From NCBI GenBank assembly GCA_001598975.1, contig BBXU01003057.1:1-64000 (forward strand): a DNA stretch of 64,000 bases, in the 5' to 3' direction. The DNA comes from Parachlorella kessleri (taxonomy: Eukaryota; Chlorophyta; Trebouxiophyceae; Chlorellales; Chlorellaceae). Shown in pieces: positions 1 to 64,000 of this stretch (within the stretch, counting starts at the first letter, position 1; each line of letters starts with the position of its first letter). The position numbers and the translations under genes are program-made. The notes under the pieces were generated by a model, which searched no databases, was not told where the DNA came from, and saw only the letters and a list, made by a program, of their open reading frames with translations.

Positions 1-2474
1 CCCACCGGCTGCTTGCGAATGGCTGCCACCTGGCGCTGAAGGGTGGCCACCTTCTCCTGCAGCTCCTGCGCCTCCCAACTTGGCGCCCCCCCAGCGCCCC
101 CGCCGCCAGCTACCTCTGCCATGGTCAGGTGGCCATGCGGCACCTACAGGCACATGCCACCTCCATAGCTTAAGTCATGAGATATGCACGGTAACATAGC
201 CGGGGACCACACCCTGGCACATGATGCCTTTGTTGGTGCTGCTTGCTCACAACCCCGCCTTAAGCGCACAAGTACCCTCATCCGCCTGACCCACCTGGGC
301 TGCCTTGGAACACAATCCTACATGGCAACAGCTACGCACACTCGCCACCCTAACCATGTCCTCATATGCACCCGTGCCATGTTGCCAGCGGGCGCAAAGT
401 GCACCAGGGGGTTGTCGGTCTTGATGGCTCCCTCCAGGTAGAGGGCCGCCAGCACGGCTGCGTTGTTGATGGCCTCCAGGGGACTGCGGTAAGCTGCGGG
501 AGCAGTACGATAGCAGTACAGTAACAGTACAGCGTTTTTTCAAGGTGACTGTTCCCGGCGGCCGGGAGGTGTGCAAGCAGGGGCATGCACCGCTGTCACA
601 TGGCAGCCAGCACTGCAAGGCGTGGTCCCACGGGCGGCCTTCGTGCCTGGGTGGGTGAGGCGCTGCTCGCCCCGGTCTACGCTCACTGGGGTCTGGGCAG
701 GGAGGCAGGGCAGGGCGTAGTGGCAGAAGATGCGAGCAACAGCTACAGCTAGCCCATAGGTCCTACCACTGACAGCCCGCCCATCTCTGATACCTGTGCC
801 ACAAAACCCCGCTTACCTGCATCGGGGGTCAGCTGCAGGCCGGTGTGTGGTAGGAAGCAGGTCACGCAGAAGTGGGTCTTGGAGGTGCTCTTGCCCTGCT
901 CGAACACGTTGTAGCATGGCAGTGGCAGCTGCATGAGACACAGGGTGGAGGGTACGGGAGGGACCGGTGAGCGTGTACCACTCCGTGGCTTGAAGGCATG
1001 CGCAGGAGCAGCCATGCCCGGCAAAGTCAGGCCGTGGCTGGGGGATATGAAGGGTTTGGCAATGGCCAGGACCCCACTCTCTCAGTACCTGGGCCTTGGT
1101 TTACCCATCAGGGCACGCTGGGAGCACAGCCCATAGTCAGCCAGCCCGCAACGCATGGGCCCTGCACTCGACAAGGCAAAGCCCACCCGACAGCCTGCTG
1201 TGCCCTGCCACATAGCCCCTGGGATCGTCATCTTCCCCCCTGTTTTGCAGATGAGTCAGCCTCGGCTGCAGGTGACTCACCCCCTGCTGCCTGCACCAGG
1301 CTGCCAGGTAGTCCCGGGGCACTGGCCCCTGCCAGCCCCCCTCCTGTTCCCGCCAGAACATTATCCCAGCCAGATCCTGGTGCTCCCCGAGGTACATGGC
1401 AGGGTCCGGTATTCTGCAAGCCATGACGACACCATCACACCAAACTGAAGAAGCCAGATGGCGCCTGCTAGTAGGTACCGTCCCATGACCGGGCCTACGG
1501 TAGCTGTGCCCGCTCTCCTGCATCTGGTGCAGCACGCAGAGGTGCAAGGCCGAGGTACCTGCACTACCGCTGGCTATGCACGCATGCCAGGCACCCAGGA
1601 AGACGTAAAGCTGCTCAACAGGGCAACGCCACATGCAGCAGGGCTAGTTGCTGTGGTTCACGGCGCGCATCGCTACATACAAGCCTTCCTGGTCCCACAG
1701 ACCCTCCCATCCCAGGGCGCAGGGGGTCAAATCAAGCAAGACCCACCGCTTAAATAGCTGCTGCAGCTGCTGCACCACCGCGGTCAGCTGGTTGTCGGAC
1801 GGTGGCTGCCCCTGTTGCTCGGCTATGAGCTGGGCTAGGTCAAACCACGAGGCCCTCGCTGGGGCCGCTTTGGCTGCTTCTGCTGTTCCGGGCTCAGAGG
1901 CTGAGCCGCCAGCAGCAGGGCTCTGACTGGGTTGGGAGTAGGCCGCGTTGCTGTTGCCAGGCTGGAGATCTTGTTGGGGCAAATCAAACGCCAGAAGGAA
2001 CCGGGTGGACTGGCCTGGCAAAGGGCCAAGAGCCTGCACACCCACAACAACATCAGCACCTGTGACCATTCCGTAAGTTGCCTTCCATAGTGTGCATTTG
2101 GGTGGTGCAAGTGAACCTAGAGCGGGCGGGCCATGGTGTTGCCTGTGGCGGCATGTCAGCGCTTGGTGATAGCAATGCAGCCAGCTGTCAGTACCCTGCA
2201 CAACGCCTTGCACCTTGGCAGCGCCTGTTTCTGACTCTCCTCAACCTGCCTGGATGGCCGGGTCAATGCATAGTGTGTCTTGCACCGCTAGCCCCAGCTG
2301 CCAGTCAGCCACCTCCACCGCTGCATACTCCAGCGCAGTGCCCTGCCTGACAGGCTGTGAGGGCAGCTGCCAGCCGTCCTTATCGGCATACTGGACCAGG
2401 GCGACTGACTGATAGCCTCGAGTCAGTGCTACCACCCCGACACGCTGCTGGGTCTGTGTAGGCGCCATGGACAT
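1..2474 (-). CDS. dsRNA-binding-domain protein with Nudix-like N-terminus (partial, open at left edge)
   Basis: Probable RNA-binding protein. Start chosen at 2474 (MSMAPTQTQQ); in-frame ATGs at 2468 and 2546 are alternatives. Exons seen: 2246-2474, 2059 down to about 1690 (3' end unresolved), possibly one near 1500-1630, then 1281-1413, 817-928, 372-493 and 143 to the edge. Exons 1281-1413, 817-928 and 372-493 join in phase into one double-stranded RNA-binding domain: first helix VPRDYLAAWCRQQG, strand segment LPLPCYNVFEQGKS, and C-terminal helix SPLEAINNAAVLAALYLEG. The N-terminal 100 residues look like a Nudix fold (GWQLPSQPVRQG, then ALEYAAVEV), but the catalytic REuxEE signature is replaced by EVADWQ, so hydrolase activity is unlikely. 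The last visible stretch (WEAQELQEKVATLQRQV) is a coiled coil. The dsRBD is well supported, the Nudix relation is tentative, and no specific orthologue is recognised. Confidence 0.6.
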
Positions 2475-3179
2475 GTGGCGTGGTTCATGGATCGAATGTC
2501 TACTGCACTGCGGTGCAGATGATTGCAGCTTACTGGTCCACAGCACGGCTACCCACGCCAGTTGCCCAAGCTTTTGTTGAGACAGTGCTTCTTGATAAGC
2601 AGCACTTACCGTTATTTCTTCCTTTGTTTCCTTTGTATCCCACTGCTCTGGCTTGTTTGGTTAGACAATAGTCTTTATGGCAAGTGACTCATGAAAGCCG
2701 CGGGGGGGGGGCAGTACCACATGCGTACCAGTACCTCTAGGAGCCTCAGTACACTGCAGCAAGTGCTCGGTGTGCCTGTTGCTACCAATACACACCAGAC
2801 GAGGTCTTTCGGTGTCGTCAACTGAAACGGCCACGCGACCAAAAAGTGCATGACTAAACCGTATCTAGTTCTCCGGCTTTCGATGTTTGAGGCCTGGCTT
2901 ACTTCTCTGCTGCTGATATTTGATTTCAAAACACTTACCACAGGTAAATTGCAAGGATCACCTTGAGTTATTATCCTGCTTTGAAGCGCCCTTGCGTGCC
3001 TAGTCACAACTAAGCTCCAGCTAGTGAGCCCGTCCGACCCTTACCAGGACCTAGGTGAGTACTGTTATTGACACATACCTTGCAGGTGCACCAACTGAGA
3101 GCGCGCCCCGCCTTTGTTGACCGGATAGACATGGTGTCGCCCTGCAGGCTAACAAGCACATCTGCATACAGTTTGACAG
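2475..3179. other. unassigned stretch upstream of two divergent genes
   Basis: No convincing coding exon on either strand. It holds a run of G around 2700-2711. It may contain the promoter of the minus-strand dsRBD gene and an undetected 5' exon of the plus-strand membrane protein that follows, since that gene's first visible exon starts right at a splice-acceptor-like CAG. Confidence 0.4.
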
Positions 3180-4150
3180 ATGGCTGCAGCCAGCACCCCC
3201 TGGGGCTGCACACCCTCGCCAGGCAACCCCTACTGCAGTGCTTCCCCCACCAATGCTACCAGTGCGGCCTCAAGCACCTCTTCAGATAGCAGCTCCAAGC
3301 ACGGCGCAGTCACAGTAGCGCTGGTGGTGTCTTCTTTCATCCTGGCAGCCCTGCTGCTGGCAGGAAGCGTGGGCCTGATTGCTTTCCGCGTTTACAGCCG
3401 GCGGCGGGAGGCCCGGCAGCAGGCAGACAGGGAGGCAGCTGCTGCAGCTGCTGCAGCAGCTGAAGTGCAGGAAAAGCAAGGTGAGGGCGGCTTCAGTGAG
3501 CCTGCTGCACACGCTCTTGAGCAGATGTCTCATAGGTGATTTGAAACTGCAACAGAAGGATGCAGTTGATGCTGGCGAGGTCTGACCCCTTCCCCCATCT
3601 TGGCTTGGGCATTGAGGGGCGGAAGCAGTGCCAAGTCAAGGCCCAGGCCCAGCAGGGCTCCTAAGAGCTTCCTGGGCACTTTGCCGCCCCAACAGACGCA
3701 GCCCCAGCCAGCCGCAGGGACCCTCCCGCTGCGAGTTTCTCAAACTCTTAGCTTAAGTGCTGATGCTGCTGCATTACAGAATGGGAGCCTGGCCTTGCCA
3801 CCATCCCTACCGTCGTCATCCACCCCGACCTCGAAGTGCATGTGGCCTTCCAGCTTGACGACAACTCCCAGCCAGTCAGGAAGCTCGTCTCCTCCTGGCC
3901 CAGCTGCCCACAGCTGGGCAGCGTGCCGGCCAGACCAGCAGCAACACCAGCGCTGGAGAGCGGCCATGCAGCATGCCCAGAGAACATTGAAGAAAGTACT
4001 CCACGTAACACCAGCGGCACCAGCATCCCCAGCTGGAGTGGGGCGGGCAGTGAGTCAGACCACCACGGGCCTGGGAGTGGGGCTGGCGCTAGGAGGTCTG
4101 GAGGAGCTTTGGGGAGCATGGAGATACTGGTGGTGAGAATCGATGACTGA
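3180..4150 (+). CDS. small single-pass membrane protein, possibly 5'-incomplete
   Basis: Two exons fit in phase: 3180-3480 (ends AAG|GTGAGG, phase 1) and 3780-4150 (acceptor ATTACAG, stop TGA at 4148). The product from the first ATG is about 223 aa. Residues 1-40 are rich in Ser/Thr/Pro. One hydrophobic helix follows (VALVVSSFILAALLLAGSVG), then a basic stop-transfer segment (RVYSRRREARQQ) and a long Ala run. The second exon reads LATIPTVVIHPDLEVHVAFQ and ends in a Ser/Gly-rich tail. There is no signal peptide, and an in-frame stop lies just before the acceptor-like CAG preceding the ATG, so this Met may be internal and an upstream exon may be missing. Family not recognised; a type I membrane topology is inferred. 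Confidence 0.45.
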
Positions 4151-4166
4151 CCCCTGACACGGTCTG

Positions 4167-4400
4167 CAGTCAGCTGGCGCCACCGCGCGCGGCCCTACAG
4201 CTGAGGTGCGGGATTGGTGAATACGGTCGAACCCAGCCTGCACCTGGGACCTTGGTAGTGGACCTGACCCCTAAGGCGGGCATGCAAGTCAGCTGGCGCC
4301 ACCGTGCACTTGGGCTTGATAGCGGGCCCTACAGCTGAGGTGCGGGGTTGGTGAGACGGTCGAATCCAGCCTGCACCTGGGACCTTGGTAGAGGACCTGA
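4167..4400. repeat. two-copy direct repeat, about 100 and 116 bp
   Basis: Copies at 4167-4267 and 4285-4400 share GTCAGCTGGCGCCACCG, CCCTACAGCTGAGGTGCGGG and CAGCCTGCACCTGGGACC in the same order. The second copy carries roughly 15 extra bases in its first third. It lies immediately downstream of the membrane-protein stop codon and is probably in its 3' UTR. Confidence 0.85.
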
Positions 4401-6414
4401 TATATTTTTGCATGCTACCTTTGTTAGCCATGCGACTCCAAGTATGACAGCAGTGTCGATACCACTAGGGCGTCAAAGTGCCGAAGTGTGCTGTTTTGGC
4501 GGCTTGTGTACTGGCCAGTCATGCTCTTCTGTGCTTATAGATTTTGAAGCATGCTTCATTTTTTTTTATAAAGTGGTAGTCTTGGCGACATGTACCTTCC
4601 TACCTCAGCATTTTATACCTGAATACTCATAGGTCTCGATACGCTCTGGTTTGCCTCTTCAGTATTTCTGGCGCTCGTACGTAGGTATACATATTCTTCC
4701 CCAACCGTGTTGGGGTTCTCAACTGCTTACCGCTGCTCCTTAGCTATCGTAGAAGTGCTGACACCTCCTCCCCGTCCTCGTTTCATTGTCATATTTCATG
4801 ATGGGAATACCTCATCCCCAGGTCCTGTGTTGCTTCTGCGGTGTTTTAGCTGTTTGACGCGGGCTATGTTATTGCCACCAGCTTACCACCAAATGCAGGC
4901 ATGCTGGCCTTGCTCACATGCGCTATCAAGTTAGGCTTTTTTTTTCCGATATTGCCGCATTTAAAGTACACTTGTGCGCTTGTGTTAGTGTGCCATATGT
5001 CCAATTTGACACCCACTGTTTTGGCAACTACCAGAGTTGCTGGATTGTGAATGATGGCAGGTTATGTGAATAGATAGCTGTGAACTTACAGGGCTGGTTG
5101 TGTTATGGGGCTTGCTATCATGCCTTGGGCACCTTTATGTGGGGTGCCATACTTGTCTGGTAGTGCTATGCTGGCATTGTACAGGGGCAAGTGTCAGGAC
5201 GGTATCAGTGCTGATGTGGGACTTTGACGTGGCAAGTGTACGTGATTATGGGTCTAGCTAGGTTGTTGTAAACAGTGGACAAGAAGAGCCAAACTGGTAG
5301 CTGGGGACAGGGCTTTCAGTGAAGGTGAGCTTCTCAACTCATGAGGCAGGCGTAACTTCTACCCCAGTCCAGCCCAGCTCTACTCCCTGTTCGCACTGCC
5401 TGCCACCCATGCTAGTAACTTCTACCACAAGCGTGCCTGCTTCTCGTCGCCACGCACCACGGCAAAGGTCTCGACCAGGTTGTGTGCCTTACGAAGTAGG
5501 GGAGAGTCTGGCAGAATGCACAAGTTCATTTGCACACACGACGGATCCTCATTTGCAAAGATGAGAATCGAGTCAAACCAGGCTCAGCATGCTACAACAC
5601 GCAGCAATTTGGGCCCTGGCATCCCTCCTGAGCCAAGTTACCGCTAGAGGCATGCCCGCATGCGCACCAAGCAGTCGCAAAAACGCACACCATGCAGCAC
5701 AGACATCATACCCCAAATGAGGCTGACAGATAACATCAACAGAGGCATTGAGTGGTTGCAACAAAACCGAATGTAACGTCCAGGGGACCAGATTATAGCA
5801 AAAGTGGGGCGGGCCCTGACTAAAACACACCAGGGCATCCCATACACGCACCCAAACCCGGGTAACTATCCTGCAGATCGCAGGACCTGCCGCCATGCAC
5901 AAAAAAGCATCCATGCATCTACCCCACAAAAACCATAAATTTACCGCTGCCTGCCAATATAAACCTCACTTAGAAGTAAGCGTTCTTTCCTAGCAGGTAC
6001 CACTGGTACCACCCCCCTACAACACTCAGGCAAACATAAGGGGCTGTACTGAAGGGCTGCGTGCAAAGAGAAAGCTTGGTAGCAAATAGGCACGGCTGGG
6101 CAGGTCCAAAACTTGGTAATCTTGCAGGCGTGCTGAAGCATGAAATGTGACAAAGACCCAGGTCATGAAATAACTCCTGGCACGTGGGGGAACATAAAGT
6201 CAAGCCGCGAAGGCAGCAGAAAGCATGAACGCCAGCCACTAAGTCAACATGCAAATCAATCCTCTGCCCGCCCGGCTCAGTTCTCTTGCAGCCGGCTAGC
6301 TAGCTGCACATCCGCCGCAAAGCTTCCCTGTTGCATTGTTGTTTTTTGGCCCTGCGGGCTGCAGCACTCGTCGGCACCTGTTCCCCAGATGCCGGCGAGA
6401 GGTCCAGGTAGTGT
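4401..6414. other. convergent intergenic / 3' UTR region
   Basis: This T-rich region lies between the ends of the plus-strand membrane-protein gene and the minus-strand ABHD18-like gene. I see no supported exon. The 118-codon minus-strand ORF at 5573-5929 has no recognisable domain and lies where the hydrolase 3' UTR should be. TGTAA-type 3' signals occur at 5267-5271 (+) and, as TTACA, at 5086-5090 (minus). It also contains one copy of the dispersed repeat listed separately. Confidence 0.5.
5364..5414. repeat. dispersed 51-bp repeat, copy 1
   Basis: Matches 17895-17945 in the same orientation with only two differences over 51 bp. Looser similarity continues for about 50 bp further (both copies run on to a GTCGCC block). 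Probably a fragment of a dispersed element; no terminal repeats or coding capacity were found. Confidence 0.8.
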
Positions 6415-9400
6415 CTAGGTGTCCTTGCATGACGGCGGCAGCCGATCCAGGGCATCCCTGATTGCCTGCCGGAAGGTCTCGTGGTGCAGCAGGAAGGACG
6501 AAACATGTCCCCCAGGCACCAAGCGCACCTGCGTGCCCAACGACAAGCACAGTCGACCGGCGGCTAACAGTGAGCAAGCCAGCCAGTCAGTCAGTCAGTC
6601 TGTATAGGTGCTGCTGACATATGTTGGAGGCGAGAACCCCACCATAGGCGCCCCCCCCCCCCCCCCCCCCTCCCTGGGTCTTGTATAGTCATGCAGCCAC
6701 TGCCAACCAAGCGCCATAGCAGTACTGGCTTGCGAAAGTAGCATTCCTGGAACCCAGCTGAACTCCATGGCAATCTCTACCAACTTCACCTCTGAGCCCG
6801 GCCAGTGCTGGTGCAGCTCCATGACAGACTCACAGCTCACGTAGGCGTCATCGGTGGCAGCCACCAATATGGCCGCCTGGGGGCACTGCGGCCTGCACCC
6901 CACCCAAAACACTACATCAGACTGTCTCACAACCCACACATTTCACGTCCGCGGCGCCAGCAAAGCATTACGAGTCAGCAACAGCATGGACTGCGCCGCA
7001 GCTGAGGTCTGGGAACCCGCTTGGGCTCGGCAAAACCAGCGGCCTCACTCTGCTGCCCGCAGAAGGGCAATCTCTGCATCCAGAGCCCCTAAGCACAACA
7101 AGTGATTCCTGCTGCAGCCGCGTCTTGCACAGCTGCAACCTGAACGCCACCTTCCCTGCCACAGCAGTGGCGGATACCAACACACACGGGCAACAGGTAC
7201 CAGGCCCACTCCGAAGCTTTGGGACTTCCCTTGGCGCTGGCATACCTCCACAGCCACCTGCAGGGGACTCGGAACGGGGAGATACCCCAGGAACGCGCCC
7301 CGTGTGCATGCACGCAAGTCTAAAACTCACCGTGGGAAGCGTGTCACGTCAGTGTAAGTCTCCAGCACCTCCCTCAGCACGGTCACTGCCTGCTGCCGCC
7401 GGTCCCTGGCGTCCAGCGCCTGCACCTGCTCCAGCCGACCCTCCAGGCTGTCGCTGTACAGGTGGAGCCACTTGCCTGCATGGAGGCACCACGAAGGGTG
7501 GAGGCTATTGTACGGGTATAGTCGTGCAGGCTGCCAACCATCAGGCACCACAGTTACACAGTGGTGCCGGCGCATGGCGAAGAAGAAACCGGCATTTGCA
7601 GGCTGCAAGGCATAAGTGTAAGCAGGCTGCTGTGCCCTGGCACCACGGCTGCAGGGCACTCTGGACATGCTGCTTGGACGGGGGGGCTGGGAGGGTGGAC
7701 GGGGGGTGGTGGGTGCACCACCGCACGGGGGTGCCCTGGAGATGCTGCTTGGACGGGTAGTTGGTGGGGGACATAGAGTGGGGCGCCCACAGCTACCCCT
7801 CACCCACCTATGCGCTTCCAGTTCCAGCTGGATCCTTTGCTGCTGCTGGCCGCGCCGGCCCTAGGCGGCCCCATTGGCTGCTCAGCAGAGGCCGCCCCAG
7901 TGGTGCTGCCCAGCCGCTGCTGCGCCCCCTCCTGCTGCTGCTGCTGCTGCGAGCTGCCTGCCCCAGCGGCTGCTGCCGAAGTAGCGATGTAGGTAGCTTG
8001 CGATATGGCCTCGCTGCTCCCGGAGCCGGGTGACGCCAAAGCCCCAGCAGGTAGGCCCCCAGGGTACCCCTCCACCCCAGCAGCTTCTGCTTCGTGCTGC
8101 GCCTGCTGTGCGGCTTGCTGTGCTGCCTGCAGCGCCGCGGCCTCCTCCGCAATCCGCTTGATCCGTGCCGCCGCAATCATCTCCCCTCCCCTGGCCGCCG
8201 AGTGCACCACCCTGACAATGTCACCCAGCCGCTGCTCCGCGTCGGCCACGATCTTGTCCCAAGCGGTGGCATGGTAGAGGGCGCCCCCGCAGTAGGCCAC
8301 CGCCGCTGAGCGGGGCGCCAGCAGGGGCGTCAGGGCTAGGGGGCCGGGGTAGAGGGAGGCCACCATGGAGGCGTGGACCCCGCCCATGGACAATCCCGCC
8401 ATGCCTGCAGAACAGCCTACCCTGCCTGACTCACACACTTGCAAATGCACTTACTACACCGAGCTCAGCCGAGAAGTGGGAAAAGCAGCCCCTCCAAGAA
8501 AAGCCCGTCACGGTGAGCTGACATGTCCAGCTCCATATAACTTGACAAAGCATGCCAGGGTGGCGTGGCAGCATGACTCATACACCCCGGACTCGGCCAA
8601 TGTTTGCGGGCCAGCCAGTGCAGCCGGTTCACGTGTTGACCACAGCGCACCCTTCCCTTCACCCATGACTCACCCAGCTGTGTGTGGCCCTGCTTGGCCA
8701 GCCACTGCAGCAAGAACAGGCTCTCCTCGATAGTAGCTCTCCCCAGCAGCAGCAGGTCTGACACATGGTGCAACTTTGAGCCCTGCTGGTAACCAGGCTT
8801 GCGCTCCCCGTAGTAAGGGCTCTCCAGGGCAAGGGTGGCGATGCCCTGCACGACAACAAGAATGAGTTATGTAGACAATGGTTGATGGTAGGAAGCAGCT
8901 AATGCCCAGTGAGCGGGCCAACAAGGTTAGGCCCTTCACCGAAAGCTGTGGTCACCACCACCCCCTACCTCCAGCAGTGTGCGCGCGGCCAAACACCCAG
9001 GCGGAACCTCATATCCAGTCTTAGGGATCTGATCCCTATGCACCCCACCAGATAGTAGTGCCGTGTCACCAACCCCACCTGCTCCACCAGCGGTAGCCCC
9101 AGGTGCAGGCGGCGGGCGTGACCATGATCCCCCGTCGCTGCCAAGTGCACCATGCAGGCCGTCTGGTGAGCTGGGCGCTTGGGCAAAATCCACATGGCAC
9201 TGGCAGTCCTGCAAAGCCAGTTGGAGAGGTGCACTACATATGAAAACAAATCTTGAAGTCTTAACAAAGAGCCCAACCTGCGCAAGGCTATGCCCGTGGA
9301 AAGCAGATCAAGCAGGTGCATCTTACAGCTCTCCTTCAAGCTAGGTGCTCAGTTACGCACGGCGGTATCAACAAGCACTCCATTTCATCGCAAGGAGCAT

Positions 9401-10304
9401 TTGCCGTAGCGATGCTGTTGAGAGGCAGGAGCGCTACATACGGCAGAGCACAGCAGATCAGCTGTTTGGGAAAGCACTCCACAACAAGGCGTACCTACTC
9501 TCAGTCGGCAAGGCGTCATAGATTTTGCCAAAGCAGGGCGTGCGGAACGTGCCCTTCAACACCTCGTAGGCATGGCCATGGTAGCTGCCCTCCTTCACCC
9601 TCTTCCACTCCACCTGCACCCAGCGCCACTGTGCTGGTACACTGTGATGGGTGTGCACAGAGGGCAGGGAGCTCTGCGTGCCCACCACGGCGGCTAGAAA
9701 GGGGGGCTTTCAGAGTGGCCACCCCCAGCCCACGCTCTGGCACCAGAAGGACACTAAGGACACAGAGCACCAGCCGGGTGACGTACCGGAGTTATGGCAT
9801 CGTCAAAGTGGTCAGGCGGCCATCTCTTAAACAGCTCCACGTCCAAGTGGAAGTCTATCAACTGCACGCATCACAGGAACCTGGTAACCCGGCAAGTTCG
9901 CCAGCAGTATGAGAAAGAGTGAAGCACAACTGACAAGGTAAGAGGGCTGCAGGCAGCAGCACTGTAGCTGCTAAGCCAAGCTGTGACAAACAGTGGGCTA
10001 CTAGAAAACTGAGAAACGTAGTGTGTGGGACTCCCGTGGCCACTTGCCTCCAGCTGCCCAAAGCCATGCTTAAAGAACTGTTGTGTCATGGAGGACACCA
10101 GGCCTGAAACAACAACAACAGTTGGCAGCTCGGCAGTCAAATAGAATACACGAACCAGTAGTTACGAGCACTTACGGCAAGGACGCAAGGAGAGGAGGTA
10201 AGCACAGCGCACCCCCTTCACTTACCCATGTAAGCGAGGTCAACCACTCTGCCTGTCTTCTGTGCGAGAGCATGGAGGAGCTGTGTGTGGTTGAGTGCTG
10301 CCAT
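6415..10304 (-). CDS. ABHD18: ABHD18-type (DUF2048) alpha/beta-hydrolase
   Basis: Ten exons: 10226-10304, 10048-10103, 9787-9861, 9495-9613, 9079-9208, 8674-8845, 7808-8404, 7331-7475, 6781-6892, 6415-6528. All junctions keep frame, giving 532 aa. Family landmarks run in order: KHGFGQLE near the N-terminus, the conserved CMVHLAATGDHGHARR block, LALESPYYGERKP, VSDLLLLG, the nucleophile elbow GLSMGG (Ser216), TDDAYVS (Asp473) and PGGHVSSFLLHH (His503). Ser, Asp and His thus form a complete predicted triad. Substrate is unknown for this family; an acyl-ester hydrolase role is inferred. Residues of about 250-400 are an Ala/Gln-rich helical insertion with a poly-Gln tract, longer than in animal homologues. 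Start ATG 10304 is the first in-frame codon of the first supported exon. Intron 2 uses a GC donor. Orthology to ABHD18 is firm. Confidence 0.93.
6651..6670. repeat. poly-C tract of 20 in an intron
   Basis: Uninterrupted C run inside the last intron of the ABHD18-like gene (read as poly-G on the coding strand). Short AGTC repeats lie 60 bp before it, at about 6584-6600. A simple-sequence tract, prone to length variation and to base-call error. Confidence 0.95.
9862..10047 (-). other. GC-AG intron (intron 2 of the ABHD18-like gene)
   Basis: Donor reads GAG|GCAAGT and acceptor CGTGCAG|TTG. Using the nearby GT instead shifts the frame and loses the conserved FHLDVELFKRWPPDH segment, so the GC donor is supported by the reading frame rather than by consensus alone. 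Confidence 0.85.
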
Positions 10305-10725
10305 GGCTGCATAATAAGCTGTACTAAGAAGGGTGCAAGGCTAGGCAGCGACCGAGCGCAAAGCAGTTCGGGTCATGGAGCTTCGCAGGCAGGGCTTTGT
10401 GTTGTCATCCAGATGCCATTTGAGAGAGGAAGACTATCATGCCAGTGATTGAGCTCAGTGCTGCTCAACTGCGGCTGACCGGGCATATCGAGCAAAGCAT
10501 GGCCAGGCATTGGCCAGGAAGGTCCTCACAAGCTCCGAGCCCTCCTTCACAGCAGCCAGTATACGTCGCCCTCTGAACGTGTACAGTAGACTCTCTCTGC
10601 CCAACGTGCAAGGTTGGGGGCGTTTGTGATCAAACGGGGTGCGACTAGCTTGAAGGTAACCTTATACGCCGAGCCCGCTCTTACTCGACCAGTTCCCAGG
10701 CGTCCCCATGCTCTGAGAAGAAGGA
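10305..10725. promoter_or_regulatory. divergent promoter region, hydrolase / lipase
   Basis: 421 bp between the ABHD18-like start (minus) and the first supported ATG of the class-3 lipase (+). Presumed shared promoter plus 5' UTRs. No TATA box or other clear motif was identified, and an unseen 5' exon of either gene cannot be excluded. Confidence 0.5.
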
Positions 10726-13700
10726 ATGCCCGGCATAGCGCTTCTACGGTGGTGGAGCGGCACCAAGCCCACAGTTTCACGGAGGCAGGGTTGGGGCAAG
10801 CGGCCCAACCAGGTTGCAGCCCCTCCCAGCGTCGGTCAAGGCCCTGCTGGAGGCGGTGGTGCCCTAGCTGCGGGCCCTGAGAGCAGTAGTCATCAAGATG
10901 GGGACTTGCAATCACAGAACCCGAGCGCCCGCTTGGGGCCGCTGAGTCGGTTGCACCTTATCGTGCAAGCGTTGGCGGTCCCATCCTTGCAACTGGCCGG
11001 GCGCTTGCTGGGAAGCAAGCCTTGGGAGCCGCTTCAAGAGCAGCTGCAGCAACAGCTGGCCGGCATGGAAGCGATTAAGGATGCCTGTGCAGCGCTGCAC
11101 GTTGAGACACTGCAGGACCTTCAGGTGGGGCAGCGGGAGGGCAGCGGAAGTCCAGCAGGTGTATGTGCTACAATTTAACCAGTGGATGTGGGCTGGGGTC
11201 AGCTTCGCACAAACAGTATCTTATTTTTGCATTGACATGGTTTATATGCGGCATATGGGATGGTGGTCAGCAGTTGGTGGAAGAGCAGGTTTTGGGAAGT
11301 TCTGTTTAGTTATGGGTTTGTGTTCCGTTGGATGGAGTGTGATTTGGCGCTGCACTTCGCAGGACGTCCTGGGGAGCTTAATACTGAGCGAGTGTGTGTA
11401 CAAGGTTCTAGACATGGAGGACTTCAGGGCTTTGCAGGCCATCAACAACCTGAAGGTGGGATGGAAGCAGTGAAAGACGAGATGAAACGTCCTTGACAAG
11501 TTTTGTTTGCCTGTGTGCATGTCGACAAGTGGCGGTAGTCCCTTCTGCTGGCGCGATGGCTGCAGGTTTTGGAGTAGCATGCTGCGGAAGTGCTTATATT
11601 TCATTAGCTATCAACTTGCATTGAGAGCTGGTCTCCACAGTTCTTGACTTTATGAGAACCCTTTTCATGCAACCCTACCTCCCTGTAGGCATACTTCCCT
11701 CCACAGCTGGTCACGCTTCGGCGGGTGCAGTGGGCCCTTCCACACGCGCAGCACTCCTTCCTCATGGCAGAGTCCCCCGATGCCCTCTATGTTGCTTTCA
11801 TGGGCACCAAGCGCCCGCGCGACCTAGTCACCAATGTGAATGTCTACCAGGACCAGATCCTCTTTGATGCCGCCGCGGGTATTGGCAGCCCCACCAGCAG
11901 CATGGACGGCGCAGCTGACGATGGTGCGGTTGGACCTGTCCCAGCAGGGGCAGCAGGCTCAGCAGCCCCAGCAGCACACAGGGGCTTCAGCTCCCGAGCC
12001 AAGACCATCCCCATCGAGGCGCTGTACTACCAGGCTCGGGCGCATGGCAAACGCCTCGTGCTATGCGGTGAGTCCGCTGCTGCTGCTGGTGCTATCTACG
12101 CTTTGCATTGCATATGCTCATGCATTTGCTGGGTGCTTGGTAGTTCAGTGCGAAGTCAGTGGTCGCCACACTTTGGTTGCCGTATTAGTGAGGTCGTCAG
12201 CCTGGCGAGTAGGCATTTCCTTTTAACCTATATCACAACCAACAACTGTGGTCTGGGATGTGGCTGATGGAACCTGCGCAGGGCACTCGTTGGGCGGCGC
12301 GGTGGCTCAGCTCTGCACAATTCGGCTCCTGCAACAGCTGCCTCCCTCAGCCCACAACACCGTCAGTTGCATTGGCTTCGCGACCCCGCCGGTGGGCAAC
12401 CAAGCTCTCGCTGAGCTAGTGACGCAGAATGAGTGGAGGGCCCGCCTGCGGAATTACTTGCTACCAGGTAAGCATGCCCCTTTTGCATATTTGCTGCTGA
12501 TCAGGGATATGACAAGTTTATCAATTGCTTAAGGTTTTGGTGGTGGCAGGGTCACTGGCACGTCATTTGATAGGAGTATGTATTCAGCATGTAAGCTGGT
12601 AAGCCCTCCGCATACATGGTGTGCCTGACATTGGAAGCCACTATGCCAGCTGGGGCCCTGGTATCACCGCTGTGTCGTGATATATACATCTTATGTGTTT
12701 CTTACTCCTTGCAGAGGATCCAATTCCTCGCCTACTGTCGTCTAGGCAGCCACCGCCAGCTGCCAGTGAAAGCAATGCTGTGGTTGCAGCCAACGATGCC
12801 CCAGCAGGCACAGCATCATCTGCAGCAGGCAGCGAGCCTGCCTTGCCAGCAGCTAGCAGCGCCGCTGCAGCCCTAGCTTCTGTTTCAGTACACAGTGACT
12901 CGCTCCCAGCAGAGAGCCGTCGGAAGCAGCACAAGGGCCCTAGGCTTCCACACCTAGGCGATGCGCTGCCCTGGGTGCGCCGAAGCAGCCGTAGCAGGGT
13001 TCCTGATGGGCCTGAGCAATGCGCCGGCACAGCTGGAGCTGCAGGGAGCGAGCTGCAGCGGGGCGACCCAGCTTCACCGATGACCATGGGAACAGCTGGT
13101 TTGATGGCACCTGAAGCAGGGCGGAGGGCTGCTAGGCCTGCAGGCCAGGCGGCCGGCTTAGCTAATAACATTGCCGCAGCGCCCAAGCTGGGAAGGCAGC
13201 AGGTGTCGCGGCTGCAGGCGGCTGCGCCCTTGGGTATAGATCAAAGCGACATCCGCAGCGAGCGGAGCAATAGCAGCAGTGGTGGGACCAGCAGTATTAT
13301 TGCTAGCACAGAGGCACAGGAACAGGCGCCTCCAAACGTGCAGGGTCCAGGAGTGGCAGTGGGCTTGGAGGCATCATCAGAGGCAGTAGCCATACCGGCT
13401 GGCCTTGTGCCCAGTCCAGCAGGAAGCGCATCCGCGGGCAGCAAGTTGACATTTGAACTAGAAACGAGTGCAGAGTCAGGGTCCCTGCTTACAGAAGGCG
13501 TGGAACCAGCAAACCTGTCTGGTAGCACCCACGCGCCTGCTCGCAAGCGGCGCGGCAGGTGGCCGGTGCCACGGCCACCTCTCAAGGTGAGTCTTGGAGG
13601 GAGAGACAGCACCCTGGCTTGTTACTCCCTTGTTATTTATCTGAGGGAGCTGTTCCCTTGGAGAATGATGTCAACGAGGATGGCCCATGTTTATATTGTA

Positions 13701-16700
13701 TGCCGATTTTTGTCCGACCTGTGTTGCACGTTCTTACTGGCGGCCCGGGCAGGGGGAGCGCGAAGCAGTTATCACCCAAAAGTGCACTTTCTTTGTCCAC
13801 CAGACCGCTGCCCCAATGTCTGCCCGCGGCCTCCTTTGGAATCATCAGTGCTGTTGCCTCGGTGTTGCTCTAACTTACGGCATGTATTCCTGCAGGCGGT
13901 AGCTCAGTCAGCCCAAGCTGCGGCTCGCCTGGTTACCTTTCCCCTGGCAGTGGCAGCTTCAGTACCAGGCAGGGTCACCCCGCAGTACCACGACCTTGCT
14001 CAGACCCTGTATGTGCTGCCAGATGAGGTGGCCACCGGCAGGCCGCCACCCACCCCTGGCAAGAAGGAGGCCAACAGTGCGCCTATGCCCACCTTGGTAG
14101 CAGCAGCTGAAAGCCCTCCAGGGGAAGCCAAGGAGCGCAGCTTTGGTTTGCCTGGCCCGCTGGCAGCTCTGCAGCTATCACGGCTACAGCCGTTTGGGCG
14201 GCCAATGTCCTTTACCCTCCCGTGGCAGCCAACAGCTGCAGCAGCAGGCGAGGGCAGCTCAAGTTCGGAGGAGAGCGACTCAGACGTAGAGCAAGACGCG
14301 GCGGCTGCAGCGCAGGCAGTCGCAGCGGCAGCGGCAGCAGGCAGTGGGGACGCCGAGGTCAAGGCTGGGGTGCATGGCAACACGCTGGCGCCGACCAAGC
14401 TGCCGCCGCGAACCCTCTTCCCCATGCACCGCATGCTGAGCTACCGCAACCGCATCCTCGGCATTGTGGCAGGTGACCATTTATTAAACCCTTGCTGGTT
14501 GTTGCCAGCGCGTGGGTGTGGGGTCATCACTCGAACAGTGGCAGGCTTTTTTTAGGGTATGTGTGCAGGTGCTTGTACTGTTTGGCTAGCCCCTCATTCA
14601 TCACGTCAGATGCCTTTGTGAGTGGTCCTGACGTCAACGTGCAGCCAATAAGCCCTTGGCAGTCGCGTGCTAAACTGCCTGCAGTGACTGCTGCAGGCTC
14701 TCTGAACGGCCGGGTCTGGCTGCCCGCCCTGCCTCACTTTGCTAACGTGCCGCACCCAGACGATGTCTCCTTATCGCTGCTGCTGGCCCCCGGCCTCTTC
14801 CCTCTGAAGGCAGAAGCCACGGTGGCTCAGCCTGCTACTGACTTGGTGTCTCAGCCTGCCAGCTTGGCAGGAGTGGCAGCAGAAGCTCCTGGGGCTGCCA
14901 GCACTGCAGGGAGCTCCCGCAGGGGTGGCTTGGAGCTGAGCAGTAGGTTAGGCAAGCCAGGGGGCCAGTCACCTTCCATGGGTGGTGCCAGTGGCGTCTC
15001 CCACAGCTCTATGGATGGGCTGAGCACAGCAGCAGTGCAGCCTAGCGCAGCGGAAGGAGCTGGTCGGCGCCGGCGCCGGCGGCAGCGCTGGGGCCTGCTG
15101 CGCCTGTTTCGCCGGCAAGGCGGTGGCGACGAGGGGGCGCCTGTGGAGCTCGAAGTCAGGGTAGATGGCAGGGGCCTGCATACCGTGAACCGGGTCTGGC
15201 TGGAGGGAGGCCTGCCAGTGAAGGACAAGCGTGCCGCGCGCGAGGGAGATGCAGGTATGTCGTGCAGTACCGGCCGAGGTAGTTTACAGGGGAGCAGTCT
15301 GCTAGTGTGAGCGCTGGCATTCATGATGGCTGGGGCAGACTTGTCGATGCTTTGGGTAGACTTGATCGCAGCTGCCCTTTCCTTGCCTTGTGGCCCCAAA
15401 GTTTGACCGCCGCTTTGCGAGCGCAGTCTCGGGATTTGGTGATGACCGAGGTGTCTGTGCTGGGGATTGAAGCAAATGCCAAGCTGGAAACCCCTGGCAG
15501 ACCAGCATCGTCTGGATCATTGTATGCAGGGGCTATCACGGCCAAGATAGTGTGGCAGCCCCCGCCTCCCTCCCCAGCCACGGTGCAACGCCCACCTATG
15601 CCTGCCATCATGAGCCCCGTGACCAGCTTTCTGAGCTGGTGCGTGCGTGGGAGAGTAGCGTTACTGCTGTTAATGTATTGTTACGCGATGGAAGGTGATG
15701 CTCCAGCCGTCACTTGCTTTTATGTAAGACCGATGTGCAGCTGCAATGCATGCGACTGCCTGCCGGCTAAGTGCTCTATGCACTTCGCACCTCGAGATTC
15801 GTCGTGCTGAACTTTTGTACAAGTGATGCAAGTTGTTTGAGTCTTCTTCGATGTTTACACACTGTAGGATTGCTGTGAGCTTCGGCTGGGTGCGGCTGCT
15901 ACGGAGGCTACAGCCTGCCGGCAAGCAGGACTTCCTGGTTGCAAAGGTCTCACTGCCAGCGGCAGTTGTAGAGCGGGCGCAGCTGGCTGCCAGCAATCCC
16001 ATTCAGGCAAGCCTCAAGTGGTCAGGCTTCGCTAATGGATTTGGAGAGAGGCATTCCGTCTGTTGACTGTTTTACCCTGGTGCTCTGGGTTTGTTTTGCT
16101 TAGCTCTGGAAGCAGCACCTCGACAGAATAGAAATCAAGCTTGCCAGTCCTGCTTCATGTCCTCATATTGCATAAGGTGCCATGTGGCAGGCGGGGCGGG
16201 GAGGGGGGGAGGGCAGATTGGGGCCGGGAGGGTATGGGCAGCTACCTAGCTTGTGCTTTGTTGGCCTGCTCAGACTCACACTCGGTGACTACTTGCCAGG
16301 CATAGTGGTGATTGCAGGCGGCGGTGAACGATGCGCAGCTGCCGGGAGTGCGGGTGGGGCCCAAGCTGACCATGCACCTCCAGGTGCGGGGGGGGGGGAG
16401 GTAGCACCACCCACCAAGTCCTGCTGCCGTAGTGAACATCATCAACAAGCAGTGCTCTGCTTAAGAAGTAGCCAGTTGCCAACCCTGCTGCGAAGCTTGG
16501 CCTGGTGCAAGCTTGTTGGGGCTGGGTGGATACTTTGGTGTCTGTATAACAGAAGGGGTAGGTGATGTGCTCCCTTGCACGCTGCAAGCTTCAAGCTCAT
16601 GCACGTTCGGTGTGCAGTCGGATTTTGCCAAGACTTCCGTGCCCCTGGATATCCGTGCTGCGGCAGACCTGGAAGGCCAACTAGGTTGGATACCGTTTCT

Positions 16701-16722
16701 GCCACACAAGTGGTGGCAGTGA
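10726..16722 (+). CDS. class-3 lipase (DAG lipase-like), large, with long insertion and C-terminal extension
   Basis: Eleven exons: 10726-11124, 11405-11455, 11707-12067, 12282-12467, 12715-13586, 13896-14472, 14610-15254, 15422-15638, 15868-16006, 16318-16383, 16618-16722; about 1,205 aa, all phases consistent. The core shows YVAFMGTKRPRDL, the nucleophile elbow LCGHSLGGAVAQL (Ser273), FATPPVGNQALAEL, EDPIPRLLSS (Asp334) and MHRMLSYRNRIL (His801). It should hydrolyse acyl esters of glycerolipids. Between Asp and His lie about 467 residues of Ser/Ala/Pro-rich sequence, far more than the 50-130 usual in the family. After His801 come roughly 400 further residues of unknown fold, ending PFLPHKWWQ. 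ATG 10726 is the first in frame after a stop; the basic N-terminus could be a transit peptide. Exon 8's acceptor (GCGAG) is weak. Intron 9 has a GC donor. A membrane or plastid lipid role is inferred. Confidence 0.85.
16007..16317 (+). other. GC-AG intron (intron 9 of the lipase)
   Basis: Donor ATTCAG|GCAAGC, acceptor ATTGCAG|GCGGCGG. Both flanking exons are in phase 0 only with this pair. It is the second GC-AG intron in the window with the same GCAAG donor type. Confidence 0.75.
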
Positions 16723-18290
16723 AGCAGCAATGAGCTGCGGGTGTGCTGAAGGTGTAGCTGGTGGAGCAGGCTAAGCGGGCCTTGGAACCCAGGGTTAGGG
16801 GACGTATGAGGTGATTGTGGTTTGGATTTTGGGCTGCATCTGAAGCATGCTGCTCCAACTTAGGCAGCCAATGTACTTGTCCAGCTTGGGAAAGGCTTGG
16901 GCATGCAGCCTGGCCGTGAGGGCATGTTGCCCGTTGTCGTATATTTCTGCGTGACGAGGTTGCCAGCCATTGCATACCCTAGCTGTCGCACCCCTTATGC
17001 CAACCGGTTGGGACTTCTGTTCATTGCTTTGCAACATTGGTTGTTTGCTGTATTTAGCTAGTTCAGCTTGCTCAGCTAGATGTACTAGATACGTTCCCCA
17101 GGCCCACATAGCCATACTGATTTATACACCTAGGCAAATCAGCAGCGAGTTGCCCTTTTGTTGATGCCGAGGTTTCATTAGATGCATTTCATTTCATCTG
17201 ACAGAGGTATAAGTGTTGTATGCATGCAACGCTATCATAGAAGCCTGAGCCACGTAGGCACAGCCACGGTGGCATTGCCTTGCTGGTCAGGGATTGTGTA
17301 ATTTGGACCTAACCAGCTATTGTGCAGCCGGTGGCGGTGTATCTCAGAGGTTATGCTGCATGGGACGCGTCAGGGCAGCCGATATGGCACAGTCGACGGG
17401 TAGTATGTCATTGCCCCCCTCGAATCGTTGCAGCAGTGCTGCACCTGCTAATCTGCCAGTGTACAAAGTGCAAGCTCTGCATCTGCAGCCAGCGCATGCA
17501 GATGGCAGATGAGGTTGAAGAGTACCTAGCCACAGCACAGGCGGGGCTATGGGTAGGGCGCCTGTACACAAAGTTAATTTGAAAGGTTCTGTTGGGGAAC
17601 AACTCCTCGATCCTGCTGGCGAAGCTTTTGTACATTAGCAGTGCGTTCTTATGCAATGAGGGGCCAGTGCAATGAAGTTCTGACTTGGCGTCAGGTAGCT
17701 CTCCTTCACCATTTTTACTACAAGATCCAGCCCACAGTCCGAGAAAAGAGCTATGCCGCTGCAACTGAAGTACACACCAGGCTGTCATCGCAATTGTGTA
17801 TGCCCTCTTCCCGCTCCTACTTCTGTGTCTCGCGACAGTGAACATATTCATTCTGCATTTCATTCTGCATCCAGCCCTGTCAGTCCCGTCCAGTCCAGTC
17901 CAGCCCAGCTCTACTCCCTGTTTGCACTACCTGCCACCCATGCTAATATTCGGTCAAACACAAGACTCATACCACATAAAGCTTGCTTTCTGTCGCCAAC
18001 CGCCCGCGCACAACCTTAGCGGACCTTGCAGGCGCTCCTGGCTACGCAGCTTGTTCAGACTTCTATGCCCTCCTGTACAAGACTGAGGCTGCCTGCCCCA
18101 CAAGCTCTCTCGCCGAACTCCCATGTGGCGAGCCCTGTCCAGAAACCCTGGTGAGACGCTTGAGCGGCCTTAGAGCCGTGGCCAGACCAGGTACCCACAT
18201 ACTGGAAGGCCAAGCTGCTCCCCTTCACATGATCACTATCAGTGCCCTGAGTATGAGCTCAAAGCTGCATACAGGTGGGCAGGCAAAACG
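16723..18290. other. lipase 3' flank and intergenic region
   Basis: No supported exon. A TGTAA signal lies at 17297-17301, 575 bp after the lipase stop. A second copy of the 51-bp dispersed repeat is at 17895-17945. An open frame from about 17983 to 18345 has plausible amino-acid composition but no recognisable motif, and may be the 5' region of the small ORF that follows. Confidence 0.45.
17895..17945. repeat. dispersed 51-bp repeat, copy 2
   Basis: Same orientation as copy 1 at 5364-5414, 49 of 51 positions identical. Preceded by a short CAGTC-rich stretch. Both copies lie in non-coding sequence downstream of protein-coding genes. Confidence 0.8.
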
Positions 18291-18501
18291 ATGTCTAAGA
18301 TGGGGGAAGAGCCAACGACGAATGGTGAGTAAGGACTGCTTATGAACATACACAGATGCTCGAACATCTGCTGATCTCGCCTTCATCTCTGGTCCGGCCA
18401 CCTGACTAACCTTGCGCCCTCCAGGTTTTGCCACGCGGGCTAGCGCGGCTGGCCGCAGCGGGGTGAAAGTGCCTCCAGTTTCTCCAAACGGCATACGTTG
18501 A
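18291..18501 (+). CDS. candidate 36-aa small protein, two exons
   Basis: Exons 18291-18324 and 18425-18501 join in phase (AAT G|GTGAGT ... CTCCAG|GT) to encode MSKMGEEPTTNG followed by FATRASAAGRSGVKVPPVSP and NGIR, stop TGA 18499. Basic, Pro/Ser-containing, no membrane segment. Good splice sites support it, but the length is marginal: it could be the 3' end of a longer gene with undetected upstream exons, or the first ORF of a two-ORF transcript with the next entry, whose ATG is only 82 bp downstream. Function unknown. Confidence 0.35.
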
Positions 18502-18583
18502 ACCATTTACTTAGACACTTTGCTTGAACAGAAGTCGCACACGGGCTCTACTTCTTCTCCGCGTTGCAAGGGATTGAGGAGAC

Positions 18584-19036
18584 ATGACAAATTTCTTAGG
18601 AGCCGTTGGCAGGGGCCTCAAACGAGGGCTACAGGCTTGCACGGGGCCTTGCACAGGCAGGCGGCAGCAGGGCTACGAGGAGGTTGACGCCTACGAGCAT
18701 GGCCCCATCGAAGGGCTGGCTTTTGGCAAGGTGAGGAGCCGCCGAAAAACACTCCAGCTGTCTGATCTGTCGTTTCTGTAAGCAAGGTCATTGGCGGCCC
18801 ACCAGGTGGCTCTTGGCAACCCTTGCCCCCGCAGCATTGCCCTTGCTGTCACCTTGGCCCTGCCCACTCCACTGAGCATGATAAGCTGCACCTTGCAGGG
18901 TGCACTGCGGGATCCCAACCCACTGCTGGAAGGATATCGAACAGAGACGCATAAGCCGCAGCGGCAGCGCTCGCGAACTCCACCAGGGCCTAGGGTGGCT
19001 GCCTTTGGGGAGGGGGCGCTGCGCAAGTGGCACTGA
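18584..19036 (+). CDS. small uncharacterised protein, 94 aa, two exons
   Basis: Exons 18584-18730 and 18899-19036, joined in phase 0 by AAG|GTGAGG ... TTGCAG|GG. The N-terminus reads MTNFLGAVGRGLKRGLQACT, followed by a Cys/Arg segment, an acidic/aromatic middle (YEEVDAYEHGPIEGLAFGK), and a basic Arg/Pro tail ending FGEGALRKWH. The amphipathic N-terminal helix with nearby Cys residues could associate with a membrane through S-acylation (inference). No family recognised. A TGTAA signal lies 584 bp after the stop (19620-19624). The short spacing to the preceding ORF, with no ATG between, suggests a shared transcript. Confidence 0.55.
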
Positions 19037-19948
19037 GACTGGCCGCTGGCGGGGGACTCCAGTGCCCCCCTCGGTAACTCTTGACAGCCCAGGTTATTTT
19101 GATTCAGTCTTCATTGCAAGGCTTTACATCCGCTCGTTGCTGATCAGAACAACTCCTAGGCAAGGCTGGTCAAACTTTTGCACGGCCACAGGTGCTGAAG
19201 AGGCGATACTACGATAGTGTGGTCTAGCAAGGACGTCTGTCCTTTCCTAGCCTTGCACGACGGGACATGCGTGGGGCCCTTCATTTGTTGTATTTTAGCT
19301 AGACCTGTGGCAAATCACTCTGGCACCTGAACTTCCTTCACTTCGTGTATGTGTACCATGACGCTTGCCAGTATACCTGCCGTTTATGTGTGTACTGGCC
19401 TTATTTGTACTTGCCAAAACAGTGATCTTTTTGCCTTTCAGGGCCAGAAAATTGTGCAGTGTGCTCTCGGACTGTGTCGCGTGCAGCCTCATCCACTTCT
19501 ACTATTAGGAGCTGGGAGTAAGGCAGGTTTTGTGTGATGTTACTCCTTTCACACCATTGTTGTGGGATGTGTATGTGCAATGATGCGTTCGCGCAAGCGA
19601 ACATCATGATAACCTCTGCTGTAAGCAGGGCAGGCAGAATGGCACGGAGGAATTGGCAGCATGAAGGGTACTTGGTGCACCTCAAGTTTTCAGGGCCTTA
19701 TGAAGCCCACCCCTGCTTGTGAAGTGATCTTGAGTTGATGCTGAGGGACCCACACAACTGGAAAAGAGGAGACCAGGTGAAGCCACGACAACAGTTTGCT
19801 GGCGCCCTCCTTGCTACGCCTGCTTTGCAGTCGAAAACCATTCAGCCATTGCGGGTCTTCAGTAGTGAGACATTTATTCTCAAAGGGCGCGTTTCCTTAT
19901 TCAACCTGCACAGGCATGTTTTGATCACTCGCCTGGACGATCTGGGAA
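19037..19948. other. 3' UTR / intergenic region before the CAP gene
   Basis: No supported exon on either strand. A TGTAA-type 3' signal is at 19620-19624; the remaining 325 bp up to ATG 19949 presumably hold the CAP promoter and 5' UTR. No distinct promoter motif seen. Confidence 0.45.
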
Positions 19949-22900
19949 ATGGCTGGGGACGACCCTCGGCTTGATGCCGTAGTGTCTCGGCTGGAAGCCA
20001 TAGCCATCAGACTTGAAAAGACCGAAGTAGGACTGCAAGCACGCCAACGGCTTGCACACAACACTTTGCCAAGAATGTATTGCATGTCCAAGGCCCACAC
20101 ACCCATCTGCCCACTATGCAGGTCCTTCTATCCCCACACAGCCACCCTGCTCCAGCTATTAGATCGACGCCTCCCGCAGCGGCACCAAGAGCACCAGCGG
20201 CCTCAGCTGCCAGCGCAACACCTGCCACTAGCGGTATAACAAGTGCCTATTCCCAGCTTGTGCTGCCGCGGGTGAAGCAAGTTCTGGATGCCGCAGAGGC
20301 AGTTGGCGGCGAGGTGAGCTTGATGTTAAGCTTGGAGCCGAGACCTCGTTGAAAGGGATGTACACCATGTCTGCTGGCTTAAGCCGCTTCTAATGCACCA
20401 GCCTGCGCCTGCCTGAGGCATAACAGCTCTACATACCTGCAGACCACTCTTTCGAGTGCCTCGTAAATAGCGTAAAAGCGTAAATAGCTTCAAAACTGGA
20501 TGTCCTCTATTTAAACGGCAGGTACTTAAGGCGAGCAGGTCTTTGGCTGCCGGGTTTGAGGCAGAGGGTGCAGTGGTGCAGGCCACCGAGCAGTGCCAGG
20601 TGATGTGAAGGTGGAGTGGAGCTAGGCGGAATGCATGGACTCGTCAGTATGCTGCCCTAAGTTGCGTACAAAGCGTCTCCAACATGTGTTGAGCACGGCA
20701 TCAAATGCGAGCATATGAAAGTAGACCCTGTCAGACTTGGCTTGGCCTCTGTAAAGGATCACTCAGAATTGTGAAGTCCTCCGCCACCGCAGAGACCTAG
20801 CGATGCAGAGCTGCAGCAACTGGTGCAGCCAGTTGGGCAGCAGCTGGTGGCGGCGCAGGCGCTTGTGCACGGCCCTCGGTCCAAGTACCTGAACCACTTC
20901 AAGCTGGTGGCTGAGGCCATGCAGGGGCTGACGTGGGTGGTGTACACCGGACCAGCCTGCGGTGAGTGTGGGGCTCATTGCAGGGGCCTCTTCCAGTGGC
21001 TATAATGCACATAATGCTGGTTGGTGTTACGTAGGGCCTGACATGGGTGATCCACATGGTGCCAGCATGGTGCAAGGAGCTGGGGACCTCAAAGTGCTGT
21101 CCTCCTAGGTGTGCGGGGCAGTGGTGCCGTGTGCACTGGGCTATCAAGCATGGACAGCAACAGTAAAGAGTGGAGCCGGTTGGGAGGAGCGCGTAAAAGC
21201 GGGGCCGAGGTGTCGGCATTTTCCAGTTGGTTCCCTGCGGCTGGCGAGCATACGCCATCACATCTCTTGTGACAGCATCCATCGCCCCGTGGAGCTCGTG
21301 CTGTTCCCCTGCAGGCATGCAGCCGCCGCCGCTGCATGTGCAGGAGAGCTGGGCGGCCGCGGAGTTCTACGCCAACAAGGTGCTCATGGAGTGGAAGGCC
21401 AAGGACCCGGCCCATGTGCCCTGGGTACAAGCCGTCAAGGAGCTGATGCTGGGCCTCAAGGTGGGAGGCTAGTCCCTGCCTAGTAGACCTCATATGTGTG
21501 AAACAAAGCATTCACGTTGAAATGAGCTGTGCCCTGACATGCCAGCTGTGGGAAAGACGCTGCTGGAGTGCAGACACATGAATGGTGGTAGGTCCCCTGC
21601 TGCTGCGTTGTGCGCAGGCCTTCTGCGCGGAGCACTACCCCGCCGGCCTCACCTGGAAAGCGGGAGGCATACCTGTCTCGCAGTTCAAGCCAGGCACAGT
21701 CGCCCCTGCAGCCGGCAGCCCCGCTGCAGCACAACCAGCAGCAGCGCCCAAGCCACCTCCGCCCGTGCCCAAGGCAGCAGCTGGCAGCGCCGGGCGGCCC
21801 CCGCCGCCGCCCCCGATGCCCGCCGGCGGTCCTGGCAGCCTGATTGAAAAAGCCCAGCCCACGGCTGCTGCAAGTGAGCAGCACTAGCTGGGACCGCTCC
21901 CACTGCCGCTCAGTATATCCATACCATACGTGCCTGCAAGACCTGTTGACCGCTTTGGCGAGCCCCCTGCGTGCTTCAAGTCATGCACTTCACCATCGAC
22001 CAGCCCCCTTCTGGCAGAAACGCATAGCCCGGCACTACATACATCAACTTGGCCCATGCACGACTCAGCCAGCAGCCCACTGCACCCTTGTAGGTGGCCC
22101 CAAGCCTGCAGCAGCAGGGGCAAACATGTCTGCCCTGTTCGCGGACATCAACAAGGGTGACGGCATCACCGCAGGACTGAAGAAGGTCACCGGTAGGTTG
22201 GGCACTTGAGCGCTCAGGTCGCTTAAAGTCAACCAATTCTCGGCTTCCCACAGCAAAAACCAGGACATGTGCCATAGATGCAGGCCATCTTGCCTTTTCA
22301 ACTACTTCACAGGGCTGGCTGCAATCGTGAAAGGCTCCGCGCTACCTTGCCCACGTAACCCCAGGCTTGCTCTGTGCTGATCTGCATTCTCTTAGCTTGG
22401 CCATTGACTGCCGGGATCGCTCATCAGCCAGCGGCTGGGCCAAGCAAGCCACTGCCCCCAAAAAAGTGTGACCCAGCCCTGTGTTCTGCAGCCGACATGA
22501 AGGCTAAGAACCGAGCTGACCGCAGCGGGGTTGTGCCAGCAGCCGCGGTGGCTGGCACGGCCAAGCCAGGAGGGGCGCCTAAGGCGGCAACTGCTGGTGC
22601 TGATGGGCCGTCTGGACCTCCTAGGCTAGAGTGCGAGCAGGTAAGATTAGCTGACTAACTAGTGGTTCATGATAGGGGGTGGCGGGCCCTGCATTAGAGG
22701 ACCATTCAGCTGGAAGTTTGCTATTTCTGCATGCACGCATGCCCGTAACTGCTCGCCCTAGCCCAAGGATTGCAGCACATGGTCAGAACGTGCGGTTGCT
22801 TTGGCCTTTTGTGCACCGGTCTGTCTCTCCCCACAAGCTGTCTTGCGAACTGTACTGGCCCTGGGCTCTTACTAAGGTTCTCAGTGCCGGGGGCCCTGCC

Positions 22901-24078
22901 AGGATGGCCTGCACGACAGGTGCTGTTTTTGTTCAACTTGCGACTGTGCCTGCCCGTACAGGAGCGCAAGTGGGTGGTGGAGAACCAGCGAGACAACCGC
23001 GAGATAGTCATCAGTGACACCCAGCCCAAGCAGACGGTGTACGTGTACAACTGCGTCAACAGCACCGTTCAGGTGAGCCTGGCTGGTGCACGACGGACCA
23101 AGCAGCCGGACGCGCAGGGCTCATTGCCATTCTCTACTTTATGGTCATGCTCCGTGTCGGAAGCCAGTCTTTGCACTTATGTCATGAAGAGAAAATATCC
23201 CGTCCTTAAGGAGGTCATGCGGCCTTTGGCAAGGCAATACATGAACCAGAAGACTCGTGGCGACCTCAATCCCACTGGCTTCCTTTCGGGTGTTCTGTTA
23301 TTGTCACCAATCTCGAACTACCTCTCCTTGAAGCTGCTGATGCGCTTCGAAAGGTCTGCCCTGCTGCAGGTTCGCGGCAAGGTCGCCGCCATCTCCATGG
23401 ACAAGTGCCGCCGGGTGGGGCTGGTCTTTGAGAACGTGGTGGCCTCCTGTGAGGTGGTCAACTGCGCCAACGTGGAGGTGCAGTGCACGGGGCGGGTGGC
23501 CACGGTGGCGATCGATAAGAGCGATGGCTGCCAGGTAGGCTGTAGGGGAGGGTATGCATGCAGCTAGCAGGGTAGCGAGAGGTGGCATGGGTGGCAGGAG
23601 GGGCCCTTGGGGTGGAGTGGTTGCAAGGTAGGAAGCCTTCTCTAGGGCATGTGCATTAGGTGCATCACTGGGGTGGTAATGTAGGGAGTGTTAGGTGCAG
23701 TCACAGCTGCTACAGTGTGTGACATGACTCGCAGTAGATGCATAACAGGGACAGGCAGCTTGGGAACGGTCAACGCACTGGCAGAGCTAACCGCAGCTTG
23801 GGAAAAGGCAGCTTGTCTGCAAGCAGCCGGCATCACGCGGAGGACGGGCTCAACCACCCCAAGCCATGGGTGTTGCCTCCATGATGCAGGTGTACCTGTC
23901 AAAGACCTCCCTCGAGGCGGAGGTCACCACCGCCAAATCGTCAGAGGTTAACATTGTGATCCTGCCTGGCGAGGGGGAGGAGGGGGACCCCACGGAGGTG
24001 GCCATCCCAGAGCAGTTTGTCACCCGCTACCGCGACGGCAAGTGGGTGACGGAGGCGGTCAGCCACAGCGGGGGGTGA
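19949..24078 (+). CDS. CAP1: adenylyl cyclase-associated protein (CAP/Srv2), actin-monomer recycling factor
   Basis: Eleven exons: 19949-20026, 20122-20313, 20522-20599, 20793-20961, 21315-21460, 21618-21873, 22094-22192, 22492-22640, 22962-23072, 23370-23534, 23890-24078; 543 aa with every junction in phase. CAP binds G-actin, promotes nucleotide exchange and helps cofilin depolymerise filaments in the cytoplasm. Visible domains: the N-terminal RLEAIAIRLE oligomerisation motif (about 14-23); the helical CAP-N domain across exons 2-6 (SKYLNHFKLVAEAM; AAEFYANKVLMEWK; AFCAEHYPAGLTW); two proline tracts (266-271 and 282-287); the linker with GLKKVTADMKAKNR; and the C-terminal beta-helix CARP domain (390-543) with KWVVENQRDN, VYVYNCVNSTVQ, ISMDKCRRVGLVF and VYLSKTSLEAE. 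The tail AIPEQFVTRYRDGKWVTE is typical of the family. Length is normal for the family. Confidence 0.97.
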
Positions 24079-25108
24079 TGGGGCTGGTGCTGCCAAGTAA
24101 GTAATACGGCAGAAGGTACGATGGACACAGGGAGGCCCATTGCAAGGAGGGGGATGGATGCTTGGGCACGAGTATTTACAGGTGTGAGCCGGGTGCTGGG
24201 GAGGGGACTCCCAGGAGGGCACCTTGATTACGCATCCAGGCAGCTATAAAAGGGTGTGCGGCCAGCAGTTTGATAGAGATCTGCTGGGGCAGCAAATACT
24301 TAGCTAATGTAAGACATTACATTAGTGCATAGGTGGATATTCGGAGGCCAGTAGGTCGGCATGCAGGTGCACTGTCAGATCAACCAGGGCACTTCGGCCA
24401 GTAGGGTGACGGTGCTGGACTCCAGCGGCAGTAGACAGTGTTGCTGCGCGCATTTTGGATTCTTGAATGCAGGGGCAGTATTAGGAAAATCATTACATAG
24501 GTAACCCAGCTGTGCTTATTGAGTGCGCGGAAGACAGAAGCCCCCGGCTTTCTCTTCAGCAGTGGTTTTAATTGCCCCCCCGATTGTGGGGGGGCACGTT
24601 GCTGACGCTGGAGGTGATATTCGGCTTACACCTCCAAGGGGGCACTGCAACCCACTCCGTACGCCTGGCTCAACCACTTGTGTGCGTCAACGATGCCAGG
24701 CCTCTCAACCGGCCCCATTACCCCTGGTGGGCGCATTGAGGACAGGATTGTCCCACAACCTTTGAAGCCGTGAAATCCTCAAGCGAAGCCTAACCTCCCC
24801 AGGCCCATCTTGCCACAACTTTTGGAACAAGCAATGGCCAGCCACCTCACCAGCTTGCCTGGCTCCTCCGGGGTTCCATCCCGTCTACTGCTCCCCCTCC
24901 ACCATCGCCACAGTCGCCACAATACAGTCACCCCTTACACTTCCTTTACTCGCCTCGCCTGCCACCATAAACAACTACATTCCTGCCAGCTCTCCTCGGA
25001 CGTAAGTGGACGGACGGAGCCCACCCTTCCCCCGCCTTTAGAAGCTGCCCCTTCTCCACGCCTCTCTACAACCCCAACCCGCTAAAGCCTCCATCCTACC
25101 CCACCCCC
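24079..25108. other. convergent intergenic region, CAP / proteasome subunit
   Basis: 3' flanks of CAP (+) and the proteasome alpha gene (minus). No exon supported. Candidate 3' signals: a palindrome carrying TGTAA on both strands at 24304-24325, and minus-strand TGTAA (read as TTACA) at 24935-24939, 170 bp past the proteasome stop codon. Confidence 0.55.
24304..24325. terminator. palindromic candidate poly(A) signal readable on both strands
   Basis: Perfect inverted repeat with 9-bp arms CTAATGTAA and TTACATTAG around a 4-base loop. Each strand carries TGTAA, the usual green-algal 3' processing signal, about 230 bp past the CAP stop and between two convergent genes. Confidence 0.5.
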
Positions 25109-28100
25109 TTAATCCTCCATGGGTGCGGGCCCCTCCCCCCCTTCCTGCTGCTGCCCCTCTGCAGGCGCCGGCGCCCCGCCGGCGCCTTCCTCACCCTCAG
25201 CCCCCCCTGCTGCTGCTGCTCCCGCCGGGGCCTCCTCCATGGCCGCTTCTTCGCCAGCTGCCGGGGCCTCCTCCTCCTTGAGAGCTGCAAGAAGGACCAC
25301 AGAGCTCTGCTACTCAGAGTTGTGTTGGCGGTGTAGGCCCGGGAGGACAGGGATACTGGAAAGGGTGGGGAGGGACCGCCAAATACCCTAGCTGTGCTGG
25401 TGGGGTAGCACCTGTTCCTCCACCCAAACACGCCGCCGACACAGCCGACAGGACAGGAGAGCAAAGCAAGCCAGCACAACAAGGGAGCAACCCAAGCCAG
25501 CGATATACTCTCCACCCAAACACACTAACCGAAGCTCCATGCAGCCGACCAGGACCCCCAACCTGTGATGTATCAATCCATCAAGCAAGCAAGCAACCCG
25601 CTTCCCAAAGCAACAGACCGAGCATGTGCCGTAGTTGCGATCGTGCTGGCAGTAGAATGAACCTAGAGCTGTATTCATGTTACCTGTAATGTATGGCAGC
25701 AGCAGGTCGTCCTCCAGGAGGGTGAAGCTCATATCCTTGCCCACCACAGACACAGTCACGTTCTTCTCAGTGATCTCCCCATCCTGCTGGCAGCAACGTC
25801 ACAAGGACAACCTACTTTTGCGGGGAAGTGGAAAAGACCAACAACGCAGCGTGACAAGGACAAGCGACCTTTTGGGGGGAGGGGGCAAGGCCAGTCGCAG
25901 CCTTCCCAGCTCTCCATCCTGCGGAAGTGAGTACAGGCTTGCATTTCGGGGGCTCGGGATCCGGGTGGCCTCACTGCTGTTCCTGCTACCTTTTCAGCAG
26001 GAGCTTTTGAGTGATCTGACCCCCCGCTAGGCTGCAAGCAACGCCCAACAAGTTCCGGTTGTGAGACCCCCCACCGGCCAGCACAGGGTAGGAGGCACCA
26101 TATGGACGGCTCTATCGAGCCAAATACCAAGGCTCTATCCTCCCGCAGTCCTGGCAGTTCTTCAAACCATTTGAGCAAGCGCCCCCACCTGCTGCGAGGC
26201 GGTCAAAGCGTGCAGGGCGTGCTTGATGAGCTCATCGACGGACAGCCCAGCAAAGCCCTCAAAGTGGCGCTCAAGGTATGTCTTGGCAGCCTGCAGGATA
26301 GCAGGTGAAGACGAGGCTTTGCCAACATAGGGCGCGCAAGCTTGATGGCTGCACCTGTTCGCAAGCATGCACCCAGTGCACGTGTCGGCAGAAAGGGAGC
26401 ATAGATACCCTGTTGAACAAAGGCTTTGGCTGGAGGCGCAGAGGTCAAGTGCAGTAAGGACGCGGACATAATAAACATTACCCCAGTGCCTTGTCTGAGC
26501 GCTGTCATAACACTGGTGGCTTATAACAATCACTACCCCAGCGTCTTGTCCGCTCGCCGTCAGACCACCAGTGGCTGTCCAGCCTCTCTAATGCACACCT
26601 GTGACCTGGCTCCCATGGCAAAGCCCTTGTAGTCATAATAGTTGCCCGAGGGGCAGTTGTAGAACAGCCGCGTGCCTGCAGATCGCAGCAATATAACCGA
26701 AGCTTTTGGGAATGCTACTGCGACAACCAAGTTTTGCCGCCAACAAACCTTGCACCCTCCACCAGCATCAGCATTAGGTGCACAGGCACCCAGGGAGAAC
26801 GAAACAACCAACAGGAATCCCACACAAATCATCCGTGTTTCCAAACATGACACCCCACTCCATTATGGACACGCCATACACCCCCCACAACAAGCAGTCC
26901 CAACCTGACTCATCAAGCACCTGAGTTCTATTCACACTGTTCACAGGGGCCCCATCCCTCCTCTCCACGCCGCCCGCCGCCATCAGCCTCACACAGCTGG
27001 GGGCGCCCTCCACCAAAGACTAATACCACTGACCTCGGATCGAAACCACAAGATTTCATCCATGCCAACCTGTGCCGTACCTGACTCGTCCACGCCTCCC
27101 ACCATCAGCCCCACGCCATACGGCCGCTTCCAGGACCGCTGCGTGCCTATCTGCGCCTTGTCGGCCAGCTGACGCACCAGGCGGCCCAGGGGCATGGGAG
27201 AGTCGTACACAAACCTGCACCAGGGGGAAGTGGCAACAGCTTCCATGCAAGTGGTAGTAAGCACCTGGGTTATGTCGGCCTGAAACGGAGGAGGCCCAAC
27301 CGGAGCATGGACGCGTGGAGTTCAAACCAGAGGGGCGCCGAAAGAACCGGTGTGTGTGTGTGTGTGGGTAGGGGGGGGGGGCAGCCTTCCGAAGAACCAG
27401 GAGGCGCGCATGTGTTGTTCCCACTGTGCAGCCACCTCGGCCTAATAGCAGCGCGTCCAAGGTTCAGGAGCCATCCGCCCTAGTGTGAACACTTCCGTGA
27501 TCACGTCTAAGGCATCCCTGGCACACCTGTGGTTGAGGCACTCGTTGCGCATGTATCTGCACAGGATGCGGCCGTCGGCGGTGAGGCCTGAGATAGCGAT
27601 GCCCATGTGGTCGTCGATCTTGAACACCTTGCGCTGGAAGGCTGACAGCTCCGACTGAGCGCGCTTGAGGGTTGCCAGCACCACATGGGTGTCGCTCTGC
27701 AGCAGCACAGTGGTAGAACGCATGCTTTGCACGCATGAAGTCATCGCTTCGAATTATTTATATCTTGTACTAAACCACTACATACTTTCCCACAAAGGCT
27801 CCTCCACCACGGACCCAACCTGGGCGCTACGACATGGGCGCTCTGCCGCACCACTGCTGCGAGGCGCCCCGGCACGCTGGTCCTACTGCTAGGCTGCTCC
27901 ACACCATCGCCAAACTACCCAATGCTGCTTTCCGGTCTCTCTCCCACACACACATACACACCTTGAGGCCCACTGCTGCGCTGCCTTGCTTTACCGCCTC
28001 CATCGCATACTCTATCTGGAAGATCCTGCCCTGGGGGCTCCATGTCACGACATCAGTGTCATACTGCAGAAGTGTGCCCACACCAAAGAGTCAAGGTCTG

Positions 28101-28213
28101 GCTCCACTCCTTCAAGGTATTAATACTGAGGTCGCCGCTAGGAGATGGGGGCCTGGCGAACAGTGTAGGCTGTACCTCACACTAGGGAGTGATCTCACCT
28201 GGTTGCGGAACAT
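25109..28213 (-). CDS. PSMA1: 20S proteasome subunit alpha type-1 (alpha6)
   Basis: Eight exons: 28199-28213, 27962-28063, 27527-27696, 27081-27214, 26599-26675, 26189-26290, 25684-25783, 25109-25284; 291 aa in perfect phase. It is a structural subunit of the outer alpha ring of the 20S core. Exon 1 is only 15 nt (MFRNQ) and joins to [20 protein letters not shown], the alpha-subunit N-terminal signature with the gate-region YD and the SPxGR-IEYA block. Further landmarks: [70 protein letters not shown] and [18 protein letters not shown]. The last exon is an Ala/Glu/Gly/Gln-rich tail of about 57 residues ending PAPMED, acidic as in other alpha6 subunits but longer. Transcribed divergently from the LENG1-like gene. 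Identification is secure. Confidence 0.97.
27351..27381. repeat. (TG)n and poly-G tract in an intron
   Basis: Eight TG units (27351-27366) followed after four bases by eleven G (27371-27381), inside an intron of the proteasome gene. Ordinary simple-sequence DNA. Confidence 0.9.
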
Positions 28214-28591
28214 ATCTACCTGCTGCTAAACCTGTCACTTTTGTGAGACCTGGCCTGAGGAGCACTGATCACTGATCTTGATGATGTCAGTGTCAGCAGG
28301 ATGGCAGATAAGTGTCACAGTAAGGAGTATAAACTGGAATGAGAGCAGCACAAGATGACGGGTGAAGGCTTGCTTGGAAGCCTCTCAGGGCGCAAGTTTG
28401 AGAGCGGGAAACAGACAACTCTTGCCAAGCTTAACTTAAGACGTTCAAGCAGAATAGCTGTGTGCTCTGTTGCTAATTTTCCTAAGCGCTGGGCTTGATA
28501 GCGATGATGCTGGGCAGAACAGTGGGGCTCACGACTGGCGTTGCCTGAGGTCTGCACACAGTTGCAACGGCAGCCCGGCTATCTTGGCACC
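28214..28591. promoter_or_regulatory. bidirectional promoter, proteasome alpha1 / LENG1-like
   Basis: 378 bp separate the two divergent ATGs, so promoter elements and both 5' UTRs must lie here. It contains a short direct repeat (CACTGATCACTGATC) near 28262-28280. No TATA box was recognised. Confidence 0.65.
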
Positions 28592-31500
28592 ATGGGTGGC
28601 CACGGTGGCTTAAACATCCTCCCTCAGAAGCGCTGGAACGGTAAGTTAACACTGCCTCAGTGCTGAGCCCTTGGACAGCTTAAGTACACACAGCCTCGCT
28701 TCCTTCACTGTACACTTCATCGGCACCCTGTGGTTTGCAGTGTATGGTCGTGAAAACCGGCTCAAGGTCGCCAGGGATGAGGAGAAGTATGAGGAGGAGC
28801 AGAAGGAGGCTCGCGCAAAGCACGAAGCCGCTGAGAAAGAGTTTCGGCACCGCATGCTGCTGCAGCGTGCTCGGGAGCGCTATGGGGTGAGGGTTGCCTG
28901 CTGTATCCTTGCTTAACGAACTTGTAGGTTTTTACATTGGGAGTACCACCGCTTCAGCTGCCGCGGCAATTTTCTGGCAGGGTGCTCCAGTTGCTCCCCA
29001 CATAGCCTGGCCAGTGGCTGAGCGACGCACCCCATGCACCACAAGCCTGCTGTGGGAGTTTGTGTAACCGAGGACTCCTGCGCTCGGACTTGTTTGTAAC
29101 CAGCTGTCTTGCCCCCACATGTGGTGGCATGCAGGGTCCAGATCAAATAGGCATGGCCCAACCGGCAGCCAGCCTCCTGCCAGCTGCTGCAGCAGAGCCA
29201 GGTGTCTTCAGCATTGAGGCAGGAGAGGGAAGCATTCAGGTGGACCATCCAGCCCTTGCAAGCCTGCAGCATGCTGGCGAGGCAGCAGCAGCCACCGCTA
29301 CAGTAGACACTGACAAGGGGCAGCAAAAGCAGCAGCAGCAGAAGCAGCAGCCAGAGGCGGGCAGCGCGGCAAGGCGTGAGCCTGGCAAGGATAGGAGCCG
29401 CAAGCGAAGCAGGCGAGAGCGGCGCTCCGAGGCAGGCAGTGGGGGTACCGCTGCCGCCACTGGCGCAGAGGTTGTGGAAAAGCCGACGCTTGCTGACTTG
29501 GCAAGGCAGCTGCAGAGCGGGGGCGCCAGCGCTGGCAGTGGCACTGCTACTGGGCATGCCGAAGCCGGTGAAGGGGCCAGGCAGGCATCCCAACACTTAG
29601 CCCTTGGTGACAAGAATGGCAGCCAGGAGGTAGCTACTGCGGGTACCGTTGCAGGGCAAAGTCAGGTCGGCACAGTAGCTGCACAGCAAATAGGTGACAG
29701 GTTTACCAAGGAGAAGCTGGAGCACATCAACTTGTTTGCTGACGAAGAGAGGAAAGCGAAGAACCCGGAAGCGGAGGTGAGCAGATGCGGCCAAGGAGAG
29801 CGTATGGGCCATGGAGGGTACTGGGTAGTATTGGCTGAGGTGTGCTCCTGAGCTTGGCAGCCCAGGTGGGAAGTGCGTAGGTGTGCTTGCCGTGCTCTTG
29901 CTGTTAATGTTAACATGTTATGTCGGGACGAAGCGCTAAACCTGCTTCTTTTGTGGGAAGACAGCAAGCATTGCATCCACTCTTGCCAGTCCTGGCCAGG
30001 ACCGCGCTGCGCTCCACCTGATACACCTGATACAAGTGCACTGAGGCCAGCTTCAGTGTGCCGGCATGCTTGCTTGTTGTATGCAGGCAGAGAAGCGTGC
30101 GGAGCGGAAGGCTCGTGGTAATGCTGACACTCAGACCTCGGATGCTAAGTTCGATGAAAGATTCAAGTTTGGATACGGGCTGACTGGCAAGCAGGCAGCA
30201 CCCTGGTAGGTAGTCTGGCGTCACAACACGGATATTTGGGTGGTTTGGAGGGTGGTGAGGCAGGCGGGGGTTGATCTTGGGCACCAAGCAATTATGCGGT
30301 GTGCTTGCCCTTGTGTGGTGCTAGCTGCTGCCATGTGGGTAGTCCTGGCACACTCGTGTCGAAACGCAACATTAATCCTGTCAATGACCTTGGGTCCCAC
30401 GGTATGGGGTCGCACGTTACATGCCCACTGCAGGCCCTGTCAGCCTCTAAGAGTCTGGGGCCTAACCGCCTCCCATTTTGCATTGATGAAATGATGGATG
30501 GGTCCCCTTACAGAAGGAGTTTATGAAGCGCGACCAAGTCCTTGCTGGTGCAGGTACGCCCAGCATGCCGCTACCCTCCCAGGTAGCGCCATCGAGCGCC
30601 TGGAGGCCCCCTCCCACCACGGTGCCCAGCTTGACCAGTGGAGGCGGGCTGGCCAGGCGGCCCTGGCAACTGGAAATGGCCAACAGCAGCTCCAGCAGGG
30701 CCAGGCCCAGGCTGTGGAGAGTGGTGCTGGCCAGAATGGTGCTGCTGTGCCTGCTGGGACAGCAGCGCCTGGTGCTGTGCTTAGCCTGCTGGGCGCCGTG
30801 AGGGTGGCTGAGGGCATGGAGGCGACAGATGAGGGACGGCGTGATAAGAAGCGAGGGAGGAAGCGGAGGCGAAGCAGCAGGGGCAGCGGCAGGGGCAGCA
30901 ACTCTGAATCTGGCTCGCCAAGCTCAGGTGAGATGTCCGTCAGTATGCACGAGACAGCGTCGTGATGCTGACCTGCTGAGCCAAGGGTGCAATGCCAGCC
31001 GTGGAGTAGGCCTGTGTCATGCCTTCAGACCTGTGATGCTGGGCTGCCGATGGCTGACCTGTGGCAACTAACGGCAACTGAGTGGGCTGAGGAGACCGTG
31101 TTGACATTCTGCGGCCTGCAGACTCTGAGGCGGAGAGTTCAAGGGATGGCAAACATAAGCGTCACAAGAAAGGGAAGAGGGATAAAGATAAAGGTGCGCA
31201 TATCATACCGGGGCGCCTGTTCGTTACCCCGCTCTGTTTAAAATCTAGCACATCCCGCTCTCGTGTAGTGATAGCAGCCTGCACAACTTGCTGGCACGGC
31301 CACAGCCAGCGATCGAAGGGTTGCTCAGTAATTGAGAGTTCCCTACAATGCGTTCTGTTGCAGGGAGGGTAAAGAGCAGGGAGAAGCGTAAGCACAGCAA
31401 GGGCAGCAGCCGCAGCCAGTCAGGGGAGAGCCTCATAGAGAAGCTGCGGCGGGAGCGGCTCGAGCGGGAGTCCGCGGAGAGGCAGCGGCAGCAGCAAGTG

Positions 31501-31599
31501 GTGGCCAGCCATGCTGCTGGCCAGCGGCAGGGCGAGGCAGAGGGGCGCCGCTACCACAGCGGCTTTGGCTTCCGCCGGCCTCCCCTGGGGCGGCGGTAG
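28592..31599 (+). CDS. LENG1: LENG1-like nuclear protein with N-terminal Cir_N domain
   Basis: Seven exons: 28592-28640, 28741-28886, 29135-29776, 30087-30205, 30554-30927, 31122-31193, 31364-31599; 545 aa, all phases consistent. The N-terminus (LNILPQKRWNVYGRENRLKV, then ARDEEKYEEEQKEAR) is a Cir_N domain as in LENG1 and CIR. Later conserved blocks are HINLFADEERKAKNPEAE, FKFGYGLTGKQAAPWYA (exons 4-5, joined across CCCTG|GTAGGT) and the C-terminal LIEKLRRERLERESAERQR with RRYHSGFGFRRPPLGRR. This order matches animal LENG1. Exon 3 and exon 5 encode long low-complexity stretches (poly-Gln, Ala/Gly, Arg/Ser); RKRSRRERR and KKRGRKRRR look like nuclear localisation signals. Cir_N proteins are linked to spliceosomes and corepressors; the exact role here is inferred. 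Confidence 0.92.
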
Positions 31600-32455
31600 G
31601 CTGCCCCAGCGCTGAGGTCGCGGTTTGTATATGACGGGCTGTTGGTGCTGCAAGTGCTTGCACCATGTGTTGGAAGCGGCGTGCAATGATGAATGGAGCC
31701 CCTGTATATCTTTATTTAGGGTGGGAGGTAATGTGATCAGAGAGGAGGTACGGGTATACTGAGCTGACAGGGTTATATCTTGGTAAGCCCAGCGTCACCT
31801 GCCTGTTCACTAGCGACACCTCCAAATTGGACCTTTCAACATCCCTTTCCCTCTCAACATCCCTGTTCGGGATACCTATTCAGCTTGAGCTGACGTTCTA
31901 GCAGGCTGCAAGTTGGTCTCTTAAAGTATTGAGCCTATGTATTGTACAACGTAAATGCAGTCCTTACTAAGGCTGCTGCGCATGATTGCACATGCCTTGC
32001 CCTGACTTGTGCGGCCCCTGAAAGATCGTTCCGTACTGGCCATATGTTAACACGCTTGTGCTGGATCACAAGCTGGTGACATCAGAGGAGAAAATAACAA
32101 TGACTCCTCTTGACTCGGCAGCAGACTGCCCTTGCATCATGCCTCAAAACTATACTGTTGATATTGCTGGCCACAAGTCTCATGGCGTCCCCTTCTAAGT
32201 GCTCAAACTGTGAACATTACAATGTACTGGCTGTACAAGATTGCTTCCCAGCCATGAGGTCAATCCCAAGAGACTGCCACTCCACTCTGTGCCGGCTGTG
32301 TACAGCTGCGGCCCAGCCGGACGTCAAACTTATGAGGCTGCCGCTCCATCATGTACCGGCTATATAAAGCTGCGGCCCAGCCATTGAGGTCAGTCCCACA
32401 AAACTAGCAGTCCACTTTGTACCGGCTGTATCCAGCTGCAGTCCAGTCTTTGAAG
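31600..32455. other. convergent intergenic region, LENG1-like / paralogue A
   Basis: No supported exon. Holds a minus-strand TGTAA signal (TTACA at 32217-32221), 235 bp beyond the stop of paralogue A, and the short tandem repeat listed next. No plus-strand TGTAA was found for the LENG1-like gene. Confidence 0.5.
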
Positions 32456-32480
32456 TTAATCCTCCAAGGCTAGCAGAAGC
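32256..32480. repeat. 66-bp tandem repeat, 3 full units plus a partial one reaching into a coding exon
   Basis: Units at 32256-32319, 32320-32385, 32386-32451 and a partial unit from 32452. Each begins GAGGTCA-like and contains [18 protein letters not shown] and CAGCTGCGGCCCAG-like blocks. The partial unit includes the stop codon and last codons of paralogue A. One degenerate unit sits at the equivalent place beside paralogue B (about 41880-41930). Confidence 0.85.
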
Positions 32481-35400
32481 TCACGCACTGCAAAGTTGGG
32501 GCGCACCATTCCAGAAGCCATAGCCCGCCCTGTGACTGGGGACCGTGAGCTGCCCCTCTGCAGCCAGGCTGCCAGCGCCTGCCGCTCGTACGTGTACCCA
32601 TCAGCGGCTATGACTGGGTCTGTCAGGCGCTGCCCCGTCAGGGCGCACACCAGCACTGCTGGCAAGGTGGGCGACGCCACAGCGCTCTCCTGCCGTGCAG
32701 CACCTACTGTGCTGCTGGAGCCGCTTCCGAGGCCAGCTGCCGTAGCCCTGGCTTCAGTGACTGCCGCTGCAGGTGGCACAGGGTATCCTACTGGCGGCTC
32801 TACCTGTTGGCTGTGCTTGCCAAGGGTGATGCCGGGCAGGAGCAGCTCCAGCAAGGCCTGCAGCAGCCAGAGGGCAGACCTACTCACGTCAACTGCATAG
32901 TCCTCAGCAATGAAAGGGGCATGCACGTCAGGGCCCACCAGCATTGTGCAAAGCGCACAAAGACGAGCTGTGCCTTCTAATGTACAAAAGCAGCTCACAT
33001 ATCCTCCTTGGCTACATGTCGATAGCCTCCGAGCCGGCCCAATGTCACCTGGCGCTGCCAAGAAGGGCATGCAGCAATGTCCAAGGCCATCAAGTACTCC
33101 ATGTCCTGCCTACCGACCTTGTGCTCTGCCTCCTGCTCGTCAGCTCCTGACGCTGATGGTGCCCCGCCTCCTGGTGGCACAGGAAGGTGTTGCGGAGGCC
33201 TAGCTGCAGCCCCAAGTTGCTCTTGCGGTGGTGGTGCTGCTGCAGGGCTTGATGGCAACGCCACTGCACCTGCCCGCCGTGTCTGCTGCCGTGCGGGAGT
33301 AGCAGGGGCGGGAACAGCAGGCATAGCAGGGCTCGTTGCGATGGCAGCGGTGCGGGTGTTGGCGGTCGATAACTGCTTACTGCCACCCGACGTAGCGGGC
33401 AGAGCAGGGAAGGAGCCTCCCCCTGTCTGCTGCAAGCCAGTTGACGCAGCACCTGCTGCTTCGTTGAGTGCCTCCCGCTGCTGCTGCTTCTTCTTCTTCA
33501 GAGGCTTCTTCAGTGTGAGGCTGCGGCCACCAGACATCCTCGCGCCTGCTTGCCTTACCGCGCCATCCTCAGCTTCCTGCTGCTCCGCTGCTACATCCTG
33601 CAAGCCCGCGCAGAAGTCTTCTTTGGCCCGTTTGACACAGCCGCTGTGTTCTGTAGGTGCAGCTGTTGCTGGCAACATTGGACTTGAGGGCTCACCAGCA
33701 GCGCCCATCGCCCATGGCTTGCTGCCCTGCAGAGTAACCGCTGGAGCCTCGGCGTGTTGTTGGCTGCCCTGCCCTGCCTCCTGCTTGGCGCGCTGCTTGC
33801 CTGCCTTCTGCCGCTGGCGCTTGGCCGCCTTGGCTGCTGCCTTGCTGTGTTCGGCCTCCTCTTCCGCCAGTAGCGCGGCAGCAGCAGCCTACAGCAGGCC
33901 AGGGTGAATGGAAACCCCACCTCTTCCCCGCCTTGCTATGCCAACTTGCAGCACCTGCAAACGTTCTGTCACAGGGTGACAACCCCGACCCAGGCACTTA
34001 GCCTCATCTGAGTATTTGCAATGGGGAGGCGTCTCCAATTCCCCATGCCGAGCCAGGTGACAATCTCAAATCACATCCTCACCTCAGCCCGCTGCGCTGA
34101 AGGCCCCCTGCCTCCGTTTCGTTGCAGCAGATCATGTGCCCATGAGAGGAACCGCGTGAGAAAATGTTCCGCCGCCTGCAGAACAATAACAGTCACGCTT
34201 TTAAATTACTCAGATGCCCTTTCACTCGATTTCCAAACCAACAGGCTGCACATCAACTCCTGGTCCACCACTGGAGCCGCCTCCGGAGGGAGGCTCTGCG
34301 CCCACACAGCCAGTGTGGCGGTGTTCTCGAACCCCAGCTAGACAAGCCTGAGGCTGTGGACAAAGCCTGCGATAACCTCAAGCACTTGCCGGCGCGTATG
34401 CGACGCATCAACACGGCTCTTGCTTACTTTGCAGTTGGGGTGAGGGCCGCTGAGGGCCAGGGCTGCTCCCGCGGCAGCCTCCTCCAGCTGGCCATCGTCA
34501 ACCACCTTCAGGGCCGCCCTTTGCCCACCAGCTCCGGCCTGCAAGGGTGCAGTTTAAGGCGATACCATACCACAGCTGCCTTAGGTCAGCATGAGGCACA
34601 TTTGTAGTGATCATTCACCAAAGGAGCACGACCAGCACTGAGGCTTGGAGTGTAGCAGCGGCCAGATCCTAGTCATTAGGAAATCTTCAAGGAGGCTTCT
34701 CGAAGTTTCCTTGGGAGCAAAAGCAGGGTCCAGGCAGGGCAGTGTAAGTCATCATGCGCTATGCTGACCCTGGCTGCAAGAAGGCGGTCATGGAACACCA
34801 GCCAACAGAAGGCATTATAGCTTTTACAAGTAAAGTAGCACATGCGCACCAGGCGGTAAACTTGTGGAAGCTTGAATTGGTTTGTGTGCAGTGCCTTACA
34901 CAATCCATGAAAGGTGCCCAGTGCTCTGCATATTGACAGTCGTACGCACCTGCTTCAATCCCAGAAGCAGCAAGCTCGTATTGAGGATGAGAGCACCGTA
35001 CTTTGCCATGTCATTCAGGACAGCCGCCTGGGGCGAACTGCCATATGCATGGACCCGCCGCGACGACCGTGCAGCCTGTGCCAGCTCCTTGACGTGGGTG
35101 AGTGCAGCTGTAAGTGCTGTAGCGGCTTTCACATGGACCCTGTCTTGAAGCAGCTGCATTTGGCACGCTGCTCCGCCCCTGTGCTGGACAAGGAATGCAT
35201 GACTCACTCTCAGGCGTGGGTCCAGCTTTCATGCTCCTGCGCAACTTCCAGGAGCAAACAGGCATCATCGTCCGCACAGGCCGCAAAGGTGCCACCACTT
35301 CCGGCTAGGGGCTGCACACCGTGCCAACGACACAATGCAGAAGCTGAGCAGGGGGACATGACGAGCCACCTACAACCATTAGGCAGATCACCACGCAAGG

Positions 35401-38400
35401 GCTTATCAATTGCTCGGCCGGCACTTACCGCAATGCTTCTGCAAGGTTAGTGAATGCCACAGATTGAGCCAGCACGATTGCATCGCTGGTAGAGGCCTCC
35501 GCCAAGGATAGCATTTGGCTGTAAAGTTGGGGGTATGTGATTAGCGAGATCTCGCTCCGCCCTTTCTCCAGACTGAGCAATACTTGGGCGCAGAACACTA
35601 CCGCATGGCTGAGGCTGAGGCTTGAGGCGTACTGCAGGCACACAAGAGCTCATTGCTTCCTGCGCTGCTCGCAAGTTGCCGCAGCCTCCGTGCCACCTTG
35701 CTCACCCCCATGCGGAAGTTGCTCTCACAATGGCAGCAACCATGACGCCCCACATGTGTCCAACACCAAATGCGCGGCCCCAGCAGCGCCCACCCCAGCA
35801 AACCTGTATGCCAAGCAACGCACCTTGTCACGCAGGCGGCCCGCTCCACTCTCATCTACGAAGTCGGATCTTGCAGCCTGCTGTTCAGGAGCCCTTAAGG
35901 AGCTTTCCACCCCTGGACCAGGATCCCCGAAGCCGGCCTCCCGGCGTGGCTGCCGCAAGTGCTTCCCATGTTCCTTGCCTCCAGGCTGCTCTGGCGCGCC
36001 GCTGGAGGAATGCATTATGCGTGCAAACTGTTCCAGCTCCCCCAGAGTGGACAGGCTGGCCAGCTGCCTCTTGGCATCTAACACTGCGCAGCACAGTGCC
36101 ATGGCAAGGGTATGAGAGCTGCTGTATGCACCATAATCTGGCGCTCCCGTTTATATTTTGGACAAACCAACTACCAAAGCACGCAACACACAGATCTCAT
36201 AAGCTGTGCACTGGCTTGCCGAAGTGCCATGCTAAATTTAGCTTGGTGCTGCATGCAACAGGGAGGCACCACACAGGCAGCAAGAACCTGAGGCAAAAAA
36301 TGGCTTGCCTCACTCTGTTGCATGGCCTGGCCGGCCAGCAGTCCTTGACATTGTTAGGACTGCATCCCCATGGAAGTCCACAAAACTAAGCTGCCCAGTT
36401 CGCGGTACTCTGACTGTTCCAGCATTTGCACAAAACTCAAGGCAAACCTCAGTACTTGCACAAAGCCCCCTCACCTGCCTCGCCTCGCATCCAAACTTGG
36501 CCTACCACGGAGCGTGCGTGGGTGGCCACGGCACGAAACAACTCTGGCAGCCCGCCGGATCGGACGTTGGCCTGCAGTACAGGCAAACACAAACAACCCT
36601 ACTCGCCGGATCCCATGTCTATCCATCTTCCCCCTGACCATGCATGCATGCCTCTCACCAGCGCCTGCCATGCACGCGCGCAACTACAAACCTACTTGCA
36701 GTTGGGTGCGGCTGCCAAGGCCATTGCGACCCCTGCAACGCCTTCTGTATTCCCCTACCCTTTGCTTTGCAAATCGATTGAGCTGGCATCTGCCACACTG
36801 CTTTCTGACCCCTTCTTTTCAAGTGCAATACATCTATCCTAAATGTTTTTTTCAAATGCCTTCCGACTGAAGCACAGGCCGCAGCAATCCTCCCGCCACC
36901 ACACCTCCGCTCGGGTCCTGACTTCCGGCGGCGCGTCGCAGCTCCCAGGCCTTCTAGGGTCCCATCGTGTGGCCTGGAGCAGGGTCTTAATGCCGCCTGC
37001 CCTCAGGAACTCCTCCCTGCCTGGCTCGCTCTTACACACTGCCAGGTCCAGCACTGCCAAGCACGCGCACAGAAGGTGCCACGAGCCATCGTAGGCGCTG
37101 CGGGCAGAGCAGAAGTGCAGTGCAAGTTCTTAAGGGAGCATATTGGAGAGTTTGTGGTGGCAGTACTACTCGAAGGCTACAGTAGAGGTGGGAAGGGGCT
37201 GAAGGGGCAGCCTGCGCTGCTCCCATGGGACTGACAGCGGTTACAGCTTGACCAAATCGAAAGGCCCAGTAGGCCAACCAACCGCCCAGTAAACAATGCC
37301 TCAAGCCTCGCCCATACCGTAGGCAAGAAAGTTGGCGCGTACCACTAAGTGTCTGATGGTTCGGGGTTGCGGATGAGCCCAAACTAGCTTTGCACGGCTT
37401 TGGAAGCACACAGAAGTGGCAGGCTACTACCCCTCCCACACCCAAATTGGTATACTCTAAATCCCCCGCCCCCCACCCTCACCCCCCACCCCTCTATGCC
37501 TCACTTGTCCACATATGGTTCAGCAAGGTGGCGAAGCGGCAGGTTCTGTATAATTTCCAGCAGCTGCCGGCAGCCACCATCGGAAGTCAAGGCATCCATG
37601 GCTTCCTGCAAAGCAAAGAAAACAGCGTGCACGCTTCTTTGCTGACCAGTAGGAGTCTTATACACAAAGTAGACCCAATCTTCATGAATGCTTCTGCACA
37701 GCGACTGAGCGGGACACGTCTGGGAAAGTTGAACAGCTGGTGACAGCTGGATAACGGCCATACACCCAGCGTGGTGCGAGGCGAACCAGCAACAGTTTTA
37801 GAGTAGGCAGCAGCGATGGAAGGAAGTGCAATAATCCTCCCAAAGAGCAAGCCATGGCATACCCAGTCCAACATCCTGATCGCTACAGCACCCCTCCCTT
37901 GCACGCCTCACTTCAACCCAGTGTTGCTGCTATGCGTACCCAGTGACACCAAAACTCAACCCCAAACACCTCCCCACGCGCACATGCAGTTCGTATGGGT
38001 GCACTGCCTGCCTGCTGCACGTGGCAGCTTCTCACCTTGTCACTCTCCACGGCCGCAATCAGGCAATCAGCAGCCAGGCACACGCAGCCCCCAGAGCCAG
38101 CCAAAACGTCCCTGAACTTGCCACCAAATGAAATTCCCACCAGCAGCACTGCCAGCATGACATTTATTCCTGCAGAACCGGGTTAGCCGGGGTGAGGCTG
38201 AGTCCCAGGATGGCTGACCACTGGCAGCCCATGGAGGGGCATGCCATAGAGCAGGTGCGAGCCTGGAGGGGCCGAGAGCACCAGTGGCCTGACATGACTT
38301 TGTAAGATGCGCCAGCATTCCTCAATTGTGCAGGGATGCATGTGACAGGTAGGCATCCTGGGGGTTCTTGTGCTGGTCGGCATTAGAGGGGCATGAGGCG

Positions 38401-41400
38401 GGCCGGGGGTAGCAGGGCCCGAGGCAAAGGGGTGCCTTTGATTTCCCATGTTGACTGACTGGGGGTTACCCAAAGCACAGCATGGCATTCCTAGTACAGT
38501 GCAGCCCCCTGCGTGCCCACTATGCAGTGGCAAGCCCCTTGTACAGCGTAGTGGGGCACACAAACCCGCTGGGGCCCCCAGCCCGACAGCTCCTGAGAGA
38601 CTTAAGCAAAGATCACTGTCAAGCGCAGGGGCAGAGGCGTAGGTAACTGAGTTGCATGCAGGTGCCCCACCTCACCTTGCCCCTGAACAAACGCCTCCAG
38701 CTGCATGCCATTCTTGAGGAAGATATCCAGGCTCGTCAGCAGCCCTCCGAGGGCCTCCAACAGCTGGGGTATTCCTACCAGCCACACAGCAGTGACTTTT
38801 GTGAGGGGCCCTGGAAAGGGTGGCTGGCTACCCATGCTTGTGCTCCCGTCACCCTGCAAGGTATGGGATATGGCCAATGCGGGTGTATTGATCTAAACTG
38901 ATGAGTCTGTACCACTACGGACCAAGGGCAGTCATTTAAAGCTGGCCATAAAAGCATCACATGTCAGCACACATGTTGGAAACTAGGACATTCCAGAGGC
39001 TAGCACACAGCATATGAGGTATTTGGGGCGCACCCTACGTAAACAAATTGCCATGTGGTTTGTGGCCCTTGGGGCAATTCCATGGCTTAAAGTGCAACAA
39101 TTTTGTGTTGGAGTGACAGAAGAGCCACATGCCAATGCCTCGAGCACTACAGGTAGCACCCCATCTCAGCAACCCTTTCATAAGCAGCCCCTGAGGAGGG
39201 CCCCAGCCTCGTGCATGAGCCCTTGAGCTCCTCATTGACAAGCCTTGTTTAGCCCTTCACTCAGCTTTGTGCAGCTTCACCACACATCCTCTCTGTTCGA
39301 TGTACCTGCCACCGTAATAAGCACAACAGCAAAATCACACTGCACAGTGGCCCCGCTGCACTCACCTGATGGGCCGTGGCAGCTGCGGCGTCAGCAGCTA
39401 CCACTGTGAGTAGGCTTGCTTCACCATCTCCGGCTTCTGGTGCCTTCTTGATGAAGAGAAACCTGCGACATGACCAGGCTGGTGGTAGGCGGCACAACAA
39501 CGCAGAATGCTTGTCATTAACCACAGCCCAACCCTGGCTGCGACGACCAACTGTCTGATACAAACAGACTGTTATTATGGGGCCCACAACTATCCAGTTA
39601 TAAAGTCCATCAGCTGTGAAGTGCACAAGGCCAAGCCCTTTGAGTACATGACAAAGCCTCCCTTTCACCCTTTAGCATACCACGATACCGCTCGGCTTCC
39701 CACCTGATGAGTCGTTGCACCAGCTGGACGTTACACACCATGAAATGCCACTTGTCCAGCAGGTTTAGCAGCTCCCCCGACGGGGCCCCCAGGGACCGCT
39801 CCCTGGCACTGAGCCACTCTGTCAGTTGATGCAGCCTGCCGGCACTCAGCAGGAACATAAGCTCCACCTCCGGACTGGCAGAGTTGCTGGCGGCTGCGGA
39901 GGGCGGGAACGTACAGGGTGGCCAGGAGACCTAATGTGAGCAGAGTAGGAGTGAACCGCATGCCAACACCAAAAGCCCACGCGGCTTCCAGCCTTGCGTG
40001 TCTCTTCCTTTGCACCCGCTGGCCCGTGGCCTTGGACGGCCATGAAGCTTAGAATGTGCACAGCAGGCACTCTGCAGGAGTCAAGCACAGCCAAAGGCTT
40101 GTCTGCTCTGCGGCTGGAGAGCACAGAGCACAACTTACCAAGGGCTACTGTGGCTGCCTGGAACGCTGTGGTTATGCTGGCATCCACCCCTGGTGTGGCC
40201 AGCGCGAGCGCAATCGTTGCTCTAGCGGTGCAAAGGCAGCTGTGCCAGCACCAATCTTGGCTTGCTTCCTCAAGAAGGCAGTTCGCGGGGGGGCGGCGCG
40301 AAGTCGTCGTGCAGTCCGAGACAGCTGAGAGGAAGTCTGCGCCAGTAGGAGGGCCCAGCAACTGCTTTTCCTACTACCGTTAGAACGTTAGAAGCACTCT
40401 TCCTTTCCCTACAATGGCACAGAAGCATGTGTGCGATCGAGCGCCCAAGCAGGGGCCGTGCAAGCTCCATCCCGCACAACAATAGTAATAAAGGGGGGTT
40501 AGCCATGGACGACATTCATTTCGCCACAAGGCCTTGGAGATGACGTCCCAAACTGACGCATTTGGGACACATAAGGCGACCTGTTCAGTTGGGTTGCCTG
40601 ATTAAGAGATAAAATACACTCACAGTGCCTCACCCGCTTGTGAGTCATGGTCTGCCTTCCAGGCTGCTTGTCGGCCATCAATGCTTACTAAGAGGTCCAC
40701 CCCACACCAAAGTGCAGGGCTGCTGACCTCGGCACACAAGGCTGGCTCCCGATCAGCAGCCCGCACCAGCCCGGCAAGCACCCGCAGCACACAGCTCCTG
40801 CAAGCTGCTGCGTCTTTTCCCTCCTCAGAGAGTCTGCAGCACAAAAGAATGGCAGGAGCTTTGACCCTGCTGATGTTTAGGATCTTGACAGTTGCTCTGC
40901 AAGGGCGAGCGACGGGACAGTCTTCCCACACAGGCGTGCTAGGCCGTGCCGCTGGGCCGCCCATTTAAGCTCAGCCACCGATAGAAGCAAGAAGCAAGGT
41001 CTGCACCACCAGGTTACTGTCTTGCGTGGGTAGGGAATGCACGGCCTTGACATACCGCTTCATGCCAAGTACAACAAAACTTGGCAGGGCCTCCACTCCG
41101 TAGCCGCAGCGATCATCCTCACGCAGGCGTGACAGCAGCTTGGCAAAAAGGGTTGCGCATCGGCGTGCGTAGAACACAGCCTCTTCAGGGGTGGCGGTAG
41201 ACAGCTTGGAGAGGTAGTCCGCAGCGAGGTCCGCTAGCACTCTACGCTCTGCCAAGTGGGAGGCATTCTCAGCCGTGTCCAGGACCCTAGCCCCTGCAAC
41301 ACGCACTTTCTGACGTGTCTAGGTGTAGCCCAGGGATGACCGACCACACTTGGTGATCATGGGGTGTCCCTTGGACGAGGTGATGGGCTGTCACACGCAC

Positions 41401-41437
41401 CTGGACACAGTGCTTTGAAGACTTCCTCCACCTTCAT
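32456..41437 (-). CDS. paralogue A: large ARM-like helical protein with C-terminal U-box (predicted E3 ubiquitin ligase)
   Basis: Eighteen exons: 41401-41437, 41056-41293, 40634-40833, 40139-40336, 39704-39893, 39366-39462, 38676-38763, 38036-38169, 37505-37605, 36905-37097, 36475-36571, 35824-36083, 35429-35631, 34950-35178, 34428-34538, 34083-34175, 33118-33888, 32456-32902; about 1,228 aa. Start MKVEEVFKALCPG matches paralogue B. The body is all-helical with ARM-like segments (REEFLRAGGIKTLLQATRW; DALTSDGGCRQLLEIIQ). Exon 17 is Lys/Ala/Gln-rich with KRQRQK and KKPLKKKK. The final 66 residues are a U-box: LVCALTGQRLTDPVIAADG, then YTYERQALAAWL and SPVTGRAM, with the DP, DG, YE and W positions that contact E2 enzymes. 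Predicted to ubiquitinate partners recruited by the body. In plant PUB-ARM proteins the U-box precedes the repeats; here it follows. The last acceptor (32902) is my best fit, not certain. Confidence 0.82.
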
Positions 41438-41930
41438 GCGGCCTAAGAAGCAGATCTGGCTGCCCTTGGTGTTGTGTGGGTTAAAATTCCATCTGTGGCG
41501 CCCAGTGACTAATCGTGACAACCTCGGACACCTGAACATGTATCGTTGGAACGTAGATGCATCACCATAACGTGGGTGGGTAAGCGACATAGGTGAGGCA
41601 CTGTCGAGACGGACATCAGCATATACTCACCGTGCGACGACAATGTTCTCAGCCAGCGAATAAAGGACTCAGAAGGGCAAGGCACCACCAGGTTCTGTAT
41701 ATTGAGTGACCTTGTTGTTATTTACACTGATAACTAGTGCGGACTGCGTATAACGGACCTGGGTGTGGCATACTGACATGGCTGGGAAAATCCCCAACCG
41801 ACACTTAACATCGCAGGTAAGGTCGCTGACAAGTCCGGTGGCGTCCCCTTCGACTTCAACTTTGCTCAATCTTGCCCTCCACTCTCTAGTGGTTGGCTGT
41901 ATATAACGCGGTCCAGCTTTGAAGTCAAAG
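41438..41930. other. spacer between paralogues A and B
   Basis: Promoter side of A and 3' flank of B, both minus strand. Contains the conserved block at 41497-41523 shared with the B promoter, and a minus-strand TGTAA (TTACA at 41722-41726) 205 bp past the B stop. A remnant unit of the 66-bp repeat abuts the B stop codon. Confidence 0.6.
41497..41523 (-). promoter_or_regulatory. conserved upstream block of paralogue A
   Basis: The 27-bp stretch (plus strand GGCGCCCAGTGACTAATC, then TGACAACC after one base) recurs nearly unchanged at 51094-51120 upstream of paralogue B. Both lie 60-70 bp before the ATG. The TGACTAAT core resembles a bZIP site. Conservation may be functional or a trace of recent duplication. 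Confidence 0.5.
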
Positions 41931-44900
41931 CTATGAGGCTGGCAGAAGCTCGCGCACTGCAAAGTTGGGGCGCACCAGTCCAGGAGCCATAGCCCGCCCT
42001 GTGACCGGAGACTGTGAGCTGCCCCTCTGCAGCCAAGCTGCCAGCGCCTGCCGCTCGTACGTGTATCCATCAGCGGCTATGACTGGGTCTGTCAGGCGCT
42101 TGCCCGTCAGGGCGCACACCAGCACTGCTGCCAAGGTGGCCGGTGGCATAGCACTCCCATGCTGCCCAGCACCTGCCGTGCTGCTTCCCAGGCCAGCCGG
42201 CGCGGTCATGGGACTTGTGACTGCTGCCGCAGGTGGTGCAGGGTTACTCACGGGCGGCTCCGGCTGTTGGCTGTGCTTGCCAAGGGTGATGCCGGGCAGG
42301 AGCAGCTCCAGCAAGGCCTGCAGCAGCCAGAGGGCAGACTTACATGAAGCCATCGGCAGTTGAAGCGGCGTGTGAACCAGGGCCCAGCAGGGTTGTGCAC
42401 ACACTAACAAGACGAGCTTTGCCTTTTCTGTAAGTAAGCAGCTCGCGTGTCCTCCCTGGCTGCACATCTGTCCCCTCCATGCTGGCACGATGTCATCTTG
42501 CGTTGTCACACAGCCGCGCAGCTATGTCTACGGCGTGCTTGTGAAAGATGGCCATCCTGACCTGGTGCTCTGCCTCATGCTCGTCAGCTGCTGGGGCTGT
42601 TGACACCTCTGCAACCGCTGGCACAGGTAGGTCCTGCGGAGGTGCAGCCGCCGTGGCACCTAGCTCCAGTGGTGGTGCTGCTGCAGGAGTGGACGGCAGG
42701 GCTGCTATACCAGCCCGCCGAGTCTCAAGACCCTGCTGGCGTGCGGGAGTACCAGGGGCGTGCACAGCAGGCACAGCAGCGAGGGGGGGAATGGCGGGCG
42801 ATGCCTGCTTACTGCTGCCCGATGCAGCGAGCAGAGGAGGCAGGGAGCCTCCCCCTGACAACTGCGAGCCACTTGACGCAACGGCTGTTGCGTCGTTGAG
42901 GGGCCGTTCCAGCATGTCCCGCTGCTGGTGCTCCAGCTTCTGTAATGGCTTCTTCACTTTGGCTTTGCGACTAGGCTGTCCTTGTGCCGTTTTGATGGTT
43001 GCATCCAGGCGTTGCCAAGGCCCTGCTGCCTACATGCACTGCCCTGTCGTCCCCAGCCTCCTGCAGCACAGTGTGATCCGGTGCTGTAACGTGTGAAGTA
43101 GCACTGAAAACTCCATGGCCGTGGGAGACGGGGCCGCTGCACTCTGTGAAGGCAGCTGTTGTTAGCAGCATTGGAGACGTGGGCTCCACAACAGCACCCA
43201 CCGCCCGTGGTTCCCCACTGCTGCCCTGCTGAGCAGCTGCTGCTGGCGCAGTGGCTTGCTGCTGGCTGACTTGCAACGCCTGCTGCTTGGCCTGCTCCAT
43301 GGCTGCCTTCTGCCGCTGGCGCTTGGCGGCCTTGGCTGCTGCCTTGCGCTGCGCGGCCTCCTCTTCCGCCAAAAGCGAGGCTGCAGCAGCCTACAGGCCA
43401 GGGCGATGGAACCCCAGTTCATTCCCGGCCTAGCTTTGTCGACTTGGAGCCGCGGGAAGGGACCTGGCAGAGGGGTGACAACCCCACCAGTACAGGGCCT
43501 CTCCACAGTTCGCAGGTGGCGGAGGTGCTTCAAATTTCATGACTGGAGACAACTCAGAATCACCCTTACCTCGGCTTGCAGCCCCGGACGCATCATGCCT
43601 CCGTTCTGCCGCAGCAGCTCATTAGCCCATGAGAGGAACTCCTTGAGATAAAGACCCGCCGCCTGCAAAGCCATGGCCATCACAATTTCAACACCTATAT
43701 GCCTGGTTGCAAAAGTCTACAAGGCTGCAAAACTATTATGTTGAAGACTTGGGCCCCCTCTGGAAGGGAGCTCACGCACACACGGCCAGTGTCATGGTGT
43801 CCCACTAGCCAGCCAGTTAGGTGACCCCAAGGCTGTGGGCAAAGCCTGTGCCTAGCTTACGGCTCTGACTGGCGCTCATGCGAGGGATTATGAGGGCCCT
43901 TGCTGACCTCGCATGTGGGGTCAGGGCTGCTGAAGGCAAAGGCGGCTCCCACGGCAGCCTTCTCAAGCTGACCATCTTTCACCACCTCCTGCGCGGCAGT
44001 CTGCCCCGCGTCTCCTGCCTGCAGGTGTGCAGGCCATATCACTGCTGCCAATGGCCAGCGTCTAGCCACACATGACTGGTAACTAGGGCCACCAAAGGAG
44101 CATCGCCAAGCACTGAGGTGTCAGGTACAACGGCCACCCGATCCTGGCCGGTACAGATTCCTTTGGAGAAGACTCCATGCGAGCGTCACAGGCAGCGGAA
44201 GCAGGGTCCACCCAAGACAAACGTGAACCATCATGCCCTATGCTGACCCTGACTGCAAGAAGGCAGTCGTGGAACACTAGCCAAAAAGGTCATATCCGCC
44301 TTTCGGGGCGAAGTTAGCACAAGTGCACACCCAGGTGATGATGTTATGGGTGCTTATCTTTGGTAGTGGTTGCCAACAGTGCTGATAGAGGAGAGTTAGG
44401 TGTCGTGCTCTGGGGCTTGCCTGATGCATGATCCAGTCACTTCTGTTACCTTGCCCTGCACAATCCATTGGATGGTGCCTAGTGCTTTCCATACTGACAG
44501 TAGCACGCACCTGCCTCAGCCCATCAAGCAATAAGGTCACATTGAGGATGAGGGCGCAGTGCTGCGCTATGGCATCCACGACAGGCCCCTGGGCCAGCTT
44601 GCCGCGAGCGGGGGCCCGCCGTGACAATTGTGCCGCCCGTGCCTGCTCCTTGATGTGGGTGAGCGCAGATGTAACTACCGTGCCAGCTGTCAGGTGGACC
44701 CTGTCTTGAAGCAGCAGCCGTTGGCACGCTGCTTTGCCCCTGCGGTGGAGAAGGCATGCATGACTCCCCATCAGGTGTGGGTACACATACAGTATCTGAA
44801 CACTCAAGTGCAGAAACAGGCATTGCTGTCCGCAAGGGCCAGCCATGTGACATGCCACGCCACGGGCTAAGACCGGCTCAGGGTGGCAGCACAGCACGCA

Positions 44901-47900
44901 GAAGCTGAGCAGTGGGACATGAGGGAACATTCACACTATCTACAGCATCTCTTGAAGAGGCCGCTGTGGGACAGGTGTAAAACATCGCCATGCACAGGCT
45001 TCTGTTCACTGGACTGGCTCTTACCGCATTGCTGCGGCAAGGATGCGAAACGCCACCGAATGAGGCAGCACGGTCGCATCGCTGGTGGTCATCCCCGCCA
45101 ATATTAGCACTTGTTCATAAAGATGGGGGTATGCATCCAGCATGATCTCCCCCTGCCCACCCTCCATATCAAGCAGGGCTTGGGTGCAGATCGCTACCCC
45201 AAGGCTGAGGTCAAGGCTTGAAGAGTACTGCAGGCAAACAAGGGCTGGTGCTTTCTGCATCGCTGGGTAGTACAACGACCTCTGTGCCTCCTTGTACACC
45301 CCCATGCGGTCCTCGTTCACCACCGCCGGCGGCAGCCGTGATCTTCCAACCACAGCAATCAAGCGCCTCCAGCAGAGCCCACCCAGCAGAACTGCACGCC
45401 AAGCAACGCACCTTGGCGCGCAGCGAGTCCGCTCTGTTGTCAGGTAGCATGCGGGACGTTGCACCCATCTGTTCAGGTGCACCCTCCATGCCCTCCACCC
45501 CAAGGCTGGAATCCACAAAGCCGACCTCCCGCCGTGGCTGCTCCGCTATTCGCCCGCTTCTTGACTGCCCTGGTGAGCTGCTGTGAGGAGGGGCCAGGCG
45601 CGCGTACTGTTCTAGCTCCTCGAGGGTGATCAGGCTCGCCAGCTGCCCTCGGGCATCTGAACCTGCGCACGAGAGTGCACTGGCACGTGAGTGGTACAAG
45701 TGGTGCTGCACAGACAACTACTGACGGAATACAAACACACTCTTGATGGAAAGCACTGGCTTTCCAATGCCACCTGCTAAACCACGCCTGGCGCCTTCTG
45801 CACTGCCAACAGTGAGGCACCTTGTGGCCAAGAAGCGGCGCCTTGCCGGCAAGCAGTCCCTGAGATTGCGAAGGCTGTACACCCAGCGTACTGCAAGGCG
45901 TACCAGCAATTCTCTGAGGTTGTCAGGACTACATCACCTTGGATGTCCACGGTGGCAAAGCTGCCCAATTCGCCGCCACGACTGTTCCAGCTGTATATGG
46001 ACCACAACACCAACCATGTCACGAACCCCTTAGATTTTGTACCTAGCCCCTCACCTGACCCGGCACGCATATAGAGCTCGCCCAGCGCAGAGAGCGCACG
46101 GGTGGCCACAGCACGCAGAATATCTTGCAGCCCGCCCGCCCGGGCTCTGCCCTGCACAACACAGCAACCACCACTGAGTCTCTACTCGTCAGCTCCCATG
46201 CCAATCCTAGCCCTCCCCGTATCCCACGCATCGACGACTCCACCAGTGGCCTGCTGTGCACCCGGACTGCAGACTGCAAGTCCTACTTGTAGTCGGGTGC
46301 TGCTGCCAGGCCTTATGCCGACCCTTGCAGTTGCTACCCACGCCAGAAATCACAGGTAGAAGCAAGCCACGCCGCCGTCCACACACCTCCGCTCGAGCCC
46401 TGACTTCCAGCGGCGCCTGGCAGCTCCAAGATCTGCTAGGGTCCCACCGTGAGGCCCGGAGAAGTGCCTTGATGCCGCCTGCCCTCAGAAACTCCTCCCT
46501 GGCTTGCTTGCTTCTCCAGATCGCCAGCTCCAGCACTGACAGGCACATGCACAGGAGCTGCCACCAGCCAGGGTGGCCGCTGCAGGCAGAGCAAGAGCGC
46601 ATTCCGAAACAATTAGATGGGGCAAACTTGGGTTCTTGCAGCGGCAGCATCGACTCTAAGGCTGCAGGAGAGGTAGGAAGGGGCTGAAGGGGTAGCCTGG
46701 GCTGTTCCATGTGACTGACAGCGATTGGGGCCTGTCTATCTCATTTTGGAAGGCCCAGCAGGCCAACCACCGCGTTAATAGGCCCAAAGTCTCGCCCCCA
46801 CGAAAGGCAAGAAAGTAAGCGCAGACCACCAAGTCTCTGGTAGGTCGGGGCTGCGCAGGACCTCCAGCCTAGCTTGCCCGGCCCTTAAAGCACAAAGATG
46901 ACAGCCTAGAACCCTCCCACACCGCAAACCCACGCAAAGCCTCACTTGTCAACATACGCTTCCGCCACGCGACAAAGCGGCAGATCGTGCACAATGTTCA
47001 GCAGCTGTTGGCAGCCACCAGCGGAAGTGAGGGCAGCCGCGGCCTCCTGCACAGCACAACGAAGTCTGCATTCTTGATGCTGGCTGTACGGAGTCCTTCA
47101 CAAAAAGCCAAGCCCACCCTGTCTTATGCTTGCTTCCGGCAAGCGCCTAAGCAGCAGGGTCTGGCAGTAAAGTCTAGCAGTCAATGACGGCTGGCACTGA
47201 CAGTATACCCAGTGTACTGCAAGGTGTAACAGCAACAAGGCGACAGCTGGCGGCCGCCAAGAAAGTATTTCGACCTTCCCAAGCTGCGAGTCACCACACG
47301 CCCCACACGACTGCTGGCTCACAACCCCATCTTGCACGTCTCACTCCAAACCATGTGTGGCCCTGCGTACTCAGTGACACCTCACACCCAGGCTCAGACC
47401 CTTCACAACACCTATCTGCCAATGCACATTGACACCTTTTAATGAAGGTGCATCGCCTAAGGCTGTGGTTGCTGCTCACCTTGGAGACCACAAGGGCAGT
47501 GATAAGGCATTCAGCAGCCTGGCATAGGCAGCGGCACTTGGAGTCAACCAAAGCGTCCGGAAAGTTGTTGTCCTCAGAAACTCCCGCCAGCAGCACTGCC
47601 AGTAAGACATGGGTGCCTGCAGAACCAAGGCAGGAGCGTGGAGGTGTGGGCAAAAACCGCTGACTACTGGCAGCCCAGGGAGAGTTATACCAACCAATAA
47701 CCGAGCCCGCATGGCCGTGAGCACCAGTGCATAACACAATGAGATACGCCAGCACCCCCCATGCTAGCAAGGATGCATGTGACGGTAAGGTGATATGGAA
47801 ATTCATGCACAGTTTGGCGACAGAGGGCATAAGCTGAAAAGGGGATAGCAGGGCCCGAGGCACGGATATGTTTGGTATGCCATGCACATATGTCGACTGA

Positions 47901-50900
47901 CTGGTGCTGTTCAAGCATAGCATGCCAGTACTGGTACAGCCCACCTCCCCTGGTGCCCGCTATGCAGTGGCAAATCCCCTATTGCACAGCATGGCAGGCA
48001 CACAAACCCACCGAGTCCTCTAGCTTGACTGCTCTTGGCAAAGGTTACAAAACGCAGAAATGACTGTCGGCTAGCACAGAAGGAAGAGGTATGGGTGGCT
48101 GTGTGGCAGGTGCCCCACCTCACCTTGCCCCTCAACAAATGCCGCCAGCTGCATGCCTCTACAGAGGAACACGTGCAGGCTCCTTAGCAGCTCTCTGAGG
48201 GCCACCAACAGCTGAGGCTGCACTCACCAACAACTCAGCAATGCCTGGTTTATAACCTACAGAGAGGGTAGCTGGCTACAGACAGATTTATTGCAAACTG
48301 CACCATGGCAAGAATGAGACCAAAGCAGATATATTGACCTGCACTTACGAGGCAGATTTGCATGTGTCTACTGTGGATGTGTCTACTGTGTACTAAGTGT
48401 AGACCAAAGCCCCAGGCCAATGCCCTGGGCGCTACATTCACCGGCCTCGCTCAGCGACTCTTTCCGGCAGCGGAACCTTCAGGTGGGCCCCAGCCCCATG
48501 CACAAGCCCTCTTGAGTTCATTCAGTCGTGCACAGCTCACCCCTTACTCCTTCTCTTTTCACACTGCCGCTCACAATAACATGTGCAGGGCATCCCGCTG
48601 CACCCACCTGACCGGCCTCGGCATCTGCACCAGCAATGGCCTCTGCAGGGAGCATGCTGGGTAGGCTGCCTTCACCTTCTCCGGCAGCCGGGGTTTCTGA
48701 TGTCTTTCTGACAAAGGCAAACCTACAACGTAGGGACGCAGGTGGTTGGGCGGCACAAGACCTACTGTGGGTCAACCACGGCACATTCCTGGCTGCCAAG
48801 ACCACCTTGAAGACACACAAACTGTTAGTAACAGGCCCATACCCTCCAGTCAGAAAGTCAGTTGCCAGTCACCTGCGCAAGAGGAAGTCTTTACAGTTCC
48901 CCATGAACCTTCCGCTAGGGGGTAGGCTTCCTTCGCCTTCTCCAGCAGCAGCCGGGGGTTCTGATCCTTTTCCGACAAAGACAAACCTGCGACCAAGCGT
49001 GCAGGTGATAAACCGAAGCCCACTTTCTATCTGCCACAGCCAGGTCCTGGCTGCAAAGACCAATCGTTGGATGCAAGCAGTTTTGTTGTTCCAGTCAGCT
49101 AAACAGCAGTTGCCTGCGCAAAGAACGCCTTCAGAACGAGGTCTTCCTAGCACGACAAACCCTCCGATTACCCTGCATCACATCGTGCCACTGTCCGGCA
49201 TCCCACCTGAGTAGCCGCTGCACCAGTTGCACATTACACAGCATGACAGGTTTCCTGTCCAGCATGCTCAGCAGCTCCCCCGGTGGGGCACCCAGGGACC
49301 GCTCCCTGGCAATGAGCCGCTCTGGCAACAGATGCAGCCTGCCAGCGCTTAGCAGGAACATGCGCTCCACCTCCGGGCTTGCCGAGCTGCAGGCGGCTGC
49401 AGAAGTCGGGGAGGGATGCCACCCGGTGTACAAGGCGCATTCATCATATATTCAGTCAATCATGAATGCAAGCATTGACTCATCCAATCATGGCAAAGGG
49501 TGGCCAGGAAGTGTAGTGATGCAGTGTAGGAGTGAACCGCATGCCAATGCCCGGAGCCCAGGCCCGCTCTTAAAACTTCCAGCCCCTGCGCATCTCTTCC
49601 CCACTTCACCAGCAGCTCCTGGCCTCAGGTTGCCTTTACGTGATAGACTGTGCACGACACGCACACTGCAGCAGTCAAGCACAGCCAGAGGCATGCCTGC
49701 TCCGTTGAGGAGCCCAAAGCGCAGCTTACCAAGGGCTTCCCTGGCTGCATGGAACGCTGAGGTGATGATTGGCGGTAAGTCTGCCCGTCCTGGTGCCATG
49801 ACTGTTGCGGCCAGCATTAACGTTGCCCTAGCGGTGCACAGACAGCTGTGCCAGCACAACTCTTGGCTCGCTTCCTCAGGAGGGCAGTCTGCAGGGGGCC
49901 GGCGCCAGCTCGCCGCGCAACCCCAGACCGCCTGGAAGAAGTCTGCAACAGCAGGAGGGCCCAACAATCTTGCTTTTCAGATCGACACAGGCTTCACTAC
50001 GTTGGTGGAAATGAAGCAGGCCTGGGGCAGATGGCCCCAATCAGGGGACCTGTCAAACTCACCTCCCAAGCGGTAGGACTGGAGAAGTAGCCATCAACAA
50101 TGCTCAAGGGACTTCCTTAGCCATGTCATGGAAACACCTGAAATATTGCAGTATGGCTATATAACCTCAACCCCACTGCCCGTCCGGTCGACTGCTGAAT
50201 AGATATAATACACTCACAGTGCCTCACCCGTTGTTGAGTCACAGTCTGCCTCCCAGGCTACTTGGTGGCCAACCATGCTTGTCAGGAGATCTAACCCACA
50301 CCATAGCGCAGGGCTGCCAACCTCGGCGCGCAAGGCTGGCTCCCTGTCAGCTGCCCGCACCAGCTTGGCGAGCACCCGCAGCCCAGTACTCCGGCAAGCT
50401 CCTTCGTCTGTTCCCTCATCAGAGAGTCTGCAGCAAGAGGAAGTGTGGGAGGAGCCTCCCATCTGCTATTGTTTGGGCTTAACACAAGCTGCAGGGGCAG
50501 CAATATGACAGCTCTCCCTCGCAGGCTTGCTAGACTTTGCTGCGGAGCCGCCCAAAGACACTGAGCCACCAATTGAAGCAAGCTCTGCACCATCCGACTA
50601 AACTACAACCTTGAGCAGGGCGACAGGGTAGGGACTGCACAGCCATGACATACCGTTTCAGGCCAAGTACCACAAAACTTGGCAGGGCCTCCGGTCCGTA
50701 GGCGCCGCGATTCTCACGCAAGCGTGGCAGCAGCTTGGCGAATAGGGTCGCACATCGGCGTGCGTACAACGTGGCCTCTTCAGGGTCGGCTGCAGATAGC
50801 TTAGAGAAGAAGCTCACCGCCAGGTCCGCTAGCACTCTGCGCTTTGCCAAATGGGGCGCAGTCTCCGCCGTATCCAGGATCCTAGCCCCTGCAACAGAAA

Positions 50901-51027
50901 ATTTCTGACGCATTAAAGTATAGCCCAAGGGTGACCGATCAAACATCATGATCATGGGGCTCCCTTGGACGAGGTGAGGGGCTGCCACACCTGGGCACAG
51001 TGCTCTGAAAACTTCCTCCACCGACAT
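41931..51027 (-). CDS. paralogue B: U-box-bearing sister of A, with an interrupted exon 17
   Basis: Exons: 50991-51027, 50654-50888, 50228-50427, 49730-49942, 49207-49396, 48873-48986 (6a), 48608-48722 (6b), 48124-48211, 47480-47616, 46946-47046, 46387-46579, 46055-46151, 45412-45662, 45025-45227, 44511-44739, 43908-44018, 43570-43662, 42971-43390 plus 42562-42970, 41931-42338. All but exon 17 join in phase. Start MSVEEVFRALCPG. The body matches A throughout (RARAGGLQDILRAVATRALS; REEFLRAGGIKALLRASRW). The last exon is an intact U-box (LVCALTGKRLTDPVIAADG; YERQALAAWL; SPVTGRAM) ending RELLPAS. Exon 17 meets an in-frame TAG at 42971-42973 and the homologous frame resumes one base out, so B either has an extra intron there or has lost its U-box. 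Exon 6 is duplicated. The tandem copy adjacent to A is evidently a segmental duplication of about 9 kb. Confidence 0.75.
42962..42985 (-). other. frame interruption in exon 17 of paralogue B
   Basis: Upstream frame ends at TAG 42971-42973; downstream, the frame homologous to A (KKPLQKLEHQQ, then Ala/Pro-rich sequence to HEAEHQ at 42562) starts from 42970 offset by one base. CCTAG here could serve as a splice acceptor, but I found no convincing donor in the required phase. Confidence 0.55.
48608..48986 (-). repeat. duplicated exon 6 (6a and 6b) in paralogue B
   Basis: Exon 6a (48873-48986, 114 nt) begins RFVFVGKGSEPPAAAGEGEG; exon 6b (48608-48722, 115 nt) begins RFAFVRKTSETPAAGEGEGS. A, C and D each have one exon 6. 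The duplicated unit includes upstream intron sequence: CTGGCTGCNAAGACCA-type blocks sit 60-72 bp before the exon at 49047-49062, 48789-48804 and, in A, 39534-39549. Unit length is about 258 bp. Confidence 0.8.
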
Positions 51028-51316
51028 GCTGCATATTTGAGCTTGAACTGGGCTGGCCTTGGTGTTCTGCATGGCCATGAACTTGACAAGGTTGGCGCCC
51101 AGTGACTAATCCTGACCACCTTGATCCCTCCGAGGCAATACTCATTGGTCTGGACAGGCCTCTCGGTGGCAACCCGCAATTTCAGCTGTGTGATCTACAA
51201 GGTATCACAAGGTGGCATTGCCTGGCTTTCAGCTGTTTGCGCCAAGGCCGCTCCACGCCTGCCTTGGACTTGAGCCTCCAACGGGGGCCAGCACTCTTGT
51301 GTCCCCCAGGGACAGA
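51028..51316. promoter_or_regulatory. divergent promoter region between paralogues B and C
   Basis: 289 bp between the ATG of B (minus) and that of C (+). Contains the conserved 27-bp block at 51094-51120 shared with the A promoter. Gene orientation flips here, so both family branches may share control elements. Confidence 0.6.
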
Positions 51317-54300
51317 ATGGACGTCAGTGAGCTTTATAGATCGTATAGGAAACTCCTGCCAGGTGCGCTTGCACGCGCTCGCAGGTTGCAGAGCTGTGCC
51401 CGTGACGCAGTTCAGCACGCTCGCACTGCCTTGGCTACCTAGCCGTTCTGCTAGGTTTCTCAGCGGTACGCACCATGGCCACGCACTGACGGTAGGATAA
51501 GGGTTGAGAGTAAGAAGGTGTGCCGGGCCGTTAGTGGGTTCAGTGATCAAGGCAAGGAGCAGTGCAACCGAAGCAAACAGCCCCCAGTGTCCCTGCAGGG
51601 AGCGCGCCCACAGTTGTGGAGGATGATTCTGGCCGGGTATGCCCGGCTGCTGAGGCCCTGATGACGGAGATCCTGGAGCTGAATTTCAAGCTATCCCAGG
51701 ACGACGCCCCAGGGATGTTGCACCTGGCAGAGGACTGTGCACGCCTACTGGCCCAGCTGCCGCCATGGTTGGGCTTGGACGCGGAACAGGAAGAGTGGGA
51801 GAGCATAAGAGCTGAAGCGCTGCCCAGCTTCATCTGGCTGGGACTGATACGTTTTGGGTGAGTCATGCCAAGAAAGCCTGCTATCAAGGCAGGAGACAGT
51901 GCGGAAGCTTTCGCGACCGCATTTCATGTTATGCTGCTGGGTTGACCTGCCTCCATATGCCTGCATGCGCAGCTGGATCGTAGAACTGTAGGGGTGGTCC
52001 TACCCCAAGTGTGCAGCCATGCCTTGCAAGACAATTGTCCTTTCAGGATACCCCCGGCTGGAAGCGGAATTTCACCATCACGGCTTCTCTGGGCCCCGCT
52101 GCGCGTACTGGGGCGCCTGGTGGCAGCGGCGACAGCACAGGAGGACCTGCGAAGCGCGGTGGGCTTTCCGGCGGTGTGGTGCGGCGTGGACCTCATCAAG
52201 AACGTTCATGCACTGCGACCTGAGTGGATGCCGGGTCCAAATGCCTTACAGGGTGAGTCAGCAGAGGTCGCCTGTGTTCACGGCCCTAGGCAACACCCAC
52301 TGCAGACACGTATCGGGAAGGGAACATATATTGACCGTGAGATGCAGAAGAGGTAGAAGGGTTGATCTGCTTGGCCAGGTGAAGCATTGTGTGCCCGCTT
52401 TGCTGGGCTTGGAGCTATGTATTTAGGCCGCGTTTGTTTCAGTCTAACAGCTCATGGGTCTGCACGATGACAGCATGAGAGGCAGCCACGCTTCTTGCTC
52501 CTGCGGTCACAGCGTCCCTCATAAGCAAGGCATGCCCCAGGTCCTCGGGGCCTATTACACAAGCATTGCTGCAGGTGACTCACCTCATCGCCGCTCCTTC
52601 TGGTGCCGCAGAGTTTACCGACTCGCTGGCAGTCGACAACCACCCCTCGGCACCTACCCATGATGTTGAGGGGGCGCACTGCCAAGCCAGTAGGCATGCA
52701 TGGCGTAGCTGCCTGCTTTCGGCCCAAGCTGAGCTGGCAGTGCACGGGCCTAGCACAATCACGAAGAATAGGAACGTTTCAGTGGCTAGGCGGGTACCCA
52801 AGGCTGTCGTGGCGGCATTCGAGGCTGCCGTGGAAGCAGCCGGTGAGTCCGGTGGCACTTACTTCCACCTCACATGGCCACCTGCCCCATGTTGACAGGC
52901 ACTTGGACGTCAGGCTGTGGGGCGGGCGTGCACAAGTCGGAGCTCTTGCTGCAAGAGCTCTCTTGTGCGCGGTGACAGATGGAAAAGAAATCACATTACC
53001 AGGCCCTCGTGGGGTGAGGCTGTGGTGGGAGGCATGCAGGCAGGTCAGCTGTGCTTCACATGGGGGCGTCAACATGCGACATACAGCCTGCGCACACCAT
53101 TCGTACGCTGGAATCCCAGGGTTGATCTAGTTCTCACTGGCAAGCATGCCCCCTTGCCTGCAGAAACCTGTTGTGAGAGCCGGACTCGTGTGGAGCTGTT
53201 GTTCCTGATAAGCACTGCGCGGCTGTCCTCGTTGACTCCGGACCTCGCCAGCCGGGTGGCGGCCCCGGCAGGCGAGCTGTGCCAGATGCTGGCAAAGATC
53301 AACAGGGAGGACTTTATGCACTGCCACATCCGGGTGGTGCAGTGCCTGCAAATGTGAGTTACATCCACTAGATCAGTCCGCCCGCCTGCCGGGAGATGAG
53401 ACCACGCGGCCTGATTTGCGGTGTTGTGCGAGTGGGCGCTGACGCAGACAGGGTTGGACTCCGTATGTGCTGTTGGTGTTATCGGTGTTTTCTTTTTCTT
53501 CCCTGCCCCTTGTTGGGAGATGGTGGGAAGTGCGCATGGCAGCCCCAGTGTGGTCCTTCCCTTCTCAGGCTAGGCCTGGCGCGCCTGCTGTGGGCATTAT
53601 GGCGTGCAGTGCCACGTTTATCAAAGGTTGTGCGGCACACATGCTGGAGGTTGTCAGCTGCACCCTTTCTAAGAGAAGCCCTGGTCGTGTTGGGCGGTTT
53701 GTGACCCTCATTTCCATCTGGTACAGCTGGAAATTGCACCTTGCCCCCTCATCAGAAAGCATTTCCTAATTGTTTGATCCCTATCGACAACACCTTTTGT
53801 AGCAGTACCAACTACTGCTGTCCCGCTTCTGCTTGTGCAGTTTCCTCTTTCCCACAGTATCGGGCTATCCAGGACAGGATACCCGGCGCGGCCCAGATTT
53901 GCTGGTAAGCGCGATATTGCTCCCATGCTGCAAGCTGTGTACACCCAGCTCCTGACCACCTCCTCAGCATACTCTGCAGCAGCTCGTGTTGTGTCTCTCT
54001 ACATTGCAGTGCTGGGTGCCTGGCCAGGGAGTCGACCTGCAGCATGTGTGTCGTCTCTCTATATCGGAGTGCTGGGTGCAGGGCAAGCTGTGTGACTCGC
54101 TGGGCAGGGCCCTGGGCAGCCTTCGGCTGTTCCTTGAGCTGAACATGCAGCTGGACACGTTCCTACACAAGGGTGGTGAGTGATGTGTTGGGCTGCCCTC
54201 CCCATGCAACCAGCCTCAATGTCACTGTCTTTGTTTCTGTGTGCCACAAACACCACACCGCACCCACCTGGTCGGAGCACCTCCTTGCCTTTAGTCTCCG

Positions 54301-57300
54301 TGGCCATGTGCTATAAACAGGCACCTAGGCGCAACAGGCTTCAAGCAAAGCTTTTCCTTGCTTTCTGTCCTGTGGAGGCTCTGCGTGGTCCATAGTCGTT
54401 CCCTTGGCATCCGGCTGCCTGCTTGCAGGCATCCAGGCATTGATGGGCCTGTTTGAAGTGTGGGCACTAGAGTATGGCAGGCTGGGGTACATGCAGCACC
54501 TAGTACAGGAGTCAATGCTCACTGCGGCTGAGTGTTTGGTGGCCGTGCTTGGGAGCCAGCATCAAGAGGTGGGCGTAGCACTGTACGGTTGATGCGCGTT
54601 GGCTAATGTCTGCAAGGGAGGTGCGAGTGCACCATCGGTGGTTGGGGCGCGAAGGTCCGTGGACAGCAAAAACAATAAATGACAGAGAGTCGTCAAGCCG
54701 AAGCTTGTCTGCGCTGAAGGGGCATCATGCTGAGAGGGGCGCTACGATTTGGAAGGGGCTAGTTCCACTGCATTCGGTTCCTGCTGAAGCAAGCTTGGCC
54801 TCCAAGGTCTGTGCAGTGATGTATCCAGCCGTGTTCGTCATTTTTACTTATGCTGTACAGGAGGCCCAAGATGAGTTCCTCGCCGCCTCTGGCATCCAGA
54901 TATTCCTGAGTGTGGTGGAATTGCTGCCACTTCGTCTAGTGGTGAAGGCAGCTTTTGTCAGGTGGGCGCCTTGCTGTGCCCAGCAGCCGCTAGCAACTGC
55001 TTGCTGCGCCAGCTGAGCATGCTGCACGTCCTGGCTGCACTTGCAGCTCTCTGTGGCTGTGGTGTTTCGTGGCAGCACATATGACCACCAGCTGAGATGC
55101 CCACTGGCTGTGCGAGCCCTGGTGTCAAGGATACATGCCCCACGATGCAGCCATTATGCACACGACCAAACATGCCCCGGTGTAGTAAGCTTTTCTCGCC
55201 CAAGAGTGCTTGGCACCTGCGTTTGATGCCCCACTTGCCCTGTAGGCAGTTGCGTTGGTCCCCAGGAGTGTCAGCAGTCTAGCTTGCAATCTTTTTTTTC
55301 TGGCTTATACCTGTTGAGCACTCACCGGCCTGCACCGCCTTTCTGCAGTGGCAAGCACGAGCTCTGGCAGCTGCAGTGCGCCTCCTTGAGAGTCCTGGAG
55401 TTAGCGTGCGAGAAATGCTCGGCCAGCAGGGAGCTGTTTATTGCTGAGGGGGGCATTGCAGCTGTGATCCAGGCCATGCGCTGGTACGCCGACACGCCTG
55501 GCAGCTCCACAACGCCACTTGTCGTAGTTGAGGCTGAGGCACAGGTTAGTATCGAGGCCGTGTTCAATTAGTCAAGCCCCTTGACTGTGTGACAGTGCAG
55601 AAGGCACATCATCCACCCTGCACTGCTCGCAAGCTTGCCACTGGCCCGCTGGCATAGCACATGCCTCACCACAGATGGCGTGGGGTGGTTTGCACACACG
55701 CACGCGCCACAGGCCGAGATTGCATTGCTAAGCAGCATAACTCACCATTGGTGGTCTTGCATGCGACTTCTTCCTTGTTTACTTGTGGGCAAGGTTGCCA
55801 TGCACCCTGTGCTATTCTTGTACCCATGCAGACCCCTTTGCAACGGCAGAGGTTGGCGGACGTGCTTTGCTCCCTGGTCACCCATGCATGCGCTGCTGTC
55901 GTCCGAGTATGCATCGATGAACTGAGTAAGGAGGGATAGCCCAGTGACTTGAGGATCAGGCATAAGTCCTGGCCAGCACATGGATATTGGCTGCGGAGCA
56001 ACTTGTGTAGGGCCAGACCCAATACCATATGCAGCGGTGTTGCATACATTGAAATGCCAGGCCTCCTGGCTTGAGTGCCCCCATGGCAGTCCCGCATTGG
56101 CGGCTGCTCACCTCGGATTGAGGTGTGTGACACAGTGACGGCTGTGAGATGTGTTGTGCAGACGACCCCTCCCACGGGAGTGATTCTCTGTGCCTTCATG
56201 CACTGCTTAAGGCCACCTCAGTTGAAGAGATGGAGCAGTTTCTCAGCTTGCAATCGGCTGGTAGGGCTGAGCATGCAGACATAGCGGAGGCGAGCTTCAT
56301 GGATAAGGTGAGCACACACACCGGACAGCGTGCTTACCTGCCAGATTTTGGCTGTTAAAAGTGTAATCCTTCCTGCTGGCTTGTCGAGGACATGGCTTAC
56401 GTAATTTTCCTCGTCAGGGCGTTGCTCAGCAAGTCCCAGGACTGCCCTTTCCAGGCTTGCTGAGATGTTTTTTTTAACACCAACAGATCCAAACGCAGGC
56501 GACCCAAGTTGCAGTTTGGGGCTTGTGTTTCATAGAGCCTCGCCTCCTTTGAGAAGGATGGATGACTTCAGGGGTTGCAGTTGTCCTAGAGCTCTCCTCA
56601 CTCTAATAGAAGCCCTGCTGGTTTTTGCCCCGCCCTCAGGCTTACACCCTTTTGCCCTGACCACCTGCTGCAGATAGCCCCAGACTTCCCCCTCCCAGTC
56701 TCGGTAATTGTCTGCAGCCACATGCTCCTTACAGAGCAGCCGCAGCATCAGGTGCTTTTCATGCAGCAGCGATACCCTCTCCTGTACCAAACGCACCTGC
56801 AGCTAATCAGCTCCAGCGAGGATGGGGGAAATCATCAGGCCTTGGCCAAGTCGTTGGCTTTCGCTACCCTTGCCATCCTGATGAGGTGAGTGAGCATGCA
56901 GCATGGCCCCTGGATATTTCACCACTGTCAGAAGGAGGTACTTACGAGCCTGGTTTTTGGTGCATGAGCCGGGCAGAAAGGCGTTTCTCCACCGTAATAA
57001 ACCGCTCTGTCAGCGTGAGCAACAGGGAGCAGTGAACCCCAGCTGGACCTATACCTGCAGGTGCTTCTCATCACCCACCTCCTGGCCAGCAGGAGTGTTT
57101 GAGACCACTTGCAGTCGCAAACTGTTCACGACCGAGTGCTATGAGCCGGCTGCAGGGAGCGCACGGACTGGCGGCGGCAGCTACTCACCGACAAGGTGCA
57201 TGTGGCTGCGGGTGCCGCCCTAACCGCGGCGCTGACCACCTTAAGGCTGGAAACCCTGGCGGGCCGCAAGGCGCGGTTGCACAGGCTACAAGCGCGCAGC

Positions 57301-59584
57301 CGATGCGGCGCCGGTGGCGGCAGCAAGTGCGGTTGCGGGCAGCCGGGGTGCCGGGACGCCCGCATTGGTTGGGGTGACGGCGAAGCGGATGCTGAAGGGG
57401 CGAGGGATGGTGCCGAGAGGGCTGGGCGAATCAATAAAGCCACTATGATGATAGTGAGGACCACCAATCTACTAGCTGTGCTACGAGAGGTGGGCAGCTC
57501 CTGCATTTTTGAAGCCTGTGTTCACGGTAGGAGGAACAGCGTGGAAGAATTCCAGCAGAGGTGCAATTGAATGGAGTTGTTTGTGTTGCTCAGCATGCAC
57601 TACCTTGCAACCTGCTTAACTATATGCTGTATACGTAGCAGCAGTAACGGCAGCTGTATACATAGCAGCAGCTGACTACGCAGCAGCTCCCTCATTGCTT
57701 TAACCAGTGGCGTGGCCTCTGCAGGGGCAAGACAGCGGAGCAGCAGTGCTGGAGGTCTTAAACGACGGCGGGAAGCTGGCTGCAGCCGCAGCTGCACTTG
57801 AGGGCCCTTCAATGGCCAGCATCTCTGCTGCCGTCAAGGTCAGTGCGGGCACACTTAATGCTTGCAGGACCGCTTTAGAAGCAGAGGAGCTTGCGTGCAT
57901 GTATTTTCTACAATGTTGTGACCCTACTGGGCTGGCAGTTGGCTAGTGGCACTGACTGTGGTCGCCTGGCAGGCAACATCGCAGGTCAGGGCATTCTCTG
58001 CATACCGGAAATCACTTACAAGGCCTACACTCCCCACCGGAGTCCGGAACTATCGTGACATACATAAGCAATACTACTAGCTAGCTCAAGCTTCCTTCCC
58101 TGCAGACATCGCACGCGAGCCTGAAAGACTTCCTTGCCTGGGGGAAGCAGCAGCAACAGCAGCAGCAGCCACAAACTCCGACAGGCGAACAGGCTTCAAA
58201 ACAGCAGGCTGAGGTGAGCAGTTCTTCAGTCCACATGCCGCTTGTGCCTTCTAGATTGCACTAGACAAGCCCAGCTTGACAGTGTAGGAGCAACCTTTTG
58301 TTGCTGTGGCAAAGCGTGCATGTCATGCCACATGTGGGGCGGGTGTGAAGGCCTACTGGCTGCGACTTTTGTCCCTATAGCGGTGGAACACATAATCTTT
58401 GCAATCACAGGCGCTTGAAAACAGATGACCCTTTCTGCATGGCCAAGTCGCATGTGTTTTGGCCCCTTCATTACCACCACTTCCTATTTACCACCACTGA
58501 CAGAGAACCTATGTGGGGTTTGGCTTGCGCTCAAGAGCGTAGTCCATTGACTGCATGGCAGACTTTGACTTGGTCGGTGGTGCCTCCCACTGTACTGAAG
58601 CTCCTACTCGTTAGCTTTTGTAGGCTGCGGCGGCACTACTGCTTGCGGAGGAGGAGACTGAACAGCGCAAGACTTCGGCCAAGGCAGGCAAGCGCCAGAG
58701 GCAAAAGGCAGCCAAACAGCAACCTCGCCTGCTCCGAGACCAAACGGGTTTGGGCAGCAGGGATGTGCTCGCATTGCCGGCTGGCAGCAAGCAGGCATTG
58801 CCCACCACCCTCCCAGCCCTGGCGGCTATCCTTGGCCCTACTGTTGCCTCAGGGCCTGAACACCAAAGCACAATCGTGGCCCCCCCGCTCACGTCGCGCA
58901 ATCCGGAGGCAGCAGCGGCCCGGCATGTGACACCTGTCATTGAACCGTCCCTGTCGGAAGCAAAGTCGCCAGAAGCAGAAGCAGCAGCAGTACCAGCAAG
59001 AGGCGAAGCAGCAGCCCAGGCGGAGCGTAGCCAAGCTGAGTCACTGGCTGAGGCTTCAGAAACACCAGCAGTGGACATGCAGGAGCTGGATATCCAGGTC
59101 GGTCATGGGAGCAGCTGCATCTTTGCTGCTACCCTTCGCCCCCACCCCATGACAAGCACATCCTCCAGTGCATGCTTGTTCACAATCGGTGGCCCTGTGG
59201 GTGGCTTTGGTCTAAAATCTGGGTGGTGCTGGGGCTTGTACCTTGCGCCGCCATAGTCGTGCTCGGCCAGTTTAGTTACTTGCGCATGCACTGCACGTCC
59301 GGTGTAGAGCATTAGTTTGCCAAAGTGTAGATCCAGAGCATGTGAATTTTCTGTATCTGATTAGGCTGGAAACTGCCAGAGATGTTGATCTGCAGGCATC
59401 AGCGAGTGGCGCTCCGGCCCCAGTGGACAAGCACTGCGGCTGCTGCGGCTCCACCCCAGGACCTGGCGTCAAGCTGAAGCTCTGCTCGGGCTGTCGTAGG
59501 GTGCGCTTCTGTGGGGCAGCCTGCCAAAAGGCTGCGTGGCCTGGCCACAAGGCAGCGTGTAGGGCAAGCCAGCACAATGGCTGA
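51317..59584 (+). CDS. paralogue C: same helical body with C-terminal MYND zinc finger
   Basis: Eighteen exons: 51317-51362, 51599-51857, 52047-52252, 52612-52842, 53164-53353, 53841-53904, 54082-54175, 54429-54568, 54861-54961, 55349-55544, 55832-55925, 56162-56307, 56674-56885, 57156-57489, 57725-57838, 58106-58213, 58624-59097, 59396-59584; 1,065 aa in phase throughout. Start MDVSELYRSYRKLLPG parallels exon 1 of A and B. Matching blocks include RAEALPSFIWLGLIR, VGFPAVWCGVDLIKN, NMQLDTFLHKG and LFIAEGGIAAVIQAMRW. Exon 14 carries a Gly/Cys-rich insertion (GGGSKCGCGQPGC). Exon 17 begins LLLAEEETEQRK, as in A and B. The last exon is a MYND finger, C-x2-C-x12-C-x2-C-x5-C-x3-C-x7-H-x3-C (Cys1017 to Cys1058), a zinc-binding protein-interaction module, replacing the U-box. 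Partner and pathway unknown. Confidence 0.85.
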
Positions 59585-59812
59585 GGGAGGTGAAGCGTAT
59601 GCATTCTTGGCAGCTTGCAGTAGGCATGGCAGAACGTAAGTCGACGATAGGGAGCAATAGCGGTCGACAGCATGTCATTAGACTACTAACACTTTCATAA
59701 GGGGTTTGGAAGGCATTGTGGTAAGGTGTATCAGTGTGATGGGGCAGCCACTGGTTGCCCTAGTCATAGCTAGCCAGACTTGAGCAGGGCTTTCACGCGT
59801 TGAGGTTACAAG
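59585..59812. other. spacer between paralogues C and D
   Basis: 228 bp holding the 3' end of C and the presumed promoter of D. No TGTAA and no copy of the 27-bp block of A and B were seen. Confidence 0.45.
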
Positions 59813-62800
59813 ATGCTCACGTACTGTAGTGTGATATTGGAAGAGGTATTTAGCCCCTTGGCCCAGCTTGGACTTGTACAGCGATACTTTAAGACCGTAA
59901 GTGCACCTTTCAGCCTCTTTTCCGTCAGCAGCTGACTATCTCACCAACATGCATGGTTGCAACATAAGTCTGTCGTGGGTTGTGTGAGGGGTTTGAGCGT
60001 GCTATAAAGCTACCATCAAGACTTGCGCCTTCTGACTCATCATGATCAGATGTAAAACGTAATAGGGCAATCAACATGTTCAAAACAATCATGCCAACAT
60101 AAGTTGCGGCAGCCTCGCCTACTGGTACAAGCACGTTAGTATGAAAGGTTCCAAGGTTTTCGAAACACTCTTCCCAGGTGGGGGTTTGCACTTTTGTGGC
60201 AAATGCACATGTCGATCGTGGGGAACTGTGGTTTGAAGTGTCAAAACCGCTGGTGCAGGGGGCCAACTCCTGGACACGACCACCGATGATGGCTCAGCCT
60301 TGGCTGATCGAAAGTCGCTCGCTGTTCTGTTAGAGGGCTTGTCTCGCAAGCTTTGTCAAGACAGCCCAGAAGGGGCGGCAGCTCACGCAACGGAGTGTGC
60401 AGGCTTGCTTCCCTGGCTTGAAAAGCACCTGGAGAAGGGAGCTGACCTCATGTCCAGCTTCATCTTGCAAGGCGTGACACGGTGCGCAAGGGCAGCTGCT
60501 CAGTGGTTCACTTGGTGCTGAAGCGTCCAAGCGCGTATCATGTGCCTGTTATAGCCGGCTTGATGCACTCATAAGCGAATTCAGGATTGCATCTTGCTTG
60601 CTGTGGCAGAGGTTTTGCGCGGTAGTCCTGGGACAAATTCCGTCTTTGCTGCGCAGGTTGTCTGAGGAAGGCCACGATTGGTCAGCATGCATCCGCAGTG
60701 CCCTGCGGGTGTTGGGCAGGCTAGTGAGGGCAGCAGGGGCCAACCCAGAGCTGCGGGCTGAGGTTGGCCGCCCTGCTGTCTGGTGTGGGGTGAAGCTCAT
60801 CGGGAGAATGCGCAGCCAGGCGCCAGAGTCGCCGCCAGATGTGGAAAGTCTTAGTGGTGAGCACGGGCTCCATTGAAGCCCACTATGTGCCCTGCTTGGG
60901 CTCCCACAGAGGGAGTCTATGTTGCGTGCAAACAAGGGCCGGAACGTTGCAATCAAATTGTTTGGGTCCCAAGGCATGGTTGACAGCTTGGCTGCCTTAC
61001 TTGGCTGCATAATGTGAGCCCCACTTGCCGCGGCCGCTGGCTAGCAGCTGACAAGGCCTCTGGGGGGCAGAGAGGAACTTGCGGGTGTCTTCAACCTGCA
61101 CTCACATTCCAAAAAGGCACGCTTCAACTGTCTTACAAACATTGTTGGCGCTGCAGACTTCACGCTGCCCATCCATGAAGCTACCAGGGCTTGGATGCCC
61201 CCCTCGTCCTACTGTGAGCCTGCAAAAGCCGGCCACGCTTGGTTGTGGCACACCTGCCTGGTCGTGGCGCGCGCAAAGCTGGCGTTCGAGCCACTGGCAC
61301 GGACTCAGCTGCCCGCCGCGCTGCCAGCGCTTCTGGCCGCTTTCCAGGTCTTGAGAGATGGTGAAGGTGAGCAGGGCAGGGCTGGGACACTGTCAAGCGC
61401 TGGGCGGGAGAGCAAGGCCTCACCTGCAGCTCCGCTCAGTGCATGCGCGAGCTCCAGGCGAGGCCTTGCTTTCGCTGCAGAGCACATGCTGTGAGTGCAC
61501 GGCGCCATACCTGCACACATAGTGTTATAAGTGAAAATTGTAAACATTGCCCAGCATCATGCTATAAGGGTGCCTCTGCTCAATCTGGCGTTGGACTAGT
61601 TTGTTTTGCCCGTACCTTACGAGTTGCAAGTTGACAAGGGCCGGCCGTCATGTTACCAAGATGCGGGGAGCGTGACAATGAACACTCAGTCAGTTCTCTT
61701 CAGTATGCTGCATGCTGCGCCCTCAAGTAGTACTACCACAGGCCTTCATGCTCTTGACCTGCACCTCACAATGCCGTGCAGACGCCTGCTGTGCGGCCAG
61801 TGTTGAGGTGGAGCTCCCTTTTCTGGTGGATGCCGCCCGCCTTTTTGTGTTCGTCGCCCAGATCGTAAGCGAGGAACTCTTACCCAAGCGGCAGATAAAA
61901 GAGCTCCTTGGCAAGCTGGACACCCATGAAGCCGGGCGGTCCAACATCTTCTATGCGCAGCAGCTGCTAAGGTGTGGGAATGCCAAGGCAGCATGTTCTG
62001 GCTGGATCGGCCCAAGCTCACATGGCAGGCCCAGGTTGTATAGGGTTTGGGATGTTTGGATTGGCAACAATTCGACTTTCTGCATCTGTCCCACAAGCTG
62101 CACTACATGGGATGAGGCTAGTTGTCGCTAAAGAAGGCCAGCGCACAAAGATTGCCTCAGAGGCGCAGCTTCAAGCATGGTTCAACAGAGCGTGTTACTA
62201 CTGTTCTGGGGGCCTTCTGTGGTGCACTTCTTGAACCATTGTGGCGTCCTGCTATCGTAAGGCTGGAGCGATGCCTGCTGCTGCTGCTGCACTCCTGCCC
62301 ACGCTGCTGGATGCGTGCTCACCTCTGGTGCAGATTTGCCTTTGTTAGAGGCCCTGCGGGTGCCGACACTGTCGGCCAGGAGGGAGAAGCATCAGATGGT
62401 GGAGCGTTGGGAGGGAAAGGGAAGGAGAACGACCAAGTGGAGGATGACGACGCAAGCACCAGTTGTGAGGTTCTTGAACCGCTGCCTGCTGATGCCATTC
62501 CCTTTGCAAAGGCGCATCAGGTGGGTGTCGCCATGCCCTACTGTCTGTCCTGGGTATGCTCCAAATAATTGCTGCCTCGTGTCTGGGGTATGCGCAATCT
62601 TGTGTGGATTGCGCCGCTTGCACACAGCAGCGCCTGGCTTCTTGCTGCTTCCACGCATGTGTGGGGCCTCCCCTCTGGCAACCCGTTTGGGCCCACCAGC
62701 AATTTCTAAGACTGCTGGGGCAGCAGGCAGCAGGCAAGACTCCTGCCATTGTGATGGTTGCCATGTTGTGAGAAAGTGCCCAAACCTGGGCGCAGGCTGA

Positions 62801-64000
62801 AGCTCTGGCGGCACTGTGGGGATTGCTGCGCAGCCTACGGCTGTTCTTGTCCGGCGGCATGCACGTATGGTTGCTAGCACAGGAGCCAGGTATGCGAGGT
62901 TTGCAATTCCTACATTTGACATGACAGACAGCTGTCGTGCCAGGGGCCACAGGTTGCCATATTGGAGACCCCAGTGTGTGTTGTCCATGTCGGAGAGCGG
63001 GACCAGGTCAGCAGCATGTCACCAGCGGCGGCGGCAGCATGTGCCGCAGCGCGGCTCAACAGAAGGCTTGCAACTGGCCCTTTGGTATCTACCGTCCTGG
63101 TTTCGAGAGCATGCATGGCTGGGAGAGGCGCCAGCGTGCGCATGCGGAGGCATCCTCCTCCATTCTGCTGCCAGATTCCAGCAATGCTTCATTCCTGGAA
63201 CAGGAGGAGTTACTCTGACCTAGTTACTTCCCCCGGCTTGCTGCGCAGGCGTTGGTGTGCTGGTGACTCTCTTTGATTACTACTACGATGTGCAGCACTC
63301 ATTTGGGGCGCTGGAGGAGTCCGTGCACGGCTGCCTCCTGGCAGCAGCGGACTGCCTGCTTGTGTTGCTTGAAAGCTCGTACGGGATGGTGAGGGGCAAA
63401 ATCTAGCAGTAGGAAACCCATGCACCAAAGCCCCAGCGACTACATCACCTTGGATATCATTCCTTTCATACCCGTTAGTGCACAGTTCTTGCCTCAACTG
63501 CCAGTTGGTGCCACAGGGTGAACCTAGGCCTGAGGCCCTCGCCATCCCCTCAGTCGTCGTTCCAGGCTGCTGCATGTTTGGTTTGCAGGTTGCCGCAGCC
63601 TGCTTGCCTGCCATGTTCTTTGCTTTTCATGGGTAGCGCCTACCCTAATCATGCACGCTCTGTCATGCTGTGCAGGCTGCCCAGGAGGCCTTCGCCACCA
63701 CATGTGGCTATGAGCGGCTGCTGGACGTGGTGGACTCGCTGTGGCTCAACCGCATGGCTAAGGATTATGTAAACAGGTGGATTTTGCGTGGGCCATGCTC
63801 TGTGGTGGTCCGCGGGCGCGAGGGAGGATGTGGAGGTGGCCTTGCGTTCCTTGCTTTCTTGCCTTGATGAGAGCCAGGTCGAGCGTCCAGGGTGCCCCAG
63901 TGTCACCTGCTGACCTTGGTGATATGGCCCTGCTTGAGGCAGCTCATCTTGCTCTTGCTTAGGGTCCGTCACAATACACGAGGTCCTTGCCAGCCTGACT
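59813..64000 (+). CDS. paralogue D: fourth family member, truncated by the window edge
   Basis: Supported exons: 60259-60481, 60657-60856, 61157-61366, 61782-61971, 62334-62520, 62796-62889, 63249-63388, 63676-63776; the rest lies beyond 64000. They match family exons 2-9 in order and phase; exon 3 is 200 nt as in A and B, exon 5 is 190 nt and exon 9 is 101 nt as in all copies. Typical blocks are RLSEEGHDWSACIRSALRVL, GRPAVWCGVKLIGRM, SVEVELPFLVDAARLF and AFATTCGYERLLDVV. Exon 6 is enlarged with an acidic stretch (ENDQVEDDDASTS). A candidate first exon, 59813-59896 (LEEVFSPLAQ), ends in phase 0 whereas exon 2 needs phase 1, so the true 5' end is unresolved. Whether it ends in a U-box or a MYND finger cannot be seen. 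Confidence 0.78.

Follow-up and report, generated by a model that had tools for sequence, protein, structure and literature searches.

The U-box binds E2 and so makes a ligase, and MYND fingers bind short peptide motifs. Of the plant U-box (PUB) E3 ligases (PF04564), the passages of PMC8875423 and PMC4378952 that treat C. reinhardtii give 30 U-box genes and no ARM-PUBs, which PMC4378952 reports as absent. In CHIP, an excerpt of PMC4017836 describes TPR repeats followed by a C-terminal U-box, so that a U-box at the C-terminus is not in itself unusual. Loss or exchange of the C-terminal exon is described for the TRIM ligases, including the replacement of B30.2 by CypA (PMC3137616, in excerpt), and in streptophytes the MCA/MCAfunc domain is paired with U-box-Arm or, elsewhere, with PLAC8 (PMC8049495, in excerpt). 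For animals, a section of PMC2926785 gives the joining of exons of adjacent genes as the likely main route of domain gain.

Here we analyze a window of 64,000 bases, the first part of contig C1543 (82,601 bases), which belongs to a 50.9-Mb genome of 1642 contigs, and propose that one of its genes, C, is probably a U-box-type paralogue whose last exon was swapped for a MYND exon. The contig has a family of five paralogues in tandem or inverted order: A and B are on the minus strand, C, D and E on the plus strand. An earlier note, made from the window, had recognized this tandem/inverted family and counted four members; the last exons of D and the whole of E lie outside the window, further along C1543. 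The features are as follows.

32456..41437, minus strand: gene A, 18 exons, U-box tail, model of 1213 residues with no internal stop
32456..32857, minus strand: exon 18 of A, LLxLLLPGI linker and U-box (Pfam U-box E 1.4e-10)
33118..33888, minus strand: exon 17 of A, charged AEEE...KRQRQK region with a low-complexity linker, hand-set 3' end
41931..51027, minus strand: gene B, U-box tail, model of 1239 residues, extra short intron modelled in exon 17
41931..42317, minus strand: exon 18 of B, U-box, start set by hand, U-box match at C1543:41949-42122
51317..59584, plus strand: gene C, 18 exons, MYND tail, model of 1065 residues, hand-set boundaries
51317-51362, 51599-51857, 52047-52252, 52612-52842, 53164-53353, 53841-53904, plus strand: exons 1-6 of C
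54082-54175, 54429-54568, 54861-54961, 55349-55544, 55832-55925, 56162-56307, plus strand: exons 7-12 of C
56674-56885, 57156-57489, 57725-57838, 58106-58213, plus strand: exons 13-16 of C
58624..59097, plus strand: exon 17 of C, homologue of the U-box paralogues' exon 17, ending ...CAG/gtcggt
59098..59395, plus strand: predicted intron 17 of C, 298 nt, phase 0, acceptor gatctgcag, splice set by hand
59396..59584, plus strand: exon 18 of C, MYND zinc finger and stop, 62 residues (Pfam zf-MYND E 8.9e-11)
60141-68791 (in the window 60141..64000), plus strand: gene D, U-box tail, gene model
69447-77948, outside the window, plus strand: gene E, U-box tail, gene model

A second array with the same body type lies on C916 (F1, which is cut, F2 and F3) and C917 (G0, a tail, G1 and G2). 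F3 runs into simple-repeat sequence where C916 ends, and G0 starts in such a repeat on C917, so these two may be one gene. When the genome was surveyed for exon 3, both searches gave ten rows, which correspond to nine bodies (G1 is split into two) and to these loci only. Across the genome, the U-box has 23 matches at E<=0.001 and MYND has 70 at E<=0.01. A passage on Edaphochlamys debaryana (PMC8226300) names MYND-type fingers as one of the strongly expanded orthogroups, and an excerpt on a Scenedesmus (PMC7955037) counts them with the species- or genus-specific families. The same genome has 38 chlorophyll a/b-binding matches and so is that of a photosynthetic eukaryote, probably a green alga. 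Within the window, neither the Rfam scan nor the tRNA scan found a match.

The gene models were built from conservation across paralogues and splice sites, with several boundaries placed by hand. Each of the eight final models (A, B, C, D, E, F2, G1 and G2) has a single stop, at its end, and they have 18 exons with the phase string 0,1,2,1,1,2,0,1,0,2,0,1,0,2,0,0,0,0, except that F2 and G1 were modelled without intron 16 and exon 17 of B is in two pieces. The shared exon order claimed for A to D stands with 18 exons instead of about 17, and the agreement in phase is imposed by the search. Exon 5 is 190 nt in seven of the eight final models (187 in E), exon 9 is 101 nt in seven (98 in F2), and exon 3 is 200 nt in A, B and D, 206 in C and 194 in E, which matches the lengths originally read for exons 5 and 9 of A to D and for exon 3 of A, B and D. 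This length agreement depends in part on search priors: the phase-imposed exon search took its phases from a hand model of C and favored these lengths, and without the length prior it gave 190 nt for exon 5 in two of eight genes (A, B) and 101 nt for exon 9 in four of eight (B, D, E, G2). Independently of the prior, seven of eight genes (not E) have a CAG acceptor exactly 190 nt ahead of the exon-5 donor, and seven of eight (not F2) have one exactly 101 nt ahead of the exon-9 donor; A to D are among the seven in both cases. An unphased, prior-free run, for which a first gene-finder run that over-predicted exons was dropped, had 71 of 135 acceptors and 88 of 135 donors in common with the final models. 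Exons from the phase-imposed search that we judged to be wrong were replaced by hand (exons 2, 4, 6, 8, 14, 17 and 18 of C; 1, 6, 7 and others of E; some in A, B, D, F2, G1 and G2). The model of G1 exon 3 is unsafe, with the homologous peptide split over two frames, and that of G2 exon 6 is provisional.

Ten tails were seen, of which nine are U-boxes (A, B, D, E, F1, F2, G0, G1, G2) and one, that of C, is a MYND finger. All five tails seen in the second array are U-boxes; that of F3 lies beyond the contig end. Pfam places the U-box in exon 18 of A (E 1.4e-10), D (E 1.5e-5, 25.5 bits against a cut-off of 21.4) and G2 (E 1.3e-11); the U-boxes of B and E are also above the cut-off, and exon 18 of B is 80% identical to that of A. 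Exon 18 of C matches zf-MYND with 42.1 bits against a cut-off of 22.7 and has all eight Cys/His zinc ligands in the pattern C-C, C-C, C-C, H-C. The Pfam scan found no U-box in the C model, and none of the other MYND matches among the 70 in the genome is on C1543, C916 or C917. In a search for a U-box relic across 1.25 kb (59050-60300), the best match reached 4.6 bits (E 0.012 in a small set) and covered part of the linker only; as a control, a profile that omitted D recovered D with 120.6 bits. Pfam and the gene models thus agree with the earlier description of a U-box in A and B and a MYND finger in C behind the same phase-0 position, where the splice in C is a predicted one. Of the terminal-exon shuffling proposed on that basis, a swap is supported as probable; the two ends are not standing alternatives within the family, which is a U-box family with one gene that seems to have exchanged its tail.

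At the E2-contact positions of the U-box, which we take to be Ile/Leu, Trp and Pro, A, B, E, F2, G0, G1 and G2 retain Leu, Trp and Pro in the alignment. The U-box of D has SHAMG at the place of its sisters' SPVTG or SPATG; since it lacks the SP motif, ligase function may have been lost more than once in the array. The nearest PDB match to the U-box of A is 7c96, followed by LubX and plant U-boxes (1t1h, U-box protein 12). AlphaFold models of exon 18 of A (two sequences, mean pLDDT 43) and of the MYND exon of C (no alignment, mean pLDDT 52) were too poor for a fold search.

The body ahead of these tails was equally searched for known domains. Pfam gave no ARM or HEAT match at E<=1, and no TPR match, in the bodies of C, G2 and E; with the tails of G2 and E removed, no repeat family appeared in the three, and besides the MYND finger of C there were only sub-threshold matches. 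The body profile had one match in the PDB, with an E of 0.27, which we disregarded. Thus the domain searches that the earlier note had suggested recover the U-box and the MYND finger above the Pfam cut-offs and find no ARM/HEAT in these three bodies, and its helical repeats, together with the contrast it drew with PUB-ARM proteins, are not borne out at this level of similarity, below which remote repeats may lie. No relatives of the body were found in 5.8 billion proteins, either with C or with a six-gene alignment as query, among the 7995 candidates scored each time, and a scan of IMG/VR matched no viral contig. The body may represent an undescribed family of C-terminal U-box proteins.

The swap presupposes that exon 17 of C is spliced to the MYND exon, a hand-set junction that we consider very probable from the sequences on either side of it. 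Exon 17 of C is homologous to that of its sisters, as had been noted, with alignment z scores against 200 shuffles each of 9.8 (G2), 9.4 (A) and 10.8 (D), and of 8.2 against G2 when the charged helix is removed. It ends at the matching place in all eight models (set by hand in A, C and E, taken from searches in B, D, F2, G1 and G2), with CAG/gt common to most sisters; the C donor, gtcggt, is not strong, and A has an identical one. The MYND acceptor is ctgcag, in phase 0. Exon 17 is open beyond the donor up to a stop at 59257, and three automatic searches end C there, reading through past the donor, in which case C would be tail-less and the MYND exon a relic or part of another transcript. These searches reward likeness to paralogues, which is impossible for the MYND exon, so they cannot favor it and their choice carries little weight either way; the over-predicting first gene-finder run did pick the 59396 acceptor. 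We judge a tail-less C distinctly unlikely, because the gap between exon 17 and the MYND exon is just 298 nt, the open MYND frame (59276-59584, back to the preceding stop) contains no Met, exon 17 ends where it does in the sisters, the modelled start of D follows about 560 bp further on, and the dN/dS of the MYND exon is 0.18 (C against C1048; all ratios are pairwise NG86 values without a significance test). By the same method, the ratio is 0.44 for the bodies of C and G2, 0.56 for A/B, 0.455 for D/E, 0.65 for F2/G1, and 0.53 and 0.63 for U-box exons. A false attachment of the MYND tail to C in the assembly could be imagined in a genome of 1642 contigs that break at simple repeats (the end of C916, the start of C917), but the MYND exon has family sequence to its left and to its right, each less than 1 kb away, and a chimera would thus take two false joins; a genome search with 1541 bp around the junction moreover listed itself and four exon-17 matches, the junction being found once, and we regard a chimera as very improbable.

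With the splice to the MYND exon accepted, the direction of the change follows from the position of C in the family. The bodies, whose homology the earlier note had left to be checked, are indeed homologous, with C 30% identical to A and 47% to G2 over 11 exons. In a tree of these 11 exons from nine genes, C groups with F2, F3, G1 and G2 (support 100/100), as sister to G2 (77/70). Placing C beside A/B or D/E is rejected (-92 log units, AU p below 1e-70), and placing it as sister to all F/G costs 7.2 log units (AU p 0.03, SH p 0.36); support for G2 as the exact sister is modest. A tree of exons 7-10 only, rooted with the remote H family (C1189, C1190 and C1191), also sets C beside G2 (72/59) and inside F/G (97/61). 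The H genes have the U-box exon (104 to 113 bits) and, ahead of it, an exon-17-like stretch (profile E 0.008 in C1190 and 0.0007 in C1191; in C1189 recognized by likeness to C1191). By hhalign their bodies are remote homologues, with P 1.3e-6 for exons 7-10 and 1.8e-5 for the whole body, the latter next to 0.056 for a reversed control; single pieces gave 0.0088, 0.41 and 0.02. C785 has the same U-box exon with its linker. A comparison of body and exon-18 phylogenies, as earlier suggested and here made within this genome, gives a body tree that places C with F/G and a U-box-exon tree that is poorly resolved (E beside G2, 62/50) and neutral on the direction of change. As all outgroups end in a U-box and C is nested, the U-box is in all likelihood ancestral and was replaced by the MYND finger once, in C. 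The modest support for the exact sister of C leaves some room for an ancestral MYND, or an ancestral pair of U-box and MYND, that was lost in the other copies; nine sister tails and the H family are U-boxes, however, no MYND lies near any other copy, and several independent losses would be required, which makes this scarcely credible. Somewhat less improbable, and still unlikely, is that the swap is real and C, as a copy in decay or under no selection, lacks the role proposed below: the swap is present in one copy only, but C has 18 open exons with splice sites and dN/dS values of 0.44 against G2 and 0.18 for its MYND exon.

The nearest matches in the genome to the MYND finger of C are at C1048 (69% over 54 residues), C384 (two, 56% and 55%) and C1216 (50%). 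At C1048 the finger closes an open frame of 257 residues that also contains an ARMET_C/SAP-like stretch, and C384 has a similar layout, with a SAP-like match below the family cut-off. In the tree alignment, C and C1048 are 65% identical, more than C1048 and C384 (54%); the five-sequence MYND tree, from which eight of twelve other loci were dropped for want of a pattern match, is unresolved at the C/C1048 node (44). The DNA of C and C1048 is 76% identical over 158 bp, wholly within the MYND exon. These matches, over about 55 residues, point to the otherwise unrelated SAP-like/MYND family of C1048 as the likely donor. The C model has no SAP-like stretch, MYND alone exceeding its Pfam cut-off there. 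When profiles of the 18 exons were run against 3.1 kb around C1048 and C384, the best E among the matches listed was 0.0049; this match (exon 18, 11.5 bits) is on the opposite strand of C1048 and was taken as chance. Synonymous divergence is about 1.2 between C and C1048 and about 1.0 between the bodies of C and G2, values that are near saturation and rough, and on these figures the swap does not look recent; as no relatives were found outside this genome, its age is a rough estimate only.

Taken together, our comparisons establish, at the level of sequence, a body and exon 17 in C homologous to those of its sisters, an apparently ancestral U-box, a MYND frame behind C only, and exons of C that are open throughout and have dN/dS below 1. 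In the ancestor, exons 1-16 would have encoded an N-terminal body of ~800 residues, exon 17 a charged, low-complexity linker and exon 18 a C-terminal U-box, and the MYND exon would have come from the tail of a SAP-like/MYND gene via recombination in or near intron 17; it is possible that this exon was retroposed. The U-box paralogues would be E3 ligases whose body chooses substrates, and C, which probably no longer tags proteins with ubiquitin, would retain partner binding and recruit MYND-ligand proteins rather than E2, and may protect or compete for its sisters' partners. We offer this functional part, in which C is a ligase-less scaffold that recruits MYND ligands and protects or competes for shared partners, as a tentative proposal. 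Work on Arabidopsis has made an established tool of decoy ligases with a dominant-negative action (PMC6483598, in excerpt), so a natural decoy is plausible, and C could be one. That C is an evolved counter-ligase, with the substrate scaffold of its sisters but a MYND recruiter where they have the E2-binding end, seems to us rather unlikely. If it were one, its targets would be spared ubiquitination or passed to a MYND-bound (for example transcriptional) complex, and the gene would be the inverse of TRIM-Cyp, with the effector exchanged rather than the target reader. The locus is a single-step natural experiment in which body, linker and intron place are constant and a presumed catalytic end has become a protein-binding finger, next to U-box sisters; this makes it testable whether one exon can convert a ligase scaffold into a decoy or adaptor.

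Compared with the described systems, the U-box of A resembles plant U-boxes in the PDB; unlike in the PUB ligases, it is C-terminal, and the body ahead of it has no ARM match. CHIP/STUB1 (TPR, coiled coil, C-terminal U-box) is like this family in that an interaction part comes first and the U-box last, and the U-box of A weakly matches that of CHIP in the PDB; the body here differs in having no TPR match, in being much larger and in belonging to tandem genes. TRIM5-CypA and the zebrafish fintrim genes are alike, in the excerpts at hand, in that one member of a ligase family has had its C-terminal domain replaced; in those genes it is the C-terminal B30.2 that changes next to a constant catalytic RING, whereas C retains its body and has another domain at its presumed catalytic end. 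With respect to MCA/MCAfunc, as its excerpt presents it, the body is different, with PLAC8 there and MYND here. The SAP-like (ARMET_C) and MYND frames of C1048 and C384 have a finger like that of C, and that of C1048 ends at nearly the stop of C. The earlier note had known of no described family with this pair of ends, and in the open-licence literature, among the matches listed, we likewise found no such family and no account of a U-box/MYND exchange. The type of event is thus known from other ligases, and the pair of ends, the direction, in which the catalytic end is lost, and the body are new to the searchable literature.

The following genes and exon bear on the 3' ends of the array genes and of their remote relatives:

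C1189, C1190 and C1191 (L034-L037), minus strand: tandem genes of a remote sister family
C1543:68396-68791 (L021), plus strand: exon 18 of gene D, encoding its U-box

The last exons of the sister-family genes combine an exon-17-like segment with a U-box, and their bodies bear only a remote likeness to those of the array. A further U-box exon with the same linker lies at a contig end (C785:26558-27010, L033), with no recognised body upstream of it. On C1048, the minus strand opposite the SAP-like/MYND gene (L045) gives a weak match to the U-box-exon profile (11.5 bits, E 0.0049), which is probably due to chance. Numerous MYND exons, often spaced about 5 kb apart, are found on C1021, C573, C574, C1144 and C1146; these are tandem MYND gene arrays.

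In the second array, gene F3 reaches a simple repeat at the end of C916 (L030) and G0 begins inside a simple repeat at the start of C917 (L024); the two contigs may adjoin, with a single gene (F3/G0) spanning the gap. The peptide of G1 exon 3 (C917:2175-2335, L024) is split over two frames by a frameshift, either in the gene copy or in the assembly. We infer GC-AG introns at introns 14/15 of F2 and G1 (GAG|gcgagt) and at intron 17 of gene E (CAG|gcaagt).

Parts of two other genes were also recognised in the window:

22749-23564, plus strand: cyclase-associated protein, C-terminal part (CAP_C, E 4.2e-32)
7803-8450, minus strand: ABHD18-like hydrolase, part (E 1.8e-16)

A short stretch inside intron 11 of gene B (window 45854-45916) has relatives on C785 and C1191 and, via C785, on C690; it is a dispersed repeat.

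The gene D U-box carries SHAMG at the place of SPVTG or SPATG in its sisters, and its Pfam U-box score is the lowest of the three tested (A, D and G2). A second loss of ligase function, in gene D, is possible from these sequence features.
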